Of a stretch of DNA of 64,000 bases, positions 1 through 64,000 are shown piece by piece. The position numbers were made by a program, and so were the translations under genes. The notes beneath the pieces are model-generated. The model had not been told where the DNA came from, searched no databases, and saw only the letters and a list, made by a program, of their open reading frames with translations. Source of the DNA: Thiohalocapsa sp. (lineage in GTDB: Bacteria > Pseudomonadota > Gammaproteobacteria > Chromatiales > Chromatiaceae); contig JAIPFF010000007.1 of NCBI GenBank assembly GCA_021736785.1, positions 1 to 64,000 on the forward strand, in the 5' to 3' direction. Position 1 is the first letter of the stretch; each line of letters opens with the position of its first letter.

Positions 1-640
1 GGCCGGACCTGATGGCGCCGACGCCCCGGCGTACCTTTTCCAGCGGCGCCAGGCCGGCGCCGATCTGCACCAGTCCGGCGGCCCCCACCAGCACGGCCAG
101 CAGAACCAGGTAGGGCAGCATGTCGGCGGCGAACGCGTCGCGCGCCGCGCTCAGCTCGCGGCGGTCGGCGGCGGCCATCACCCGCAGCCCGGGGGTGGCG
201 CCGTTGTCGGCGAGCAGAATGCGCCGTTCGCGGACCATCAGCCGCTGCCCGCCGGGGCCTGCCAAGTCGTGTGCATGGACGGCGCCGGCGTCGGGCTGGT
301 CCGGGGGCGGCTCGATGCGGCCGTCCCACAACGAGCGCGAGCGCAAAACGGCGCGTCCGGGCGGTGAGCCCGTCTCGTCGTCGATTTGCCAGTAGAGGCC
401 GCTGAGCGGCTTATGGAAGCGCGGGTCGACCGGGCGCGGCTGCAGCGTTATGGCGCCGTCGGGACCCACATGCACCGCCGCGGCAACCTGGTTGAGCTGC
501 GCCGTTAACTCGCTGCCGATGCGGCGCTCGACATGCCCCTCGAACAATGCGATCAGGCCGAGTCCGGCCAGGGTCAGCGCCACGACCAGCGTCAGCGCCG
601 CCGCGATTGCGAAACGCGCTCGTAGCGATCGACGCGTCAT
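1..640 (-). CDS. Two-component sensor histidine kinase (partial, N-terminal part only)
   Basis: The gene enters the window from its start at 640 and runs off the left edge, leaving about 213 N-terminal residues. A hydrophobic segment at roughly residues 9-31 follows a basic start (MTRRSLRARFAIAAALTL). An extracytoplasmic stretch of about 130 residues comes next, then a second hydrophobic segment and the beginning of a HAMP-like linker (APLEKVRRGVGAIRSG). This is the topology of an OmpR-partner membrane histidine kinase that senses a periplasmic signal and phosphorylates the response regulator. The kinase core lies outside the window, so the catalytic boxes cannot be checked. Only 8 nt separate it from the response regulator, so the two are co-transcribed. 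Identification rests on topology and context. Confidence 0.85.
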   Translation of the reverse strand, partial: MTRRSLRARFAIAAALTLVVALTLAGLGLIALFEGHVERRIGSELTAQLNQVAAAVHVGPDGAITLQPRPVDPRFHKPLSGLYWQIDDETGSPPGRAVLRSRSLWDGRIEPPPDQPDAGAVHAHDLAGPGGQRLMVRERRILLADNGATPGLRVMAAADRRELSAARDAFAADMLPYLVLLAVLVGAAGLVQIGAGLAPLEKVRRGVGAIRSG

Positions 641-648
641 CAGTTCTT

Positions 649-1332
649 TCACGGACGGGCGCCGCCCTCTGCATCGGGCTGCTCGACGATATAGCCGAAG
701 CCGCGTCGTGTCTGGATCAGGTCGACACCGAGCTTGCGCCGCACTCGGCCAACCAACACCTCGACCGCGTTGGAGTCGCGCTCGAAGTCTTGCGCGTAGA
801 GCTGCTCGGTCAGCTCCAATTGCGAGACGACGCGACCGGCATGCTGCATCAGGTAGGACACCAGCCGGTATTCCTGCGGCGACAGGTGGACCGGTACGCC
901 GTCGACGCTGACCCGCATCTGCCGCGTGTCCAGGGTGACGCCGCCGATATCGAGCACCGCCGTGGCTTGTCCCGCCGCGCGCCGGGTCAGCGCCCGCAGC
1001 CGTGCGATCAATTCCTCCATGCGGAAGGGTTTCGGCAGATAGTCGTCGGCGCCCGCATCGATGCCCTCGACGCGCTCGTGCCAGTCGCCGCGGGCGGTCA
1101 GAATCAGGACCGGAAAACGCTGCCCGGCGCTGCGCCAGCGGCGCAGCACGGATAGGCCGTCCATGCCGGGCAGCCCCAAGTCGAGCACGACGGCGGACCA
1201 ATTCTCGGTATCGCCGCGAAACCAGGCGTCCTCGCCGTCGTCGACGTGCTCTACGAGGAAGCCGGCGGCCTGCAGGGCCGCAAGCACGCCTTCCGCCACC
1301 CGGGCATCATCCTCGACCAAAAGCACCCGCAT
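649..1332 (-). CDS. OmpR/PhoP-family response regulator
   Basis: A 227-residue DNA-binding response regulator. The receiver domain (about residues 1-115) has the acidic pocket (VEDD, Asp8/Asp9), the phospho-acceptor Asp51 in VVLDLGLPGMDG, the conserved Thr in LTARG and the Lys in LPKPF. The C-terminal winged helix (about 125-220) ends in the typical RRGFGYIVE. The start codon overlaps the stop of the upstream PepSY gene (ATGA) and the kinase follows 8 nt downstream, so the order is PepSY, regulator, kinase. The divergent cytochrome operon and the 11-bp-spaced GCTGAC repeats at 1721-1737 suggest that this regulator controls both directions. The family is certain; the signal and targets are inferred. 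Confidence 0.95.
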   Translation of the reverse strand: MRVLLVEDDARVAEGVLAALQAAGFLVEHVDDGEDAWFRGDTENWSAVVLDLGLPGMDGLSVLRRWRSAGQRFPVLILTARGDWHERVEGIDAGADDYLPKPFRMEELIARLRALTRRAAGQATAVLDIGGVTLDTRQMRVSVDGVPVHLSPQEYRLVSYLMQHAGRVVSQLELTEQLYAQDFERDSNAVEVLVGRVRRKLGVDLIQTRRGFGYIVEQPDAEGGARP

Positions 1333-1637
1333 CAGTCGTATTTCCTGGACAGCACCTCCGCGCTGGCCGCATCCACGAGGATTTCCGATACGCGGCCGTC
1401 CGACTCGATCACCTTCAGCTCATAAACCAGGCGGCCGTCCTCGCGCTCCAGCTCCACTTCGATGATGTCGCCATTCACTTGGGCGTCCACGCTCGACAGG
1501 ATCTCGGCGATCGGCCGGACCTCGCCTCGCTGCAGGGCTTCTCGTGCCAGGTCGTGGTCGTCGGCAACGGCCGGTAGCGCCGGTACCAAAAGGGCCAGTG
1601 ACAGGGTGAGCGCGCGATTGCTTTGGCTGAATTGCAT
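1332..1637 (-). CDS. Secreted PepSY-domain protein
   Basis: A protein of about 101 residues starting at MQFSQSNRALTLSLALL, with a signal peptide ending near AVADD. The remainder is one PepSY-like domain (EALQRGEVRPIAEIL, then VELEREDGRLVYELKVI and SEILVDAASAEVL). Small periplasmic PepSY proteins are often encoded with PhoPQ-like systems and are thought to inhibit peptidases or modulate sensing. I chose the ATG at 1637 rather than upstream in-frame starts because it places the signal peptide at the N-terminus. The stop overlaps the regulator start, so this is the first gene of the three-gene operon. The domain call is good; the biochemical role is not established. Confidence 0.85.
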   Translation of the reverse strand: MQFSQSNRALTLSLALLVPALPAVADDHDLAREALQRGEVRPIAEILSSVDAQVNGDIIEVELEREDGRLVYELKVIESDGRVSEILVDAASAEVLSRKYD

Positions 1638-1694
1638 GATGACTGTCCTCGTTGAGGTGTTGCGCAAGCCGACTGCCGCGATGCAGTACCGACC

Positions 1695-1761
1695 GTCAGC
1701 CGACAGTCTGCCGGAACGAAGCTGACCGATTGCTGACAGCGGCGCACAGGGTTTCGTCAGC
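1695..1761. promoter_or_regulatory. Cluster of GCTGAC hexamers, candidate response-regulator box
   Basis: The divergent promoter region between the PepSY gene and cytochrome b561 contains GCTGAC at 1721-1726 and again at 1732-1737, exactly 11 bp apart. The same hexamer occurs in inverted orientation (GTCAGC) at 1695-1700 and 1756-1761. OmpR/PhoP proteins typically bind two hexamers in direct orientation with an 11-bp period. The assignment to the adjacent regulator is an inference. Confidence 0.5.
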
Positions 1762-1879
1762 GCATGACCGTTAGTCTGGCTCGCAACCGTCGCATCCGCA
1801 CTCCGCAGTGGCAGTGAGCGCAACCGCGGTGCAGACGGTGTGGTTTCAACGCCGATCAACGACAACGGAGCTTGCACGA

Positions 1880-2503
1880 ATGACAACATCTACCGAAGCA
1901 CTGCCGACGCTCTCGGCTGCCGAGCGCGACACCGCGGCGCACCAAGGCAGCGTGCGTGTCTGGGATCCGCTGGTTCGGATCTTCCATTGGTCACTGGTGG
2001 CGGCCTTCGCAACCGCCTACATCGTCGAAGACGACCTCCTCGGCGTGCACGTCTGGGCCGGCTATTTGGTCCTCATACTGATCGCCGTGCGCGTGGCTTG
2101 GGGCTTCGTCGGCACCCGGCACGCACGCTTCGGCGATTTCGTTCGCGGGCCGCGGCAGGTCCTCGGATATATCCACGACGCCCTGCGCTTCCAGGCCCGG
2201 CGCTACCTGGGGCACAACCCGGCCGGCGGCGCGATGGCCATTGCGCTGATGCTGCTGGTCAGCGCGACGGGGCTCTTCGGCATGGCGCTGTACGGCGCGC
2301 AGGAGCTGTCCGGCCCGCTCGCACCGCTGATGAGCGGCCTGCCCGCTTTCTGGGGCGAAGCCTTCGAGGAGACCCACGAAGTCCTCGCCAATGTCACGTT
2401 GGTGCTCATCGCCGCCCATGTCGCGGGCGTCATTTTCTCGAGCCTCTCCCACCGCGAGAACCTGGTGCGATCCATGTTCACGGGCCGGAAGCGGCGCGGC
2501 TGA
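1880..2503 (+). CDS. Cytochrome b561-type membrane protein
   Basis: A 207-residue integral membrane cytochrome b of the prokaryotic b561 / Ni-Fe-hydrogenase b-subunit type. It opens with the family's RVWDPLVRIFHWSLV motif, whose His is a haem ligand, followed by three more hydrophobic helices and further histidines (GVHVWAGYLVLIL, FEETHEVLANVTLVLIAAHV). Such proteins pass electrons between the quinone pool and periplasmic c-type cytochromes. The ATG at 1880 is preferred over an upstream in-frame start because the upstream residues are unlike the family; a weak ACGGAG lies upstream. It is followed after 17 nt by the SHP gene and then by a diheme cytochrome c, the set known from purple bacteria as the SHP cluster. 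Confidence 0.88.
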   Translation: MTTSTEALPTLSAAERDTAAHQGSVRVWDPLVRIFHWSLVAAFATAYIVEDDLLGVHVWAGYLVLILIAVRVAWGFVGTRHARFGDFVRGPRQVLGYIHDALRFQARRYLGHNPAGGAMAIALMLLVSATGLFGMALYGAQELSGPLAPLMSGLPAFWGEAFEETHEVLANVTLVLIAAHVAGVIFSSLSHRENLVRSMFTGRKRRG

Positions 2504-2520
2504 CCTACAGGGGAAATGTC

Positions 2521-2889
2521 ATGCATCGATTCAAAAGCGCCTTCGCCAAGCCTGTCGCGATCGGCATCTTGGCTGCCGGACTGACCGCCGGGATACAGAT
2601 GCCGGCCTTCGCCGGCGGCGCGGAAGCTTGGACCAAGGAATACCCGCAGGCCGACGGCTCGCCGCCGCGCAGCTGCGCGAGCTGCCATAACGCCGACCTG
2701 ACGCAGCCGGGCCGTCACGCGAAAACAGGAAAGCCCATCGAGCCATTGGCGCCGTCGGTGAATCCCGAGCGGCTGACGGACCCGAAAAAGGTCGAGAAGT
2801 GGCTCTACCGCAACTGCCGCTGGACCCTGGGCCGGGAGTGCACCGAGGCCGAAAAGACGGACTTCATCGCGTACATCGAGCGGCAGTAG
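2521..2889 (+). CDS. shp: SHP-type monohaem cytochrome c (DUF1924)
   Basis: A 122-residue secreted c-type cytochrome with a signal peptide ending near MPAFA and one haem-binding site CASCH at residues 52-56. The C-terminal part has YRNCRWTLGREC, the SHP signature: an Asn next to Cys serves as the unusual distal haem ligand, and the two cysteines form a disulfide. In the Rhodobacter protein the Asn swings away to let oxygen or other small ligands bind; its physiological role is still debated. Cytochrome b561 lies upstream and diheme cytochrome c downstream, both probably redox partners. Family assignment comes from the CASCH and NC...C motifs and from context. Confidence 0.85.
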   Translation: MHRFKSAFAKPVAIGILAAGLTAGIQMPAFAGGAEAWTKEYPQADGSPPRSCASCHNADLTQPGRHAKTGKPIEPLAPSVNPERLTDPKKVEKWLYRNCRWTLGRECTEAEKTDFIAYIERQ

Positions 2890-2918
2890 TCGCGCAGACA
2901 ACAGATCAGGAGACAATC

Positions 2919-3509
2919 ATGAACAATCCGATGCGTTATGCCGCCTTCGCGGCGGCCGGCTTGCTCGCACTCGGCGCCGCCGGGCTCGCCCTCGGCGATT
3001 CGGACGATGACGATGATCGCCGCGAATACAAAAGCGGCAGTCGCTGGATCGAGCCTCGCGCCGACGTCGCGCCCGTGACCAATGCGACATACCGCGAGGA
3101 ATGCGGTGCCTGCCATATGCCCTATCAGCCGGGCCTGCTGCCGGCGGCGGCTTGGCAACAGATCATGACGCCCGACGCGCTCGGCGATCACTACGGCGAC
3201 GATGCGTCGCTGCCGGACGGCCTGCGCACCGAGATCACGTCCTACCTCGACGGGAACGCCGCCGACGACGCCGGCCGCTCGCGATCGCGCGCCTTTGCGG
3301 TCGGCACCATTGCCGGCGACGGACTGCCCCGGATCAGCAAGACCCGCTACTTCCTGAACGAGCACGACGAGATACCGCCGCGCTTGGTTTCCGGCAACCC
3401 GGATGTCGGCAGCTTCAGTAACTGCAACGCCTGCCACCGTGGCGCGGCAGAGGGTGTTTACAATGACGACCGGGTGTTCATTCCGGGTGTCGGGCGCTGG
3501 GACGATTGA
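2919..3509 (+). CDS. Diheme cytochrome c (DHC type)
   Basis: A 196-residue secreted protein whose signal peptide (MNNPMRYAAFAAAGLLALG) is followed by an acidic stretch (DSDDDDDRRE) and two CxxCH haem sites: CGACH in the first half and CNACH near the C-terminus. This matches the diheme cytochrome c encoded with SHP and cytochrome b561 in purple bacteria, thought to relay electrons from the membrane cytochrome to SHP. AGGAG at 2908-2912 lies 6 nt before the ATG, which fixes the start. It is the last gene of the operon; a hairpin follows at 3553-3573. Confidence 0.88.
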   Translation: MNNPMRYAAFAAAGLLALGAAGLALGDSDDDDDRREYKSGSRWIEPRADVAPVTNATYREECGACHMPYQPGLLPAAAWQQIMTPDALGDHYGDDASLPDGLRTEITSYLDGNAADDAGRSRSRAFAVGTIAGDGLPRISKTRYFLNEHDEIPPRLVSGNPDVGSFSNCNACHRGAAEGVYNDDRVFIPGVGRWDD

Positions 3510-3552
3510 ATCTGCGGGCCCTGTGAAGCGCGGGAGAGGGCGGGCCAGGCGT

Positions 3553-3607
3553 GTCGTGCCGGGCTCGCACGACCGGTGCCGCCACTTCCCGGGGGTAGTG
3601 GTACGGC
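3553..3607 (+). terminator. Hairpins ending the cytochrome operon
   Basis: Two stem-loops lie in the gap between convergent transcription units. One is a perfect 7-bp stem (GTCGTGC at 3553-3559 with GCACGAC at 3567-3573). The other is imperfect (3578-3586 with 3597-3607). No clear T-tract follows, so factor-independent termination is only suggested. Nothing else is seen in 3510-3709. Confidence 0.4.
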
Positions 3608-3709
3608 TATGACAGGACCAATAGTTGGCCCGGCCCGCAAGGCATGTGCGTCTTAGGCGGGCGGCTTGGAAGCGAGCCCGCGGCGGATTGTGAGGAAGCG
3701 TTGCCCCCG

Positions 3710-3741
3710 CCGGCCCGGCGCCGCCGAGGCGGCGTCCGGCC
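3710..3741 (-). terminator. Hairpin downstream of the ricin-tailed CRTAC1-like gene
   Basis: CGCCGCC at 3719-3725 pairs with GGCGGCG at 3728-3734, and the flanks CCGGCC (3710-3715) and CCGGCC (3736-3741) can extend the stem imperfectly. It starts about 15 nt past the stop at 3757. There is no T-tract. Confidence 0.4.
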
Positions 3742-3756
3742 GGGGAGCGCGCAGGG

Positions 3757-6570
3757 TCAGTTGCGATCGAACCGCTGGTTCATCTGGCCGTTGCATGGCC
3801 ATTGAATGATGTCGGCGCCATCGGCGGCCGATTGGCCGGAGACATCCATGCACTGTCCCGAGTGGCGGAAGCGCATTTCGCCGTTGTCGTAGGTGATCTG
3901 CTGGCTGTGGCTGCCGTTGCAGATCGACTGAACCACCTTGGCGGCGTTGGCCTGCGAGGCGCCGGCCACCGCGAGACAGAGCCCGGAATTGACCGATGTG
4001 ACCGTGTAGTAGCCGGCGCCGGCGGGCTCGAATACCCAGCGCTGGTGATCGCCGCCGGTACAGGTCCACTGGAGCACACTCGCGCCGTCTTGCATCGAAG
4101 CGCTATCGACGTCCGCGCATTTGCCTGAGTGCCGGGCCGTGAGGGTCACGGGCGACGGCGGCGGTGCGCCGTCGCAGGCCTCGAGGGTTTGCAGGTTGAA
4201 CGCGCCGGTGAGGGTCTGTCCGTCGGCGCCGACTTTGACCACGGCGCCGGCGGGCAGGGTGGCAGGATTGAAGCAGACGTCGGCGCCTTCGCCGAAGCGC
4301 AGCGCGAAGCCGTCCTGGCCGCCGCGGATGGCCTTGAGGTCGAAATCGACGGTGCCGTCGCCGGGGGTACTGTCGAGCACGTCGTTGCCCTCGAGGCTGA
4401 AGCCGTCGGTCTGCAGCGTGGCGGAGGAGGTGATCAGGCCGGCATAGGTAATGGTGCTGTCGCTGCCGCCGCCGGTGATACGCACGTTCCAGCGCTCCTC
4501 GGCGCCGGTGACGGAACAATCGCGCCAGAGGAAGACGCCGGTGTCGGTCGGGCTGGAATAGCTCGGCTCGCCGCAGGCCGGATCGCTTGGCGGCGGCGGG
4601 GGCGGCGGATCGATGGGTGGGCCGGCCGGGCCCGGCTGCAGTGTGCCGGCCTCTTGCGCGACATAGATCCCGTTTGCGACCACATCCTCGAAGCGATCGA
4701 CCCGTCCCGAAGGCCAGCGGATCTCGACGTCGGCCATCCGATTGTTGGCCAGGCCGAAGTGCAGCCGGCGGTCGTTCTGCGACCAGCGATGGTAGCCGCC
4801 GTCCTGCGCGCGGTACTGGGTCTTGCCGCCCGCGGTCACATAGACGCGCGCACCGATTCCGTCGCGGTTCGACGTGGTGCCCTCAAGCTTGATCTGCAGC
4901 CAATGGTTGGTATTGCCGTTATCGCCGGACGCGTTGCGGAACATGACGTCGGGGCCGCCGACGCCCCATGGGCGCATCAGCAGACCGTTGGTGACGAACA
5001 GATCCAGAAAGCCGTCGTTGTCGTAATCGGCGGCGGTAACGCTCTCGGCAATGCCGGCAGCGCCGCCGAGCCCGACGCCGAGCGGGCCGCGGGCGCCGGC
5101 GGCGTCGTCGACTTCGGTGAAATTGCCGGCGCCGTCGTTCAAGTACAGGCGGTTCGGGATGTTCTCGACGCCCGCCGAACAGGCCATGTAGACGTCTTGG
5201 TCCATGTCGTTGTCGAAATCGCCGACGACGACACTGTTGCAGGAGACGGGCGTGTTCAGGCCGGCGCCGTAGTCGTAGTCCCAACCGGCGGGGGAGCTTG
5301 CGATCAGCCTCGCCGGCAGGGGCAATTCGGGCCGGTCGAAACCGAAGGTTGCGATATTGCCTGCCGGCCGTTCGGTATCGATCGTCACGTACGCGCGCCG
5401 GCTGTTGCCGATGTCGTAGTCGTCGTTGACGATTTGATTGCTGATGGTCACCGTCCATTCGGCGCTGCCGCTGTCGTAGTCGACCTGGACCCACCCGGCG
5501 ACACCGGTGGTCGGCCCCGCGGGATCGAGCACGATCTGCTGGGGCTCGCCGAAGGGGCCGAGTCCGCTGAAGTCGGCCGTAACCGTGATCGTGCCGTTGC
5601 TGGTGAAGCGGAAGCCTTTGGTTTCGCTGCCGCGAATGCCGTCCAGCCAGGCCTCGATGCGGTTCGGGTTGACCAGGCCGACGCCGGAGCGGCGCATGGC
5701 GCCGCGCACCGTCAAGATGTCGCCGCGCAGGTCGCCGTTGAGATCGGCGACGATGGCATCGAGGACATTGGCGGTCGATGGCAATCGATCGCCGACATCG
5801 GTAAAGGGGCGGCTCGTCGTGTCTTCGACGGCTTCGGGAAAACGCGCTTGCCGCCCGCAGACGAGCTCGGGCGAGTTGTCGTCATCGAGATGCATCAGCA
5901 GGGCGAAATCACCCCGCCCCCGGCAATTGGAGCCGGTGCCCGTATCGCGTTGCATGTCGATTCCGCCGGCGGACGCTTGCCGGAAGAACTTCCAGCCGCC
6001 CCAGGAGACGACCGCGGCATCCAGCCGGTTGTCGCCGGTCCAGTCGAACAGGGCGGCGAAGCGCCCTACCGTGCGGTCTTGCAGTCCGGAGGCCCAGAAG
6101 ATACCGGCGTCGTTGACGAGCACGTCGCTGGAGTCGCCGGCCGTGTAGTTCCAGTTGAAGAAAAAGAAGTCTTCGTCGCCGTCGTTGTCGAGATCGCCGA
6201 ATGCCGCCCCGTGGGTGTCTGCGAGCGGGTCGGTAAACCAGCCCCCGGGCATGACGTCGGATGCGACATCGGTAAAGGTGCCGTCCGCGTTGTTGCGGTA
6301 GAGCTTCACGGGGCCGCGGTGCCCGCTGGCGAAGAGATCGGGCCAGCCGTCGCCGTTGAAGTCATTCCAGCTTGCGCCCCAGCTCTCCCCCGATCGGGTC
6401 AAGCCCGACGCGGCTGTGGCGTCCTCGAATTGCAGTTGGGCGTGAGCCGGCAGCGAGGCCAGACTCAAGGCGATCGCCGTCAGCGCCGCGTTGGCGGGGG
6501 ACAAGACGGAACGGGATGCGCGCCTATGCATCCCCCGCGGGGAGTGGTCTCGGTCGGTGTCGGTGATCAT
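3757..6570 (-). CDS. Secreted CRTAC1-like FG-GAP/ASPIC protein with ricin-type lectin tail (family member 1)
   Basis: About 937 residues. The signal peptide (1-44) ends in AHA and the mature protein begins QLQFED. Repeated FG-GAP/VCBS blades follow, with calcium-loop motifs DFNGDGWPD, DLDNDGDED, DLNGDLRGD, DFDNDMDQD and DYDNDGFLD. A beta-rich insert sits between blades, and an ASPIC/UnbV domain lies at about 557-640 (NRDGIGARVYVTAGG, WPSGRVDRFEDV). A proline linker leads to one copy of the shared 134-residue Cys module (666-799) and a ricin-type beta-trefoil (805-937) with three repeats: HQRW is intact, the other two QxW sites are altered (SQQI, NQRF). The likely role is extracellular binding of a glycan or surface. 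The start at 6570 is uncertain; 6531 is an alternative. It is the most divergent and most downstream of the five paralogues. Confidence 0.85.
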   Translation of the reverse strand: MITDTDRDHSPRGMHRRASRSVLSPANAALTAIALSLASLPAHAQLQFEDATAASGLTRSGESWGASWNDFNGDGWPDLFASGHRGPVKLYRNNADGTFTDVASDVMPGGWFTDPLADTHGAAFGDLDNDGDEDFFFFNWNYTAGDSSDVLVNDAGIFWASGLQDRTVGRFAALFDWTGDNRLDAAVVSWGGWKFFRQASAGGIDMQRDTGTGSNCRGRGDFALLMHLDDDNSPELVCGRQARFPEAVEDTTSRPFTDVGDRLPSTANVLDAIVADLNGDLRGDILTVRGAMRRSGVGLVNPNRIEAWLDGIRGSETKGFRFTSNGTITVTADFSGLGPFGEPQQIVLDPAGPTTGVAGWVQVDYDSGSAEWTVTISNQIVNDDYDIGNSRRAYVTIDTERPAGNIATFGFDRPELPLPARLIASSPAGWDYDYGAGLNTPVSCNSVVVGDFDNDMDQDVYMACSAGVENIPNRLYLNDGAGNFTEVDDAAGARGPLGVGLGGAAGIAESVTAADYDNDGFLDLFVTNGLLMRPWGVGGPDVMFRNASGDNGNTNHWLQIKLEGTTSNRDGIGARVYVTAGGKTQYRAQDGGYHRWSQNDRRLHFGLANNRMADVEIRWPSGRVDRFEDVVANGIYVAQEAGTLQPGPAGPPIDPPPPPPPSDPACGEPSYSSPTDTGVFLWRDCSVTGAEERWNVRITGGGSDSTITYAGLITSSATLQTDGFSLEGNDVLDSTPGDGTVDFDLKAIRGGQDGFALRFGEGADVCFNPATLPAGAVVKVGADGQTLTGAFNLQTLEACDGAPPPSPVTLTARHSGKCADVDSASMQDGASVLQWTCTGGDHQRWVFEPAGAGYYTVTSVNSGLCLAVAGASQANAAKVVQSICNGSHSQQITYDNGEMRFRHSGQCMDVSGQSAADGADIIQWPCNGQMNQRFDRN
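4174..4575 (-). repeat. Shared 134-residue Cys module, single copy in member 1
   Basis: 402 bp from the first Cys of CGEPSYSSPTDTGVFLWRDC to the last Cys of LQTLEAC. It has the same length and almost the same sequence as the copies in the neighbouring genes. Four cysteines are conserved: CGEP, WRDC, VCFNP and EAC. Confidence 0.9.
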
Positions 6571-6707
6571 GCGTCTATCTGATTTTTGCTTGTTTTGGCG
6601 GGTGCTCGCGCAGGCGCGGCGTCCTGCAGTTACGCCGCAGTTGGCCGATCGGCTTGCCTCGGGCGGTATTGGGTTTTCGGCGCGTCCCTGCGCCGCTGAC
6701 GTAGTGA

Positions 6708-9700
6708 TCAGGGGACGGAAACGCTGACCGAGCTCTGCTCGACGGTCACCAGCTTCAGGCATCGACCTTGATCGTCGGCGAAGACCCACGGATGGGACAC
6801 GAAGGTGCCGATGGTCGCCGTCGCGCCGGGCTGTACGAAGCCGTAGCTGACACGATTGCCGCCGTAGTTGATCCAGAACCGCTCGATGGGGATCGATGTG
6901 TTGTTGGTAACTTGGAGCGATGCGGCTTGGGAGGCGGACGTAGAGATCGCCGAGGGTTCCAGCGAGCAGCTCGGATCGCTGGGCGGCGGTGCGCCGTCGC
7001 AGGCCTCGAGCGTCTGCAGATCGAACGCGCCGCTGAGGGTTTGGCCGCTCGCGCCGACCTTGACCACGGCGCCTGCGGGCAGGGTGGTCGGGTCGAAGCA
7101 CACCGAGGCGCCGTCGGCGAAGCGCAGCGCGAAGCCGTCCTGACCGCCGCGGATGGCCTTGAGGTCGTAGTCGACGGTGCCGTCGCCTGGCGTGCTGTCG
7201 AGGACGTCATTGCCTTCGAGGCTGAAGCCTTCGGTCTGCAGCGTGGCGGAGGAGGTGATCAGGCCGGCATAGGTAATGGTGCTGTCGCTGCCGCCGCCGG
7301 TGATGCGCACGTTCCAGAGCTCCTCGGCGCCGGTGACGGAGCAGTCGCGCCAGAGGAAGACGCCGGTGTCCGATGCCCCCGTATAGCTCGGCTCGCCGCA
7401 GGCGGGGTCGCTCGGCGGCGGGGGCGGCGGGTTGTTGCAGGCGCCCAGCGTTTGCAGGTTGAACGCGCCGCTGAGGGTCTGTCCGTCGGCGCCGACTTTG
7501 ACCACGGCGCCGGCGGGCAGGGTGGCAGGATTGAAGCAGACGTCGGCGCCTTCGCCGAAGCGCAGCGCGAAGCCGTCCTGACCGCCGCGGATGGCCTTGA
7601 GGTCGTAGTCGACGGTGCCGTCGCCGGGGGTACTGTCGAGGACGTCATTGCCTTCGAGGCTGAAGCCTTCGGTCTGCAGTGTGGCGGAGGAGGTGATCAG
7701 GCCGGCATAGGTAATGGTGTTGTCGCTGCCGCCGCCGGTGATGCGCACGTTCCAGCGCTCCTCGGCGCCGGTGACGGAGCAGTCGCGCCAGAGGAAGACG
7801 CCGGTGTCGCTCGGGCTGGCGTAGCTCGGCTGGCCGCAGGCTGGATCGCCGGGCGGCGGGGGCGGCGGACCGATGGGAGGGCCGAGGGTGGTCTCCTCGA
7901 GCGCGCCGGCCTCGTTGGCGATGTAGATCCGGTCGGCGGCGACGTTGTCGAAGACATCGACTTCACCGCTCGGCCAGTAGATTTCGACACGGGCGGTCTG
8001 GTTGCCCGCCAGGCCGAAGTGCAGACGGCGGTCGTTCTGAGACCAGCGGTGATAACCGCCGCCCTGCTCGCGGTATTGGGTCACGCCGCCGGCAGTCACG
8101 TAGACGCGCGCGCCGATACCGTCGCGGTTGGAAGCGGTGCCCTGCAGATCGATCTGCAGCCAGTGGTTGTTGTTGCCGTTGTCGCCGGCTGCATTGCGGA
8201 TCAGCGTATCCCGACCGCCAACGCCCCAGGGGCGCAGCAGCAGGCCGTTGGTGATCAGCAGATCCAGGAAGCCGTCGTTGTCGTAATCGGCCGTGGTGAC
8301 GCTCTCGGCGACGCCCACATTGCTCTGCAGGCCAGCGCCGACCGGTCCCTCGGCGCCGGCTGCGCCGGCGATCAGCGTGAATCGGCCCGTGCCGTCGTTG
8401 CGGTAGAGACGGTTCGGCAGGTTATCGACGCCGGCGCCGCAGGCCATGTAGATGTCCTGGTTCATGTCGTTGTCGAAGTCGCCGGCGACGGCGCTGACGC
8501 AGGACACCGCCCCGTTGAGCCCGGCCGAGAAGTCGATCGCCAGGCCCGTCGCGGAATTCTCCAATAGTCGCGGCGGCACCGCCGTTTCGTTGCCGGCGAG
8601 GCCGAACATGGAGAGGCCGCTGACCGGCTGCGCTGTCTCGACAATGACATAGGCGCGGCGATTGTTGCCCAGCAGGGACACGGTCCACTGGCCGTTGGAC
8701 GCGTTGTAACTGGCGCTGACGTAGGGGCCGGCGTCGCCGCTGGTCGGGCCGCTCGGGCGCAGCACGATCACGTCCGGATCGGCGAAGGGGCCTAGTGGGT
8801 TGTAGTCGGCCGTCAGCGTGATCTCGCCCGGACTGGTGAAGCGAAAGCCCTTACTGCGGGTGTTGCTTGCGCCGTCGAGCCAGGCCTCGATGCGGTTGGG
8901 CGTGATCGCGGTCGCGCCGGAGGGGCGCAGCTTGCCGCGGATGGTCAGGATGTCGCTGCGCAGGTCGCCGTCGAAGTCCGCCGCGACGCTGTCGACCACG
9001 CCGGCGACCGACGGAACGCTGGCGGTGATGTCGGTGAAAGGCAGGCGGCCGATGTCGTAGGCGCCGGTCGGAAACGCCCCCTGACTGTGACGAATGAGAT
9101 CCAGTCGGCCGTCGGCATCGAGGTCGGTCAGCTGGTGGTAGTCGGTGCGCGTGCCCAGCTCGGGGATGCCGGGTGCGCTGTCGATGAAGAACGAGGGGCC
9201 GCCGCCGGGAGATTGGCGGAACAGCCGGTATCTGAAGTTACTGGTCACGCCGACGTCGAGAAAACCGTCGCCGCTGTAGTCGAAGAAGGCCGGCGCGCGC
9301 GAGTTGACGTCCTGACTGAGCCCGGAGGAGACCCCGGCGTCCCAGAACAGACCGCCGTCGTTGACCATGAGCTGTCCCTGCGCGGTCCCGCCGGCGACAT
9401 TGACATAGAGGTCTTGGTCACCGTCGTTGTCGAAATCGGCGAACGCGGCGGCGTGCTGGTCGTTATCGGGGTTCGCGAGCCAAACGCCCGGATCGACGTC
9501 GGCGGCGACGTCGGTAAAGGTGCCGTCGGCGTTGTTGCGATACAGCCTGGGGACGCCGCGGTGCACGCTCATGAAAACGTCGGACCAGCCGTCGCCGTTG
9601 TAATCGCCCCAACTGGCGCCCCAGCTCTCGCCGTTGCCGACGGTGCCGGCCGAAAGCGTTACGTCCTGAAACTGGAATTGGGCGTAGGCCGGGCCGCCCG

Positions 9701-9809
9701 GCAAAGCAGAGGCCGCAAAGGCGAGTATGGCCGCGGCGGCGGAAAAATGTCTGCCGCAGCGCGGCTGCATCGCAGCGGCGGCAGGACTGTCGGTGTGCTG
9801 TGCGTTCAT
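6708..9809 (-). CDS. Secreted CRTAC1-like FG-GAP/ASPIC protein with two Cys modules and a VHL-beta-like tail (member 2)
   Basis: 1033 residues. The start MNAQHTDSP is preceded by GGGAG on the minus strand. The signal peptide ends near PAYA and the mature protein begins QFQFQDVT. FG-GAP blades carry DYNGDGWSD, DFDNDGDQD, DFDGDLRSD, DFDNDMNQD and DYDNDGFLD loops. The ASPIC/UnbV domain spans about 547-637, two 134-residue Cys modules lie at 658-791 and 804-937, separated by a poly-proline linker, and a domain like VHL beta closes the protein (about 949-1033). Its N-terminal half is closest to member 5 (both have GESWGASWGDYNGDGWSD). It should be exported and calcium-dependent; binding partners are unknown. 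The gap to member 1 is only 137 nt and contains no convincing terminator. Confidence 0.87.
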   Translation of the reverse strand: MNAQHTDSPAAAAMQPRCGRHFSAAAAILAFAASALPGGPAYAQFQFQDVTLSAGTVGNGESWGASWGDYNGDGWSDVFMSVHRGVPRLYRNNADGTFTDVAADVDPGVWLANPDNDQHAAAFADFDNDGDQDLYVNVAGGTAQGQLMVNDGGLFWDAGVSSGLSQDVNSRAPAFFDYSGDGFLDVGVTSNFRYRLFRQSPGGGPSFFIDSAPGIPELGTRTDYHQLTDLDADGRLDLIRHSQGAFPTGAYDIGRLPFTDITASVPSVAGVVDSVAADFDGDLRSDILTIRGKLRPSGATAITPNRIEAWLDGASNTRSKGFRFTSPGEITLTADYNPLGPFADPDVIVLRPSGPTSGDAGPYVSASYNASNGQWTVSLLGNNRRAYVIVETAQPVSGLSMFGLAGNETAVPPRLLENSATGLAIDFSAGLNGAVSCVSAVAGDFDNDMNQDIYMACGAGVDNLPNRLYRNDGTGRFTLIAGAAGAEGPVGAGLQSNVGVAESVTTADYDNDGFLDLLITNGLLLRPWGVGGRDTLIRNAAGDNGNNNHWLQIDLQGTASNRDGIGARVYVTAGGVTQYREQGGGYHRWSQNDRRLHFGLAGNQTARVEIYWPSGEVDVFDNVAADRIYIANEAGALEETTLGPPIGPPPPPPGDPACGQPSYASPSDTGVFLWRDCSVTGAEERWNVRITGGGSDNTITYAGLITSSATLQTEGFSLEGNDVLDSTPGDGTVDYDLKAIRGGQDGFALRFGEGADVCFNPATLPAGAVVKVGADGQTLSGAFNLQTLGACNNPPPPPPSDPACGEPSYTGASDTGVFLWRDCSVTGAEELWNVRITGGGSDSTITYAGLITSSATLQTEGFSLEGNDVLDSTPGDGTVDYDLKAIRGGQDGFALRFADGASVCFDPTTLPAGAVVKVGASGQTLSGAFDLQTLEACDGAPPPSDPSCSLEPSAISTSASQAASLQVTNNTSIPIERFWINYGGNRVSYGFVQPGATATIGTFVSHPWVFADDQGRCLKLVTVEQSSVSVSVP
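6711..6965 (-). other. C-terminal domain resembling the VHL beta-domain
   Basis: The last ~85 residues of family member 2 match the order of landmarks in the beta-domain of the von Hippel-Lindau tumour suppressor: a strand ending in an Asn (LQVTNNTSIPIE), an aromatic strand (RFWINYGGNRVSY), PG (QPGATATIGTF), then HPWVFAD, to be compared with GHLWLFRD in human VHL. Tyr98, His115 and Trp117 of VHL appear to have equivalents. Similarity was judged by eye. The domain follows directly on the last Cys module. Confidence 0.65.
6999..7838 (-). repeat. Two tandem Cys-module copies in member 2
   Basis: Copies occupy 7437-7838 and 6999-7400, each 402 bp, with a 438-bp period. The nucleotide sequence of the WNVRITGGGS region is almost identical between them and to copies in members 1 and 3, suggesting recent duplication or gene conversion. 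Confidence 0.9.
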
Positions 9810-10290
9810 GCGTCTCCCGTTCTGCGGATCTTCTTTTGCAATATCGACCGACTGCGATCCACGCGTCGGCTACGTCCGTGGGGTTCGGAGCAAAGCCCGT
9901 GCCGGCCGCGCCTTTGTCGGTGTCGCCAAGGTACCAACAGCTCGTTCCATCCGTGTACGCGAACAGACTACATTGATGTCCGCAAAACGGCTGCCCGCTT
10001 GTGTCGAACGGCTGCGTTAGCCGGTGTCCATGTGTTGCGCCGGGGTGACGGAATAACCGCGCGCGATCGCGCGTCTCTGCGGGGAAGAACGGGCAGAGAT
10101 GAGTTGGCGATGACGCGATGCGTGCCGCCGTGGCGATGCTCGGCAAAGACGAGTGCCTCGAGCGAGGCAGCCTTTCTCGGTGTGAATGGCATGCGGTTGC
10201 AGATTGCGACGCGCGATGCTGCCGGCCCCCGCGCGGGGGCCGGCTCGGCATTGAACCGGATCCCCTGCGAGGCCGGCCGCTTGTTTTGCG
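9810..10290. other. Intergenic region between members 3 and 2
   Basis: About 480 bases without a convincing gene. It contains a perfect 24-bp palindrome at 10221-10244 (arms GCCGGCCCCCGC / GCGGGGGCCGGC). The part next to 9810 would hold the promoter and leader of member 2; I could not pick a promoter with confidence. Confidence 0.5.
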
Positions 10291-10311
10291 GGCGGCGCCT
10301 CTGGCGCCGCC
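10291..10311 (-). terminator. Hairpin terminator after member 3
   Basis: GGCGGCGCC at 10291-10299 and GGCGCCGCC at 10303-10311 form a perfect 9-bp stem with a 3-nt loop, 20 nt past the stop at 10332. Read on the minus strand it is followed by CGCAAAACAAG, with no T-run. Confidence 0.5.
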
Positions 10312-10331
10312 GGTGAGCCCCGGTGGCCGAC

Positions 10332-13300
10332 CTAGTTGCAGGCGCCGAGGGTTTGGAGATCGAAGGCACCCGCGGGCGTCTCGGCGCCGGCGCCGACTTT
10401 GACCACCGCTCCGGCGGGCAGGGTGGATGGGTCGAAGCAGACCGAGGCGCCGCCGGCGAAGCGCAGCGCGAAGCCATCCTGGCCACCGCCGACGGCCTTG
10501 AGTTCGAAGTCGACGCTGCCGTCGCCGGGGGTGCTGTCGAGGATGTCATTGCCTTCGAGGCTGAAGTCTTCGGTCTGCAGCGTGGCGGATGAGCTGATCA
10601 GTCCGGCATAGGTGATGGTGCTGGCGCTGCCGCCGCCGGTGATGCGCACGTTCCAGAGCGCCTCGGCGCCGGTGGCGGCGCAGTCACGCCAGAGGAAGAC
10701 GCCGGTGTCGCTCGGGCTGGAATAGCTCGGCTCGCCGCAGGCGGGATCGCTCGGCGGCGGTGGCGTGCCGTCGCAGGCCTCGAGGGTTTGGAGATCGAAC
10801 GCGCCGGCGACGGTCTGCCCGCCGGCACCGACCTTGACCACGGCGCCGGTAGGCAGGGTGGCAGGATCGAAGCAGACCGAGGCACCCTCGGCGAAGCGCA
10901 GTGCGAAGCCATCCTGGCCACCGCCGACGGCCTTGAGGTCGAAGTCGACGCTGCCGTCGCCGGGGGTGCTGTCGAGGATGTCATTGCCTTCGAGGCTGAA
11001 GCCTTCGGTCTGCAGCGTGGCGGAGGAGGTGATCAGGCCGGCATAGGTAATGGTGCTGTCGCTGCCGCCGCCGGTGATGCGCACGTTCCATAGCTCCTCG
11101 GCGCCGGTGACGGAGCAGTCGCGCCAGAGGAAGACGCCGGTGTCGCTCGGGCTGGCGTAGCTCGGCTCGCCGCAGGCTGGATCGCCGGGCGGCGGCGGCG
11201 GCGGGTTGTCGCAGGCGCCCAGCGTCTGTAGATCGAACGCGCCGCTGAGGGTCTGGCCGCTCGCGCCCACCTTGACCACGGCGCCGGCAGGCAGGGTGGT
11301 CGGGTCGAAGCACACCGAGGCGCCGTCTGCGAAGCGCAGCGCGAAGCCGTCCTGACCGCCGCGGATGGCCTTGAGGTCATAGTCGACGGTGCCGTCGCCT
11401 GGCGTGCTGTCGAGGACGTCATTGCCTTCGAGGCTGAAGCCCTCGGTTTGCAGTGTGGCGGACGCGGTGATCAGGCCGGCATAGGTAACGTTGCTGTCGC
11501 TGCCGCCGCCGGTAATGCGCACGTTCCAAAGCTCTTCGGCACCGCTGACGGAACAATCGCGCCAGAGGAAGACGCCGGTGTCGGTCGGGCTGGAATAGCT
11601 CGGCTCGCCGCAGGCGATGCCGCTTGGTGGCGGCTCGATGGGCGGACCGAGTGTGGTCTCCTGCAGCGCGTCGGCCTCGTTGGCGATGTAGATCCGGTCG
11701 GCGGCGACGTTGTCGAAGGTATCGACCTGCCCGGAGGGCCAGTAGATCTCGACGCGGGCGGTTTGATTGCCGGCGAGACCGAAGTGCAGGCGGCGGTCGT
11801 TCTGCACGAAGCGGTGATAGCCGCCGGCCTGCTCCAGGTATTGCGTCTTGCCGCCGGCGGTGACATAGACGCGTGCGCCGATGCCGTCGCGGTTGGAGAC
11901 GGTACCTTCCAGGTCGATCTTCAGCCAGTGGTTGTTGTTGCCGCTGTCCCCGGCGGTGTTGCGCAGCAGCACGTCGCGCCCGCCGACACCCCAGGGGCGC
12001 ATCATCAGCCCGTTCATCAGGAATAGATCCAGGAAGCCGTCGTTGTCGTAATCGGCCATGCTGACGCTTTCGCCGACACCGACGCCGCTGTCGAGGCCGG
12101 CACCGACCGGACCTTGCCAGTCGCCGGCCCCGGTGACGAGGGTGAAGGTGCCGTCGCCATTATTGCGGTACAAGCGATTCGGCAGGTTCTCGACGCCTGC
12201 GCTGCAGACCATGTAGATGTCGAGATCCATGTCGTTGTCGAAGTCGCCGGCGACCGCGCTGACGCAGGACATCGACTCGCTCAGGCCGGACGCGAAGTCG
12301 AACTCGAGTCCCGCGGCGGTCGTGGTGATCAGCCGCGGCGGCAGTCCCTGTTCGCGCGTGGTGATGCCGAACGTCTGCGGACTGCCTGCCGGCTGCGCCG
12401 TATCGACCGTGATGTAGGCGCGCCGGTTACTGGAACCGTTGCGTGTCATCGAGACAATCCATTCGCCCGCGGCGCTGTCGTAGGCGACGTCGACCCAGCC
12501 CGCGGTGCCGCTGGTGGGGCCCGCGGTGTTCAGCACCACCTGCGCGGGATCGCCGTATGCACCCAAGCCGTTATAGTCGACCGTAACGCTGACCTCGCCG
12601 GCGCTCGTGAAGCGAAAACCCTTTGAGGTCGAGGAGTCGAGGCCGTCCAGCCAGGCTTCGATCCGATTGGGGCTGATCAGCGTCGCACCCGAAGCGCGCA
12701 GCTTGCCGCGCAGCAGCAAGATGTCGTTGCGCAGATCGCCGTTGAAATCCGCGGGCACGGTTTCGATTACGTTCACCGTGGACGGGACGCTGGCGGTGAC
12801 ATCCGTAAACGGCTGGCTCGAGGTGTCGTAAGCCCGAATCGGGAACGTCGAATGGGAGGCGCAGATCAGTTCCAACGAACTGTCGCCGTTGAGGTCCAGC
12901 AGCGTCGCGTGATCGATGAAGCCCCCGACGTCGCACCCGCTGCCGTTTTCAACGTCCTCATCGAAAACGAGTCCCTGGCTCGGGATCTGCCGATAGACGC
13001 CCCAATGAGATCCGGACGGTGTGGCGAAGTCCAGGAATCCGTCGTTGTTCCCGTCGAACATCACGGCCGCGCGTGCGGTCACTCGCTCCTGCAACCCCAG
13101 CGCCCAATAAACACCCCCGTCGTTGACGAGCATTTCGCTGTCTTCGCTGCTGTACGAAGGGGCCCAGCGCGCCCAGACGAAATCGTCGTCGCCGTCGTTG
13201 TCGACATCGCCGAAGCCGGCGGCATGGGTATCCGACAATGGATCGAAAAACCAGGAGTTGTTGGGCAGGATATCGTTGGCGACGTCGGTGAAGGTGCCGT

Positions 13301-13580
13301 CCGCGTTGTTGCGATAGAAGCGCGGTACGCCCCGATGCGAGCTAATGAAGACGTCTTGCCAGCCGTCGCCGTTGTAATCGTTCCAGCTCGAGCCCCAGCT
13401 CTCGCCCGCGCGGATGGTGCCCGCGCCGTCGGTAACGTCCTGAAAGTGCAGCTGGGCAAATGTCGAACTGCCCGGGAAAGCAATCGCGGCAAGCGCTAGC
13501 GCGCCTGCAGCGGACATGTGCTTCGAGCGGCGCGGCGACGCCTGCGATCCGGTGCGCCGGTGATTGGTCTGTGCGTTCAT
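10332..13580 (-). CDS. Secreted CRTAC1-like FG-GAP/ASPIC protein with three Cys modules (member 3)
   Basis: About 1082 residues from MNAQTNHRR; the start is placed there because member 2 begins MNAQ too, although an in-frame ATG at 13604 is possible. The signal peptide ends near STFA and the mature protein begins QLHFQDVT. Calcium-loop FG-GAP motifs include DYNGDGWQD, DVDNDGDDD, DFNGDLRND, DFDNDMDLD and DYDNDGFLD. The ASPIC/UnbV domain is at about 545-640. Three 134-residue modules follow (657-790, 803-936, 948-1081) and the protein ends one residue after the last Cys. There is no extra C-terminal domain. It is closest to member 4 in the N-terminal region (WARWAP, GLMMRPWGVGGRDVLLRN). Confidence 0.87.
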   Translation of the reverse strand: MNAQTNHRRTGSQASPRRSKHMSAAGALALAAIAFPGSSTFAQLHFQDVTDGAGTIRAGESWGSSWNDYNGDGWQDVFISSHRGVPRFYRNNADGTFTDVANDILPNNSWFFDPLSDTHAAGFGDVDNDGDDDFVWARWAPSYSSEDSEMLVNDGGVYWALGLQERVTARAAVMFDGNNDGFLDFATPSGSHWGVYRQIPSQGLVFDEDVENGSGCDVGGFIDHATLLDLNGDSSLELICASHSTFPIRAYDTSSQPFTDVTASVPSTVNVIETVPADFNGDLRNDILLLRGKLRASGATLISPNRIEAWLDGLDSSTSKGFRFTSAGEVSVTVDYNGLGAYGDPAQVVLNTAGPTSGTAGWVDVAYDSAAGEWIVSMTRNGSSNRRAYITVDTAQPAGSPQTFGITTREQGLPPRLITTTAAGLEFDFASGLSESMSCVSAVAGDFDNDMDLDIYMVCSAGVENLPNRLYRNNGDGTFTLVTGAGDWQGPVGAGLDSGVGVGESVSMADYDNDGFLDLFLMNGLMMRPWGVGGRDVLLRNTAGDSGNNNHWLKIDLEGTVSNRDGIGARVYVTAGGKTQYLEQAGGYHRFVQNDRRLHFGLAGNQTARVEIYWPSGQVDTFDNVAADRIYIANEADALQETTLGPPIEPPPSGIACGEPSYSSPTDTGVFLWRDCSVSGAEELWNVRITGGGSDSNVTYAGLITASATLQTEGFSLEGNDVLDSTPGDGTVDYDLKAIRGGQDGFALRFADGASVCFDPTTLPAGAVVKVGASGQTLSGAFDLQTLGACDNPPPPPPGDPACGEPSYASPSDTGVFLWRDCSVTGAEELWNVRITGGGSDSTITYAGLITSSATLQTEGFSLEGNDILDSTPGDGSVDFDLKAVGGGQDGFALRFAEGASVCFDPATLPTGAVVKVGAGGQTVAGAFDLQTLEACDGTPPPPSDPACGEPSYSSPSDTGVFLWRDCAATGAEALWNVRITGGGSASTITYAGLISSSATLQTEDFSLEGNDILDSTPGDGSVDFELKAVGGGQDGFALRFAGGASVCFDPSTLPAGAVVKVGAGAETPAGAFDLQTLGACN
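10338..11612 (-). repeat. Three tandem Cys-module copies in member 3
   Basis: Copies lie at 11211-11612, 10773-11174 and 10338-10739, each 402 bp, with periods of 438 and 435 bp. Linkers are short and proline-rich. This is the longest uninterrupted run of the module in the window. Confidence 0.9.
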
Positions 13581-13720
13581 GCGTTTCTTGTCGTTATTGG
13601 TCATGTGAAAGGAAGGCCTGGCGAGCAGACGTCGGCCAGCGTCGGCGGATTGAGCAAGCAAGTAGGGTGCCAATAATTGCTTGGATGTGCGCGGGCGCGT
13701 TTCGGCCGTTCCTTGGCCAA

Positions 13721-13739
13721 GCAGCGCCGAAGGCGCTGC
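13721..13739 (-). terminator. Hairpin with UUCG loop after member 4
   Basis: GCAGCGCC at 13721-13728 pairs with GGCGCTGC at 13732-13739. Read on the minus strand the loop closes as C(UUCG)G, a very stable tetraloop, 22 nt past the stop at 13761. TTGG follows rather than a long T-run. Confidence 0.5.
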
Positions 13740-13760
13740 TGTTCGCACGTCCCGACCGAC

Positions 13761-16589
13761 CTAGTTGCAGGCGCCGAGGGTTTGCAGATCGAAGGCACCC
13801 GCGGGGGTCTGCGCGCCGGCGCCGACTTTGACGATGCCGCCGGCCGGCAGCGTCGTCGGGTCGAAGCAGGTCGTCGCGCCGTCGGCCACCGTGAGCCGGA
13901 ACCCGTCTTGGCCGCCGCGGATGGCCTTCAGATCGTAATCGACGGTGCCGTCACCGGGGGTGGAGTCGAGTACGTCGTTGCCCTCGAGGCTGAACGGGCT
14001 CGCGGACAGTGTCGCGGAGGACGTGACGGTGCCCGTGTAGGTAACGGTGGTGGCACTGCCGCCGCCGGTGATGCGCACATTCCAGGTCTGGTCAGGGCCC
14101 GGTGCATCGCAGTCGCGCCACACGAACACGCCGGTGTCGCTCGGGCTGGAGTAGGCCGGCGCGCCGCAGGCGACGTCGCTCGGCGGCGTGCCGTCACAGG
14201 CCTCCAGCGTCTGCAGATCGAATGCGCCGCTGCGGGTCAGTCCGCTCGCGCCGACCTTCACGACCGCGCCCGCCGGCAGCGTCGTCGGGTCGAAGCAGGT
14301 GCTCGAGCCGTCGGCCACCGTGAGCCGGAAGCCGTCTTGGCCGCCGCGGATGGCCTTCAAGTCATAGTCGACCGTGCCGTCGCCGGGGGTCGTGTCGAGC
14401 ACATCGTTGCCTTCCAGGCTGAAGGGTGTGGTCGCGAGCGTCGCGGTGGACGTGACGGTGCCTGCATAGGTGACGACGCTCGCGCTGCCTCCGCCGGTGA
14501 TGCGAACGTTCCAGGTCTGATCGGGCCCCGGGGCGTCGCAGTTGCGCCAGATGAAGACGCCGGTGTCGGAGGCGCTCGCGTAGCTCGGCGCGCCGCAGGC
14601 GGGATCGCTAGGCGGCGGCGGGGGCGGCGGCGGTCCCACCGTGGCCGGTTGCAGCGCGCCGGCCTCGTTGGCGATGTAGATCCGGTCGGCGGCGACGTTG
14701 TCGAAGGTATCGACCTGCCCGGAGGGCCAGTAGATCTCGACGCGGGCGGTTTGATTGCCGGCGAGACCGAAGTGGAGGCGGCGGTCGTCCTGCACGAAGC
14801 GATGATAGCCGCCGGCCTGCTCCAGGTATTGCGTCTTGCCACCGGCGGTGACATACACGCGTGCGCCGATCCCGTCGCGATTCGACACCGTGCCCTCCAG
14901 ATCGATTTTCAGCCAGTGGTTGTTGTTGCCGCTGTCCCCGGCAGTGTTGCGCAGCAGCACGTCGCGCCCGCCGACACCCCAGGGGCGCATCATCAGCCCG
15001 TTCATCAGAAATAGATCCAGGAAGCCGTCGTTGTCGTAATCGGCCATGCTGACGCTCTCGCCGACACCGACGCCGCTGTCGAGCCCGGCACCGACCGGAC
15101 CTTCCCAATCGCCGGCCCCGGTGACGAGGGTGAAGGTGCCGTCGCCATTGTTGCGGTACAGCCGATTGGGCAGGTTCTCGACGCCGGCGCTGCAGACCAT
15201 ATAGATGTCGAGGTCCATATCGTTGTCGAAATCGCCGGCGACCGCGCTGACGCACGAAAGCGGTTGGCTGAGCCCGGACCCGAAGTCGAACTCGAGTCCC
15301 GCCGGCGTGGTCGTGATCAGCCGCGGCGGCATGGGTCTCTCGGGATTCGCGAAACCGAATGTCCGCATATTGCTTGCCGCCTGCACCGTATCGACGATGA
15401 CATACGCGCGGCGGTTGCTTGCGCCATCGCGCGTCATCGAGACCACCCATTCGCCCGCGGCGCTGTCGTAGGCGACGTCGACCCAGCCGGCGGTGCCGCT
15501 GGTGGGTCCGGACGGTCTGACCGTCACCTGCTCGGGTGCGCCGAACGGCCCCAGGCGGTTGTAGTCGACCGTGACGGTGACCTCGCCGGCGCTACGGAAG
15601 CGAAAGCCCTTCGAATCCGAGGAAGCAAGGCCGTCGAGCCAGGCTTCGATGCGATTGGGGTTGATCAGCGTCGCGCCCGACGCGCGCAGCTTGCCGCGCA
15701 GCAACAGAATGTCGTTGCGCAGGTCGCCGTTGAAGTCGGCGGGCACGGTTTCGATCACGTTTACCGTGGTCGGGATGGTGTCGGTGATATCGGTGAACGG
15801 ACGGGTAGACGTGTCGTAGGCGCGAATCGGGAAGGTCGAATGGGAGGCGCAGATGATGTCCAAGCGGCTGTCGCCGGTCAGATCCAGCAAGGTCGCGTGA
15901 TCCTTGTAGCCGCCGGTATCGCACTCTTCGCCGTTCGCCAAGTCCTCTTCGAAGACGAGTCCCTGGCTAGGGATCTGCCGATACATGCGCCAGGGAGCGC
16001 CGGACGGCACGCTGAAGTCCAGGTAGCCGTCGTTGTTCCAGTCGAACAGCGCGGCCGAGCGGCCGGTGATGCGCTCCTGCAAACCCAGCGCCCAGTAGAC
16101 GCCGTTGTCGTTGACCAGCATGTCGCTGTTCTCGGCGCTGCTTCTGGGCGCCCAGCGGGCCCAGTAGAAATCGTCGTCGCCGTCGTTGTCGATGTCGCCG
16201 AAGCCGGCGCCGTGGGTATCCGACAGCGGGTCGGTGAACCAGGCGCTGTTCGGAAGGATGTCGTCGGCGACGTCGGTGAAGGTGCCGTCGGCATTATTGC
16301 GATAGAACCGCGGCGCGCCCCGGTGCGAGCTCATGAACAGGTCCTGCCAGCCGTCGCCGTTGTAGTCGTTCCAGCTCGAGCCCCAGCTCTCGCCCGAGCG
16401 GACGGTGCCGGCGCGCTCGGTATAGTCCTCGAACTGCAACTGGGCGGCAAACGCCGGGGCGGCCGTCGTGAGCGCGGCCAATGCCAGCGACAGTGCGGTC
16501 GGCCTTGAGCTTAAACCCCGCCGCGTTTGCTTTCCGGGCATCCGCCCGCGCGGCGGGGCAGCGGGTGTTCCTAACTTCGATGAGCTCAC
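13761..16589 (-). CDS. Secreted CRTAC1-like FG-GAP/ASPIC protein with two Cys modules (member 4)
   Basis: About 942 residues. I place the start at a GTG (16589) because GAGGG lies 7 nt before it; an ATG further in (MPGKQTRRG) is the alternative. The signal peptide ends near APAFA and the mature part begins AQLQFEDYT. The FG-GAP and ASPIC/UnbV layout matches member 3, with DYNGDGWQD, DIDNDGDDD, DFNGDLRND and DFDNDMDLD loops. Two 134-residue modules (665-798 and 808-941) end the protein. Its modules belong to a PGPDQTWNVRI variant shared with member 5 rather than the TGAEELWNVRI type of members 1-3, although the rest of the protein resembles member 3. This suggests a mosaic history. Confidence 0.86.
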   Translation of the reverse strand: MSSSKLGTPAAPPRGRMPGKQTRRGLSSRPTALSLALAALTTAAPAFAAQLQFEDYTERAGTVRSGESWGSSWNDYNGDGWQDLFMSSHRGAPRFYRNNADGTFTDVADDILPNSAWFTDPLSDTHGAGFGDIDNDGDDDFYWARWAPRSSAENSDMLVNDNGVYWALGLQERITGRSAALFDWNNDGYLDFSVPSGAPWRMYRQIPSQGLVFEEDLANGEECDTGGYKDHATLLDLTGDSRLDIICASHSTFPIRAYDTSTRPFTDITDTIPTTVNVIETVPADFNGDLRNDILLLRGKLRASGATLINPNRIEAWLDGLASSDSKGFRFRSAGEVTVTVDYNRLGPFGAPEQVTVRPSGPTSGTAGWVDVAYDSAAGEWVVSMTRDGASNRRAYVIVDTVQAASNMRTFGFANPERPMPPRLITTTPAGLEFDFGSGLSQPLSCVSAVAGDFDNDMDLDIYMVCSAGVENLPNRLYRNNGDGTFTLVTGAGDWEGPVGAGLDSGVGVGESVSMADYDNDGFLDLFLMNGLMMRPWGVGGRDVLLRNTAGDSGNNNHWLKIDLEGTVSNRDGIGARVYVTAGGKTQYLEQAGGYHRFVQDDRRLHFGLAGNQTARVEIYWPSGQVDTFDNVAADRIYIANEAGALQPATVGPPPPPPPPSDPACGAPSYASASDTGVFIWRNCDAPGPDQTWNVRITGGGSASVVTYAGTVTSTATLATTPFSLEGNDVLDTTPGDGTVDYDLKAIRGGQDGFRLTVADGSSTCFDPTTLPAGAVVKVGASGLTRSGAFDLQTLEACDGTPPSDVACGAPAYSSPSDTGVFVWRDCDAPGPDQTWNVRITGGGSATTVTYTGTVTSSATLSASPFSLEGNDVLDSTPGDGTVDYDLKAIRGGQDGFRLTVADGATTCFDPTTLPAGGIVKVGAGAQTPAGAFDLQTLGACN
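13767..14597 (-). repeat. Two tandem Cys-module copies in member 4
   Basis: Copies lie at 14196-14597 and 13767-14168, each 402 bp, with a 429-bp period. Both carry the PGPDQTW and FRLTVADG variant of the module. Confidence 0.9.
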
Positions 16590-16615
16590 GCGATTTCCCT
16601 CGTTTTCGATCGGTG

Positions 16616-16644
16616 TAAGTACACGGACGAGGAGGTATATGCAA
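16616..16644 (-). promoter_or_regulatory. Candidate sigma-70 promoter of member 4
   Basis: On the minus strand TTGCAT (16644-16639) and TACTTA (16621-16616) are 17 nt apart, about 27 nt upstream of the GTG start. This is a visual match only. Confidence 0.3.
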
Positions 16645-17015
16645 TAAACGTGCCGTTTTACGTGGCGCGGCCGACGGAATTCCGGTCCAAGGGCCCGCGC
16701 GTCCGCCATTCCTGTGCCTGACAGCGCGAACCATGGAGCGACGAGAAGATGGGATGGAGAGAACGACGGATCGGGGGGCGCACGGATCGCCGCAAATGCC
16801 AGCGATGTCATGGTTCGCCTTACGCTTTCGCGTTGTGCGAATCGGCGCAATGCCACGCTTCTCGGTCCGGCGCCCGGATTTGGCGCCGAGAATGTGTTAA
16901 CCAGGCTTTGCAGTGAACAGTTTCAGGCCGGCGGCCACGCGGTATCCGACGCGGAAGCCGCGAGGGTAACAATCCGAGGGTATCCCGACTGAAAACGGCG
17001 CATCCATGCGCCCAG
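16645..17015. other. Intergenic region between members 5 and 4
   Basis: About 370 bases upstream of member 4. Reading frames on either strand are short and I see no recognisable gene; apart from the candidate promoter at its edge it holds no clear signal. Confidence 0.5.
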
Positions 17016-17034
17016 GGCGGGCGGGTCGCCCGCC
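17016..17034 (-). terminator. Hairpin after member 5
   Basis: GGCGGGCG at 17016-17023 pairs perfectly with CGCCCGCC at 17027-17034 around a 3-nt loop, 14 nt past the stop at 17048. There is no T-run. Confidence 0.5.
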
Positions 17035-17047
17035 GTGCTCGCCGTTA

Positions 17048-20000
17048 TTACAGTTGCCGGATTTGCACGTCGTCGATGCCGGCCTCGACCAAAGATCCGG
17101 AGTCCGCGTCGGCGGCCTCGATCACCAGCCGAACCGTCTGTCCGGCAAAGGCAGAGATGTCGACCGTGAAGTCTGTCCACTCGGCCGTGCGGATCGTGTC
17201 GCTGGCACGCTCGTTCAGCAGGACCGTACCGCCGGAGCTGCCCTGTACGGTAATGCGCAGGAAGTCGTCGGGGGTCGCATTGGAAAGATGCGCCAGGTAG
17301 TAGCTCAAGCTCAGGGAAACAGGACGGCCGCTCGGCAGCGTAATGGCCGGCGAGCGAATGGAGACCGTGCCGCCGTCGATGTCGGCGAAACCGACGCCGA
17401 AGTCGGCGTCCGCTTCCAGGCCCGTGATCAAGGCATTTGCTCCCGTTCGGGCATTCTCCGGCTGCATGACGTTGCCATTGTCGTCGGCGGTGCCTTGCGG
17501 ATCGCCGATCTCCCACGCACCCGTCGTAGCGGTGTCGGACCCGTTCGGGTTCGAGACCCAGCCCGAGGACGACTCGAAGCCGTCGAAGAATAGCGTCAGC
17601 GGGCCATCGGAATCGGTGACGGTGACGGTGCCGACGCCGGTACCGATCGTCGCGTTGGACGGATTGCTCAGGCGCACGCGGAAGTTCTCGGTGTCCTCGG
17701 GCACCGCGTCGTCGACAATGGCGACGGTCACGGTGCGGCTGGTTTGCCCCGCACCAAAGCTCAGCGTTCCGCTGTCGGCGGTGTAGTCGCTGCCGGCGCT
17801 CGCCGAGCCGTTCTCGGTGGCGAAGTCGACGCTGACCGTTGTCGTGCTTGCGCTCGACAATGTCACCGTCAATGTCGCGCTGCCGGCGGACTCGTCCACC
17901 GTCACGCTGTCGATCGACAGGCTCGGCGTCGCCGGCGGCGGGGTGCTGCCGCAGGCCTCGAGCGTCTGCAGGTCGAACGCGCCGTCGACGACTTGGCGGA
18001 CGGCGCCGATCTGCACCGTGGCCCCGGTGGGCATGGTGGACGGGTCGAAGCAGGTGGTTGACCCGTCGGCGACGGTCAGCGCGAAGCCGTCCTGGCCGCC
18101 GCCGATGGCCTTCAGCTCGTAATCGACGTCGCCGTCGCCGGGCGCGCTGTCCAGCACATCGTTGCCTTCGAGGCTGAAGCCTTCGGTCTGCAGCGTGGCG
18201 GAAGAAGTGATGAGGCCGGCATAGGTGATCAAGCTGCCGCTGCCGCCGCCGGTAATACGCACGTTCCAGCGCTGGTCCGGCCCCGCCGCGTCACAGTCGC
18301 GCCACAGGAACAGACCGGTCTCGGACGGGCCGGAGTAGCTCGGCTCGCCGCAGGCGACGCTGCTCGGCGGCGGCGTGGTGCCGCAGGACTCCAGGGTTTG
18401 CAGGTCGAACGCGCCGGTGACGGTCTGTCCGCCGGCGCCGACTTTGACAACGCCGCCTGCCGGCATCGTGGACGGATCGAAGCACGTACTTGCGCCGTCC
18501 GGGACAGTCAGGCGGAAGCCGTCCTGGCCGCCGCGGATCGCCTTGAGGTCGTAATCGACGATGCCGTCTCCGGGCACGCTGTCGAGCACGTCGTTGCCTT
18601 CGAGACTGAAGCCCGAAGTCTGCAGTGTGGCCGACGAGGTGATCAGGCCCGTATAGGTGATGGTGCTGTCGCTGCCGCCGCCGGTGATGCGCACGTTCCA
18701 CACCTGATCGGGTCCGGCGGCGGTGCAGTCGCGCCAGACGAAGACGCCGGTGTCGGTCGGGCTGGAATAGCTCGGCTCGCCGCAGGCGGGATCGCCCGGG
18801 GCGCTGTCGTCGTTGTCGGCGATGGTTACCGTCGCACTGGCCTGCCCGAGGATGGCGTTCACCGGGCTCGACAGGTTGACGGTGAATGTCTCGTTCGACT
18901 CTTGCGCCGTGTCGTCGAGGATCGGCACGCCGGCGGTGGCCGAGGTGCTGCCGGCAGGGATGGTGATTTGCTGTGACACTGCGGTGTAGTCGTCACCCGC
19001 GGTGGCGCTGCCGTCGGCGGTGCTGTAGGTCACCGTCACGGGTACGGCGGCCGCGGCCGACAGGGTCAGGGTCAGCTCGGCACTGCCGTCGCCTTCGCCG
19101 ACGCTCGCGTCCGCGATGCTGACCGTGGCCGTCGGCGTGCACACGCCCAGCGTCTGCAGATCGAACGGCGCCGAGACCGGATGCGCGGCTCGGCCGATCA
19201 ACAGCGATGCCCCGGGCGGCGCGCTCAGCGCAACACAACCGCTGGCGGAGGACGGCAGCGAGAAGTCGACGCCGTCGAGGCCGGCATTGACCACACGTAA
19301 GCTGAAGTCGAGCGTGCCCGGCGTCGAGGTGTCGACGACGTCGCTGCCCTCGAGGCTGAAGCCGCTCACGTTCGAGAAGCTGCCGTTGGAGGTGATGCTG
19401 CCCTGGTAGAGGATCGCACTGGAACTGCCGCCGGCACTGACGCGGGAGAACCAACGATTGGCGCTGCAATCCTTCCACAGCCACAGGCCCGCGATGTTGG
19501 CGGCGTCGATGTTCGGTGCGCCGCATTCGTCGCCCGGCGAGAGCTGGTCTTCGATGGGCGGACCGAGGGTGGTCTGAACCAGCTGCCCACCCTCGTTGGC
19601 GGTGTAGATGACGTTTGCGCCGACGTTGTCGAAGACGTCGACCCGCCCGGACGGCCAGCGGATCTCGACACGGGCGCTCTGGTTTTGCGCGAGACCGAAG
19701 TGCAGCCGGCGGTCGTTCTGGGACCAGCGGTGATAGCCGCCGCCCTGCTCCTGGAATTGAGTCACGCCGCCGGCGGTGACGTAGATGCGGGCACCGATGC
19801 CGTCGCGGTTCGATGCCGTGCCCTGCAGGTCGATCTGCAGCCAGCGGTTGGTATTGCCGCTGTCGCCCGCGGTATTGCGGATCAGGGTGTCCTGACCGCC
19901 GATACCCCAGGGGCGCATCAGCAGGCCGTTGGTCACCAGCAGATCCAGGAAGCCGTCGTTGTCGTAGTCGCTGGTGGTGACGCTCTCCGCCACGCCGACG

Positions 20001-21496
20001 CCGCTCTGCAGGCCGGCACCGACCGGGCCGCGAGCGCCGGCGGCGTCGGCCACGAGCACGAAGCGGCCGTTGCCCTGGTTTTCGTAGAGGCGGTTGGGCA
20101 GGTTCTCGACACCGGCACCGCAGGCCATGTAGATGTCCTGATCCATGTCGTTGTCGAAGTCGCCGGCAACCGCGCTGACGCAGGCCACCGCGCCGTTCAG
20201 CCCGGCGCCGAAATCGAAGGCGAAGCCGGAGCCGTTGTCTTTGATCAGCCGCGGCGGGACCGGCACTTCGGTGTTGGCGAGGCCGGTCATGCGCAGGTTA
20301 CTGACCGGTTGAGCGGTCTCGACGACGATGTAGGCGCGCTGGTTGTTTCCGATCATCGAGACCACCCACTCGCCGGCGCTGCTGTTGTAGCTGACGCTGA
20401 CGGAGTCCGCGCTGCCGCTGGTCGGGCCGGACGGGCTCAGCACCAGCTCGGCGGGAGCGCCGAAGGGGCCGAGTCCCGAGTAGTCGATGGTAAAGGTCGT
20501 GGTGCCGGGGCTGGCGAACCGAAAACCCTTCGCGCTGGTGTTGCTGGCGCCGTCGAGCCAGGCCTCGATGCGGTTGGGCGTAATCGCCGTTGCGCCGGAC
20601 GGACGCAGCTTGCCGCGGATGGTCAGGATGTCGCTCTTCAGGTCGCCGTCGAAGTCGGCGACGACGCTGTCGACGACACTGGCGGTCGCCGGCAAGATAC
20701 CCGAGACGTTCGGAAACGGGCGCGAAGTAACGTCATGAGCCGCGGCCGGGAAAGTGCCCTGGTTCTGGCAGATGAATTCCTGCACGCCGTCGCCGTCGAG
20801 GTCGATGAGCTGGGTGTAGTCGGTGCGGCGCGGGCAGACGTTGCCGGTCGTGGTGTCGGCGTCGAAATCCAGGCCCTGTGCCGGATCCTGGCGGTCCATC
20901 TGGTAGCCGCTCACCGAGGTCACGGCGACGTCCAGGAAGCCGTCGTCGGTCCAATCGAAGAAGGTCGGCGCGCGCGCGGTGGAGTCGCCGTCCAAGTCGG
21001 CGTCGACCGCTGCTTCCCAGAACAGGCCGCCGTCGTTGATCAGCAGTTGGCCGGGCCCGCTGGAGCTGACGCTGACGTAGAGGTCTTGGTCGCCGTCGTT
21101 GTCGAAGTCGGCGAAAGCGGCGCCGTGCTGGTCGTTGAGGGGGTCGTTGAACCAGATGCCGGGATCGAGCTCGATGGCGACATCCGTGAAGGTGCCGTCG
21201 GCATTATTGCGATAGAAGCGCGGCACGCTGCGATGGGTGGTCATGAAGATATCGGACCAGCCGTCGCCGTTGTAATCGCCCCAGCTCGCGCCCCAACTTT
21301 CGCCGGTGCCGACCGTGCCTGCGCTCAGCGTGACGTCTTGGAACTGCAGTTGTGCGTGTGCAGGGACGCCGGCCAACGCCAGTGCAAATAACGCCGGTGC
21401 GGCGAGCATGGCGGATACCGATCGCGTCGATGATGCCGTTGGGCCGTGGTGGGTGGTCGGGAGAAGTGCCTCGTGCCGTGCTGCCGTCTTGTCCAT
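17048..21496 (-). CDS. Secreted CRTAC1-like FG-GAP/ASPIC protein with Cys modules, two Calx-beta domains and a MAM-like tail (member 5)
   Basis: 1482 residues, the largest paralogue. The signal peptide ends near VPAHA and the mature protein begins QLQFQDVT. FG-GAP loops (DYNGDGWSD, DFDNDGDQD, DFDGDLKSD, DFDNDMDQD) and an ASPIC/UnbV domain are followed by a degenerate Cys module (658-786). A Calx-beta domain comes next (about 787-895: GSATAGDDYT, DDTAQESNETFTV), then two full modules (905-1038, 1049-1182), a second Calx-beta domain (about 1190-1298: GSASAGSDYT, DDAVPEDTENFRV) and a jelly-roll domain of the MAM/CBM type (about 1300-1482: FFDGFESSSGW, GIDDVQI). Calx-beta domains bind calcium and occur in adhesins. 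This is the most upstream family member; the N-terminal half is nearest to member 2. Confidence 0.87.
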   Translation of the reverse strand: MDKTAARHEALLPTTHHGPTASSTRSVSAMLAAPALFALALAGVPAHAQLQFQDVTLSAGTVGTGESWGASWGDYNGDGWSDIFMTTHRSVPRFYRNNADGTFTDVAIELDPGIWFNDPLNDQHGAAFADFDNDGDQDLYVSVSSSGPGQLLINDGGLFWEAAVDADLDGDSTARAPTFFDWTDDGFLDVAVTSVSGYQMDRQDPAQGLDFDADTTTGNVCPRRTDYTQLIDLDGDGVQEFICQNQGTFPAAAHDVTSRPFPNVSGILPATASVVDSVVADFDGDLKSDILTIRGKLRPSGATAITPNRIEAWLDGASNTSAKGFRFASPGTTTFTIDYSGLGPFGAPAELVLSPSGPTSGSADSVSVSYNSSAGEWVVSMIGNNQRAYIVVETAQPVSNLRMTGLANTEVPVPPRLIKDNGSGFAFDFGAGLNGAVACVSAVAGDFDNDMDQDIYMACGAGVENLPNRLYENQGNGRFVLVADAAGARGPVGAGLQSGVGVAESVTTSDYDNDGFLDLLVTNGLLMRPWGIGGQDTLIRNTAGDSGNTNRWLQIDLQGTASNRDGIGARIYVTAGGVTQFQEQGGGYHRWSQNDRRLHFGLAQNQSARVEIRWPSGRVDVFDNVGANVIYTANEGGQLVQTTLGPPIEDQLSPGDECGAPNIDAANIAGLWLWKDCSANRWFSRVSAGGSSSAILYQGSITSNGSFSNVSGFSLEGSDVVDTSTPGTLDFSLRVVNAGLDGVDFSLPSSASGCVALSAPPGASLLIGRAAHPVSAPFDLQTLGVCTPTATVSIADASVGEGDGSAELTLTLSAAAAVPVTVTYSTADGSATAGDDYTAVSQQITIPAGSTSATAGVPILDDTAQESNETFTVNLSSPVNAILGQASATVTIADNDDSAPGDPACGEPSYSSPTDTGVFVWRDCTAAGPDQVWNVRITGGGSDSTITYTGLITSSATLQTSGFSLEGNDVLDSVPGDGIVDYDLKAIRGGQDGFRLTVPDGASTCFDPSTMPAGGVVKVGAGGQTVTGAFDLQTLESCGTTPPPSSVACGEPSYSGPSETGLFLWRDCDAAGPDQRWNVRITGGGSGSLITYAGLITSSATLQTEGFSLEGNDVLDSAPGDGDVDYELKAIGGGQDGFALTVADGSTTCFDPSTMPTGATVQIGAVRQVVDGAFDLQTLEACGSTPPPATPSLSIDSVTVDESAGSATLTVTLSSASTTTVSVDFATENGSASAGSDYTADSGTLSFGAGQTSRTVTVAIVDDAVPEDTENFRVRLSNPSNATIGTGVGTVTVTDSDGPLTLFFDGFESSSGWVSNPNGSDTATTGAWEIGDPQGTADDNGNVMQPENARTGANALITGLEADADFGVGFADIDGGTVSIRSPAITLPSGRPVSLSLSYYLAHLSNATPDDFLRITVQGSSGGTVLLNERASDTIRTAEWTDFTVDISAFAGQTVRLVIEAADADSGSLVEAGIDDVQIRQL
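17951..18784 (-). repeat. Two full Cys-module copies in member 5
   Basis: Copies lie at 18383-18784 and 17951-18352, each 402 bp, with a 432-bp period. They are of the AAGPDQ variant and lie between the two Calx-beta domains. Confidence 0.9.
19139..19525 (-). repeat. Degenerate Cys-module copy in member 5
   Basis: 129 codons aligning end to end with the 134-residue module: CGAP at the start, LWLWKDC, GFSLEGSDVVD, then SGCVALS and FDLQTLGVC at the end. The four cysteines are kept although most other positions differ, so it is the most diverged copy and useful for defining the invariant core. Confidence 0.8.
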
Positions 21497-21888
21497 TGCG
21501 CTTGCTGACCGTTGCTGTGGTGCGTTTCGTGTAATCGTTGCTCTGTCAGCCGGACAAGCAACTGCCGTGCCGCAACTGATCCGGGCATTTGCCGATGTCG
21601 GTATGGTGGCTTGCCTGTCGTCCCCGGGTGTTCGTCAGGACGCGGGCGTCAAGCTGCTGTGTATCGTGCAACAGCTTGTTGTAGAAGGGGCGTAGGGCTT
21701 GCGAGACCGGTCTTCCGTATTGTGTGCGGCTGGCCGGTAAGTCTGCAGGGAGTGTCCGAGGGGTGCTGGCGAGAAGGGCGGAAACAAAGCGGCACTGCCC
21801 GGCACGCCGGGCGTTGCCGGGCCTCGGTAAGTGTTTCGTCGCTGTTACAGGTTACAAGTACTCATGCGCGACGGCCCTTGCCTGCCGC
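21497..21888. other. Intergenic region between polA and member 5
   Basis: About 390 bases with no convincing gene. A short stem (GCCCGG at 21797-21802 with CCGGGC at 21807-21812) lies about 80 nt past the polA stop and may contribute to its termination. The part adjoining 21497 should contain the member 5 promoter, which I could not pinpoint. Confidence 0.5.
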
Positions 21889-24591
21889 TCAGTGCGCCTC
21901 GTCCCAGTTGTCGCCGATGCCGACGTCGACGATCAGGGGCACCGCGAGCTCGGCGGCGCCCTGCATCAATCCCCTGATCCGCTCGCCGGCTGTCTCCACC
22001 TCGTCGGCGGCGATCTCGAACACCAACTCGTCGTGTACCTGCATGATCATGCGCACCGGCGGGCGCTCGCTCTCGATCCAGTCGTCAACTCGGATCATCG
22101 CCCGCTTGATGATGTCGGCCGCGGTGCCTTGCATCGGCGCGTTGATGGCGGTGCGCTCGGAGGCGTTGCGCAGCTGCTGGTTGCTGTGGTTGATGTTGGT
22201 GAGGTAGAGCCGGCGCCCGAACAGGGTCTCGACGTAGCGGTCGGCGCGGGCCTGGGCGCGGATGCGGTCCATGAATTCGCGCACGCCGGGGTAGCGGGCG
22301 AAGTAGAGATCCACATACTCCTGGGCGGCACCCCGCTCGATGCCCAGCTGGCGCGCCAGACCGAACGCCGACATGCCGTAGATGAGGCCGAAATTGATGG
22401 CCTTGGCCGAGCGGCGCTGCTCGCCGGTCACCTGTTCGGGCGCCAAGCCCAGAATCTCCGCCGCGGTGGCGCGGTGGATATCCTGCCCGGCCTCGAACGC
22501 GGCCAGCAGGCGCTCGTCGCCGGACAGATGGGCCATGATCCGAAGCTCGATCTGGGAGTAGTCCGCGGCCAGCATGCGAAAGCCGGGCTCGGGCACGAAG
22601 GCCTTGCGGATGCGCCGGCCGTCCTCGCTGCGGATCGGGATGTTCTGCAGGTTGGGATCGCTGGAGGATAGCCGCCCGGTGGCGGCGACCGCCTGGTGAT
22701 AGCTGGTGTGCACCCGGCCGGTTTCCGGGTTGACCATCTGCGGCAGCTTGTCGGTATAGGTGGAGCGCAGCTTGGTCACGCCCCGGTGCTCAAGGATCAG
22801 GCTCGGCAGCGCGTGGCCGTCCTCGGCCAGCTTTTCCAGCACCGCTTCGGATGTCGACGGCTGGCCCTTCGGCGTCTTCGCCACCACCGGCAGCTTCAGC
22901 TCTTCGAAAAAGATGGCGCCGATCTGCTTCGGCGAGCCCATGTTGAACTTGCGCCCGGCCTCGGCGTAGGCCCGCTCCTCCAGCTCGGCGGCGCGCTGCG
23001 CCAATGCGCTGCTTTGGGCGTTGAGGACCTCGACGTCGATGCGAACGCCGGTGCGCTCCATGCGCGAGAGCACCGGCACCAGCGGCAGCTCGATGGTCTC
23101 GTAGACGCGCTTCAGCGGCTCGACTGCTTCTACTTTCGGCCACAGCTCCCGGTGCAGGCGTAGCGTGACGTCCGCGTCCTCGGCGGCGTAGGGGCCCGCC
23201 TGCTCCAGTGGAATCTGATTGAACGTCAGCTGCTTGGCGCCCTTGCCGGCGATGTCTTCGAAGTGGATCGTGTCGTGGTCCAGGTATTTTTTGGCCAGCG
23301 AGTCCATGTCGTGGCGCGTCGCGGTGCTGTCGAGCACATAGCTCTCGAGCATGGTGTCGTGGGCGACGCCCTGCATGACAATGCCGTGGCGGGCACAGAC
23401 GCTGATGTCGTATTTCAGGTTCTGGCCCAGCTTCGGGCGGTTCGGGTCTTCCAGCAGCGGCTTCAGACGGGCGAGCACCGCGGCGCGCTCGAGCTGATCC
23501 GGCGCACCTGGATAGTCATGCGCCAGCGGCACATAGGCGGCCGCGCCGGGCTCCACCGCGAACGATACGCCGACAATCTCCGCGCGCATGTAATCGAGGT
23601 CGGTGGTTTCGGTGTCGAAGGCGAATAACTCGGCCTGCTCCAGGCGCTCGATCCAGCGATCCAAGTCCGTCTCGGCGAGCACGGTTTCCCAATTTGCGAC
23701 GCCGTTCGCATTGTCCGTATCATTTTCGGGGTCTTTGGCGCCGTTCAGGGTAGCCAGCAGCCGGCGCGACTCGATGCGCTCGTACCAGTCGCGCAGCGTC
23801 TCCACATCGGGCTCGGCGGCTTTCAGATCCTGCGGCGCGAAGTCGATCTCCACGTCGCGCTTGATGGTCGTCAGCTCGCGGGCCAGCGGCAGCTGCTCCA
23901 GGCTCGCGCGCAGGTTCTCGCCGATCTTGCCGCCGACCTGATCGGCACTGGCCATGATGGCGTCGAGATCGCCGTATTCCTGTATCCACTTGGCCGCCGT
24001 CTTCGGGCCGCACTTGGGCACCCCGGGGATATTGTCGACGCTGTCGCCGACCAGGCTCAGATAGTCGACGATGCGCTCCGGCGGCACGCCGAACTTCTCC
24101 GCCACGCCGGCCGGGTCGAGCACCGTATCGGACATGGTATTGATCAGCGTGACCTCGTCGGTGACCAACTGCGCCATGTCCTTGTCGCCGGTGGAGATCA
24201 ACGTCGGCAGACCCTGCGCCGCGGCGCGCGTGGCCAGGGTGCCGATGACATCGTCCGCCTCGACCTCGGGCACCTCCAGCAGCGGCAGACCCATGGCACG
24301 GATGATCTCCTTCAGCGGGCCGAGCTGCTCGCGCAGGTCGTCGGGCATCGGCGGGCGGTTGGCCTTGTAGTCCTTGTAGATGGCGTCGCGGAAGGTGGGA
24401 CCGGAGGCGTCGAAAACGACCCCGATGTATTCCGGCTGCTGCTCGTCGATCAGCTTGCGCAGCATATTCAGCACGCCGACCAGGGCGCCGGTGGCCTCGC
24501 CGCGGGAGTTGGTCAGCTTGGGCAGCGCGTGATAAGCGCGGAACAGGTAGCCGGACGCATCGACCAGCACGAGCGGATAGTGAGCGGGCAT
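21889..24591 (-). CDS. polA: DNA polymerase I
   Basis: 900 residues, the usual PolA length. The N-terminal 5'-nuclease domain has VDASGYLFRAYHA, EADDVIGTLA, STGDKDMAQLV and GDSVDNIPGVPKCGPKTA. The 3'-5' exonuclease domain keeps the acidic residues (FAFDTETTDLD, GQNLKYDISV, YAAEDADVT), so proofreading looks intact. The polymerase domain carries motif A (LAADYSQIELR), motif B (RRSAKAINFGLIYG) and motif C (MQVHDELVFE). It acts in Okazaki-fragment maturation and repair. The start codon lies 33 nt downstream of the peptide synthetase stop, so read-through transcription from that gene is possible. Confidence 0.98.
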   Translation of the reverse strand: MPAHYPLVLVDASGYLFRAYHALPKLTNSRGEATGALVGVLNMLRKLIDEQQPEYIGVVFDASGPTFRDAIYKDYKANRPPMPDDLREQLGPLKEIIRAMGLPLLEVPEVEADDVIGTLATRAAAQGLPTLISTGDKDMAQLVTDEVTLINTMSDTVLDPAGVAEKFGVPPERIVDYLSLVGDSVDNIPGVPKCGPKTAAKWIQEYGDLDAIMASADQVGGKIGENLRASLEQLPLARELTTIKRDVEIDFAPQDLKAAEPDVETLRDWYERIESRRLLATLNGAKDPENDTDNANGVANWETVLAETDLDRWIERLEQAELFAFDTETTDLDYMRAEIVGVSFAVEPGAAAYVPLAHDYPGAPDQLERAAVLARLKPLLEDPNRPKLGQNLKYDISVCARHGIVMQGVAHDTMLESYVLDSTATRHDMDSLAKKYLDHDTIHFEDIAGKGAKQLTFNQIPLEQAGPYAAEDADVTLRLHRELWPKVEAVEPLKRVYETIELPLVPVLSRMERTGVRIDVEVLNAQSSALAQRAAELEERAYAEAGRKFNMGSPKQIGAIFFEELKLPVVAKTPKGQPSTSEAVLEKLAEDGHALPSLILEHRGVTKLRSTYTDKLPQMVNPETGRVHTSYHQAVAATGRLSSSDPNLQNIPIRSEDGRRIRKAFVPEPGFRMLAADYSQIELRIMAHLSGDERLLAAFEAGQDIHRATAAEILGLAPEQVTGEQRRSAKAINFGLIYGMSAFGLARQLGIERGAAQEYVDLYFARYPGVREFMDRIRAQARADRYVETLFGRRLYLTNINHSNQQLRNASERTAINAPMQGTAADIIKRAMIRVDDWIESERPPVRMIMQVHDELVFEIAADEVETAGERIRGLMQGAAELAVPLIVDVGIGDNWDEAH

Positions 24592-24624
24592 CGGTATAGC
24601 GGTCTGTGGGTCAAAGCGGCAACG

Positions 24625-27600
24625 TTAGCATGCGGCGCCCGAGGTCCGAAGCGTATCGGCGAGCTCCCGTAAATGCGCGGCGAGAGCCGGCAGGTGCTCC
24701 GGCGCGAAGACTTCACGGTGTCCGCAGCCCAGGGTCCGGCGCTCGATGCCGGCGGGCGCGAACGGCCCCCAGCCCAACAGCGGGTCGTCGTCGACGTCGT
24801 GGAGCCGCGCGGGACGGTTCGTGGCGACGATCAGCGCCAGCGGCGCCGCATAGGGCCGCGGGCTGTAAGCCTGCCAGACCCGCAGCGTGGCGGCGGCCGT
24901 GCGCTGCATGCGCCGGGCGACGGGAGATCGCTTCTGCAGTGTCGGGTCCTGCTTGAACAGCCGCCGCTGCCTGCCGGTGAGCCGCCGCAGTCGTACCTGT
25001 ACATAGCGGCGCGCGGAGTCCGCCGCCGGCCGCCAGCCACTCGCGGCCACCCGGCTCATCAGCAGCTGCAACCGTGCGGCCGGCGGTCGCGCCGGCGGAT
25101 ACCCGGGCGCATGGCAGTCCAGCAAAGCGAGCAGGCCGCTCGGCGCCCCCTGCGCCAGCAATTGCTGTGCGATCTCGTAGACGAACTTGCCGCCCAGCGA
25201 ATAGCCGACCAAATGCCACGGCCCCCGGGGCTGCAGGCGCTGTATATCCTCGCGCATCCGGGCGGCAACGCCCGGCAAGCCAAGGTCGACGATCTCCTCC
25301 GGCTCGAAGGCGCCCGTGTCGAGCACGTGCAGGGGCTGATCCGGCCCCAAGGACTTGGCCAGGTCGCGGTAGACCATCAGCGCCCCGCCGTAACCGGAGA
25401 CGAAGAACAGCGGCGCTCGGGCACCGCGGGATTCGATGGTGAGGATGCAGGATGGGGGCCCTGTCGTACCCGGTTCTGGTTCTGGGGCCGGGTCGGCGCG
25501 GCGCATTCGAGGCAGGTCCGTGACGTCGACCGCATTCGCGCTGCATTGCGGCGGCGGATTGGCTTGTGGCGCCGTCGCCTGCAAGCGCGCGGCCAGCGCG
25601 CCGAGCGTCGGCGCCTCGAACAACCCGCGCAGCCGAAGCGGCACGCCGAAGGTGTGCTCGATCTCCGTCAGCAGGCGGACCGCCAACAGCGAATGGCCGC
25701 CGCAGGCGAAGAAGTCGTCGTCCGCGTCGGCCTTGTCGGTGCCGATGATGTCGCACCAGATCCGCGCCAGCCGCGGGTCGATGCCAACGGTCGATGGCGC
25801 CGGTGCCGCGCGTCTCACAGGCCCGGGATCGGACACGACAGCCCCTTCGCCGAGCGGCTCCCCGTCTCGGGCGCACTCGCTGCGGCAGTGTTGCGCGAGT
25901 GCCTGCCGGTCGACCTTGCCGTTGCCTGTGAGCGGCAGCCTCTCGAGCGGCACCAGGCCGGAAGGCAGCATGTAAGCAGGGAGGCGCTCGCGCAAAGCGC
26001 CGAGCCATTGTGCGGTGTCGGGCGGCGCGCCGGCGCCGGGCACGACCGCGGCGAACAGCCGGCGGTCGCCCGGCGCAATCTCGCAGACCAGCGCGGCGGC
26101 GTCCCGAACGCCGTCGCAGGCGCGCAGGGCGGCCTCCACCTCGCCGAGCTCGATACGGAAGCCGCGCAGCTTCACTTGATTGTCGTCCCGGCCGATGCAG
26201 TCGAGATCGCCCGTTGGCAGCCAGCGCGCCCGGTCGCCGGTGCGATACAGCCGCTCGCCGGCGGTGAAGGGGTCGCCGGTGAATCGTGCGGCGGTCTCCT
26301 CAGGACGCCCGGGATAACCGTCCGCCACGCCGGGCCCGGCTATGCAGAGCTCGCCGACCAGCCCCGGCGGGAGCGGGCGGTCTTGCGCGTCGAGCACGTA
26401 GCAGCGCGTATTGGCGATGGGGCGGCCGATCGGAACGCGGGCCGGCAACGGCGCGCGTTGCGCGAAATCGCGCGGGATCTCGTACCAAGTCGCGAAGGTG
26501 GTGGCTTCCGTGGGGCCGTAGACGTTGAGCAGTCGCCGCGGTGGACCGGCCTGCAGTATCCGCTGCACTGCCGCCGGGTCGGCCGGCTCGCCGCCGAAGA
26601 GCAAGGTATCGAGCCCGGCGAAGCACCGCCCGGCGCCCGCGGCGTGCAGGTTGAGCACTGCGGTGGTCACGAACAGGGTGGTGATGCGGTCGCGGGCGAT
26701 TTGCGCCCCCAGTGCGTCGGCCGACAGCAGCGTGTCGCGCGACACGAAGCTCAGGCGTGCGCCGTTCAGCAGCGCGCCCCAGATCTCGAAGGTTGCGGCG
26801 TCGAAGCTCGCGGTGGAAGCCTGGGCGATGCAGTCCGCCGCCGAGATGCGCACGTAGTCGCTGCCCAGCACCAACCGCACGACGGCTTGCTGCGGCACCA
26901 GCACGCCTTTCGGTGCTCCGGTAGAGCCCGAGGTATAGAGCAAGTAGGCCGGATGTCTGCCGGCGGGCGTCCGAGAGGCCGGTGTATCGTCCGGTGCATC
27001 GTCGGGCATGTCCGGGGGCGGCGATGGATCGGGCTTGGGCTGACCCTGCGCCAAGCATGGGAGGGGGTCCCCCGGCAGCGCCTTCGCCGGCGCGTCCTCC
27101 GGCGCGCCCACCGGCGTGTCGGTATCCGGGCTCTCCATCGCGGCGATGCCCACGATGCGGATCGCCGGCGCCGCGCCACGCATTACAAGCGCACTGCCCG
27201 CCTCGGTGGCGACGATACGGACGCGGGCGTCTGCGAGCATCAGCGCCAGACGCGCGGGCGGCTCGTCCGGATCGAGCGGTAGATAGGCGCCGCCCGCCTT
27301 CAGGATGCCCAGCATGCCGGCAACCAGTGCGAAGCCGCGCCCGGCGCAGAGTCCGACGATCTCCCCGGGGCGCACACCCAAGGCGCGCAGCCGGTCCGCC
27401 AATGCGTCGGCGCGGGCATTCAGCGCCCTGTAGCTCAGGCGGGCCGTGCCGTCGACGAGCGCCACGGCGTCGCCGCCTTTGTGCGCCTTCTCCTCGAACA
27501 GCTCCGCCAGGCCGAGCTCGGCCGGGAACGGGCGGGCGGTCGCGTTCCACTGCTTCAACAGCCGCTCGCGGCCCGCCGTATCCATCAGCGCGATGTCGTC

Positions 27601-30600
27601 GAGGCTCATCCCCGGCCGACGGCCGGCACTTCGAAGCAGGTGGCCGAACAGCGTGGCGACCGCCTGGGCCGCGACCTCGTCGAAACAAGCGGTACGGTAT
27701 TCAAAGGTTCCCCGCAGCGACGACCCGTCATCGAACAGCGTCAGCGCCAGATCGAACTTGGCCGTGATCGGGCGGACGGGCACTGCTGCCGCGCTCAAGC
27801 CCGTCGGCGCCAGCGGGAATGCCGGCCCTGCCTGCAGCGCGAAAGATGCCTGGAAGAGCGGGTTGTCGCCGCCGTCTTCCCTGTGGAGGTCGCCGAGCTC
27901 CGCGCTCAGGCGCTCGAAGGGCATTGCCTGGTGCTCGAAGGCCGCGAGGCAGTCCGCGCGCACTTGCGCCACGCAGGCCTCGAAGCTCTTCGCCTCGCCC
28001 AATGCCGCACGGATAACCAGCATATTGACGAAATAGCCCACGACCGGCTCCAGCGCCGGGGAGGGACGCCCCGCCACCGGCGTGCCGACCGCGAAATCCC
28101 GCCGGCCGCTGATCAGCGCGATCAGCCATTGATAGGCCGTCAAGAACACCATGAACGGCGTCGCGCGCTGCCTGACGGCGAGCGCGCGCAGGGCATCGCC
28201 CGCCGCATCGTCGACCGCGAAATCGATCGACCGGCAGGTGCCGCCAGGCCCGCCCTCGGGGATATCCGCGGATGTTCCCGGCGCGCCGGTCAAGCGGGCG
28301 AGCTCCAGTGGCTCCAGCCCCTGCAGCCGTTCGCGCCAATAGGCGCGCGTCTCGTTGAGCGCGGGCCCTTCCATGAGCCGGCGCTGCCAGGCGGCGAAGT
28401 CGGCGAAGCCAGGGGCGGCGAGCGGGCGCGCCGGTGCTCCCGCCTCTGCGCCTGTCTCTGCCCCGGTCCCGTCGCACTCCGCCGCATAACCGTCCGCGAG
28501 CGCGCCGGCGATGAGCTGCATGGACCAGCCGTCGCTGATCACGTGGTGAATCACCAGCACGAAGACATGGTCATTCGGGCCGAGCCGAAACAGCCCGCAG
28601 CGCAGCAGGGGCGGACGATCGAGCCGAAGGGGCTTTGCGGCAAAGGACTGCAATCGCCGCTGCAGCAGCGCGTCTTGCCCGCCCGGGTCGTTCTCCGGCA
28701 GCGGCAGGTCGATCACCGGCAGATGCACATCGACATGCGCCTCGAGCCGCAGCGCGAAACCGCCGTCGCAGGGTTTCAGGAAGGACCGCAGCGCTTCGTG
28801 GCGCTCGGTCAGCCCGGCAATCGCGCGGCGAAGTGCGCCGATATCGAGAGGCCCGCGTAGGCGCACCGCCTCGGTGATGTGATAGGCGTCGCTCGGGCCG
28901 TGCAGGCGGTCGAGAAAGGCGAGCGCCTCCTGTGCGAAGGACGCTCGCAGCGTACCGGAGCGGTCGGCCTGCGGAATCCGTACCGGTGAGCCGGCGTCGT
29001 TTGCGCGCGCCGCTTCCAGCAGCCGAGCGATGCCGGCGATCGTCGGCGTCTCGAACAGTGCCACCGTCGGCAGCGCGACCTCGAATTCGGCTTCGATGCG
29101 GGCCGCGAGGCGCATGGCCTGCAGCGACTGCCCGCCGAGGGCGAAAAAATCCTCGTCGCGGCCGATCTCACGGACGTCCAGGACGTCGGCCCATAAGTCG
29201 GCCAGCGCTTGCTCGACGGCGCCGCGCGGGGGCTCGCCGTTGCGCCGTGGTTCCGGAGCCTCTCGGCCGAAGCGCGCCAGGGGCGCCAGCGTGCCGGCTT
29301 CGAACCCCGCCTGCAGTGCGCGGCGTTGGATCTTGCCGATGTCGGTCCGCGGTATGTCGGACTCCGCCAGGATCAGTATTTCATCGAGTGCGACGCCGGT
29401 TTCGCGCGCCACCGCCGCGCGCAGTTGGGTGAGCGTCCTGTCCAGGGGTGCCGCCGCCGCGTCGTGAGCGCAGGCGAGCACCGCGGCCTCGGGATCTTTC
29501 GGCGAGCGCCGCGCGGCGAAGACCGCCGCCGAGCCGGCACGCACCCCGGGGACCGCCGCGGCGGCGTCCTCCACCTCTGTGCAGGCCACGTTGGCGCCGG
29601 CGACGATGAGCATGTCGCCCGCGCGGCCCGACAATGAGAGCCGGCCGGCCCGCAGCATGCCGATATCCCCGGTGCGCAGCCAGCCGTCGGCGGTCAGCGC
29701 CGCCCTTGTTGCCGCCTCGTTGCCGTAGTAGCCGACAGTGACGCAGCGCCCGCTGACTTGCAGATGCCCGCGCTCGCCTTCGCCGAGCGCGGCTCCGTTG
29801 TCGTCGACGATGCGCAGCGTCACGCCGTCGATCGGCGGGCCCAGATCCACCGGGCCCGCTTGCGCGCTCGATGGCCGGAAGCTGTCGGAATAGGTGACGC
29901 CCGAGCAGGTCTCGGACATACCCCAGACCGGCCAGAGCGCGTCCCCGGACAGCCCCTGGCGCGCAAGGACATGCAGGAAAGAGCGCGCCTGTGCCGGCAC
30001 GATGGGCTCTCCGCCGTTCAGCAGCAGGCGCACGCCGGACAGGTCCCAGGTGCCGGCGGGTATGTCGGCAGCCGCGGCGGCGGTTCTAGCAAAGGCGAAA
30101 TTGGGCGCCCAGCCGATGCTGGCCCGGTAACGTTCCAGCCAGTCCAGCCAAATCGTCGGGCGCAGCAGGAAGGCCGACATGGGCGCATGAACCTGGCTGA
30201 TCCCGGCGTAGACGTCGCGCAGATGAAACATCACAAGGCCGCCGACGTGCTCCAACGGCAGCCAATTCAGCGAGACATCGCGAGCCTGCAAGCGGCAGCG
30301 GCTCGCCGAGGCTCGGATCTGCGCCAGCAGCGCCGCATCGGTTTGCTGCACCAGCTTCGGCTTGCCGGTGCTGCCGGAGGTCAGCAGCATCAGCGCGACG
30401 CGCCCCGGTTCCGCCGGCGTCCCGAGAGATGCCGGATCGGCTGCTGGTCGGCCGGTGCCGCCCGTCGGCGCGTCCGCGTCCTCGAGCTCCTCGAGCACGC
30501 GGAGCCTGTCCGCGAGACGCGCCCCGATCCGCGCCCCCAAGGCATCCGCATCAGCGTCCGTCGTGAGGATGGCAGGCGCAGGCAGCAGCCCCGCGACATG

Positions 30601-30987
30601 CGCCAGCTTATCCGCGGCACCGGCAGCGGACGCCAGCACCGGAGGAGCCGCAACGGGTGTTGCGCCCAGCAGCTGGCAGGCCCAGAAGCCGGTGAGAAAT
30701 GCCCGCGGATCGCGCAGCTGCAGGATGACGAAAGCGCCGGCCCGCAGGCCGGAGCGGTGCAGCGCATGCGCGGCGGCCAGCGCGCGTGCGGCCAAAGCCC
30801 CGTAGCCGAGCGCCGACTCCCCATCGGCGGCGTCGATCAACCGCAGCCCGTCGTCGGGGCGCTGCCGGGCGGCCTCGTGCAGCAGGTCCAACAGCGTGGC
30901 GGGCGACGGCGCGGCCGCAACCGGCGCTTGCGGCCGCGATGATGCAGCCTCGGGCAGCGACTCCGACGGGGAACGGGGGCGGGGCAT
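24625..30987 (-). CDS. Nonribosomal peptide synthetase, acyl-AMP ligase-PCP-C-A-PCP-TE
   Basis: About 2120 residues. Domains in order: an AMP-dependent ligase of the loading type (LLTSGSTGKPKLV, NWLPLEHVGGLVMFH), as at the start of lipopeptide and trans-AT assembly lines; carrier protein DEDFFALGGQSLQ (Ser near 621); a condensation domain with intact HHVISDG (about 815); an amino-acid adenylation domain (LLYTSGSTGAPKG near 1354, NVYGPTEATT); carrier protein DDDFFACGGHSL (about 1765); and a thioesterase with GYSLGG (about 1929). The specificity residues of the second ligase read by eye as DAFFLGVTF, close to branched-chain aliphatic codes. The expected product is an N-acylated Ile/Val/Leu-like amino acid released by the thioesterase. 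I preferred the ATG at 30987, with GAGG upstream, to the TTG at 31017. No 4'-phosphopantetheinyl transferase or exporter lies nearby. Confidence 0.92.
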   Translation of the reverse strand: MPRPRSPSESLPEAASSRPQAPVAAAPSPATLLDLLHEAARQRPDDGLRLIDAADGESALGYGALAARALAAAHALHRSGLRAGAFVILQLRDPRAFLTGFWACQLLGATPVAAPPVLASAAGAADKLAHVAGLLPAPAILTTDADADALGARIGARLADRLRVLEELEDADAPTGGTGRPAADPASLGTPAEPGRVALMLLTSGSTGKPKLVQQTDAALLAQIRASASRCRLQARDVSLNWLPLEHVGGLVMFHLRDVYAGISQVHAPMSAFLLRPTIWLDWLERYRASIGWAPNFAFARTAAAAADIPAGTWDLSGVRLLLNGGEPIVPAQARSFLHVLARQGLSGDALWPVWGMSETCSGVTYSDSFRPSSAQAGPVDLGPPIDGVTLRIVDDNGAALGEGERGHLQVSGRCVTVGYYGNEAATRAALTADGWLRTGDIGMLRAGRLSLSGRAGDMLIVAGANVACTEVEDAAAAVPGVRAGSAAVFAARRSPKDPEAAVLACAHDAAAAPLDRTLTQLRAAVARETGVALDEILILAESDIPRTDIGKIQRRALQAGFEAGTLAPLARFGREAPEPRRNGEPPRGAVEQALADLWADVLDVREIGRDEDFFALGGQSLQAMRLAARIEAEFEVALPTVALFETPTIAGIARLLEAARANDAGSPVRIPQADRSGTLRASFAQEALAFLDRLHGPSDAYHITEAVRLRGPLDIGALRRAIAGLTERHEALRSFLKPCDGGFALRLEAHVDVHLPVIDLPLPENDPGGQDALLQRRLQSFAAKPLRLDRPPLLRCGLFRLGPNDHVFVLVIHHVISDGWSMQLIAGALADGYAAECDGTGAETGAEAGAPARPLAAPGFADFAAWQRRLMEGPALNETRAYWRERLQGLEPLELARLTGAPGTSADIPEGGPGGTCRSIDFAVDDAAGDALRALAVRQRATPFMVFLTAYQWLIALISGRRDFAVGTPVAGRPSPALEPVVGYFVNMLVIRAALGEAKSFEACVAQVRADCLAAFEHQAMPFERLSAELGDLHREDGGDNPLFQASFALQAGPAFPLAPTGLSAAAVPVRPITAKFDLALTLFDDGSSLRGTFEYRTACFDEVAAQAVATLFGHLLRSAGRRPGMSLDDIALMDTAGRERLLKQWNATARPFPAELGLAELFEEKAHKGGDAVALVDGTARLSYRALNARADALADRLRALGVRPGEIVGLCAGRGFALVAGMLGILKAGGAYLPLDPDEPPARLALMLADARVRIVATEAGSALVMRGAAPAIRIVGIAAMESPDTDTPVGAPEDAPAKALPGDPLPCLAQGQPKPDPSPPPDMPDDAPDDTPASRTPAGRHPAYLLYTSGSTGAPKGVLVPQQAVVRLVLGSDYVRISAADCIAQASTASFDAATFEIWGALLNGARLSFVSRDTLLSADALGAQIARDRITTLFVTTAVLNLHAAGAGRCFAGLDTLLFGGEPADPAAVQRILQAGPPRRLLNVYGPTEATTFATWYEIPRDFAQRAPLPARVPIGRPIANTRCYVLDAQDRPLPPGLVGELCIAGPGVADGYPGRPEETAARFTGDPFTAGERLYRTGDRARWLPTGDLDCIGRDDNQVKLRGFRIELGEVEAALRACDGVRDAAALVCEIAPGDRRLFAAVVPGAGAPPDTAQWLGALRERLPAYMLPSGLVPLERLPLTGNGKVDRQALAQHCRSECARDGEPLGEGAVVSDPGPVRRAAPAPSTVGIDPRLARIWCDIIGTDKADADDDFFACGGHSLLAVRLLTEIEHTFGVPLRLRGLFEAPTLGALAARLQATAPQANPPPQCSANAVDVTDLPRMRRADPAPEPEPGTTGPPSCILTIESRGARAPLFFVSGYGGALMVYRDLAKSLGPDQPLHVLDTGAFEPEEIVDLGLPGVAARMREDIQRLQPRGPWHLVGYSLGGKFVYEIAQQLLAQGAPSGLLALLDCHAPGYPPARPPAARLQLLMSRVAASGWRPAADSARRYVQVRLRRLTGRQRRLFKQDPTLQKRSPVARRMQRTAAATLRVWQAYSPRPYAAPLALIVATNRPARLHDVDDDPLLGWGPFAPAGIERRTLGCGHREVFAPEHLPALAAHLRELADTLRTSGAAC

Positions 30988-31177
30988 ACGAGCGGACCTC
31001 GGCGGCGTCGGCCACAAGGCGCTGCAGTGTCCTTGCGGCCGTCCTCGGCGCGTGTCGGATCTAAGTTAGACCGGCGGCGGCGGACCTGCAACGGCGCTCG
31101 GCCCGTTCTGTGACGGGCATAACAGCCCCCTTCTCTGCTGTGCCAAGGACACGGTCATCGAGCTGACCTTCGAACTG

Positions 31178-32038
31178 ATGTACGGCCGCTATGGCTATCT
31201 GGTCGAGGCCGACATCCGCGGGTTCTTCGAGCACATGGACCACGACTGGCTCATCGAGATGCTCGGCCAACGGATTGACGACCGCGCCTTTCTCCGACTC
31301 CTGCGCAAGTGGCTCAAGGCCGGGGTTCTGGACACCGACGGACAGGTGCTCCACCCGGCCACAGGAAGCCCGCAAGGCGGCATCGTCTCACCGATCCTCG
31401 CGAACCTCTACCTGCACCATGCCTTGGATCTCTGGTTCGAGCGCGTGGTCAAGCCCCGGTGTCGGGGTGAGGCGCATCTGTGTCGGTATGCCGACGATTT
31501 CGTCTGCGCCTTTCGCTACCGCGACGATGCCCAGCGGTTCTATGCCGCGCTGCCGAAGAGGCTGGCGAAGTTCGGCCTCGAGGTGGCGCCGGAGAAGACG
31601 CAGGTCCTGCGCTTCAGCCGCTTCCATCCGAGCATTCAGCGACGGGTCACCTTCCTTGGCTTCGAGCTGTTCTGGTTTCCGGACCGGGGAGGCACACCGC
31701 GGGTCATGCGCCGTACAGCCCGCAAGAAACTGCACGGGGCAACGCGGCGCATCAAGCACTGGATCAAGAGTCACCGGCATCTGCCGGGCAGGGGGTTCAT
31801 CCGGGGACTGAATCGACGGTTGATCGGGCACTACAACTACTACGGGCTGCGGGGCAACTCGCGGGACCTGTGGCGGTTCTACCGGCATGCCGTCGACTGT
31901 GCGTTCAAGTGGCTTAACCGGCGCGGCGGCAAGCGCAAAAGCTTCACTTGGCCGGTGTTCAACCGTGCCCTCAAGAAGCTTGGCCTCGCCCGGCCGCGCA
32001 TTACCGAGAAGCCACATGCGCAACGGGTGTTTGCATGA
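31178..32038 (+). pseudogene. Group II intron reverse transcriptase/maturase, N-terminally truncated
   Basis: 286 residues remain of a protein normally longer than 400. The visible core has VEADIRGFF, SPQGGIVSPILANLYLHHAL, the catalytic CRYADDFVCAF and the thumb/maturase segment (FSRFHPSIQRRVTFLGFEL, GHYNYYGLRGNSRDLWRFY, WLNRRGGKRKSF). The amino-terminal reverse transcriptase blocks and the SYGFRP-type region are missing, and codons immediately upstream of the first ATG still look like the same protein (TFELMYGRYGYLVEAD), so the gene was cut rather than restarted. It is not expected to be active. Confidence 0.9.
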
Positions 32039-32073
32039 CCTCTTTCGCTTGCGCGAAAGCGAGTACAACCGAG

Positions 32074-32106
32074 GAACCGGATGCGGGAAAACCGCACGTC
32101 CGGGAC
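32074..32106 (+). ncRNA. Group II intron domain V
   Basis: CCGGA (32077-32081) pairs with TCCGG (32099-32103) and TGCGG (32082-32086) with CCGCA (32092-32096), with a GAAAA apical loop and the diagnostic 2-nt bulge CG at 32097-32098. The basal helix, where the catalytic AGC triad is expected, reads GAACC opposite GGGAC and does not pair well, suggesting decay. Confidence 0.7.
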
Positions 32107-32164
32107 TGTGCCGGGGGCGCCGGGTAACCGGCGTCCCTACGGCGGAGGCTTAGAAAAACCGACG

Positions 32165-32195
32165 TTCTTGCGTAGCACGGGAGCCGTGCTATCAT
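32165..32195 (+). promoter_or_regulatory. higBA promoter with palindromic operator
   Basis: A perfect inverted repeat (TAGCACGG at 32173-32180, CCGTGCTA at 32184-32191) overlaps a -10-like TATCAT (32190-32195); TTGCGT at 32168-32173 is a possible -35 with a 16-nt spacer. HigA-type antitoxins usually bind such palindromes to repress their own operon. Transcription would begin at or very near the higB ATG at 32202, so the message could be leaderless. Confidence 0.55.
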
Positions 32196-32201
32196 GCGCT
32201 A

Positions 32202-32495
32202 ATGATTGAATCGTTTCGTGATCAGGCCTCGGAAGACATCTTCAACGGTGTGAATTCGAAAGCCGCTAGAAAAGCCTGTCCAGAAAAGCTCTGGAAAATT
32301 GCCACACGTAAGCTTGATCAACTCGATTCAGTGCAGTCGCTCGAAGAATTGAAGGTTCCGCCTGGCAATCGCCTCGAAGCGCTTTCCCGAGATCGGAAAG
32401 GCCAGTACAGCATTCGTATCAACGAGCAATACAGAATCTGCTTCCTCTGGGGAGAGGCAGGGCCGAGCGAAGTTGAAGTTGCCGATTATCACTAG
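32202..32495 (+). CDS. higB: HigB-type toxin, RelE superfamily mRNA interferase
   Basis: 97 residues. The family pattern is complete: an N-terminal helix pair (FRDQASEDIFNG, RKLDQLDSV), PPGNRLEALSRDRKGQYSIRIN and the C-terminal QYRICFLW...VADYH. HigB proteins cut ribosome-bound mRNA and are held in check by HigA. The antitoxin gene follows 11 nt downstream; toxin-first order is typical of higBA. Base composition here is clearly lower in GC than in the neighbouring synthetase and nqr genes, in keeping with lateral acquisition. No ribosome binding site precedes the ATG. Confidence 0.92.
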   Translation: MIESFRDQASEDIFNGVNSKAARKACPEKLWKIATRKLDQLDSVQSLEELKVPPGNRLEALSRDRKGQYSIRINEQYRICFLWGEAGPSEVEVADYH

Positions 32496-32506
32496 AGGTA
32501 TCGAAT

Positions 32507-32824
32507 ATGGTTCGAATTCCAACGCATAGGGCGCCAACCCATCCCGGCGAAATGCTTCGGGAGGAGTTCCTCGTGCCTATGAATATCAGTCAACGCGATC
32601 TAGCCGATGCCATTCATGTTCCGTATCAACGAGTAAATGAGCTGGTTAATCAAAAACGTGGCATTACCCCAAGTACGGCGCTTCGGTTGGCGAAGTTCTT
32701 CGGGGTCTCTGCAGATTTTTGGCTGAGCCTTCAGATTCGATGGGATCTTTTTCGTGCTCAAGCCAGTGAGGCAGAGGAGTTGGCATCGATAGATGATTTC
32801 CATCATCTGCAAAAAATGGCCTAA
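32507..32824 (+). CDS. higA: HigA-type antitoxin, XRE-family regulator
   Basis: 105 residues. It starts with the HigA signature THPGEMLREEFL, followed by a helix-turn-helix (ISQRDLADAIHVPYQRVNELVNQKRGITPSTALRL, residues about 27-62) and the conserved FFGVSADFWLSLQ. It should neutralise HigB and repress the operon by binding the palindrome at 32173-32191. Its stop codon lies inside GCCTAAC (32819-32825), the R''-box type sequence seen where integron cassette genes end. This supports the view that higBA came in as a gene cassette. Confidence 0.93.
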   Translation: MVRIPTHRAPTHPGEMLREEFLVPMNISQRDLADAIHVPYQRVNELVNQKRGITPSTALRLAKFFGVSADFWLSLQIRWDLFRAQASEAEELASIDDFHHLQKMA

Positions 32825-32898
32825 CAAGGCGCATATGGACTCCTCCTACAAGTAGAAAGAGGGAAAAGGGGCCAGGTTCAATTATGAAACCAGAAACG

Positions 32899-32986
32899 GC
32901 CTAATAAGAATTTCCAGCCGAGCCGCCAGACGCTGGCGTTTCTTCAGCAAGGCCGCAGCGGCGGGCGGCTGAAATTGGCGTTAGCG
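32899..32986 (+). repeat. attC-like integron recombination site 1
   Basis: An imperfect palindrome of about 88 bp with attC layout: R''-like GCCTAAT (32899-32905), L'' AATTTCCAGCC (32909-32919), L' GGCTGAAATT (32967-32976) and R' GTTAGCG (32980-32986). The L'' arm pairs with L' except for one extra C, the extrahelical base expected on the left arm. The R' box differs from GTTRRRY at its end, so recombination competence is unproven. Confidence 0.6.
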
Positions 32987-33295
32987 CTTAGAACGATCTC
33001 GCCAATATCCAGGGCGTCGTGAGTGGTGAGCAAAAGCAAGGACAGTCATAGAGTTGTGGTGAGAGACAAAAATGATGTCGTACGGGAACCGGCGAAGCAC
33101 GAGATGGCGGATTCCTTCGTCACCTAATGGCCCGGGCAACGGAGAACCGGTGACGACACCCTCTTCGAGGAGGTCTAAACCGGCGTTTAATGCATCGCGG
33201 AATTGTCGGCCGAGATCTGGTTGCGCACGCTCGTACCAATCAACTGCCGCCTCCGCTTCTTCGGCTGCTTCAGCGAGAATCTCCAGCGCCGGCAT
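32981..33295 (-). CDS. ParE/RelE-type toxin
   Basis: 104 residues with the compact RelE/ParE fold pattern: an N-terminal helix (EILAEAAEEAEAAVDWYERAQPDLGRQFRDAL), IRHLVLRRFPYDIIFV in the central strands and a C-terminal AFAHHSRRPGYWRDR. The antitoxin gene lies upstream with a 6-nt gap, so this is the second gene of an antitoxin-toxin operon. It is on the minus strand, opposite to the flanking attC-like sites, and its stop codon (complement of TTA at 32981-32983) falls inside the R' box of site 1. This implies the pair sits reversed inside a cassette. The exact target, gyrase or mRNA, cannot be told from sequence. Confidence 0.88.
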   Translation of the reverse strand: MPALEILAEAAEEAEAAVDWYERAQPDLGRQFRDALNAGLDLLEEGVVTGSPLPGPLGDEGIRHLVLRRFPYDIIFVSHHNSMTVLAFAHHSRRPGYWRDRSKR

Positions 33296-33301
33296 CCTCC
33301 G

Positions 33302-33535
33302 CTAACTGAGGCGATTGTTGAGCCGCTCGTTAAGTTCTTCGCGGGAAATCGTCTTTGCGGTTCCGTTCCTCACCTCCGCGAGTCGACGCCGCACCTCCTG
33401 CTCCCAAGCCGTCGCTGCATCGGCATCGGGTTGTCCGTCCAGGGTCGCCAGCAGGTCGTGCGCCAAACGGGCCCGGTCGGGCTCGGCCAGGCTTTTCGCT
33501 TGGTTGAGGATCGTTTCAAGGTCGGATGCTGCCAT
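33302..33535 (-). CDS. Addiction-module antitoxin of the Unstab_antitox family
   Basis: 77 residues from the ATG at 33535, chosen because GAGGTGG lies 5-10 nt upstream; a GTG three codons earlier is possible. The sequence (AKSLAEPDRARLAHDLLATLD, AWEQEVRRRLAEVRNGTAKTI, SREELNERL) is the small helical antitoxin often annotated as putative addiction module component. It precedes the toxin by 6 nt and presumably binds it and the promoter. The family is recognised from the LAEPDR...LL and AW..E...R pattern. Confidence 0.85.
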   Translation of the reverse strand: MAASDLETILNQAKSLAEPDRARLAHDLLATLDGQPDADAATAWEQEVRRRLAEVRNGTAKTISREELNERLNNRLS

Positions 33536-33579
33536 AGTGTCCACCTCGCTCTCACGTTTCTACCGCTTCAGTCTACAGG

Positions 33580-33651
33580 GCGCTGACACTGCGCTCCACC
33601 CGACCACGTGCCGCTTCGCGGCCCGCGTCGGGTGAGCTTGGCCGTTATCGC
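33580..33651 (+). repeat. attC-like integron recombination site 2
   Basis: A 72-bp imperfect palindrome: R'' GCGCTGAC (33580-33587), L'' GCTCCACCCGAC (33593-33604), L' GTCGGGTGAGC (33627-33637) and R' GTTATCGC (33644-33651). L'' and L' pair along 11 positions with one extra C in the left arm, as in site 1. It has the same orientation as site 1, so the two bracket the inverted toxin-antitoxin pair. Confidence 0.65.
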
Positions 33652-33669
33652 GCCGAGCAAAGCTCGGCG
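33651..33669. other. Perfect stem-loop next to attC-like site 2
   Basis: CGCCGAGC (33651-33658) and GCTCGGCG (33662-33669) with an AAA loop, followed on the plus strand by TCTCTT. It could act as a terminator. Confidence 0.4.
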
Positions 33670-33824
33670 TCTCTTGCCGGGTGTAAGTCGCGGTCGAGTA
33701 AGGGCTAGCCACCCACCCGTATCGCGTGTTGGTCCTGCTGCGGAGCGGCCCCCCTGTCAGGCTAGTTGGCACCTCCCCGGTTGTTGGAATCCCAACACCT
33801 TGAGGGGGCGAGGAGAGGGTTCCG

Positions 33825-33923
33825 ATGAAGTACTCCGAAGAGCGCCGCGAGGCGATTCTGGGCAAGCTGCTGCAGCCGCATAAGCGCACGGTGGCGGAGG
33901 TGGCCGAGCCTGCGAAAAAAAAG
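33825..33923 (+). pseudogene. Transposase OrfA remnant
   Basis: A GAGGAGAGGG ribosome-binding stretch and ATG are followed by about 33 residues (MKYSEERREAILGKLLQPHK, RTVAEVAEP) that look like the N-terminus of an insertion-sequence OrfA, including its first helix. Similarity stops near a run of A (33915-33922) and the rest of the transposase is missing. No terminal inverted repeats were found. Taken as a scrap of an insertion sequence. Confidence 0.5.
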
Positions 33924-34022
33924 CCGCGGCGATCTGGGGCACGAGAACGTATGACCGGCATCCCGGGTCGCCGCGCGGCTGTTGCGCTGGTCGCCGAGGC
34001 GCGTGGCGCGGGATCGCCCAAT

Positions 34023-34093
34023 TTCCGATCGACAGAATAACCTAAATATAATACAACTCGAAAACCTAATTTATGTACAGCGCGAAAACCTAA
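34023..34093 (+). promoter_or_regulatory. Fic gene promoter with three AACCTAA direct repeats
   Basis: AACCTAA occurs at 34039-34045, 34063-34069 and 34087-34093, spaced exactly 24 bp. A perfect TATAAT lies at 34047-34052 and TTCCGA at 34023-34028 is a weak -35 with an 18-nt spacer. Regularly phased repeats over a promoter suggest binding of a regulator, perhaps the AbiEi-like N-terminal domain of the Fic protein itself. The rest of 33924-34132 shows no gene. Confidence 0.5.
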
Positions 34094-34132
34094 CAATCGC
34101 GACGCCGGATAACCGAGCAACAAGACAGATTG

Positions 34133-35686
34133 ATGGCCGCCCCCTCGGAAAAGCTTGCTGAATCCCTTGAAGTTCTCAAGGCCCTCCAGAAGCAAGGAGC
34201 CGTCGCGATCCGGTCGGCCGATCTTTCCCGCGTTCATCGTGAGCGCTTGCTGAAGAGCGGGTTCCTGCAAGAGGTCATGAAGGGGTGGTACATCCCCGCC
34301 CGCCCGGACGAACCTGCCGGTGAGAGTACGGCCTGGTATGCCTGCTTCTGGGATTTCTGCGCCGCCTATTTCCGTGCGCGTTTCGGTGACGACTGGTGTG
34401 TTTCCCCTGAACAGTCCCTTCTGCTCCATACGGGAAACCGGACGGTTCCCGGCCAGCTCCTCGTTCGGAGCCCCAAAGCGGGCAACAAGGTCACGAAGCT
34501 GCCTCACGACACGTCGGTGCTGGATGTCCGGGCCGCGATGCCCGATTTTGATGAGACCGTCGAAATCGATGGTCTACGGCTTTACGCACTCCCGGCGGCT
34601 TTGGTGTCCAGTGCGCCCGGTTTTTACCGACAGCATGCGACCGAAGCCCGGGCAGCCCTTGCCATGGTCGCAGATACCTCTGATCTTCTCCGTCCGCTGC
34701 TCGAGGGTGGACACAGCACGATAGCGGGTCGTCTCGCCGGCGCCCTCCGAAATATCGGCCGCGATCGCATGGCCGAGGCGATCGTCAAGACCATGCAAGC
34801 CGCCGGCTACACGATACGCGTGGACGATCCTTTTGACGCGGCAGCGGCCACTCTGCCGGCTCCGCGCACGGTCTCGCCCTGCGTCAACCGCTTGCGCCTC
34901 ATGTGGGAAGCCATGCGAGTGCCTGTGATTGAGCGTTTTCCGGTGTGCCCGGGTCTGCCGGGGAGGCCACAGGATTATCTAAAGGACGTCGAAGAAATCT
35001 ATGTCACCGATGCCTACCACTCCCTGTCCATCGAGGGCTACCGGGTCAGTGCCGAGCTCATCGAGCGGGTACGCGGCGGCAACTGGAACCCCGACGGCGG
35101 CGACGGCGACCGCGCGCATCGTGACGTCCTTGCCGCGCGCGGCTACTGGCAGGCTTATCGTGCCGTGCGTGACAGTCTGAAGCGGGTGTTGGATGGAAAG
35201 AACGCGGGAGCTGTGGCCGATCAGGATCACGGCACCTGGTATCGAGAAATGTTTGCGCCGAGTGTCAATGCTGGTCTGGTCCGCCCGGCCGACCTCGCCG
35301 GATACCGCAACGATCAGGTCTATATCAGGCGCTCAATGCACGTGCCGCCCCGGAGCGAAGCCGTCCGAGACATGATGCCCGCCTTTTTCGAGTTGCTGGC
35401 CGGTGAAGCCGAGCCTTCCGCCCGTGCCGTCCTTGGTCACTTCGTGTTCGTCTACATCCACCCCTACACGGACGGCAATGGCCGTATGGGCCGGTTTCTG
35501 ATGAATCTCATGCTCGCCTCGGGCGGTTATCCATGGACTGTGATCCCGCTGGCGCAGCGCGATGCCTACATGGACGCGCTGGAAGCAGCGAGCGTCGGGC
35601 AAGACATCGGACCGTTCGTAGAGTTTCTGGCCGGTTTGGTCGAGACAAGGCTCCAAGGGCGGGCTACCGCGGAACGGCCACAGTAG
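34133..35686 (+). CDS. Fic-domain protein with N-terminal AbiEi-like domain
   Basis: About 517 residues. The first ~200 resemble the AbiEi antitoxin/regulator fold: a winged-helix start (VLKALQKQGAVAIRSADL, RLLKSGFLQEVMKGWYIP), then LLHTGNRTVPGQLLVRSPKAG. The C-terminal half is a Fic domain with an intact catalytic loop HPYTDGNGRMGR, the flap region before it and an upstream inhibitory-helix motif SLSIEGY matching (S/T)xxxE(G/N). The latter suggests a self-inhibited class II enzyme. Fic proteins transfer AMP or other groups to target proteins. The fusion implies that regulator and toxin-like enzyme are one polypeptide. It starts at an ATG without a strong ribosome-binding site. It lies in the mobile patch between the cassette remnants and a broken ssb. 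Confidence 0.9.
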   Translation: MAAPSEKLAESLEVLKALQKQGAVAIRSADLSRVHRERLLKSGFLQEVMKGWYIPARPDEPAGESTAWYACFWDFCAAYFRARFGDDWCVSPEQSLLLHTGNRTVPGQLLVRSPKAGNKVTKLPHDTSVLDVRAAMPDFDETVEIDGLRLYALPAALVSSAPGFYRQHATEARAALAMVADTSDLLRPLLEGGHSTIAGRLAGALRNIGRDRMAEAIVKTMQAAGYTIRVDDPFDAAAATLPAPRTVSPCVNRLRLMWEAMRVPVIERFPVCPGLPGRPQDYLKDVEEIYVTDAYHSLSIEGYRVSAELIERVRGGNWNPDGGDGDRAHRDVLAARGYWQAYRAVRDSLKRVLDGKNAGAVADQDHGTWYREMFAPSVNAGLVRPADLAGYRNDQVYIRRSMHVPPRSEAVRDMMPAFFELLAGEAEPSARAVLGHFVFVYIHPYTDGNGRMGRFLMNLMLASGGYPWTVIPLAQRDAYMDALEAASVGQDIGPFVEFLAGLVETRLQGRATAERPQ

Positions 35687-35722
35687 CGTCCACGGCCCCG
35701 AAGAATCCCGTGGGAGGACGCG

Positions 35723-36100
35723 TCAGAAGGGCACGTCCTCGAGTTCCGCAGTCTCTTCTCGCGGCTTGCGCGGCGCGGGCTTGCGGGGAGGCTCGTGAGT
35801 CTCTGCATCGTTTTCGATGATCTGCGCGGCATCGGGCTTGCGCGCCACGATCTCGCTGACTGCGCGGTTGAGCCCGTCGGCGCTGCCTAATTTGCGTTTT
35901 CGGATCATCCCTTCCACGTAGAGTGAGGCGCCGCCGACCAGCTGCGGGCGCAGTGCTTCGGCGAGCATGCCGAGAAGGACGACACTGTGCTGCTCGGTCG
36001 TCTGGTAGGGCGCTTGCGCGGGCATTGCCTCGCCCGGTCGGCACGCGGAATCCTACGGGCTGACGCCGGTGTCCGGCGCGCAGTACCATGTCCGGCATCG
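35723..36100 (-). pseudogene. ssb: Single-stranded DNA-binding protein remnant, frameshifted and 5' truncated
   Basis: An open frame of 100 codons (35723-36025) resembles the second half of SSB: HSVVLLGMLAEALRPQL, GASLYVEGMIRKRK, SEIVARK, then a proline/lysine tail and the acidic end ELEDVPF, like the DDIPF interaction tip. Just upstream another frame reads RRQPVGFRVPTGRG, like the QPVANFRVAT strand of SSB, so a frameshift near 36030 separates two parts of one gene. The true N-terminus is not recognisable and the left boundary is approximate. A functional OB fold is unlikely. Confidence 0.6.
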
Positions 36101-36246
36101 GCGGTCTTTGCTTTCGCAGCACGCGTTGCCGAAGCCGCATCGATCCGGCGTGCGCTGATCTGCCTGCCGAGCCCGCGGCGCGACGCGGTTGTCGCGGTTG
36201 GTCAGAGTCGACGTCGTTTTTTGCGGAGTACCGAAGGGCTTTCACC

Positions 36247-37959
36247 TTGTTCTCACGTCACTCCAAACGCTGTCCCGGCGCCGATACGCCGCGGTTCGCG
36301 CTGAAGAAGGGCCTGGACATCCCGCTGGCCGGCGCGCCGTCGGGGGAGGTGGACGGCAGCCGCCGGGTGTCGCGGGTGGCGTATACCGGGTTCGATGATT
36401 TCGGGCCGAAGCGGTTGCCGACGTTGGCGGTGGAGGTCGGCGACCGGGTGCGGTTGGGGCAGCCGCTGACGCGGCGCAAGGCGTATACGCAGGTGGTGGG
36501 GACTGCGCCGGCGAGCGGGGTGGTGGAGGCGATCCACCGTGGTCCGCGGCGGTCGCTGGAGACGATCGTGATCCGGCTGGACGAGGCGCAGGGCAGCGAT
36601 GGCGCTGATGGCGGCCGTGCCGCGGATGCCGGCGGCGCCGCGTCGCCGGCGGATTTTCCGGGCGTTGCGGACCGCGATCAGGAGACCTTCAACCGTTACC
36701 GGGCGGATGAGCTGGACGGCCTGAGCCGGGCGCAAGTGGCGGAGAATCTGCTGGCGGCAGGGGCTTGGCTGGCGTTGCGCACGCGCCCGTTCAGCATGAT
36801 CCCGCCGCCGGAGTCGGCGCCGGAGGCGCTGTTCGTCACCGCCATGGATACGCGCCCGCTGGCGGCGGACCCGGTGCCGCTGATCCGCGCGGCCGGCGAT
36901 GACTTCGTCGCCGGGTTACGGGTACTGGCCAAGCTGACGGACGGGCCGCTCTATGTTTGCACACGCCCGGATGCGGGACTGCCGATGCCGGGTGGGCATG
37001 GCGCCCGGTCGGCTGACGGGGGACGGCAGGCGCCGCCGCGCCCACGGCCGGACGCCGCCGCGGCGTCTTCGGGCTCGCCGTCTGGGTCCGAGATCCACGG
37101 CGATGCAGCCGACGATGACGTCGCTGCCGGTCATCGCGCCGCTGCCTCCGAGGCGGCGCGGGCAGCGCCCGGCGCGCCCGGCCCGCGGCATTCGCAGATC
37201 CGCCTCGCCGAGTTCGCCGGCCCGCACCCTGCCGGTCTGCCCGGTACCCACATGCATTGTCTGCGTCCCGCGAGTCTGCAGCATGTGCTCTGGCATATCG
37301 GCTGGCAGGACGTCATTGCCATCGGCCGGCTGTTCCTGACCGGTCTTATCGATCCGACCCGATTGATCGCACTCTGCGGCCCCATGGTCGCGCGCCCGCG
37401 GCTGCTGCGCACGCGCTTGGGCGCCGACACCAATGAATTGATCGCCGGCGAGCTGGCCGGCCGGCACGAGGCGCGGGTGATCTCGGGCTCGGCGCTGAGC
37501 GGACGGCAGGCCGTGGGCACCAGCGCGTTTCTCGGGCGCTTCCACAATCAACTGACCGTGCTGGCGGAGGGCCGCGAGCGGGAGCTGTTCGGCTGGCTGA
37601 AGCCCGGGCGCGGGCGCTATTCGGCGCTGAACCTGTTTTGGTCGCGACGCGGTGCAGGCGAACGGCTCGGGCTCGGGACATCGCTGCACGGCAGCCCGCG
37701 GGCGATGGTACCGGTGGGTGCTTACGACCGGGTGATGCCGCTGGATCTGCTGCCGGTTCAACTCGTGCGGGCGCTGTTGGTGGACGACATCGAGACGGCG
37801 GAGGCGCTGGGCGCGTTGGAGCTGGACGAGGAGGATGTCGCGCTGCTCAGCTTCGTCGACTGCGGTAAGCACGACTACGGGGCGGCGCTGCGGCGCAATC
37901 TGGAGCAGATCCGCCGCGAGCACGATTGGCCGCAGCACGGTGGGGCGAGCCAAGCATGA
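36247..37959 (+). CDS. nqrA: Na+-translocating NADH:quinone reductase subunit A
   Basis: About 570 residues against roughly 450 in most species. Family landmarks are KKGLDIPLAGAP at the start, VSRVAYTGFDDFGPKRLPTL, HPAGLPGTHMHCLRPAS, DVIAIGRLFLTGL and FVDCGKHDYGAALRRNL at the end. No ATG precedes KKGLDIP closely; a TTG at 36247 with AAGGG 8 nt upstream is the best start. A segment of about 75 residues encoded at roughly 36970-37190 is Ala/Pro/Gly/Ser-rich and absent from usual NqrA; it interrupts the protein between RPDAGLPMPGG and SQIRLAEFAG. NqrA is the peripheral quinone-site subunit. It is the first gene of the operon. Confidence 0.93.
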   Translation: MFSRHSKRCPGADTPRFALKKGLDIPLAGAPSGEVDGSRRVSRVAYTGFDDFGPKRLPTLAVEVGDRVRLGQPLTRRKAYTQVVGTAPASGVVEAIHRGPRRSLETIVIRLDEAQGSDGADGGRAADAGGAASPADFPGVADRDQETFNRYRADELDGLSRAQVAENLLAAGAWLALRTRPFSMIPPPESAPEALFVTAMDTRPLAADPVPLIRAAGDDFVAGLRVLAKLTDGPLYVCTRPDAGLPMPGGHGARSADGGRQAPPRPRPDAAAASSGSPSGSEIHGDAADDDVAAGHRAAASEAARAAPGAPGPRHSQIRLAEFAGPHPAGLPGTHMHCLRPASLQHVLWHIGWQDVIAIGRLFLTGLIDPTRLIALCGPMVARPRLLRTRLGADTNELIAGELAGRHEARVISGSALSGRQAVGTSAFLGRFHNQLTVLAEGRERELFGWLKPGRGRYSALNLFWSRRGAGERLGLGTSLHGSPRAMVPVGAYDRVMPLDLLPVQLVRALLVDDIETAEALGALELDEEDVALLSFVDCGKHDYGAALRRNLEQIRREHDWPQHGGASQA

Positions 37960-38045
37960 AGATCTCCGGCGGCCGCGTGTTCCGATTCCGTCTGATGATC
38001 GGCCGCGATGGCCAATAATCAGTTCTTCCCGGTGGGGCATCCGCG

Positions 38046-39266
38046 ATGAGCCAGCGACTGCGCCGTTTCCTCGACAGCCAGCAGCGGCATTTTCTTCCGG
38101 GCGGGCGCTACGAGCGCTTCGGCGCGCTGTTCGAACTGGTCGACACCTTTCTCTATACGCCCGCGACGGTAACGGCCGGCTCGCCCCATGTCCGCGACGG
38201 CATCGATCTGAAGCGGGTGATGATCTTTGTCTGGCTGGCGGTGCTGCCCTGTGCCCTGTTCGGCATGGTCAACGTGGGGTTGCAGGCTAATGGCGCGATG
38301 GCGGCGCTGGGCGTCGAGCAGGCCCCCGGCTGGCGCGGCACGGCGCTGTGGCTGTTGGGCGCCGGGGGCTACGACGCCGGCAGCGTCTGGGACAACTTCT
38401 GGCACGGTGCGGTCTACTTCCTGCCGATCTATCTGGTCACGCTGGCGGCGGGCGGCTTTTGGGAAGTGCTGTTCGCGATGGTGCGCAATCACGAGGTGAA
38501 CGAGGGCTTCTTCGTCACCTCGATCCTATTCGCGCTGACGCTGCCGCCGGACATCCCGCTGTGGCAGGTGGCGCTGGGCATCTCCTTCGGTGTCGTCATC
38601 GGCAAGGAAGTCTTCGGCGGCACGGGCAAGAATTTCCTGAATCCGGCGCTGACCGGGCGCGCGTTCCTGTTCTTCGCCTATCCGGCGGGGATCTCGGGCG
38701 ATACGGTCTGGACCGCGGTGGACGGCTTCAGCGGCGCGACGCCTCTGATGCTGGCGGCGGAGGGTGGCGTCGAGGCCATTCAGGCCGCCGGCATCACCTG
38801 GTGGGGCGCGTTCTTCGGCACCATTCAGGGCTCCATCGGCTCCACATCGGTGTTTTTTATCCTGTTCGGCGCCGCGTTCATGATCTACACCGGGGTGGCA
38901 TCCTGGCGCATCATGGCCGGCGTGCTGGTCGGCGCGATCGCGACGGCGGTCTTGTTCAATCTGATCGGCAGCGAGACCAACCCGGCCTTTGCGCTGCCTT
39001 GGCACTGGCACTTGGTGCTGGGCGGGCTCGCGTTCGGGCTGGTGTTCATGGCCACGGACCCGGTGTCGGCGGCCATGACCGAGACCGGCAAATGGATTTA
39101 CGGCGCGCTGATCGGCGTGATGACGGTGCTGATCCGGGTGCTGAACCCGGCCTATCCGGAGGGCGTGATGCTGGCGATCCTGTTCGGCAATCTGTTCGCG
39201 CCGCTGATCGACTGGGCGGTGGTGCAGGCGAACGTGCGGCGGAGGGCGAAGCGCAATGCGGCATGA
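38046..39266 (+). CDS. nqrB: Na+-translocating NADH:quinone reductase subunit B
   Basis: 406 residues with about nine to ten hydrophobic segments. It carries the covalent FMN attachment motif in DGFSGATPL, where the Thr is esterified, plus [15 protein letters not shown] and [15 protein letters not shown], typical of NqrB/RnfD. It forms part of the sodium channel in the inner membrane and passes electrons towards quinone. The gene follows nqrA after 86 nt and precedes nqrC after a 201-nt spacer that contains a long hairpin. Confidence 0.97.
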
Positions 39267-39313
39267 GCGCCTGTCGCCGAGCGGACGCCGGCATCCCGCG
39301 GCGGCGGTGCCGT

Positions 39314-39367
39314 TGTCTCGCGCGAAGCGCGCCTGCCCTGCCGGGCAGCGCGGCAGCGCGAGGGACA
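39314..39367 (+). other. Long stem-loop between nqrB and nqrC
   Basis: TGTCTCGCGC near 39314 can pair with GCGCGAGGGACA ending at 39367, and the inner part (CTGCCC/GGGCAG with loop TGCC) pairs as well, giving a long imperfect hairpin in the 201-nt spacer. It may modulate or protect the mRNA. Confidence 0.4.
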
Positions 39368-39467
39368 GCGACCGATGCGCAGGCGCCGGTCGGCGATCCG
39401 CCGAGCGCCGGATTCGGCCGGGCGTGACGGCCGCGGCGGCAGCATTGCATGATGCCGGGGGGCGGCC

Positions 39468-40301
39468 ATGATCGCGACCGCGCTGCAACCGCTGCGCGCC
39501 GTCTTCGCGCTGCCCAACGACGACCCGCGCAAGACCGTGGCCGTGGCGCTGGCGCTGTGTCTGGCGTGCTCGGTGGTGGTGTCGGCGACGGCGGTGACGC
39601 TGCGCCCGCTGCAGGAACGCAACGCGGCGCTGGCGCTCAAGCGCGAGGTGGTGAAGGTGGCGGGCCTGGCGGGACCCGGCATGGACCCGGCGCGGGCGTT
39701 CGAGCAAATCGAAACCCGGCTGGTGGACCTGGACACCGGCACCTTCGTCGATGACGCGGACCCGCGCACCTATTCCTACCGCGACGCGGCCCAGGACCCG
39801 GCGCGCAGCACTGCCCTCGGCGATACGGACATCGCCGGCATCCGCAGCCGCCCGGACCGGATGCCGGTGTATCTGGTGCGCGAGGAAGGCGAGCTGCGCA
39901 GCATCATCCTGCCGGTCTACGGCGCCGGGCTCTGGTCGACCATGCACGGCCTGCTGGCCGTGGCGCCGGACGGGCGCACGGCCCGGGGGCTCACCTTCTA
40001 CGAGCAGCGCGAGACCGCCGGCCTGGGCAGCGAGGTGGCGAGCGAGCGCTGGCTCTCGCAATGGCCCGGCAAGACGCTGATCGGCCCCGACGGCGAGCCG
40101 GTGATCCGGGTGGCCAAGGGCAACGTAGAGGCCGGTTCACCGAATGCGGACCGGCGCGTCGACGGGCTCTCGGGCGCGACGCTGACCGGCAACGGTGTCA
40201 CCCGACTGCTGCGCTTCTGGCTCGGCGAGCAAGGCTACGGGCCGTTCCTGGCCAAGCACACCGACGTTCCGTCCCGGCGGCGGGGAGGCGATCATGGATA
40301 G
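39468..40301 (+). CDS. nqrC: Na+-translocating NADH:quinone reductase subunit C
   Basis: 277 residues: one N-terminal membrane helix ([22 protein letters not shown]) and a periplasmic FMN-binding domain. The covalent FMN site is the Thr in [26 protein letters not shown] and [13 protein letters not shown] are typical of NqrC/RnfG. The flavin is attached by ApbE, which is not encoded next to this operon here. The gene overlaps nqrD by 8 nt, so translation of the two is coupled. Confidence 0.96.
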
Positions 40302-40956
40302 GACGCAGGGCAAGCTGCTGCTCGAGCCGATCGTCGACAACAATCCCATTACGCTGCAGATCCTCGGCATCTGCTCGGCGCTGGCGGTGACCACCAAGCT
40401 GGCGCCCGCCATCACCATGAGCATCGCGCTGACCGTGGTGCTGGTGGCCGCCAGCGTGATCATCAGCCTGATCCGCCGGCACATGCCGGGCAGCATCCGC
40501 ATCATCATCCAGATGACCATCATCGCCTCGCTGGTCATCGTCGTCGATCAGGTACTGCAGGCCTTTGCCTACGAGCTCTCGAAGCAGTTGTCGGTGTTCG
40601 TCGGGCTGATCATCACCAACTGCATCGTGCTCGGGCGCGCCGAGGCGTTCGCGTCGAAGAACGCGCCCTGGCCGAGCTTTCTCGACGCCCTCGGGCACGG
40701 TCTGGGCTATAGCGTGATTCTGATCGCGGTCGCGGCCATCCGCGAGCTGCTGGGCGCCGGCACGCTGCTGGGTGTGACCGTCTTGCCGCTGATCGAGGAC
40801 GGCGGCTGGTACGAGCCGAACGGGCTGATGCTGCTCGCCCCGGGGGCGTTCTTCATTATCGGGCTGATGATCTGGGGCATCCGGACCTGGCGCCCCCGGC
40901 AGGTGGAGAAGCCGGAGTACCGGATTCACATCGTTCACCGCACGGAGGGCAGCTGA
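40294..40956 (+). CDS. nqrD: Na+-translocating NADH:quinone reductase subunit D
   Basis: 220 residues, six membrane helices, of the NqrD/RnfE family. Landmarks are [20 protein letters not shown], the central [18 protein letters not shown] type motif (here [18 protein letters not shown]) containing the conserved Cys of the membrane iron centre, and [21 protein letters not shown]. The ATG at 40294 lies inside the end of nqrC and follows GGGGAGG. NqrD and NqrE form the membrane core that holds an iron-sulfur centre. Confidence 0.97.
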
Positions 40957-41088
40957 ATGCGGGTCGGTGCAGACAGGCGCCCCCGCGGCGTCGGCCGCGG
41001 TGCTGTTTCCAGCCGGGCCGTCGCCGTGATCCGCCTGCGGGCGCGACTTCGGCAACCGGGCGCGGCAACGGCGGGCTGAGGCGCAGCG

Positions 41089-41697
41089 ATGGAGCACTAC
41101 CTGTCGCTGCTGTTCAAGGCCGTCTTCGTCGAGAACCTGGCGCTCGCGTTCTTTCTCGGCATGTGCACCTTCCTGGCGGTGTCGAAGCGCATCGCGACGG
41201 CGCTCGGGCTCGGGCTGGCGGTGATCGTGGTGCAGACCATCACTGTCCCCGTGAACAGTCTGATCCATCGCTTTCTGCTCGACGAGGGCGCCTTGGGCTG
41301 GGCCGGGATCGGGCAGGTGGACCTGTCCTTTCTCGGGCTGATCACCTACATCGGTGTCATCGCCGCGATGGTGCAGATTCTGGAGATGCTGCTCGACCGC
41401 TACTTTCCGGCGCTGTACCAGGCGCTCGGCATCTTCCTGCCGCTGATTACCGTCAACTGCGCGATCCTGGGCGGCTCGCTGTTCATGGTCGAGCGCGGCT
41501 ACAACCTGGCCGAAAGCACGGTCTACGGCTTCGGCAGCGGCCTCGGCTGGGCGCTCGCGCTGGTGCTGCTGGCCGGCATTCGCGAGAAGCTCAAGTACAG
41601 CGATGTGCCGAACGGCCTGCAGGGGCTCGGCATCACCTTCATCATCACCGGGCTGATGGCCATGGCGTTCATGTCCTTCTCGGGGATTCAGCTGTGA
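41089..41697 (+). CDS. nqrE: Na+-translocating NADH:quinone reductase subunit E
   Basis: 202 residues, six membrane helices, paralogous to NqrD. It begins [20 protein letters not shown] and has [17 protein letters not shown] with the conserved Cys and [20 protein letters not shown] near the end. It partners NqrD in the membrane. A 132-nt GC-rich spacer separates it from nqrD, with no reading frame of note and no obvious regulatory signal. Confidence 0.97.
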
Positions 41698-41732
41698 GGC
41701 GCGGGCGCGATGATTGTTGAGCGTCGAGCACA

Positions 41733-43028
41733 GTGGCGGCGGGCAATCCGTCCGTCCGGCCGGCCGCGATGGCCGCTGCCGCGCCCGTTTCCGCTCGGAC
41801 CGCCGTCATGCTGACGCTCGCCCTCGGCATCGTGGTCTTCACACTGGTCGTGCTGGCGCTGGTTCTGGTGATCCTCGGTGCGCGCGGCGTGCTGGTGCCG
41901 AGCGGCCAGGTGACCATCAACGTCAACGGCGAGCGCGACATCGTCACGGGCGCCGGCGGAAAGCTGCTGTATGCGCTGGCGGACGGGGGGCTGTTCGTGC
42001 CGTCGGCGTGCGGCGGCGGCGGCACCTGCGGGCAGTGCCGGGTGCGGGTACTGGAGGGCGGCGGCAAGCTGCTGCCCACCGAATCCAGCCTGATCAACCG
42101 CGCCGAGGCCGCGGACGGCTATCGGCTGTCGTGCCAGGTCTCGGTGAAGGAAAGCATGCGCGTGGAACTGCCGCGCGAGGTGTTCGGCGTGCGGCGCTGG
42201 CAGTGCCGCGTGCGCTCCAACCGCAGCGTCTCCACGTTCATCAAAGAGCTGGTCCTGGAACTGCCCGAGGGCGAAGAGGTGGCTTTCCGCGCCGGCGGCT
42301 ACGTTCAGATGGAGTGCCCGCCCTACCATCTCTCGTACCGGGATTTCGACATTCCCGAGCATTTGCGCGGCGATTGGGACAAGTACGACCTGTGGCGGCT
42401 CGAGGCCGGCACCAAGCACCGCGTCACGCGGGCCTACTCGATGGCCAATTATCCCGGCGAGCAGGGCATCATCATGCTGAACGTGCGCATCGCCACACCG
42501 CCGCCGGACCACCCGGATGTGCCGCCCGGCATCATGTCGAGCTACATCTTCGGCCTGCAGGCCGGCGACGAGGTCACCATCGCCGGCCCGTTCGGCGAGT
42601 TCTTCGCCAAGGAGACCGACGCCGAGATGATCTTCGTCGGCGGCGGCGCCGGCATGGCGCCGATGCGAAGCCACATCTTCGACCAGCTCAAGCGCCTGCA
42701 CAGCCGCCGGACAATCTCGTTCTGGTACGGCGCCCGCAGCAAGCGCGAGATCTTCTACAAGGACGATTTCGACACCCTGGCCCGCGCGCACGACAATTTC
42801 ACCTGGCACATCGCGCTGTCCGACCCGCAGCCGGAGGACGACTGGCAGGGCGACACCGGCTTCATCCACAAGGTATTGTTCGAAAAATACCTGCAGGACC
42901 ACCCGACCCCGGAAGACTGCGAATACTATCTGTGCGGGCCGCCGATGATGACAGCCGCCGTGATCGGCACGTTGCACGGCCTCGGCGTCGAGGACGACAA
43001 CATCCTGTTGGACAACTTCGGCGGCTGA
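41733..43028 (+). CDS. nqrF: Na+-translocating NADH:quinone reductase subunit F
   Basis: Up to 431 residues. One N-terminal membrane helix is followed by a plant-type 2Fe-2S ferredoxin domain ([14 protein letters not shown], later SCQV) and a ferredoxin reductase-like FAD/NADH domain (RAYSMANYP for [19 protein letters not shown] for [12 protein letters not shown]). This subunit oxidises NADH and feeds electrons into the pump. The GTG at 41733 gives the longest form; ATGs at 41769 or 41808 would shorten only the stretch before the helix. It is the last core gene of the operon, followed by a heptamer repeat and then nqrM. Confidence 0.97.
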
Positions 43029-43083
43029 CGCCCTCGCCCGCGCGGGGTTTCGGTCAAAGAACAAAGAACATAAGAAGCGACGA

Positions 43084-43167
43084 CCGAGGACCGAGGACCA
43101 AGGACCGAGGACCGAGGACCGAGGACCGAGGACCGAGGACCGAGGACCAAGGACCAAGGACCAAGGA
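43084..43167. repeat. Heptamer tandem repeat, 12 units
   Basis: Twelve consecutive 7-bp units: CCGAGGA x2, CCAAGGA, CCGAGGA x6, CCAAGGA x3. It lies in the 200-bp gap between nqrF and nqrM. Seven is not a multiple of three and no gene spans it, so it is non-coding. It is prone to slippage and could vary in copy number between strains. Confidence 0.95.
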
Positions 43168-43228
43168 CGCTGTTGCCGGACGCGGCAACGACGACACCGC
43201 ATGCACGGGCTACAGGTAGAGGCGAGCG

Positions 43229-43417
43229 ATGATCGAATTCCTTTTCGCGGCCATCGTCTTCCCGCTGGCCTTCGCGGGCCTCGCGCTCGGCATGCTCGCC
43301 GGCCGTCACGGCATCAGCGGCAGCTGCGGCGGCCTCAACCGTATCCCCGGCGTCGAATCCGACTGCGCCGGCGCCTGCCGCAGCCCCGGCCGCGCCTGCC
43401 CCAAAAAAGCCCGTTAA
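43229..43417 (+). CDS. nqrM: Na+-NQR maturation protein NqrM
   Basis: 62 residues: one membrane helix (FLFAAIVFPLAFAGLALGML) followed by GISGSCGGLN, CAGAC and RAC, giving the four conserved cysteines of the DUF539/NqrM family. NqrM is required for assembly of the complex, apparently by delivering iron for the NqrD/NqrE centre. In many species apbE lies between nqrF and nqrM; here that place holds the heptamer repeat. Confidence 0.93.
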   Translation: MIEFLFAAIVFPLAFAGLALGMLAGRHGISGSCGGLNRIPGVESDCAGACRSPGRACPKKAR

Positions 43418-43497
43418 GGGGTAAGAGCCCTTTTCCGGCGCGGCGGCCGGCGGTGCGCTATATCTTCGAAGACCTTTGCACCCGACAGGCAGCCCCG

Positions 43498-43914
43498 ATG
43501 CTCGCAACCAAAACCGCGCAAGAGGCCATGTCCCGCGGCCTCGTGACGCTGCACCCGGAGATGGATGTGCTCGAAGCCCTGCGCATCCTGGTTGAGCAGC
43601 GCATCTCCGGCGCGCCGGTGATCGACCAAGTCGGGAATCTGGTGGGCATCCTCACCGAGCGCGACTGCATGCTGATTGCGCTGGGCGCCGGCTATCACAG
43701 CGAAGACGGCGGGCGTGTTGCCGATTTCATGAGCCGCGACGTCGTGACCGTGGATGCCGACACCCCGGTCACCGAAATCGCCGAGCGTTTCGCCAACACC
43801 CACTACCGCCGCCTGCCGGTCGTGGAGCGCGGGCGCGTGATCGGCATCATCAACCGCCGCGACGTGCTCAAGCAGCTCGAAGCCGCCTGGCAGCCGGACC
43901 GCCAGCGCATCTGA
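43498..43914 (+). CDS. Tandem CBS-domain protein
   Basis: 138 residues consisting of two CBS motifs (about 8-62 and 73-130): AMSRGLVTLHPEMDVLEAL, GAPVIDQVGNLVGILTERD, then MSRDVVTVDADTPVTEIAE and RRLPVVERGRVIGIINRRD. A free-standing CBS pair probably binds an adenine nucleotide and senses energy state; no effector domain is attached. It begins 80 nt after nqrM and may be read from the same message. The start is the ATG that brings the first CBS domain near the N-terminus. Confidence 0.93.
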   Translation: MLATKTAQEAMSRGLVTLHPEMDVLEALRILVEQRISGAPVIDQVGNLVGILTERDCMLIALGAGYHSEDGGRVADFMSRDVVTVDADTPVTEIAERFANTHYRRLPVVERGRVIGIINRRDVLKQLEAAWQPDRQRI

Positions 43915-43924
43915 TAAAGAGGAA

Positions 43925-43964
43925 AAAGGGGTCAGAGAGGGAGAAAAAGGGCTGTGACCCCTTT
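43925..43964 (+). terminator. Inverted repeat with 10-bp stem
   Basis: AAAGGGGTCA (43925-43934) pairs perfectly with TGACCCCTTT (43955-43964) around a 20-nt purine-rich loop, 11 nt after the CBS gene stop. The TTT at the 3' side makes a terminator plausible. Very similar AAAGGGGTCA units recur in many gammaproteobacterial genomes. Confidence 0.5.
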
Positions 43965-44050
43965 CGCGGATGCAGTTGGACGACGTCACGATCGCGTCTC
44001 GTCGCGCCGTAAAGACCCCGGAAGGAGGTGCTCTAGCTTACTGATTTGAT

Positions 44051-44127
44051 TGGCGCGCCCGACAGGATTCGAACCTGTGACCCCTGCCTTCGGAGGGCAG
44101 TACTCTATCCAGCTGAGCTACGGGCGC
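44051..44127 (-). tRNA. tRNA-Arg, anticodon CCG
   Basis: The minus strand folds into a complete cloverleaf: acceptor GCGCCCG/CGGGCGC, D arm with AGCTCAGCTGGATAGAG, anticodon stem CTGCC/GGCAG with loop CTCCGAA (anticodon CCG, reading CGG), and T arm with GGTTCGAATCC. Discriminator base G and the CCA end are encoded (44051-44053). 77 nt in total. Confidence 0.97.
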
Positions 44128-44224
44128 GGTGCGACGGCGATGCAGAGGATCGCCGGGCCCGTAACCATAGCTCGAATCGGGCGCGGCGTCTATGGCCGCG
44201 GCTTGCTTGATTCGGGTCGGGGGG

Positions 44225-46396
44225 TCACCCGGCGGAGCCGAGCAGGTCCTTGAGCGCGCTCAGGTGGGCGCGGCCGCGCTCGCGCTTTTCTTCGGTTGTC
44301 TGCTCGCGTTGGTCGATACGGTCCAGGTCTGCCTCGGGCAGCTCGGCCAAGAAACGGCTGGGTTCGCAGGCGACGGTCTCGCCGTAGCGGCGGCGGTGGC
44401 GGGCGAGGGTGAAGGTGATGCTGCTGCGCGCGCGGGTGATGCCGACGTAGGCGAGGCGGCGCTCCTCTTCGATGTTGTCTTCTTCGACGCTGGCGCGGTG
44501 CGGGAGCAGGTCTTCTTCCATGCCGACCAGAAAGACATGCGGAAACTCCAGCCCCTTGGCGGCGTGCAGGGTCATCAGGTGGACGCGGTCGCCGCCTTCC
44601 TCCTCGTCTTGGCGCTCGAGAATGTCCATCAGGGAAAGGTGGGCGACCATCTCCGCCAGTGTGCCTTCCTGCAGCGAGCCCTTGTTCAGTGCGTCGAGCC
44701 AGCCGATCAGCTCGTCGACGTTCTCGATGCGCCGCTCGGCAACGGCGAGGCTGCCGGAGTTGTCTTTGAGCCAGCCGGCGTAGTCGACGGTGTCGATCAA
44801 GGATCGGATGGCGGCCACCGGCTCCCGCTCGGCGCGGCGGGCGGCGTCTCTGATCCGGTCGGCGAATCGGAGCAGCCGTGTCCGGGCGCGGGCGCTCAAA
44901 TGGGCTTCCGGCGGCCGGCCGGTTTGCTCGTCCGCTTGTCGGTCGGCTTGATCGTCCGCTTGATCGCTCGGCTGCTGTCCGGCCTGTTCGCTCGTGTGTG
45001 CTTGTGCGGGCTCACCGAGGTCGAGCCCCGGGCCGATGCCAGGGCCGATGCCGGACTCGCTGCCGACGTCGCCGGCGAGGTCGCTGCAGGCCGCGAGCAG
45101 GCTGATTCCGCGTCGGGCGGCGTCGACGGAGAGCTTTTCCAGCGTCGCCGGGCCGATCTCGCGGCGCGGCACGTTGACCACCCGAAGAAAGGCGGCGTCG
45201 TCACTCGGATTGGCCAGCAGACGCAGGTAGGCCATCACGTCTTTGATTTCGGTGCGGGCGAAGAACGAGGTGCCGCCGCTCAAGAAATAGGGAATGCCCA
45301 GGGCGCGCAGCGCCTTCTCGAACGGGCGCGCCTGGTGATTGCCGCGGTACAGGATCGCGAAGTCACCGTAGTTGCGGCCTTTGGTCAGCTGCCCGTGCAT
45401 GATCTCGCCGGCGACACGCTCGGCCTCGTGGGCCTCGTCGCGGCAGCTCAGCACGCGGGCGAGCTCGCCGGAACCGAGCTCGCTCCATAGCCGCTTTTCG
45501 AAGATGTGCGGGTTGTTGGCGATGAGGCGGTTGGCGAGCTTCAGGATGCGCGCGCTGGAGCGGTAGTTCTGCTCCAGGGTAATGACCGTCAGCGTCGGAT
45601 AATCTTCGCGTAGCCGGGCCAGGTTCTCGGGACGGGCGCCGCGCCAGGCGTAAATGGATTGGTCGTCGTCGCCGACCACGGTAAAGGCGCCGCGCGGGCC
45701 GACGAGGAGGCGGACCAACTCGTACTGGGCGCCGTTGGTGTCCTGGTACTCGTCCACCAGCAGGTGGCGCAGGCGCTGCTGCCAGCGCTCGCGGATACCG
45801 GCGTCGGCCCGCAGCAGACGGACCGGGGCGACGATCAGGTCGTCGAAATCGACGGCGTTGTAGGCACGCAGGCTGCGCTCGTAGTCGGCGTAGAGCCCGG
45901 CGATGGCCGCGTCGTAATCGTCTTCGGCGCGGCTCGCGGCCGCGGCCGGGTCGACCAAATCGTTCTTCCAGCGCGAGATGCGTCCCAGCACGACGCCGGG
46001 ACTGACCGCGTCGCCGAGCTCGCAGCCGCGCAGGTGCTCTTTCAGCAGCGTCTCGCCGTCCTGCGGATCGAACAGCGAAAAGCCGGGGCGCAGGCCGGCC
46101 GCGGCGGCCTCGCGGCGCAGCAGGTTCAGCCCGAAAGTATGGAAGGTCGAGACCGTCAGCCCGCGCCCGTCGCGTCCTTTCACCAGCCGCCCGACACGGT
46201 CTTTCATCTCGCGCGCGGCCTTGTTGGTGAAGGTCAGCGCGCAGATGCCGCGTGCCGGAACGCCCCGCTCGCCGATCAGGTAGGCGATCTTTTGGGTAAT
46301 GACCCGGGTCTTGCCGGAGCCTGCGCCGGCGATGACCAACAGCGGGCCGCCGACGTGGCGGACCGCGTCGATCTGTTTGGGATTGAGACCTTTCAT
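44225..46396 (-). CDS. rep: ATP-dependent DNA helicase Rep (UvrD/PcrA superfamily 1A)
   Basis: 723 residues from [12 protein letters not shown], which matches the start of Rep. Helicase motifs are in place: [10 protein letters not shown] (Walker A), [10 protein letters not shown] (Ia), DEYQDTN (Walker B), [13 protein letters not shown] (III), [12 protein letters not shown] (IV), [19 protein letters not shown] (V) and YVGITRAR (VI). Rep unwinds 3'-5' and helps replication forks past obstacles. A stretch of about 55 residues before [13 protein letters not shown] is low in complexity (GIGPGIGPG, then [13 protein letters not shown]) and is not part of the usual protein. The gene lies next to tRNA-Arg and divergent from the DUF2782 gene. 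Confidence 0.95.
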
Positions 46397-46606
46397 GGCT
46401 ATCGGTGCCCGGTCGGCGAGTGAGCGGAAACGGCCCCGCCCGGCGTGCCGTCCGGTGTCTTCGGCGCCGGACGCCGGCCGTTTGCTCGATCGCGGTGCCT
46501 CGCTCCACGCCCTGGCTGCGGCCGGCCCGGTTCGGGCACGGGCGAAGACGCCGGCCCGCTTCCGTAATACACTATGGGACTTTTGTGGTTCGCGGAGCCG
46601 AGGCCC

Positions 46607-47029
46607 ATGATAGACGCCACTGCAACTGCGCGTACGTCCCATTTGCCACCGGGCCGGACGCCGCGGGCCCTGATGCCGGCGGTGCCGATCCTGTTCCCGA
46701 TGCTGATGCTGATGCTGGTGCTGATAATGGCTCCGGCGCTTGCGCCGGCGCAGGACGACCCGGACGCCAGTCCTTTCCTGTCCGCGCCGGCGGTGCCGTC
46801 GCAGTCATTCGATCCGGCGCAGATCGAGCCGGAGGTGACGATAACCGAAACCGATACCGAGGTCATTTACGAGTATCGGGTAAAGGGCCAGGTGTACATG
46901 GTCCGAGTCGATCCGATCGTCGGCCCGTCTTACTATCTAATGGACATCGACGGCGACGGCGTTCTCGATCCGGTCGACGAGCGCCCGGACAATCTCGCGG
47001 TCCCGCAATGGCTGCTGTTCAGTTGGTAG
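46607..47029 (+). CDS. DUF2782 family secreted or anchored protein
   Basis: About 140 residues. A hydrophobic segment (VPILFPMLMLMLVLIMAP) is a signal peptide or anchor. The conserved part is PEVTITETDTEVIYEYRVKGQVYMVRV and the closing LMDIDGDGVLDPVDE with NLAVPQWLLFSW, the pattern of DUF2782 proteins found in gammaproteobacteria, often near polA. The function is unknown. The ATG at 46607 is preferred because GGAG lies 9 nt upstream; an earlier ATG at 46574 is possible. Confidence 0.85.
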   Translation: MIDATATARTSHLPPGRTPRALMPAVPILFPMLMLMLVLIMAPALAPAQDDPDASPFLSAPAVPSQSFDPAQIEPEVTITETDTEVIYEYRVKGQVYMVRVDPIVGPSYYLMDIDGDGVLDPVDERPDNLAVPQWLLFSW

Positions 47030-47141
47030 GCGCCCCGCGCGCAACGCCGGCCCCGACACGCCGTCCGAGCCTCGCGGGTCGGCCCGCCGGCCATGCCGCT
47101 CCCCATGCCGTTGCCGGCTCCGCCGCACGCATCCATAGGCC

Positions 47142-47825
47142 GTGACGAAGGATCGGCGCCCCAGCGAAGGGCCGTCTTCCAATGCCGATGCACCGGCGCG
47201 CTCGGATTCGGGCGAGATCGGCGCGGGCGCCTCGGCACTGCTGCGCCTGGCGGTGGTGCTGGAATCGATTAACGACCGACTCGGCCGCGGCATCGCTTGG
47301 CTGGCGCTGGCCATGGTGCTGGTCACCTTTCTTGTCGTCGTGCTTCGCTATGCGCTCGACTTCGGCTCCATCGCCATGCAGGAGTCGGTGACCTACATGC
47401 ACGCCGTGCTGTTCATGCTCGGCGCGGCATATACCCTGCAGCGCAACGGCCATGTGCGGGTGGATATCTTCTACCAGCGCTTCTCGCGCCGCGGCCGGGC
47501 CTGGGTCGATCTGCTCGGCACGCTGGTGCTGCTGCTGCCCATTTGCCTCTTCATCCTCGCCTCGAGTTGGGACTACGTGCTCGACGCCTGGGTGCAGTGC
47601 GATGGCGGCGGTTGCGACTGGATTCTCGAGGGGTCGCGCGAGGCCGGCGGTATTCCGGGCGTGTTTTTGCTCAAGACGCTGATCCTGGTGATGCCGCTGC
47701 TGGTGCTGATCCAGGGTGTCGTTTGGCTGCTGCGCAATGGGCTCTTCATTGCGGGCATCGACGCCGCATTGCCGCAGGACGCGGCGCAAGCAGCACCCGA
47801 CGGCAAGGCCAGCACCCATGCATGA
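47142..47825 (+). CDS. dctQ: TRAP transporter small permease subunit
   Basis: 227 residues with a GTG start. A long hydrophilic N-terminus precedes four hydrophobic helices of the DctQ family (IAWLALAMVLVTFLVVVLRY, MQESVTYMHAVLFMLGAAYTL, VDIFYQRFSRRGRAWVDL, LLKTLILVMPLLVLIQGV). DctQ pairs with the large DctM subunit in TRAP transporters, which move carboxylates and related solutes using a sodium gradient. The DctM gene overlaps the end of this one. Sodium coupling would fit the nqr operon nearby. Confidence 0.93.
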   Translation: MTKDRRPSEGPSSNADAPARSDSGEIGAGASALLRLAVVLESINDRLGRGIAWLALAMVLVTFLVVVLRYALDFGSIAMQESVTYMHAVLFMLGAAYTLQRNGHVRVDIFYQRFSRRGRAWVDLLGTLVLLLPICLFILASSWDYVLDAWVQCDGGGCDWILEGSREAGGIPGVFLLKTLILVMPLLVLIQGVVWLLRNGLFIAGIDAALPQDAAQAAPDGKASTHA

Positions 47826-49200
47826 GCTGATGCCGCTGCTGTTGTTCGTCGCCGTCGGCGGGGTGTTGCTGCTCGGCTATCCGGTGGCGCTGTCGCTGGG
47901 CGGCACGGCATTGGTGTTTGCGTTCATCGGCGAGTGGCTCGGCATGTTCGATCATGCCTTCATCGAGGCGCTGCCGAATCGCATGTACGGCATCATGACG
48001 AACGAGACGCTGATCGCGGTGCCGTTGTTCGTCTTTATGGGCGTGATGCTCGAGCGCTCGCGGGTCGCCGAGAACCTGCTCGAGACCATGGCGCTCTTGT
48101 TCGGGCCGATGCGCGGCGGGCTCGGTATCTCGGTCACGGTGGTGGGCATGCTGCTGGCCGCGAGCACCGGCATCGTCGGTGCCACCGTCGTGACCATGGG
48201 CTTGCTGTCGCTGCCGACGATGCTGCGGCGCAACTATGCGCCGAGCATTGCCGCCGGCACCATCTGTGCGTCGGGCACGCTGGGCCAGATCATCCCGCCC
48301 TCGATCGTGCTGGTGCTGCTCGGGGACGTGCTGTCGGGCGCCTATCAGCAAGCGCAACTCGACATGGGTATCTTCTCGCCGGACACGGTCTCGGTGGGCG
48401 ATCTGTTCGTCGGCGCGCTGATCCCGGGGCTGATCCTGGTGGCGGCCTATATCGCTTATATGGTGGGCGTTGCGGTGCTGCGACCGGAGGCGGTGCCGGC
48501 GATCCCGGCGGACGAGCGCCCGCGGCACGACGCGCACTTCTGGCTGCGGGTGCTGGTGGTGCTGCTGCCGCCGCTCGGGCTGATCGTTGCGGTGCTGGGC
48601 TCGATCCTCTACGGAATCGCCACGCCCACCGAGGCGGCGTCGGTGGGGGCGATCGGCGCCCTGCTGCTGGCTGCGATGCAGGGGCAGCTTAATGTTCCGA
48701 CGCTGCGGGCCGTGGTCCGGCAAACGACCATCGTCACCAGCATGGTCTTTTTCATCTTCATCGGCGCGGCCGTTTTTTCGCTGGTGTTTCGCGGCTTCGA
48801 CGGCGACGAGCTCGTCACCGAGTTCCTGACCGGACTGCCCGGCGGAACAGTCGGCGCGGTGGCCTTGGTCATGCTGGTGATGTTCCTGCTCGGGTTCATT
48901 CTCGACTTTATCGAGATCACCTTCGTCGTCGTACCGATCGTCGGCCCGGTACTGCTGGCCATGGGGCTGGACCCGGTTTGGCTCGGCGTGATGATCGCCA
49001 TCAACCTGCAAACGTCCTTTCTGACGCCGCCGTTCGGCTTCTCGTTGTTTTACTTGCGCGGCGTCGCTCCGCCGGAGGTCACGACCATGCAGATCTATCG
49101 CGGCGTGCTGCCCTTCATCGTGCTGCAACTGCTGATGCTCGGCGCGCTTGCGCTGTTCCCGCAACTCGCCACTTGGCTACCGGACAAGGTCTATCCCTGA
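47818..49200 (+). CDS. dctM: TRAP transporter large permease subunit
   Basis: 460 residues, about 12 membrane helices, starting MHELMPLLLFVAVGG inside the end of dctQ (8-nt overlap, so translation is coupled). DctM landmarks include PLFVFMGVMLERS, GGLGISVTVVGMLLAASTGIVGATVVTMG, ASGTLGQIIPPSIVLVLLGD, SILYGIATPTEAASVGAIGA and FLTPPFGFSLFYLRG. It forms the substrate pathway. No gene for a periplasmic binding protein (DctP/TAXI) accompanies the pair in the window, so the solute cannot be predicted. Confidence 0.95.
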   Translation: MHELMPLLLFVAVGGVLLLGYPVALSLGGTALVFAFIGEWLGMFDHAFIEALPNRMYGIMTNETLIAVPLFVFMGVMLERSRVAENLLETMALLFGPMRGGLGISVTVVGMLLAASTGIVGATVVTMGLLSLPTMLRRNYAPSIAAGTICASGTLGQIIPPSIVLVLLGDVLSGAYQQAQLDMGIFSPDTVSVGDLFVGALIPGLILVAAYIAYMVGVAVLRPEAVPAIPADERPRHDAHFWLRVLVVLLPPLGLIVAVLGSILYGIATPTEAASVGAIGALLLAAMQGQLNVPTLRAVVRQTTIVTSMVFFIFIGAAVFSLVFRGFDGDELVTEFLTGLPGGTVGAVALVMLVMFLLGFILDFIEITFVVVPIVGPVLLAMGLDPVWLGVMIAINLQTSFLTPPFGFSLFYLRGVAPPEVTTMQIYRGVLPFIVLQLLMLGALALFPQLATWLPDKVYP

Positions 49201-49377
49201 GCCGCGCGCACCTGCGGGCGCAGCTTGACGCGGGTGCCGGCGAAGCGCCGGGGTTGCAGACAATGGCGCTCGGCGGTAATGCGCCGCGGCGCAGGTGGGA
49301 CGCGTAGGGAAGGGCTCTCCGACCGTCGGGCGGATCGCGTTGGGCGGGTCGGGTAGCGGGACCGGGTAACGTACCGA

Positions 49378-49728
49378 CTAGGCGCGCTGGACGGGCTCGC
49401 TCCGGCCCGCGGCCGTCGGCGGCAGGATCGCCGGCGGGTTATCGAGCAGCTGGCGAAACAGATCCGGCTGCTGGTCATTGAACATCACGCCGATCCCGTC
49501 GTGGTTGCGGTGTACGACGATGGCCGGCACGCGCCAGGCATGTCCGAGGCGCGTGAATTCCAGCTCCACGTGGGTCCCGATCGGCAGCGTCAGCGCCCGC
49601 ACTTCGAGAAACATCCCGCCGACCGAGACCGCGCGGGCCCTTGCGCCTTGGAAACGGCGCTTGCGATAGCGGATGTAGACAGGCGTGTCGAGGTGCTGCC
49701 TCGTGGTGTAGCGCCGATCGGCCTTCAT
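49378..49728 (-). CDS. PilZ-domain protein
   Basis: 116 residues, essentially a lone PilZ domain. The arginine-rich start MKADRRYTTR corresponds to the RxxxR c-di-GMP motif and ARAVSVGGMFLEV to the second motif (D/N)xSxxG, with the acidic residue apparently replaced. The domain continues with GTHVELEFT and RVPAIVVHRNHDGIGVMF. Proteins of this kind act as c-di-GMP receptors for pili, flagella or exopolysaccharide. The altered second motif makes binding uncertain. Confidence 0.85.
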   Translation of the reverse strand: MKADRRYTTRQHLDTPVYIRYRKRRFQGARARAVSVGGMFLEVRALTLPIGTHVELEFTRLGHAWRVPAIVVHRNHDGIGVMFNDQQPDLFRQLLDNPPAILPPTAAGRSEPVQRA

Positions 49729-50113
49729 TGATGTTTCCCCCGGAGATATCTCAAGCTTCGCCGTATCTTATGTGTGCAAGTTGACAAGCGAATCTAACTT
49801 TGATGACGAAACCGTGACTATAAACACATTTTCGTGATTTATGCCAATCGACGCGGGGCTGCCTGCTTTGCGCCGCCCGGGTATCGAGGGCATCTCATTG
49901 TCCCGAGCATAGACCTCGGCGCGCGTCCCTTGCCGATGACTCCTTCTCAGAATCGGGTGTATCGCCCTCCCGACGCCTACCGGGGCCGCTGCCGGATGTG
50001 CTCGTTGCGTGACCCATCCCCGATCATACGCGGTTACGGCAACTCGACCCTGCTGTTGTCGGTGGTATGACCGGGGACGATACTGGGCGCTTCTCCAACC
50101 GAGGGCCGCTGAC
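49729..50113. other. Intergenic region between PilZ and CBS genes
   Basis: 385 bases holding the divergent promoters of the PilZ and CBS genes. The first 120 bases are AT-richer than the surroundings. Short frames exist on both strands but none resembles a known protein, and I see no clear operator. Confidence 0.5.
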
Positions 50114-50566
50114 GTGGATCTGCAAGATTTGATCGTTCCCACCGCCGTCGCGACGCCGGACATGACTGTCGCGGAGCTGTTTCGCGAGTGCGCGGCGAAG
50201 CAGGTGCCCGGTATCCCGTTCCGGGACGCCTGCGGTCGCATTACCGGCAAGGCGAGTATCCGCCATGTACTGAAGATGACCTGCATCCCCGACTATATGG
50301 TGAAACATGCCGCATTGCTCGGCGATACTCTGACGAGCCTCACAATACCGGCAGAGCAAGCACGCTATGTTCTGTCCTTGGAGGTGGCGCCCTTCGTGCT
50401 GGACGACTTGGCCGTGATCAGTCGCGGGGCAACCGTCGCGAAGGCGTTGGCCGTGATGGAGCGTCACGACACGACGTATCTTTTCGTGATCGACGGAAAC
50501 CACTATCACGGATGCATCTCCATTATGGGGATCGGCGAATCACTGATTCGCTATGCGGAAGGCTGA
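50114..50566 (+). CDS. CBS-domain protein paired with an ion transporter
   Basis: 150 residues from a GTG start with GAGGG 8 nt upstream. It contains two CBS-like motifs (LIVPTAVATPDMTVAELFREC ... GIPFRDACGRITGKASIRHV, and ISRGATVAKALAVMERHDTTYLFVIDGNHYHGCI). The first motif is somewhat degenerate. The transporter gene begins 2 nt after its stop, so the CBS protein probably senses a nucleotide and modulates the transporter. Partner and ligand are inferred from position only. Confidence 0.8.
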   Translation: MDLQDLIVPTAVATPDMTVAELFRECAAKQVPGIPFRDACGRITGKASIRHVLKMTCIPDYMVKHAALLGDTLTSLTIPAEQARYVLSLEVAPFVLDDLAVISRGATVAKALAVMERHDTTYLFVIDGNHYHGCISIMGIGESLIRYAEG

Positions 50567-50568
50567 GC

Positions 50569-51909
50569 ATGCACACGGAGACGGCAAATATGCTGCTGGC
50601 CGCCGGCATCCTCGTCGGCGCCTATGCGCTGATCTTCAGCGAGAAGGTCCACCGCACCATCGCTGCTTTGGGCGGCGCCGTGATCATGGTCATCGCCGGC
50701 GAGATCGCCGGCTTCTATCACCAAGAGGACGCGATCGCCTCCGTCGACGGGAATACCATGCTGCTGCTGCTGGGCATGATGTTGCTGGTGGCTTTGGTGC
50801 GTCCGACCGGGGGCTTCGAGTACTTGGCGATTCGTCTCGCCAAACTCTCCGCGGCGTCGCCTCGGCGGCTATTGGTCTACCTGGCATTGGCGGTGTCGGT
50901 GCTGTCGATGTTCCTCGACAACGTGACCACTGTCATCATCTTCGCGCCGCTGACGGTGCTGATTACGCGCATGCTGAATCTGAATCCGGCGCCGTACCTG
51001 ATCGCCGAGGCCATGTTGTCGAACATCGGCGGTGCATCGACGCTGGTGGGCGATCCGCCCAACATCATGATCGGCTCCGCCGCCGGGCTTGAGTTCAACG
51101 CCTTCCTGGTACATCTGCTGCCGGTGATCGTGCCGGTATGGCTGGTCACGGTCGGGTTGCTGCTGGTGCTGTTCCGCAAAGAACTGCAATACCCGCCGGG
51201 TGGGCGTGCGGAGGCGCGCGCCCTTGCGCTCGACCTCAACGAGAACAAGGCCATCAAGGATCCCGCCGTACTGCGGCAGGTGATGCTGGCGATGGCCATC
51301 GTGATCGGGCTCTTTTTCGTGCACCACCATTTGCACCTGTATCCCGCTTTCGTCGCCTTCATCGGGCTGGTGATTGCGCTGGCGCTGGTGCGCCCCGACC
51401 CCGAGCACCTGCTGAAGCAGGCCGAGTGGCCGGTGCTGTTGTTCTTCGCGGCCCTGTTCGTGCTGGTGGGCGGTGTCGAGGCCTCGGGCCTGCTCGACGT
51501 GATCGGAGAAGGATTGGCCGGCATGGCTGCCGATCCCGGCCGCATGTTGATGACGGCGCTGGCGCTGATGTGGATCGCGGCGCTGGTGTCGGCCGTGGTC
51601 GACAACATTCCCTTCACGGTGACGATGATTCCCATCGTCGCCGGTCTCCAGGTGAAGGGCCTGCCGGTTGAGCCGCTTTGGTGGGCGCTGGCCATCGGCG
51701 TCGGGCTCGGCGGCAACGGCACGCATATCGGCGCGACCGCCAACATTATCTGCGTTGCCGAAGCGGAACGCTCCGGCGTGCCGGGTGCGCGTATCACGCC
51801 CATGGGCTGGCTGCGTGTGGGCTTGCCCGCGATGCTGCTTAGTCTCGTCGCCGCGAGCGCTGTCTACGCGCTGCTCTATGAATGGTTGTTCGCCACGGCG
51901 CCCCTATGA
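50569..51909 (+). CDS. Ion transporter superfamily permease (ArsB/NhaD/SLC13-like)
   Basis: 446 residues with about 11-12 membrane helices. The two halves each show the family hairpin motif: SMFLDNVTTVIIFAPLTVL with SNIGGASTLVGDPPNIMIG, and VVDNIPFTVTMIPIV with GGNGTHIGATANI. These patterns are typical of the ArsB/NhaD-type branch that moves anions or exchanges Na+ and H+. It forms an operon with the CBS protein upstream. The substrate cannot be decided from the sequence. Confidence 0.9.
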   Translation: MHTETANMLLAAGILVGAYALIFSEKVHRTIAALGGAVIMVIAGEIAGFYHQEDAIASVDGNTMLLLLGMMLLVALVRPTGGFEYLAIRLAKLSAASPRRLLVYLALAVSVLSMFLDNVTTVIIFAPLTVLITRMLNLNPAPYLIAEAMLSNIGGASTLVGDPPNIMIGSAAGLEFNAFLVHLLPVIVPVWLVTVGLLLVLFRKELQYPPGGRAEARALALDLNENKAIKDPAVLRQVMLAMAIVIGLFFVHHHLHLYPAFVAFIGLVIALALVRPDPEHLLKQAEWPVLLFFAALFVLVGGVEASGLLDVIGEGLAGMAADPGRMLMTALALMWIAALVSAVVDNIPFTVTMIPIVAGLQVKGLPVEPLWWALAIGVGLGGNGTHIGATANIICVAEAERSGVPGARITPMGWLRVGLPAMLLSLVAASAVYALLYEWLFATAPL

Positions 51910-52287
51910 ACGCGCCGCATGCAAGCGCGGCGGGCGGCGTCTTGCGCGATCGGCAGGGTATAGCCAATCGTGTCGACGAACGTTAGAGTCCCATAGAAAT
52001 TTGGTTGGGTAAGTGTCGAGCGATGTATGTATGTCAATAGCATATGGCTGATATATATAAATATTTTTTGGAAGCTCCGTTGGCTTCGCGGTGCCTGCGT
52101 CGGCATACGGCCGACATTTGGAATGCCGGCTTTGTCTCTCTCGGGAAGGCGTCGTGTAGTCCTTTGGCGGGTATTGCGAAACCAATAGCACCGATGATTA
52201 TTCGAGATCATCGATTCGCTGCCTATGGAAGCCCTTTTACAACGTTGTGCCGTTTCGGCAGCGGCCGTACAACAGTGAGGTCGTAGC
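51910..52287. other. AT-rich intergenic region before the first PilU-like gene
   Basis: 378 bases. The stretch around 52025-52075 is strikingly AT-rich for this genome (GATATATATAAATATTTTTT) and probably holds a promoter. The part near 52080-52140 contains GCCGACATTTGGAATGCCGGC, a small interrupted repeat. No gene is supported. Confidence 0.5.
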
Positions 52288-53532
52288 GTGGATCGCCAAC
52301 AAGCAGCCAAATTCGTCCTGGAATGTCTGCGGACCATGGTTGCGCATAACGGGTCGGATCTCTTCCTGTCGGCAGAGTTTCCCCCGGCCTGCAAAATCGA
52401 CGGTTCGTTGACACCGTTGAACGATCGTCCGCTGACCGCCGAAGAGACCAATATCCTGGTTCGCTCGATTATGAACGATCGGCAGATCAGGGAGTTCGAC
52501 GCAAAGAACGAGTGCAACTTCGCCATCACGCCCCAAGGCATCGGGCGCTTCCGCGTCAATACCTTCGTCCAGCAGGGACGCTCCGGGGCGGTGCTGCGCA
52601 CCATTCCGTCGGAAATTCCCACTGTCGCGCAGTTGCGCTTACCGGAAATCCTGAACGAAATCGGAATGACCAAGCGCGGCCTGGTGCTCTTCGTCGGCGG
52701 CACCGGGTCCGGTAAATCCACGTCGTTGGCGGCGATGATCGGCTACCGCAACGAGCATTCCCGCGGCCATATCGTGACCATCGAAGACCCGGTGGAGTTC
52801 GTACACTCGCACAAGCATTGTCTGATTACCCAGCGTGAGGTCGGCACCGATACCGAATCCTGGGAAAGCGCGCTGGTCAACGCCCTGCGCCAAGCGCCCG
52901 ACGTGATTTTGATCGGCGAGATCCGCAATCGCGAGACCATGGAGCACGCGATCAACTTCTCCGAAACGGGCCATCTGTGTCTCTCGACGCTGCACGCGAA
53001 CAGCGCCAATCAGGCTCTGGATCGGATCATCAACCTGTTCCCGGAGGAGCGCAGGCCGCAACTATTGATGGACCTGTCGCTCAACCTCAAGGCGGTTGTT
53101 TCGCAACGGCTGCTGCCGAAGGTCGGCGGCGGACGCGTCGCGGCTGTCGAGATCATGATCAATACTCCGCTGATCGCCGATCACATCTTCAAGGGTAAAG
53201 TCGGCGAGATGAAGGCCATCATCAAGCGCTCGGCGGAGCAGGGCATGCAGACCTTCGACTCCGCGCTGTTCGATCTCTACGAGGAGGGGCTGATCTCCTA
53301 CGAGGATGCGCTGCGCAGTGCGGACTCGATGAACGAGCTTCGTTTGCGCATCAAGCTCGAGAGCCGAGGGTCGCGTGGCGGCGGCAAGCTCAGCAGCGGC
53401 GGCTTGAAGATCGCGAATGACGAGGATGACGACGAGCCCATCGTCTTCGGTGGCGGCGCCGATACCGAGGGCCGCGAGCGCCCCGCCCCGTCCGGCGAGC
53501 AGTCCGGCGGTGGCGAGTCGGGCTCCCGGTGA
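52288..53532 (+). CDS. pilU: PilU-type type IV pilus retraction ATPase
   Basis: 414 residues, GTG start preceded by GTGAGG. It has the PilT/PilU N-terminal PAS-like part (NGSDLFLSAEFPPACKIDG), Walker A GGTGSGKSTS, the Asp box VTIEDPVEF, Walker B RQAPDVILIGEIRNRETM and the His box TGHLCLSTLHAN. MIGYRN, TQREVGTDTESW and QALDRIINLFPEERR are closer to PilU than PilT. A C-terminal tail of about 50 residues rich in Gly, Asp and Ser (DEDDDEPIVFGGG) is extra. The enzyme assists pilus retraction in twitching motility. Confidence 0.9.
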   Translation: MDRQQAAKFVLECLRTMVAHNGSDLFLSAEFPPACKIDGSLTPLNDRPLTAEETNILVRSIMNDRQIREFDAKNECNFAITPQGIGRFRVNTFVQQGRSGAVLRTIPSEIPTVAQLRLPEILNEIGMTKRGLVLFVGGTGSGKSTSLAAMIGYRNEHSRGHIVTIEDPVEFVHSHKHCLITQREVGTDTESWESALVNALRQAPDVILIGEIRNRETMEHAINFSETGHLCLSTLHANSANQALDRIINLFPEERRPQLLMDLSLNLKAVVSQRLLPKVGGGRVAAVEIMINTPLIADHIFKGKVGEMKAIIKRSAEQGMQTFDSALFDLYEEGLISYEDALRSADSMNELRLRIKLESRGSRGGGKLSSGGLKIANDEDDDEPIVFGGGADTEGRERPAPSGEQSGGGESGSR

Positions 53533-53697
53533 AGAGTGAGCGTGGACCCGTGCGGGCGGCGACATCCGTGCCGATGCTTGGCGAAGACGGCCTGACGCCC
53601 GGTATCGCTGCGCGATGCAGGGCACTGCAACCGCCGTGGCGCGAAGTCGCTTCCTGTCCGTCGGCACGGCATCCGTTATGGTCCTTTGCCGGTCATC

Positions 53698-53730
53698 GTC
53701 TATCCACGGCCCTATAGTCTATCCACGGCC
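53698..53730. repeat. 14-bp direct repeat upstream of the second PilU-like gene
   Basis: GTCTATCCACGGCC occurs at 53698-53711 and 53717-53730, 19 bp apart, 33 bp before the next start codon. It could be a regulatory site or a simple duplication. Confidence 0.6.
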
Positions 53731-53762
53731 TCGTTCGACACACTACACAATCGGGTTGCGCG

Positions 53763-54821
53763 GTGATGCATTTAACGCCCTATCTCGACATGATGGCGCG
53801 CAGAGGCGCGTCGGATCTGTTCATCACGGCCGGCTCCAAGGTCAGGATCAAGATCGACGGCCACTTGCACGACATCGGCGATACCATCTATTCGGCACCC
53901 ATGTGCCGCGAGGCGGTCTACTCCGTGTTGAAGGAAGAGCAGATCGCCGAGTTCGAGGAAAAGCGCGAACTGGATCTGGGCATCAGCATTGCCGGGCTGG
54001 GGCGTTTCCGGGTCAATGTCTTCCATCAGCGCGGCACCGCCAGCATGGTGGTGCGCTATCTGGCCAATCAGATCCCGAGCCTGGACGACTTGGGCATGCC
54101 GCAGGTGCTGAAGTCGCTGGTGATGCATAAGCGCGGCATTATGCTGATGGTCGGCTCCACCGGCTGCGGCAAGTCGACGACGCTGGCCGCGATGATCGAC
54201 TACCGCAACAAGAACAGCAGCGGCCATATCCTCACCATCGAGGACCCGGTCGAGTTTCTGCATCCGCACCAGGGCTGCATCGTCAATCAGCGCGAGCTCG
54301 GCAGCGATACGTTCTCCTATCGTGCGGCGCTGAAAAGCGCCCTGCGCGAGGCGCCGGACGTGATCCAGATCGGCGAGGTCCGCGACCGCGAAACCATGGA
54401 GGCGGTCATCGAGCTGTCCGGCACGGGCCATCTCGCCATTTCCACGCTGCATGCCAACAATGCCTATCAGGCGCTCGAGCGCGTCGTCGACCTGTTCCCG
54501 CAGGATCTGCACAAGACGCTGTTGATGGATCTGTCGTTGAACATGCGCGCGATCATCTCCCAGCGGCTGGTGCGCACCGTCGACGGCAAGCGCACCGCGG
54601 CGATCGAGATTCTGGTCAACACACCGCACATCGCCGATCTCATCCGCGACGGACGCATCGGCGAGGTGCGCGATGCGATGGCCGCCAGCGATCAGGAGGG
54701 CATGATCACCTTCGACAAGGCGTTGCTTGCGCTCTACCGTTCCAAGCGTGTCTCGCTGGAAGAGTGCCTGGCCAACGCCGACTCGGCCGCCAACCTGGAA
54801 GCGAAAATCAACTTCGGCTAG
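53763..54821 (+). CDS. Second PilT/PilU-type retraction ATPase
   Basis: 352 residues with a start at GTG (53763) or the following ATG. The same ordered motifs are present: SDLFITAGSKVRIKIDG, Walker A GSTGCGKSTT, ILTIEDPVEFLHPHQGCIVNQRELG, Walker B REAPDVIQIGEVRDRETM and TGHLAISTLHANN. It is nearly as PilU-like as its upstream neighbour but lacks the acidic tail. Two adjacent PilU-like paralogues suggest accessory motors working with a PilT encoded elsewhere. The 230-nt gap contains the 14-bp repeats. Confidence 0.9.
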   Translation: MMHLTPYLDMMARRGASDLFITAGSKVRIKIDGHLHDIGDTIYSAPMCREAVYSVLKEEQIAEFEEKRELDLGISIAGLGRFRVNVFHQRGTASMVVRYLANQIPSLDDLGMPQVLKSLVMHKRGIMLMVGSTGCGKSTTLAAMIDYRNKNSSGHILTIEDPVEFLHPHQGCIVNQRELGSDTFSYRAALKSALREAPDVIQIGEVRDRETMEAVIELSGTGHLAISTLHANNAYQALERVVDLFPQDLHKTLLMDLSLNMRAIISQRLVRTVDGKRTAAIEILVNTPHIADLIRDGRIGEVRDAMAASDQEGMITFDKALLALYRSKRVSLEECLANADSAANLEAKINFG

Positions 54822-54990
54822 CCCGCGGCCCTACCGGGGGACGCGAGTCCGGCTCCTGTATCGGCGCCGCGCATTCGACTGCGCCGCATCGCGTTCGCGC
54901 AACCACGCGCGATGCCGGGGACTGACGGCAGCGCTTCGCGCGTGAGCGAGTAGACTACGCAGTAAGGCTCACCGAGAACCGGAGGTTGCC

Positions 54991-55305
54991 ATGCTCGTTA
55001 CCTTCAGGACACCGGCCTATGCCGACATCACGATGTTCGGCGACGTGGCCAAAGCGCTGATCCCTATGATGGGGCACAGCGGCAGCATCCCCGGCGCGAT
55101 TCTGGCCGAGGACGTACCGGCGGCCCTCGAGCGCCTGCGCGCGGCGGTTGCCTCGAATCCGGACGCTCCGCTCGATCCCCGACGCGACGACGATGACGAT
55201 GAACGCCGCGGACAGAGCGTCAGCCTTGCGCATCGGGCTCTGCCGCTGATCGAGCTGCTGGAGGCCGCCGCCAGGGACGAAAAGCATGTGATGTGGGACA
55301 GTTGA
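54991..55305 (+). CDS. DUF1840 family protein
   Basis: 104 residues: MLVTFRTPAYADITMFGDVAKALIPMMGHS at the start is the conserved DUF1840 signature, followed by GSIPGAILAEDVPAALERL, a charged linker (RRDDDDDERR) and VSLAHRALPLIELLEAA. It is soluble and small. The function of the family is unknown. The ATG at 54991 follows CCGGAGG with good spacing. Confidence 0.85.
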   Translation: MLVTFRTPAYADITMFGDVAKALIPMMGHSGSIPGAILAEDVPAALERLRAAVASNPDAPLDPRRDDDDDERRGQSVSLAHRALPLIELLEAAARDEKHVMWDS

Positions 55306-55580
55306 CGGCGGCCGGCGGCGTTCGCGCGGCGGGCGAACAAGAGCTGCACAAGCTCAAGACAGCCTGATAGCTCGAGGACGAGCGCGCATCGAGCAGCACG
55401 GCGCGCAACGCGGGCGGAGACACCCAAGGCGACCTCTCGGGGCGGTTTCCTTCGACGCATCACCGAGCGCCCGGATGTCTGCGGCGGCCAGCCAATCCCC
55501 CGAGGCTTTCGGAGTCTCCGTCGAAATCGCCGCGAGCTTGCTTGCCCGCGGCCCCTAATTCAGTCAGGAGTGTGTGTCTA
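55306..55580. other. Intergenic region before the MNT gene
   Basis: About 275 bases without a recognisable gene. GGAG immediately before 55571 serves the MNT gene. No operator palindrome was found. Confidence 0.4.
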
Positions 55581-55919
55581 GTGATGAGGCTGCACCCCGG
55601 CTCCAGCGGCGATGGAACTGCCGAGACCAAGCACGACCTGATTCGCATCATCGAATCGAATGAAGCGTCCCTGCAAAAGCTTGGGGTTTGCCGGCTCGGA
55701 TTGTTCGGCTCTTTTGTTCGAGGCGAGCAGGGCGACGACAGCGATGTCGATCTCTCTGTCGAATTCGCCCCGGGGCAGGCGACGTTCGATCACTTCATGG
55801 GCCTCGCATTCCTTTGCGAAGACCTGCTCGGCCGCCGCGTCGAGATCGTTACACCGAATAGCCTAAGCCCCCACCTCGGCCCTTCGATTTTGCGCGATGT
55901 CGAGTTCGTCCTTGGATGA
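55581..55919 (+). CDS. mntA: MNT-type nucleotidyltransferase antitoxin
   Basis: About 112 residues, starting at GTG 55581 (10 nt after CAGGAG) or ATG 55584. It has the minimal nucleotidyltransferase pattern GLFGSFVRGEQGDDSDVDLSVEF, where GSxxRG and the DxD pair bind nucleotide and metal, followed by LAFLCEDLLGRRVEIVTPN. In MNT/HEPN (type VII) modules this enzyme modifies the HEPN toxin with AMP and so silences it. The HEPN gene overlaps its end by 23 nt. Confidence 0.88.
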   Translation: MMRLHPGSSGDGTAETKHDLIRIIESNEASLQKLGVCRLGLFGSFVRGEQGDDSDVDLSVEFAPGQATFDHFMGLAFLCEDLLGRRVEIVTPNSLSPHLGPSILRDVEFVLG

Positions 55920-56273
55920 GATCGCATACGTCAGGCATATGCTTGACGAGGCCCGCTATCTGGAAGGTGCCAGTGCCGGCTCGATCGTGCAGAGTTTCTG
56001 AGTGACCCTACTCTGCAGCGCGCGTTCGTGCGGAGTCTCGAGATTATCGGCGAGGCCGCCAAGCATCTGTCCACGGCGTTTCGAGATAGGCATTCTGAGG
56101 TTCCATGGCGTGCTATGGCTGGAATGCGAGACCGGATGATGCACAATTACCTCGGCGTAGACTACGAGATCGTCTGGGATGCCGTGGCCCACAAGATTCC
56201 TGGTCTAAGACTTGAGCTCGAACGGATCATTGCGTTGGAACTCCGTTCACAACCCGATCCTGGAGATACGTAG
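55897..56273 (+). pseudogene. hepT: HEPN-type toxin gene, frameshifted
   Basis: The frame opens at 55897 (MSSSSLDEIAYVRHMLDEAR, then YLEGASAGSIVQSF) and stops at a TGA at 55999-56001. The continuation lies in the next frame (LSDPTLQRAFVRSLEIIGEA ... VPWRAMAGMRDRMMHNYLG), so one base appears to be missing near 55996. The catalytic RX4HXY motif is intact in the second part (RDRMMHNY). Either the toxin has been inactivated, which would leave mntA without purpose, or the frameshift is a sequencing error. Confidence 0.85.
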
Positions 56274-56351
56274 TGAGTCCGGCATCAACGGTTTGCCGGG
56301 ACCTGAACCGTACGGAATAAATTCCCCGGGCCACGTCGGCGCCGATCATCA

Positions 56352-56630
56352 TCAGCGCACCGTGTAACCGAACAGGGCCAGCGCCGATGGCCGACTGCCG
56401 CTGCCAATGCCGGGCTTGCCCCGCAAGCGGAGCAAGACCCACAGCATCAGCGCGCCGGAAATCAATCGAATCGAGGTGAAGCTCGCTGAGTCGATCGCCG
56501 TATCGCGCAGCGCCGCACGGCACAGCCAAGAGTTCGCCGCGAGCGGCAGCATCGCGCAGGCCGTGAGGGCAATCAGTCGGGCTTGTTCATCGGGGCGGCA
56601 CTGGTTGGTTCGGGCGTGCAACTCGCGCAC
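56352..56630 (-). pseudogene. EamA-family transporter fragment
   Basis: 92 codons with the start of a drug/metabolite transporter: LTACAMLPLAANSWLCRAAL, SFTSIRLISGALMLWVLL, then SALALFGYT. A full EamA protein has ten helices and about 290 residues; only two helices are left before the stop at 56352. The fragment begins 7 nt past the end of the SGNH gene, on the same strand. No further EamA sequence was seen in 56274-56351. Confidence 0.7.
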
Positions 56631-56636
56631 TCTCGA

Positions 56637-57764
56637 TCATCGCTGCTCGCTTATCCAGTCCGCAATTCGGCCGGCGATCAACCGATTGCCGACGGGGGAG
56701 ACATGGGCGCGCATGAACAGGCGTCCTACCGTCCAGGGCTTTTCCTTGTCCACATGCGCTGCGAACAGTGACACGAATTCGAGGCAGTGCAGTCCGGCAG
56801 CGCCGCAGTGCTGCATGATGATTTCGAGGTCATCCGCCCGGCGTCCGCTGCGCAGAAAAGCCTTGACGTCTTCCCGCTGAGGCATGACGAGAATCAGCGG
56901 CGTCGCCCCTTGTCGGCGAGCCTCGGCGGCGAAGCGCTCGAATAAAGCAAACATGAGCTGCCGTGGTTCCTGCTGACGCCAGAGGGCTTCCCAAGGGCGG
57001 GGGTTGACATCGTCCACAGGCGCGGCGACTTTCCCGAGCAGCGTCTCCTTCCACATGCGCTTATTCAGCAAGATTGCACTATACGGAAAGCGAAGCTCCG
57101 GATAGTTGTCCCGGTTATACCACCAGTCATTCGTGCCGATCGCGCGCAGGAATTGGTTGTCGCCGAGTCGCGGCAACTGCTCCAAGTCTTGGACTGGATT
57201 GTCCTGCAGCTTGAGCGCTCCATCCTGGAGCAAGAATCGCGGCTTACTGAGTCGAAGTTGGGTTTCCGGATAATAGAAAGGGCGATAGACGTTGACGGTG
57301 CGGTTGATATTCTCCGTGATCAGTCCTAGCGTGACGAAGGGCGTCCGGTGTCGGGAGAACTCGTTGTTAAAGCGAAGATATGATTGGCCCGTGCCGAATC
57401 CGCCTACGCCGAAGTTTAAGACGTCCGCACCTAGGCTTCGGGACAGGTAGGCTTGCCAGGTCTCGTCGTCGCCGACCTCGTCGCAGTGTGTATAGGAATC
57501 ACCATAGGTGGAGATAAGCGCGTTGCCGTGAATTCGCGGCAGCGGGCGTTCTCCGTAAGGTGTGTCGTAATGGTTGCTCCATCCGAGCACTTGATCGTAC
57601 TTCTGTTGCGCCTGCCCGAGTGCGGCAGCTTCCAATCGATAGAGATCGACATCGTGAAACGTGAAGCGATCTCGAAAAACTGTGAAGAAGCCGAAAGACA
57701 GTACCTCGGTGATAGCGAAGACAAGTACGACGAGAACGCCGTAAAAAAACAACTTTTTCTTCAT
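56637..57764 (-). CDS. Membrane-anchored SGNH/GDSL-like protein
   Basis: 375 residues. An N-terminal helix (LFFYGVLVVLVFAITEVLSF) anchors a domain with the SGNH block I STYGDSYTHCDEV, where the Ser of GDS is the likely nucleophile, block II-like LNFGVGGFGTGQSYLRF and a late His in RAHVSPVGNRLIAGRI. It resembles acyl-transfer or esterase proteins that act on polysaccharides rather than lipases. It overlaps the PIG-L deacetylase gene by 4 nt, so the two are translated together and may modify the same glycan. GC content is lower than in the neighbours, which may mean transfer. Confidence 0.75.
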   Translation of the reverse strand: MKKKLFFYGVLVVLVFAITEVLSFGFFTVFRDRFTFHDVDLYRLEAAALGQAQQKYDQVLGWSNHYDTPYGERPLPRIHGNALISTYGDSYTHCDEVGDDETWQAYLSRSLGADVLNFGVGGFGTGQSYLRFNNEFSRHRTPFVTLGLITENINRTVNVYRPFYYPETQLRLSKPRFLLQDGALKLQDNPVQDLEQLPRLGDNQFLRAIGTNDWWYNRDNYPELRFPYSAILLNKRMWKETLLGKVAAPVDDVNPRPWEALWRQQEPRQLMFALFERFAAEARRQGATPLILVMPQREDVKAFLRSGRRADDLEIIMQHCGAAGLHCLEFVSLFAAHVDKEKPWTVGRLFMRAHVSPVGNRLIAGRIADWISEQR

Positions 57765-58669
57765 CGGGCTTCGGGCTGGCGCTGGCTACATGCCTGCTTC
57801 AGTGGTACGAGATGTGTTAGAGCTGCGATCTGGTCTGCGATCAGTTTGCGCTCGCTGCTCTGGTCTGTTCCTTTGTCGACGATTTTGACAAAGGTGCGCT
57901 GACCGTGCGGGAACTGCAGGGGGCCGTCGAGCCAGGTCCAGGTGTCGATGTCCGGCGGGTCGCCGGCGAAGCTAACGGCTTGGTAAATGGCGCGCATAGC
58001 GTGAAAGAAGCGGGCATCGAATTCCGTGCGCGCCGAGGTTAGCCCCCAATCGCCGAGATCGAGATACACCGCTCCTTTGCCGTGAAACAGAACGACGGTG
58101 TTCAGCATCCACACATCTTTGCCATGGCGAACGGCGGCTTCGCGAACGGCTCGATGCACCAGCCGATGATGGATATGGCCATACTCACCCCAGGGATTGT
58201 GGGTGACGATACGCCTGATTTCGGGGGTTGCGATCCAGGGCTCGATTGCTGCCGATATTCGCGCATAGGTCCATTCCTGGTCTCGTTGGCAGCGGTCTTT
58301 CAGCGCATAGTCGGTCAGCCACGCTTGATCGCTTTGCGTTGCCGGAAACGCATTCTGCCACCGTTTGCGGTAAGCGCGTGGATGACGAGAGATGACTTCG
58401 GCATGGGCCGGTGCGGGCGGCGACGCGGCAAGCAGCAGGGTCTCCGCGGAAGCGAGAAAAGGCTGCATCCACAGCAGATCGTCGTCTTGGTGTGCGAAGA
58501 CGACCAAGGTTCCGGGGGCGCTGAATGGCTCGGACCCCTGTTCCATCGTGGCCCAGAGAAACCCTGCCAGCCCGAGTACCACTACGAGTACCAGAAACGG
58601 TAGCCGGCCCGAGGCTGTGCCGCGGGTCGCTGCAGATGTGCGCCGGTGCGTACTAAATGGGTGCTTCAC
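57761..58669 (-). CDS. PIG-L family deacetylase, membrane-anchored
   Basis: 302 residues. A transmembrane segment (LPFLVLVVVLGLAGFLWATM) is followed by the zinc motif VVFAHQDDDLLWM, corresponding to AHPDDE, and the second metal-binding stretch GEYGHIHHRLVHRAV. PIG-L enzymes remove N-acetyl groups from glucosamine-containing substrates. The catalytic domain should face the periplasm. It is the first gene of a two-gene operon with the SGNH protein, suggesting a deacetylation/acylation pair acting on an extracellular glycan; the substrate is unknown. Confidence 0.88.
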   Translation of the reverse strand: MKHPFSTHRRTSAATRGTASGRLPFLVLVVVLGLAGFLWATMEQGSEPFSAPGTLVVFAHQDDDLLWMQPFLASAETLLLAASPPAPAHAEVISRHPRAYRKRWQNAFPATQSDQAWLTDYALKDRCQRDQEWTYARISAAIEPWIATPEIRRIVTHNPWGEYGHIHHRLVHRAVREAAVRHGKDVWMLNTVVLFHGKGAVYLDLGDWGLTSARTEFDARFFHAMRAIYQAVSFAGDPPDIDTWTWLDGPLQFPHGQRTFVKIVDKGTDQSSERKLIADQIAALTHLVPLKQACSQRQPEAR

Positions 58670-58811
58670 GGGACGCTTGATCTCATCTCTCGTGCCAATG
58701 TCGATGAGGAGCCAACATGCGGCTGTATCAGTGCGCGGGAATTCAGATTATCTTCCGAAACCGTGCGGATGGAGCGCGTTTTGTTGCATCAGACTGCATT
58801 GAATCAGTTTT

Positions 58812-61061
58812 TCAGCCGGGTCGCGCGGACGACGTCGTCCCGGCATCGACGGCGCGTTGATGGGATAGGGGGGTGGCCGGTATCCGTTGCCAGGGCGGCA
58901 GATGCGGGCGGTCGATGAGATAGCCTTGGGCATAGTCGACGCCGATCTGGCGGAGGTTGCCGAGGATGGCGTCGTCTTCGACGAATTCGGCGATGGTGTG
59001 CTTGCCCATCAGCTTCGCCATCTTGTGAATGGATGCGACCATTTCGCGCGCAATCGGGTCCTTTGCGATGTCGCGGACGAACGCCCCGTCGATTTTGATC
59101 ATGTCGACGTCGAGATCGCGCAAATAGCCGAACGACGACAGCCCGGAGCCGAAATCGTCCAGCGAGAACGTGCAGCCGAGCTCGCGCATGCTGCGGATGA
59201 AGGCGCGGGTGCGCTCGAGATGCGCGATGGCGGCGGTCTCGGTGATTTCAAAGCCGATGCGGCGCGGCGCTATCTGGAATTCCGCGAATTGCTCGCGCAG
59301 GAAATCCGCCAGGCGCTCATCGCCGAGCGACGTCCCCGAGAGGTTGATCGAATAGCGTTCTTCGCGAGCGCCTGCCGGAACCTTGTACTGCGCCAAGCCC
59401 CGAAAGACGCTGCGGATCACCCAGCGGTCGAGCTGCGGCATCAGCCCGTATCGCTCTGCCGCCGGAATTACGGCGCCCGGTGCGATGATCGCCCCGGCCT
59501 TGTCCACCATGCGCAGCAGCACCTCGTAGTGGTCGACGGGCTGCGCCGGACAGCAGGCCGGGGCGATGGCCTGGCGGTAGAGCACGAAGCGGCCTTCTTC
59601 CATCGCCGCCTGGATACGGGCGATCTGTCCCATCTGGCCCCTTCGGTGTGCCATTTCGGCGTCGTCGGGACGGTAGACATGGACGCGTTTCCCGCCCAAC
59701 TCCTTGGCGGCGTAACAAGCCATGTCGGCGGCGCTGAGTATCTCGGACTGATTGCTGCAAGTGGCATCGATGCCGACTACGCCGATACTGACGCCGATGG
59801 CGAAGACCTGGTCTTCCCAGGGCATGCGGAAGCGAGTGATCAGCTCGGCGATTCGCTCCGCCAGTGCGACGCCTTCGTCGAGCTCTCGACGCTCCAGCAA
59901 CAGACCGAATTCGTCTCCGCCGAGGCGCGCGAGAATCCCCTTGGAGCGTGTCAGTTGACCGAGCTGGCGGCCGAGACGGCGCAGCAGTTCGTCGCCGGCG
60001 GCATGTCCGCAGGTGTCGTTGATGACCTTGAATTGATCCAGGTCCAGGTACAACAGCACATGCATATGCTGCAGCCGATGCGCCGCGTCGATGGCCGCCT
60101 GCAGGTGGTCTTCGAAATTGGCGCGGTTGAATAGACCCGTCAGCGCGTCGTGGTTGGCCTGCCAGCGCAGCCGCCGCTCCATCTCGCGCTGCGGGGTCAC
60201 GTCCTGGAACACGAGTACCGCGCCGTTTTGCTTGTCGCCGCGACCGCGGATGGGCGCCATCGACTCCTGCACCGCGCGCCGCGCGCCGTCGCGGGTCAGC
60301 AGGACCGTGCGTCCGTTCTGCGATGCGTGTCGCGGGTCGGCATCCGCGGCTGGTGTCGGCCGGCCGCGGCCTTGCACGGCATAAATGTCCTCGAGCTTGC
60401 GGCCTTTTGCGTCGGCGGCGGTCCAGCCGGTAATGGCCTCCGCCACCGGGTTGATGAAATCGACGCGCCCGTCGCTGTCCGTGGTGATGACGCCGTCGGC
60501 GATGGAGCGCAGCGTCACCATGGCCCGTTCCTTTTCCCGGTCCAGCGCGCAGGCCGCGGCCTCTTTTTCGTCGACCAGCGCTCGGGTCGATGCCGCGCGC
60601 AACAGGCAGTTCTCGAGGGCTCGGTCGAGATTGGCCAGGATCGGGCGGAACATTCCCGTCAACGGCAAAGTACTGCGCGGCGGCGCGCGATCGAGCAGCA
60701 GCAGCAGGCCGTAGCGAGGCAGCGGCAGCAGCAGGGCATGGGTGAAGTCGCTGGCGCCCGGGAGCAGCCATTGCAGGGCGTCGAGATCCTCGAGCAGCCG
60801 AGGCTCGCCCGCGGCCAGCTCGTCGGCTTGCGGGAACTCCCGTCCCTGGAGGGGCTGTAGATGGCGGCTGCCGATCACCCTTTTCAGTTTCAGCGCCGCG
60901 CCGGGTTTTTCGCGCAGCAGCGCCAAGCCGGCGGGAAAGCCGGAGTGATAGAGCAGGCGCTGCAGGATGCGCGCGACCAGCGGATCGAGCTCGTCGGCCG
61001 ATCCGATGGTGAGTGCCATTTCGTAGAGGATGGCAAGCGTGCGCTCCGTTTGTCCGCTCAT
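58812..61061 (-). CDS. GAF-like/PAS/GGDEF/EAL c-di-GMP turnover protein
   Basis: 749 residues. An N-terminal GAF-like region (about 1-165) is followed by a PAS domain (about 185-305: ADGVITTDSDGRVDFINPVAEAITGW). The GGDEF domain (about 310-475) has DLDQFKVINDTCGHAAGD and intact LARLGGDEFG. The EAL domain (about 485-735) has FEITETAAI, LDDFGSGLSSFGYL, KIDGAFV, AEFVEDD and QGYLIDRP, but the signature itself reads EVL (YEVLLRM) instead of EAL. Cyclase activity looks possible; phosphodiesterase activity is plausible but needs testing. It lies 2 nt downstream of the FIST gene, so FIST signals probably feed into this enzyme. Confidence 0.93.
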   Translation of the reverse strand: MSGQTERTLAILYEMALTIGSADELDPLVARILQRLLYHSGFPAGLALLREKPGAALKLKRVIGSRHLQPLQGREFPQADELAAGEPRLLEDLDALQWLLPGASDFTHALLLPLPRYGLLLLLDRAPPRSTLPLTGMFRPILANLDRALENCLLRAASTRALVDEKEAAACALDREKERAMVTLRSIADGVITTDSDGRVDFINPVAEAITGWTAADAKGRKLEDIYAVQGRGRPTPAADADPRHASQNGRTVLLTRDGARRAVQESMAPIRGRGDKQNGAVLVFQDVTPQREMERRLRWQANHDALTGLFNRANFEDHLQAAIDAAHRLQHMHVLLYLDLDQFKVINDTCGHAAGDELLRRLGRQLGQLTRSKGILARLGGDEFGLLLERRELDEGVALAERIAELITRFRMPWEDQVFAIGVSIGVVGIDATCSNQSEILSAADMACYAAKELGGKRVHVYRPDDAEMAHRRGQMGQIARIQAAMEEGRFVLYRQAIAPACCPAQPVDHYEVLLRMVDKAGAIIAPGAVIPAAERYGLMPQLDRWVIRSVFRGLAQYKVPAGAREERYSINLSGTSLGDERLADFLREQFAEFQIAPRRIGFEITETAAIAHLERTRAFIRSMRELGCTFSLDDFGSGLSSFGYLRDLDVDMIKIDGAFVRDIAKDPIAREMVASIHKMAKLMGKHTIAEFVEDDAILGNLRQIGVDYAQGYLIDRPHLPPWQRIPATPLSHQRAVDAGTTSSARPG

Positions 61062-61063
61062 GA

Positions 61064-62257
61064 TCAGCGCCGCGGCGTTTGCGTTTCCAGGGCAACGATG
61101 GCCGCATTGTGATAGAGCGGATAGCCGCCGCGATGACTGCTGCCGATCTCGCCGAGGGAGAGCGCGCCGAGCAGCGGGCGCGCGCCGAGCCGCTCGGAGA
61201 GGCCGCGCACCTCGCGCGCGGCCGCGCCGGCCCCGAGATGAAGGCGTCTGCCCGCGCAGTAGAAGGTCAATAGCGTCGCCGCGGCGTGCGCCATGCCCCC
61301 GCCCAGGCGTTCCGCCAGTGCGCCGGCGGCGGCCGTGCTGTCTTCGGCCGGCGCCTCCAGCAACGTCAGTATGGCGTGCTCCGGCACTTCGCCGACGCAG
61401 AACAGCGAGCCGTCGTCCTCGAGCGCGACGGGTATCCGCACCAGCACCTCGCCGTCCGCGCGCTGTATGCCGAACGGAAAGTGAACCGCCATGCGATAGA
61501 AATTATCCGCGTCGACGTCGATGTGGAACTGGGCACGGATGCGTTCCCGGTAGACGTCGAAGGCCGGGCGCCAGTCGATCTCGCGAATGCGGTTGCCGGA
61601 CGTGGCGGTGGCCGCGACCAAGTGATCCGGTTCCCGGTAGCCGTGCTCGAGCTCCGCGCCCACTGCGGGGAGCAGGGCGGCCAACACGCCGCCTTGCACG
61701 CAGCGCGTGTTGTCGAACAGGCAGGGAATGGGCGTGAAGGTCTCGCTGCCGGCATTGACACCGGCGTAGCGCACGCGATCCCCCAACTCTAGATAGAGCG
61801 TATCGAGCAGGCTGCCGATACTCGGCAGCATGGCATCGAACAGCATGAAGAGGGTCGCGACCTCATGGTCGTCGACGGACGTGCTCGCGGTGCGATCGAG
61901 AAGTTCCTCCACCGACGACACGAGCCTGTCGTTCGCGACGCCGTCGCTGTCCAGCAGCACGTATGCGGGCATCCTTCGCCAGGCAATGGCCGCCAAACCC
62001 TGCGGGTAGATGCCGTGCTCGTCGAGTACGGCAGGGAAAACCGCGCCGGCCAGCGGCACGCCGAGCTCGTTCGCTTGCCGCTGCAGATCCGGCAGTACGT
62101 CCGCCGCGCGCTCGGGCAGGAGCACCCATACGCCGCTGCCGGGCAACGCGCCGCAATGCTGATTCAACCAGCGTCGGAACGCTTGCGGATCGGCGTCCAC
62201 GAGGCGAACGGCTGCCAGCACGGTGGCTGCCTCGGTATCCGCAATGCTTTGTTCCAT
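61064..62257 (-). CDS. FIST-domain sensory protein
   Basis: 397 residues with an N-terminal FIST domain (GVWVLLPERAADVLPDLQRQANELGVPLAGAVFPAVLDE, ... DTLYLELGDRVRYAGVNAGSETF) and a C-terminal FIST_C domain (FDVYRERIRAQF ... GALSLGEIGSSHRGGYPLYHNAAIV). FIST proteins are thought to bind small ligands such as amino acids and to signal to partner enzymes. It is the first gene of an operon with the GGDEF/EAL protein. Close spacing and shared strand support a ligand sensor/c-di-GMP pair. Confidence 0.9.
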   Translation of the reverse strand: MEQSIADTEAATVLAAVRLVDADPQAFRRWLNQHCGALPGSGVWVLLPERAADVLPDLQRQANELGVPLAGAVFPAVLDEHGIYPQGLAAIAWRRMPAYVLLDSDGVANDRLVSSVEELLDRTASTSVDDHEVATLFMLFDAMLPSIGSLLDTLYLELGDRVRYAGVNAGSETFTPIPCLFDNTRCVQGGVLAALLPAVGAELEHGYREPDHLVAATATSGNRIREIDWRPAFDVYRERIRAQFHIDVDADNFYRMAVHFPFGIQRADGEVLVRIPVALEDDGSLFCVGEVPEHAILTLLEAPAEDSTAAAGALAERLGGGMAHAAATLLTFYCAGRRLHLGAGAAAREVRGLSERLGARPLLGALSLGEIGSSHRGGYPLYHNAAIVALETQTPRR

Positions 62258-62578
62258 GGCGACCTCTTCGAGCGGGGCGGGCGCTGCAAGGGGTCACGTT
62301 ACAGCGCCGTCGAAGTAAAATCCTATCTCCTTGTCATCGTACTACCGACGCGCGCGCCGTGATGCGTATGCGCTCAAATTTCTACACTTCGTTTCTTTGA
62401 ACGGCAACATCGACGAGCGCATGGTGCCATGTGGTTCATGCGGTGCACCCGCGGGTGAGTACCGAGGCCTGCAGTGATCTCGATTCGAGCAGCCTAGCGA
62501 CCCCCGTGTACCGGGCTCGTCGCGCGCCAGGGGCCCGGGGTAACAAAGCGGTGCGGTTCTGGTCGATAATGGCCGGCC
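62258..62578. other. Intergenic region between FIST and barrel genes
   Basis: About 320 bases between divergent genes. It should contain both promoters; none stands out. No RNA gene or repeat was recognised. Confidence 0.4.
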
Positions 62579-62679
62579 ATGCACACCGTTTCCCGCGCAT
62601 TGCTTCGAAAGGTGCATCGAGCCCATGGCGATCGGTTCCCGCAACCGTCGCATGGCGACAGGTGCCGCATGTTGCTCGT

Positions 62680-62715
62680 GATCCCGATCCCGATCCCGAT
62701 CCCGATCCCGATCCC
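62680..62715. repeat. GATCCC hexamer repeat, six units
   Basis: Six tandem GATCCC units. In the frame of the barrel gene they would read as alternating Ile-Pro (VIPIPIPIPIPIPFP), upstream of a plausible GTG start. Six GATC sites fall within 36 bp. Confidence 0.9.
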
Positions 62716-62751
62716 GTTTCCGACACCCGGGCGAGCCGGCTTCAATATCGC

Positions 62752-63757
62752 CGTGCACGCGGGCCATCCGCCGGGCGCGAGAGTCCGCAGCTCGCACGTA
62801 TGGCGACGGCTATTGCCGGTGCTGCTGCTGATCGCGCTCGGTCCGTCTGCCGCGCAACCGGTACTCTCGGTGGGTGGCGAGCTCAGCGCCGGCTATGACT
62901 CCAATCCGGCACAGAGTGCTGGCGGACCGGGACTGGCGTTCATACGCGCGGCACTCGACGCCGCTCAAGCGCATCGGCTCGGAAATGCCGACCTGACGCT
63001 CGGAGTAAACGCCTGGTACAGGGACTACGAGGCCGACAATGACAGCTACCGCCTGAGCGCCGTGTTGGACTGGACCCGCTTGACGGCGGCGGGCGCGGGC
63101 CAGTTGGGCTTATCGGCCGCGGGTGCCGTTTATCGGGACGCCTTGGTTGCGGCCGACGAGCGCAACGAGGCTGCCCTGACACTGCGCTACGACCACACGC
63201 TGACTGCCCGTGACGCCGTTGCCGCGACCGCCGAGGTGCGTTGGCTTGCCTACCGCAACGCGTCGCTGCCATGGGCCGGGCGCCCCGGCTCCGGTGCCGG
63301 CAACGGTTTCGGCGGGCCGCCTTCGGCCAGCTCGGAGCGCCGCGGCAAGGCCGAGCCCGAGGGCCGGGACGACCGGCTCGCCGGGCTCGAGCTCGGTGCC
63401 CGCCACCACTGGTCGCCCAAGGTCGAGAGCCTGATTTCCGTCGTTTATGCGCGCAACCATTCTCCCGTACCCGTAGAGGCGTATACGCGCGCGGGCGTCG
63501 GTCTGTCGGTTCGCGCCGAGCCCGTGGCTCACTGGCGTGTGCAGGCCGGGATCGGCTGGTCGCGCACCCGCTACGACCGGGCCCCGAGGCGGCGCGAGCG
63601 GACGGATTTCCAGCACGATGTCGGTGTGGCGGTAAGCAGGGCGCTGGGCGACAGCGCCGTGTTCTGCGGCGTGGACTGGCTGCGCAGCGATTCGACGATC
63701 GGCGAGCGCTCCTTTCGCCAGACAGTGACCGAGTGTGGCCTGTCGCATGCGTTCTGA
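62752..63757 (+). CDS. Predicted outer-membrane beta-barrel protein
   Basis: About 334 residues if translation starts at the GTG at 62752; an ATG at 62669 would add the Ile-Pro repeat. The signal peptide is WRRLLPVLLLIALGPSAAQ. The mature protein is a series of amphipathic strands with aromatic ends (VGGELSAGYDSN, LTLGVNAWYRDYEADND, YRLSAVLDWTRL, LTLRYDHTLTARDAV, GVGLSVRAEPVAHWRV, QAGIGWSRTRYD) and closes with an aromatic C-terminal residue (GLSHAF), as outer-membrane barrels do. It is close to proteins annotated as surface or capsule assembly barrels, but I do not assign a family. It overlaps the next gene by 11 nt. Confidence 0.7.
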
Positions 63758-64000
63758 TCGCGCCCGCGGAATCGGTCTGGCGCTGCTGTGCTGGCTCGCC
63801 TGCAGCGAGGCGCCGGCCGCAGAGCCGTTGCTGGCGAGAGTGGTTGCCGTGGATGCCGGCCAGATTAGTCTGCGTCCGGTCGGCGAAGCGCGCACGGGCG
63901 TCGCGCCGATCCGGCTGTCCGTCGACGGCCTCGATGTGCCTGAGGGGATCGTACCCGGCGAGCTCGTGCGTTATTGGCCGGGCGATGCCGCCGGCGGTTC
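63747..64000 (+). CDS. Exported protein, partial (runs off the window)
   Basis: Only 84 codons are present. The N-terminus MRSDRARGIGLALLCWLACS is followed by EAPAAEPLLA, either a lipoprotein signal with LACS or a Sec signal cut after APAA. The mature part begins VVAVDAGQISLRPVGEARTG and is not recognisable. It overlaps the barrel gene and is probably its partner. The product cannot be named. Confidence 0.6.
   Translation, partial: MRSDRARGIGLALLCWLACSEAPAAEPLLARVVAVDAGQISLRPVGEARTGVAPIRLSVDGLDVPEGIVPGELVRYWPGDAAGG

What the first reader, a model, noticed from the sequence alone, without database searches (positions are those of the whole stretch)
3757..21496. Five tandem secreted CRTAC1-like giants with interchangeable tails
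Five adjacent same-strand genes (937-1482 codons) share a signal peptide, FG-GAP calcium loops and an ASPIC/UnbV domain, but differ after it: ricin lectin, VHL-beta-like domain, three Cys modules, two Cys modules, or Calx-beta plus MAM-like. Constant export and scaffold parts with swapped C-termini look like a diversified surface-recognition or adhesion system. I know of no described system with this layout; that is recall, not a search.
Basis: partly seen in the sequence, partly recalled or inferred. Interest (0 to 1): 0.82.

Follow-up and report, generated by a model that had tools for sequence, protein, structure and literature searches.

The report
Recombining exopolysaccharide-linked propeller protein array
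Five neighbouring genes in a probable purple sulfur bacterium make large exported proteins that share a propeller-shaped body, carry an undescribed four-cysteine module, and appear to have traded tails; relatives of the proteins often sit beside genes for making slime polysaccharide, so they are probably biofilm glue proteins.

Summary
Five adjacent minus-strand genes (3757-21496) encode leader, FG-GAP propeller and UnbV_ASPIC cores with variable C-termini. One correction: the tails are not five unrelated ones. Every protein carries, right after ASPIC, the same ~134-aa four-cysteine module (1-3 copies), which no Pfam or NCBIfam model was found to cover. Only the terminal cap differs: ricin lectin, VHL-beta, none, none, or Calx-beta plus a choice-of-anchor-J-like end.

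The five cores form one clade (lineage-specific tandem expansion). Modules follow a different tree from the cores (AU tests), so tails were exchanged within the array. The core models as CRTAC1; the module models confidently as an all-beta fold with weak hits to cellulose- and collagen-binding domains.

Relatives are patchy: module in 12 of 210 family genomes (own included), in 0 of 9 congeners. The module is also fused to sulfatase, GHL15 and pectate-lyase-like proteins; 21 of 42 module/core loci hold exopolysaccharide genes, against 0 of 28 comparison loci.

Best reading: secreted, polysaccharide-retained matrix adhesins, working like Vibrio Bap1/RbmC 'double-sided tape' but not members of that family. 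Binding and export are untested, and the window array has no such polysaccharide genes nearby.

The parts
3757..6570 (-). g1: leader, CRTAC1-like core, one four-Cys module, ricin-B lectin cap (937 aa)
3769..4149 (-). ricin-type beta-trefoil lectin domain of g1
   Evidence: PF00652 E 2.8e-22, PF14200 E 3e-26
4174..4575 (-). four-Cys module g1m1
4642..6438 (-). FG-GAP/UnbV_ASPIC core of g1
6708..9809 (-). g2: core, two four-Cys modules, VHL-beta cap (1033 aa)
6768..6923 (-). VHL beta domain of g2
   Evidence: PF01847 E 2.6e-7, above cut-off
6999..7400 (-). four-Cys module g2m2
7437..7838 (-). four-Cys module g2m1 (95% DNA identity to g1m1)
7896..9680 (-). core of g2
10332..13604 (-). g3: core and three four-Cys modules (1090 aa)
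10338..10739 (-). four-Cys module g3m3
10773..11174 (-). four-Cys module g3m2 (the one modelled)
11211..11612 (-). four-Cys module g3m1
11661..13454 (-). core of g3
13761..16541 (-). g4: core and two four-Cys modules (926 aa)
13767..14168 (-). four-Cys module g4m2
14196..14597 (-). four-Cys module g4m1
14649..16442 (-). core of g4 (modelled with both modules)
17048..21496 (-). g5: core, divergent module, Calx-beta, two modules, Calx-beta, choice-of-anchor-J-like end (1482 aa)
17060..17353 (-). choice-of-anchor-J-like (MAM-like) C-terminus of g5
   Evidence: NF038128 E 0.0016, below its cut-off
17606..17911 (-). second Calx-beta domain of g5
   Evidence: PF03160 best stretch
17951..18352 (-). 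four-Cys module g5m3
18383..18784 (-). four-Cys module g5m2
18797..19129 (-). first Calx-beta domain of g5 (limits by eye)
   Evidence: two Calx-beta stretches reported; translation
19139..19525 (-). divergent four-Cys module g5m1
19577..21352 (-). core of g5

Best explanation
The five genes are a lineage-specific tandem family of exported matrix proteins. Each has a calcium-loop FG-GAP/ASPIC propeller of CRTAC1 type followed by one to three copies of a new four-cysteine all-beta module, and some carry an extra cap (ricin lectin, VHL-beta, Calx-beta plus choice-of-anchor-J-like). Most likely mechanism: the Sec pathway exports them, a type II system takes them out, one end (module or propeller) is held by a self-made, probably sulfated, exopolysaccharide, and the other parts bind neighbouring polymers, cells or surfaces, so that the set of paralogues glues or tunes the extracellular matrix. 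Homologous recombination between array members redistributes modules among cores. Shown: architecture, clade, tail exchange, module fusion to polysaccharide-acting enzyme families, exopolysaccharide loci in relatives. Inferred: crossing of the outer membrane, polysaccharide binding, adhesion.
For: Core models as CRTAC1 (9etn, Foldseek E 1e-22, TM 0.70 on the target); integrin alpha X is next (E 1.3e-8). Module model has pLDDT 95.9; best, weak, matches are the C. fimi cellulose-binding domain 1exg and the CNA and ACE collagen-binding adhesin domains (E 0.003-0.008). Of 19 module proteins without the core that I scanned, 8 match GHL15, 7 CBM_4_9, 2 sulfatase and 1 pectate-lyase-like. Wza/Wzz/Wzx/sulfotransferase homologues lie in 21 of 42 module/core loci (18 of 39 without the three loci that gave the queries) and in 0 of 28 comparison loci. 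Poly_export lies within 20 kb of modules on 7 of 35 module contigs, about 0.9 expected. A genome met later, from another family (G583), has giants inside a Wza-Wzz-sulfotransferase-Wzx cluster. Tail exchange: the core topology is rejected by modules (AU p 2e-4) and the module-best topology by cores (AU p 5e-12); g1-g2 third-position identity is 0.58 in cores and 0.90 in modules. A GspD above cut-off is in the own genome.
Against: The window array has none of the exopolysaccharide-class genes looked for (eight query proteins) in its 64 kb nor in the next 20 kb; it sits by polA, an NRPS-like gene and a dihaem cytochrome gene. Of six own module loci two have such genes (C95, C25); the two fragments at contig ends (C82, C14) do not. 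Half of all module/core loci lack them. The module's fold matches score E 0.003 at best with TM about 0.5 or less, and beta-sandwiches are common. T2SSL (PF05134) was not found in the own genome, so the type II route rests on GspD alone. Cores are under purifying selection. No binding or localisation data exist.
Confidence: 0.55

Rival explanations
1. The propeller proteins are secreted or periplasmic accessory factors of polysaccharide processing (substrate-presenting scaffolds or unrecognised enzymes), not adhesins; the modules tether them to their substrate as carbohydrate-binding modules tether glycosidases.
For: The module is fused to sulfatase, GHL15 and pectate-lyase-like families; glycosidase propellers appear in the fold list (7byx, 3nqh).
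Against: The best fold match is CRTAC1, not an enzyme; none of the 10 Pfam families listed for the 32 giants looks catalytic; lectin and VHL caps suggest binding.
Confidence: 0.17
2. Recognition proteins aimed at other cells (partner, prey, phage or kin recognition), with recombining tails creating new specificities.
For: Tail exchange; ricin-lectin and VHL caps found in no other of 32 giants; fastest core window at codons 100-200, where pN approaches pS in g1-g2 and g2-g5 (no test); absence from 9 congeners.
Against: No toxin or anchor domain among the Pfam matches; the relatives' Pfam matches differ mainly in Calx-beta (20 of 32); dN/dS well below 1 over whole cores in four pairs.
Confidence: 0.13
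3. Extracytoplasmic redox or metal-associated proteins, like the single ASPIC protein of this genome that by eye lies beside multihaem cytochrome and TPR genes (contig C63).
For: C63 neighbourhood by eye; a dihaem cytochrome gene adjoins the array at 2799-3509; L059 holds a cytochrome/TPR protein near its giant; a CRTAC1-family gene lies beside hydrazine synthase-like genes in a paper (PMC12758564, one passage read).
Against: The five giants are only 23-32% identical to the C63 protein; the module fusions point to polysaccharide.
Confidence: 0.08
4. Passive products of tandem duplication and gene conversion with no special array function.
For: Gene conversion between neighbours is expected for tandem copies; g3 and g4 are 90-97% identical in DNA near ASPIC.
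Against: All five frames are open, cores are under purifying selection in the four pairs examined, and tandem pairs recur in other genera.
Confidence: 0.07

Closest known systems
Vibrio cholerae biofilm matrix adhesins Bap1 and RbmC
   Same: Exported proteins with FG-GAP beta-propeller and variable extra domains; the propeller binds the cells' own exopolysaccharide and the other domains bind surfaces ('double-sided tape', passages of PMC10102183; FG-GAP domains, passages of PMC3161981).
   Different: Here the scaffold is CRTAC1/ASPIC type with a four-Cys module; no beta-prism family among the Pfam matches; five tandem recombining paralogues instead of two; binding untested.
CRTAC1 / ASPIC-UnbV family
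   Same: FG-GAP plus UnbV_ASPIC, sequence and fold match to murine CRTAC1 9etn.
   Different: Longer (926-1482 aa against 586 in the 9etn chain), with C-terminal four-Cys modules, Calx-beta, lectin or VHL caps; by eye also a stretch without calcium loops between two FG-GAP blocks (not tested).
Carbohydrate-binding modules of secreted glycosidases (e.g. CBM2)
   Same: Compact all-beta module, tandem copies, attached to polysaccharide-acting enzyme families; 1exg is the top fold match.
   Different: No sequence family match, four conserved cysteines, weak structural score; sugar binding untested.
Integrin alpha-type propellers in bacteria
   Same: FG-GAP propeller with calcium loops; bacterial seven-blade cases described (PMC3192720, abstract and outline read).
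   Different: Best fold match is CRTAC1, not integrin; the integrin motif was not tested.

Membership tests
CRTAC1 / ASPIC-UnbV family | UnbV_ASPIC domain above curated cut-off | tested here: met
   5 of 5 window proteins above cut-off; 32 of 32 giants at E<=0.001
CRTAC1 / ASPIC-UnbV family | FG-GAP propeller with CRTAC1-like fold | tested here: met
   9etn E 1e-22, TM 0.70 on target
CRTAC1 / ASPIC-UnbV family | EGF-like calcium domain of animal CRTAC1 (feature recalled) | tested here: not met
   no EGF match at E<=0.1 in the Pfam scan of the five proteins; so bacterial ASPIC branch, not animal CRTAC1
Bap1/RbmC matrix adhesins | FG-GAP beta-propeller in an exported protein | tested here: met
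   leader peptide by eye
Bap1/RbmC matrix adhesins | beta-prism lectin domain | tested here: not met
   no such Pfam match; no Bap1 among the 50 fold matches shown of 1867
Bap1/RbmC matrix adhesins | binding of the cells' own exopolysaccharide | not testable with these tools
   only indirect: gene neighbourhoods and fusions
Carbohydrate-binding module | membership of a known CBM sequence family | tested here: not met
   0 CBM matches in 12 modules (Pfam); 0 NCBIfam matches in 89 modules
Carbohydrate-binding module | CBM-like beta-sandwich fold | tested here: inconclusive
   1exg E 0.003, TM 0.43/0.50; a collagen-binding domain scores the same
Type II secretion substrate | T2SS genes in the producer | tested here: inconclusive
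   GspD above cut-off; T2SSL not found

The most novel reading that the evidence does not exclude
The array is a tail-swapping matrix adhesin system: an undescribed four-cysteine polysaccharide-binding domain marks proteins that must stay in a sulfated exopolysaccharide of purple sulfur bacteria and some other gammaproteobacteria (propeller adhesins, sulfatases, glycosidases, lyases), and recombination among tandem propeller genes re-assorts these binding tails, so that each lineage builds its own matrix glue.
Probability: 0.3. Interest if true: 0.8.

Novelty: new variant of a known kind. Interest (0 to 1): 0.62.

Why it matters
If true, it names a new domain family that gives a sequence handle on exopolysaccharide-bound proteins of purple sulfur bacteria and a lucinid-type symbiont, whose matrix proteins are, as far as I know (recalled), little studied. 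It also bears, for a second and unrelated protein family, on the question raised in PMC10102183 (passage read) whether the 'double-sided tape' design of Bap1/RbmC is general. The tail exchange makes it testable whether matrix proteins evolve by shuffling binding modules.

Tried and rejected
Five unrelated tails: rejected, since one module is common to all. Chance likeness of repeats: rejected by identities and tree. Plasmid carriage: 12 plasmid records match, none over 80% of the query; the ten listed match only the core region at 28-37% identity. A conserved island at polA: downstream of polA differs by eye in the 6 congeners read, and no giant was seen there (two searches found none in these genomes). 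Positive selection over whole cores: not seen in four pairs. Hidden paralogy as the sole cause of module/core disagreement: unlikely, as third-position identity of modules (0.90) far exceeds that of cores (0.58) for g1-g2; the AU test used g5m2 as the g5 row because g5m1 is divergent, modules are paralogous, and the SH test is weaker (p 0.03 for the core topology on modules; two topologies not rejected on cores), so the test is not perfectly clean. Absence of a type II system: suggested by T2SSL, then weakened by GspD.

Mended control: I had put three loci among the ten controls that bear a core (G072 C31), a module fragment (own C82) or an ordinary ASPIC gene (own C63), and had left out G078 C4 and own C14, which bear cores. 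I fetched 20 contig starts by a fixed rule (contigs 5, 55, 105, 155, 205 of four module-bearing genomes; ten are 9 kb or longer, 180 kb in all) and recounted: 0 of 20; polA loci 0 of 6; own C8 64-84 kb and C63 0 of 2. The four moved or added module/core loci have no hit, so 21 of 38 became 21 of 42.

Limits: contig ends cut several own copies (C41, C32, C14, C82), so copy number is a lower bound; one search scored at most 20 candidates a genome, so module contigs may be missing; the gene caller for neighbourhoods is a greedy longest-ORF script and misses genes (e.g. the Poly_export gene of G221:C166 that one search lists); some of the 42 loci are orthologous or share a genome, and the queries came from three of them (G201 C134, own C95, L. 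purpurea C201), so counts are not independent. The 19 proteins leave out short or split module frames (L134, L141, L066) and those found later (L161-L163). Literature searches listed nothing that describes such arrays or the module; two searches showed only 20 and 10 of very many papers, and the library is open-access only.
Full report
What is there. The window is the first 64 kb of a 132-kb contig (C8) of a 5.2-Mb genome. Five genes on the minus strand lie between a dihaem cytochrome gene (2799-3509, DHC E 2.4e-29) and a DNA polymerase I gene (polA, 21889-24591, named by eye from its translation): g1 3757-6570, g2 6708-9809, g3 10332-13604, g4 13761-16541, g5 17048-21496. Each has an N-terminal hydrophobic leader (by eye), FG-GAP_3 and UnbV_ASPIC above the Pfam cut-offs and 3-5 calcium-loop-like motifs by a loose pattern.

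The tails. Right after ASPIC every protein carries a ~134-residue module with four cysteines (C1, C20, C101, C134), two tryptophans and a DG pair. Copies: g1 one, g2 two, g3 three, g4 two, g5 three, of which one is divergent. Four Cys are kept in 82 of 89 modules (six of the other seven lack the first column), W29 in 83, D65 and D88 in 88. Of 12 modules scanned, one has a Pfam match, at E 0.027 to a trimerization domain, which I take as chance; 0 of 89 match NCBIfam; the PDB sequence search gives nothing below E 0.029. Caps then differ: ricin lectin (g1), VHL (g2), none (g3, g4), Calx-beta and a choice-of-anchor-J-like end (g5). By eye, the giant of Lamprocystis purpurea (L063) has nearly the same order as g5, ending included, with one module fewer.

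Relatives in the same genome. The core is found at 11 places, two of them fragments at contig ends (C8 five, C32 three, C95, C41, C14); an ordinary ASPIC protein lies on C63, by eye beside multihaem cytochrome and TPR genes. The module is found at 27 places, also in a protein with a PF12708 pectate-lyase-like domain (C37) and in one on C25 that resembles the GHL15-type proteins (48% to L058's) and lies 1 kb from a Poly_export gene.

Distribution. The polA protein is 77% identical to that of Thiorhodococcus minor and 73% to Lamprocystis, against 59-69% for the other six genomes compared, so the host is probably a member of the Chromatiaceae (inference; the genus is not known). The module is in 12 of 210 family genomes and 9 of 61 genera, own genome included, and in 0 of 9 congeners; it is in 3 of 369 genomes drawn from the class, own included. 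The core at E<=1e-20 is in 10 of 93 relatives, own included, several only as partial matches, and in no congener. A scan of named genomes gave 13 loci, among them Thiodiazotropha, Lamprocystis and Thiorhodococcus. Downstream of polA the six congeners that could be read differ from the window.

Evolution. In an ML tree of 33 cores the five window genes form a 100/100 clade, with (g2,g5) and (g1,(g3,g4)); C32b, C95 and C41 form another. The DNA of the cores supports ((g2,g5),(g3,g4),g1), with all 14 other topologies at AU p<=6e-4, though the SH test does not reject two of them. First typical modules reject this topology (AU p 2e-4, SH p 0.03); their best is ((g2,g3),(g4,g5),g1), and several others are not rejected. 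g1 and g2 share 95% of module DNA and 67% of core DNA; at third positions 0.90 and 0.58. g3 and g4 reach 90-97% near ASPIC but 72-77% in the modules. So segments have moved between array members, most simply by recombination or gene conversion. Whole-core dN/dS is 0.22-0.44 in four pairs; codons 100-200 have the highest pN in each (no significance test).

Structure. The module model is confident (pLDDT 95.9, pTM 0.90) and all-beta. The top matches are a cellulose-binding domain and collagen-binding adhesin domains, with no match at E<=0.001. The g4 model (mean pLDDT 84.9, pTM 0.72) matches CRTAC1 (9etn) far above all else (E 1e-22, next 1.3e-8).

Context in relatives. Module proteins without the core (19 scanned) match GHL15 in 8, CBM_4_9 in 7, sulfatase in 2, Calx-beta in 2, pectate-lyase-like in 1 and NHL repeat in 1. 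Neighbours confirmed by Pfam include Poly_export/SLBB, Wzz, Polysacc_synt flippase, sulfotransferases, sulfatase and PF12708. With phmmer from eight such proteins, 21 of 42 module/core loci (708 kb) hold Wza, Wzz, Wzx or sulfotransferase homologues; three of these gave the queries, leaving 18 of 39. Of 28 comparison loci (296 kb: 20 contig starts taken by rule, six congener polA loci, own C8 64-84 kb and own C63), 0 do. Poly_export genes lie within 20 kb of modules on 7 of 35 module contigs; 41 genes in 65.3 Mb predict about 0.9 (my arithmetic, rounded genome sizes, contig ends ignored). G583, from another family and first met after the idea was formed, holds two giants in or beside a Wza-Wzz-sulfotransferase-Wzx run and a third about 8 kb before it; another G583 stretch with a module protein (L161) has none of these genes. 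Against this, the window and its next 20 kb hold none of these genes, nor do C41 and C32.

Tandem copies elsewhere. Adjacent core genes occur in L097, L126/L127, L128, L131, L133 and L142, so tandem copies recur in other genera, as pairs whose visible difference is module number in most; Calx-beta is in 20 of 32 giants, ricin and VHL in one each.

How it probably works. The gene fusions and loci say that the module belongs with secreted polysaccharide. The simplest mechanism is retention: module or propeller binds the exopolysaccharide, caps bind something else. Bap1 and RbmC of V. cholerae work so, with the propeller bound to VPS (passages of PMC10102183). These proteins would work like them but are not members: ASPIC core, no beta-prism match. 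Export by type II secretion is possible, since GspD is present above cut-off, but T2SSL was not found.

Novelty. Six literature searches listed no description of tandem CRTAC1-like arrays with such tails or of the module; a soil acidobacterium has an ASPIC/UnbV gene in a table of paralogues (PMC3174227, passages). I call it a new variant of a known kind (modular matrix adhesins), built from an undescribed domain. The recount of the control did not change my odds.

Noticed in passing
24625-31017 (-): A gene for an NRPS-like protein (AMP-binding two stretches, PP-binding two, condensation, thioesterase) lies just upstream of polA on the same strand.
   Followed up: no
31178-32038 (+): A reading frame that by eye looks like a piece of a group II intron reverse transcriptase, suggesting past mobile-element activity near the array.
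   Followed up: no
34130-35686 (+): A frame that by eye resembles a Fic or AbiEi-type protein.
   Followed up: no
L012:1-7928 (own C32): Second tandem array of three giants (first cut by the contig end) whose tails carry another repeated domain ('ASLFNISTRA...'), 90-92% identical between genes: a second case of homogenised tails on diverged cores.
   Followed up: partly
L125-L127 (G201:C134): A 56-kb stretch with about ten module- or core-bearing frames around Wzx, Wzz, Wza and sulfotransferase genes; looks like a large sulfated-exopolysaccharide locus.
   Followed up: partly
L099:6183-8174 (G078:C4): A core without module, with a lipobox-like start by eye, in what by eye is a glycosyltransferase cluster, in another family; no hit to the four polysaccharide classes counted.
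   Followed up: partly
L148 (G007:C1): Downstream of polA in a congener lie genes that look by eye like a CRISPR-Cas locus and its repeats.
   Followed up: no
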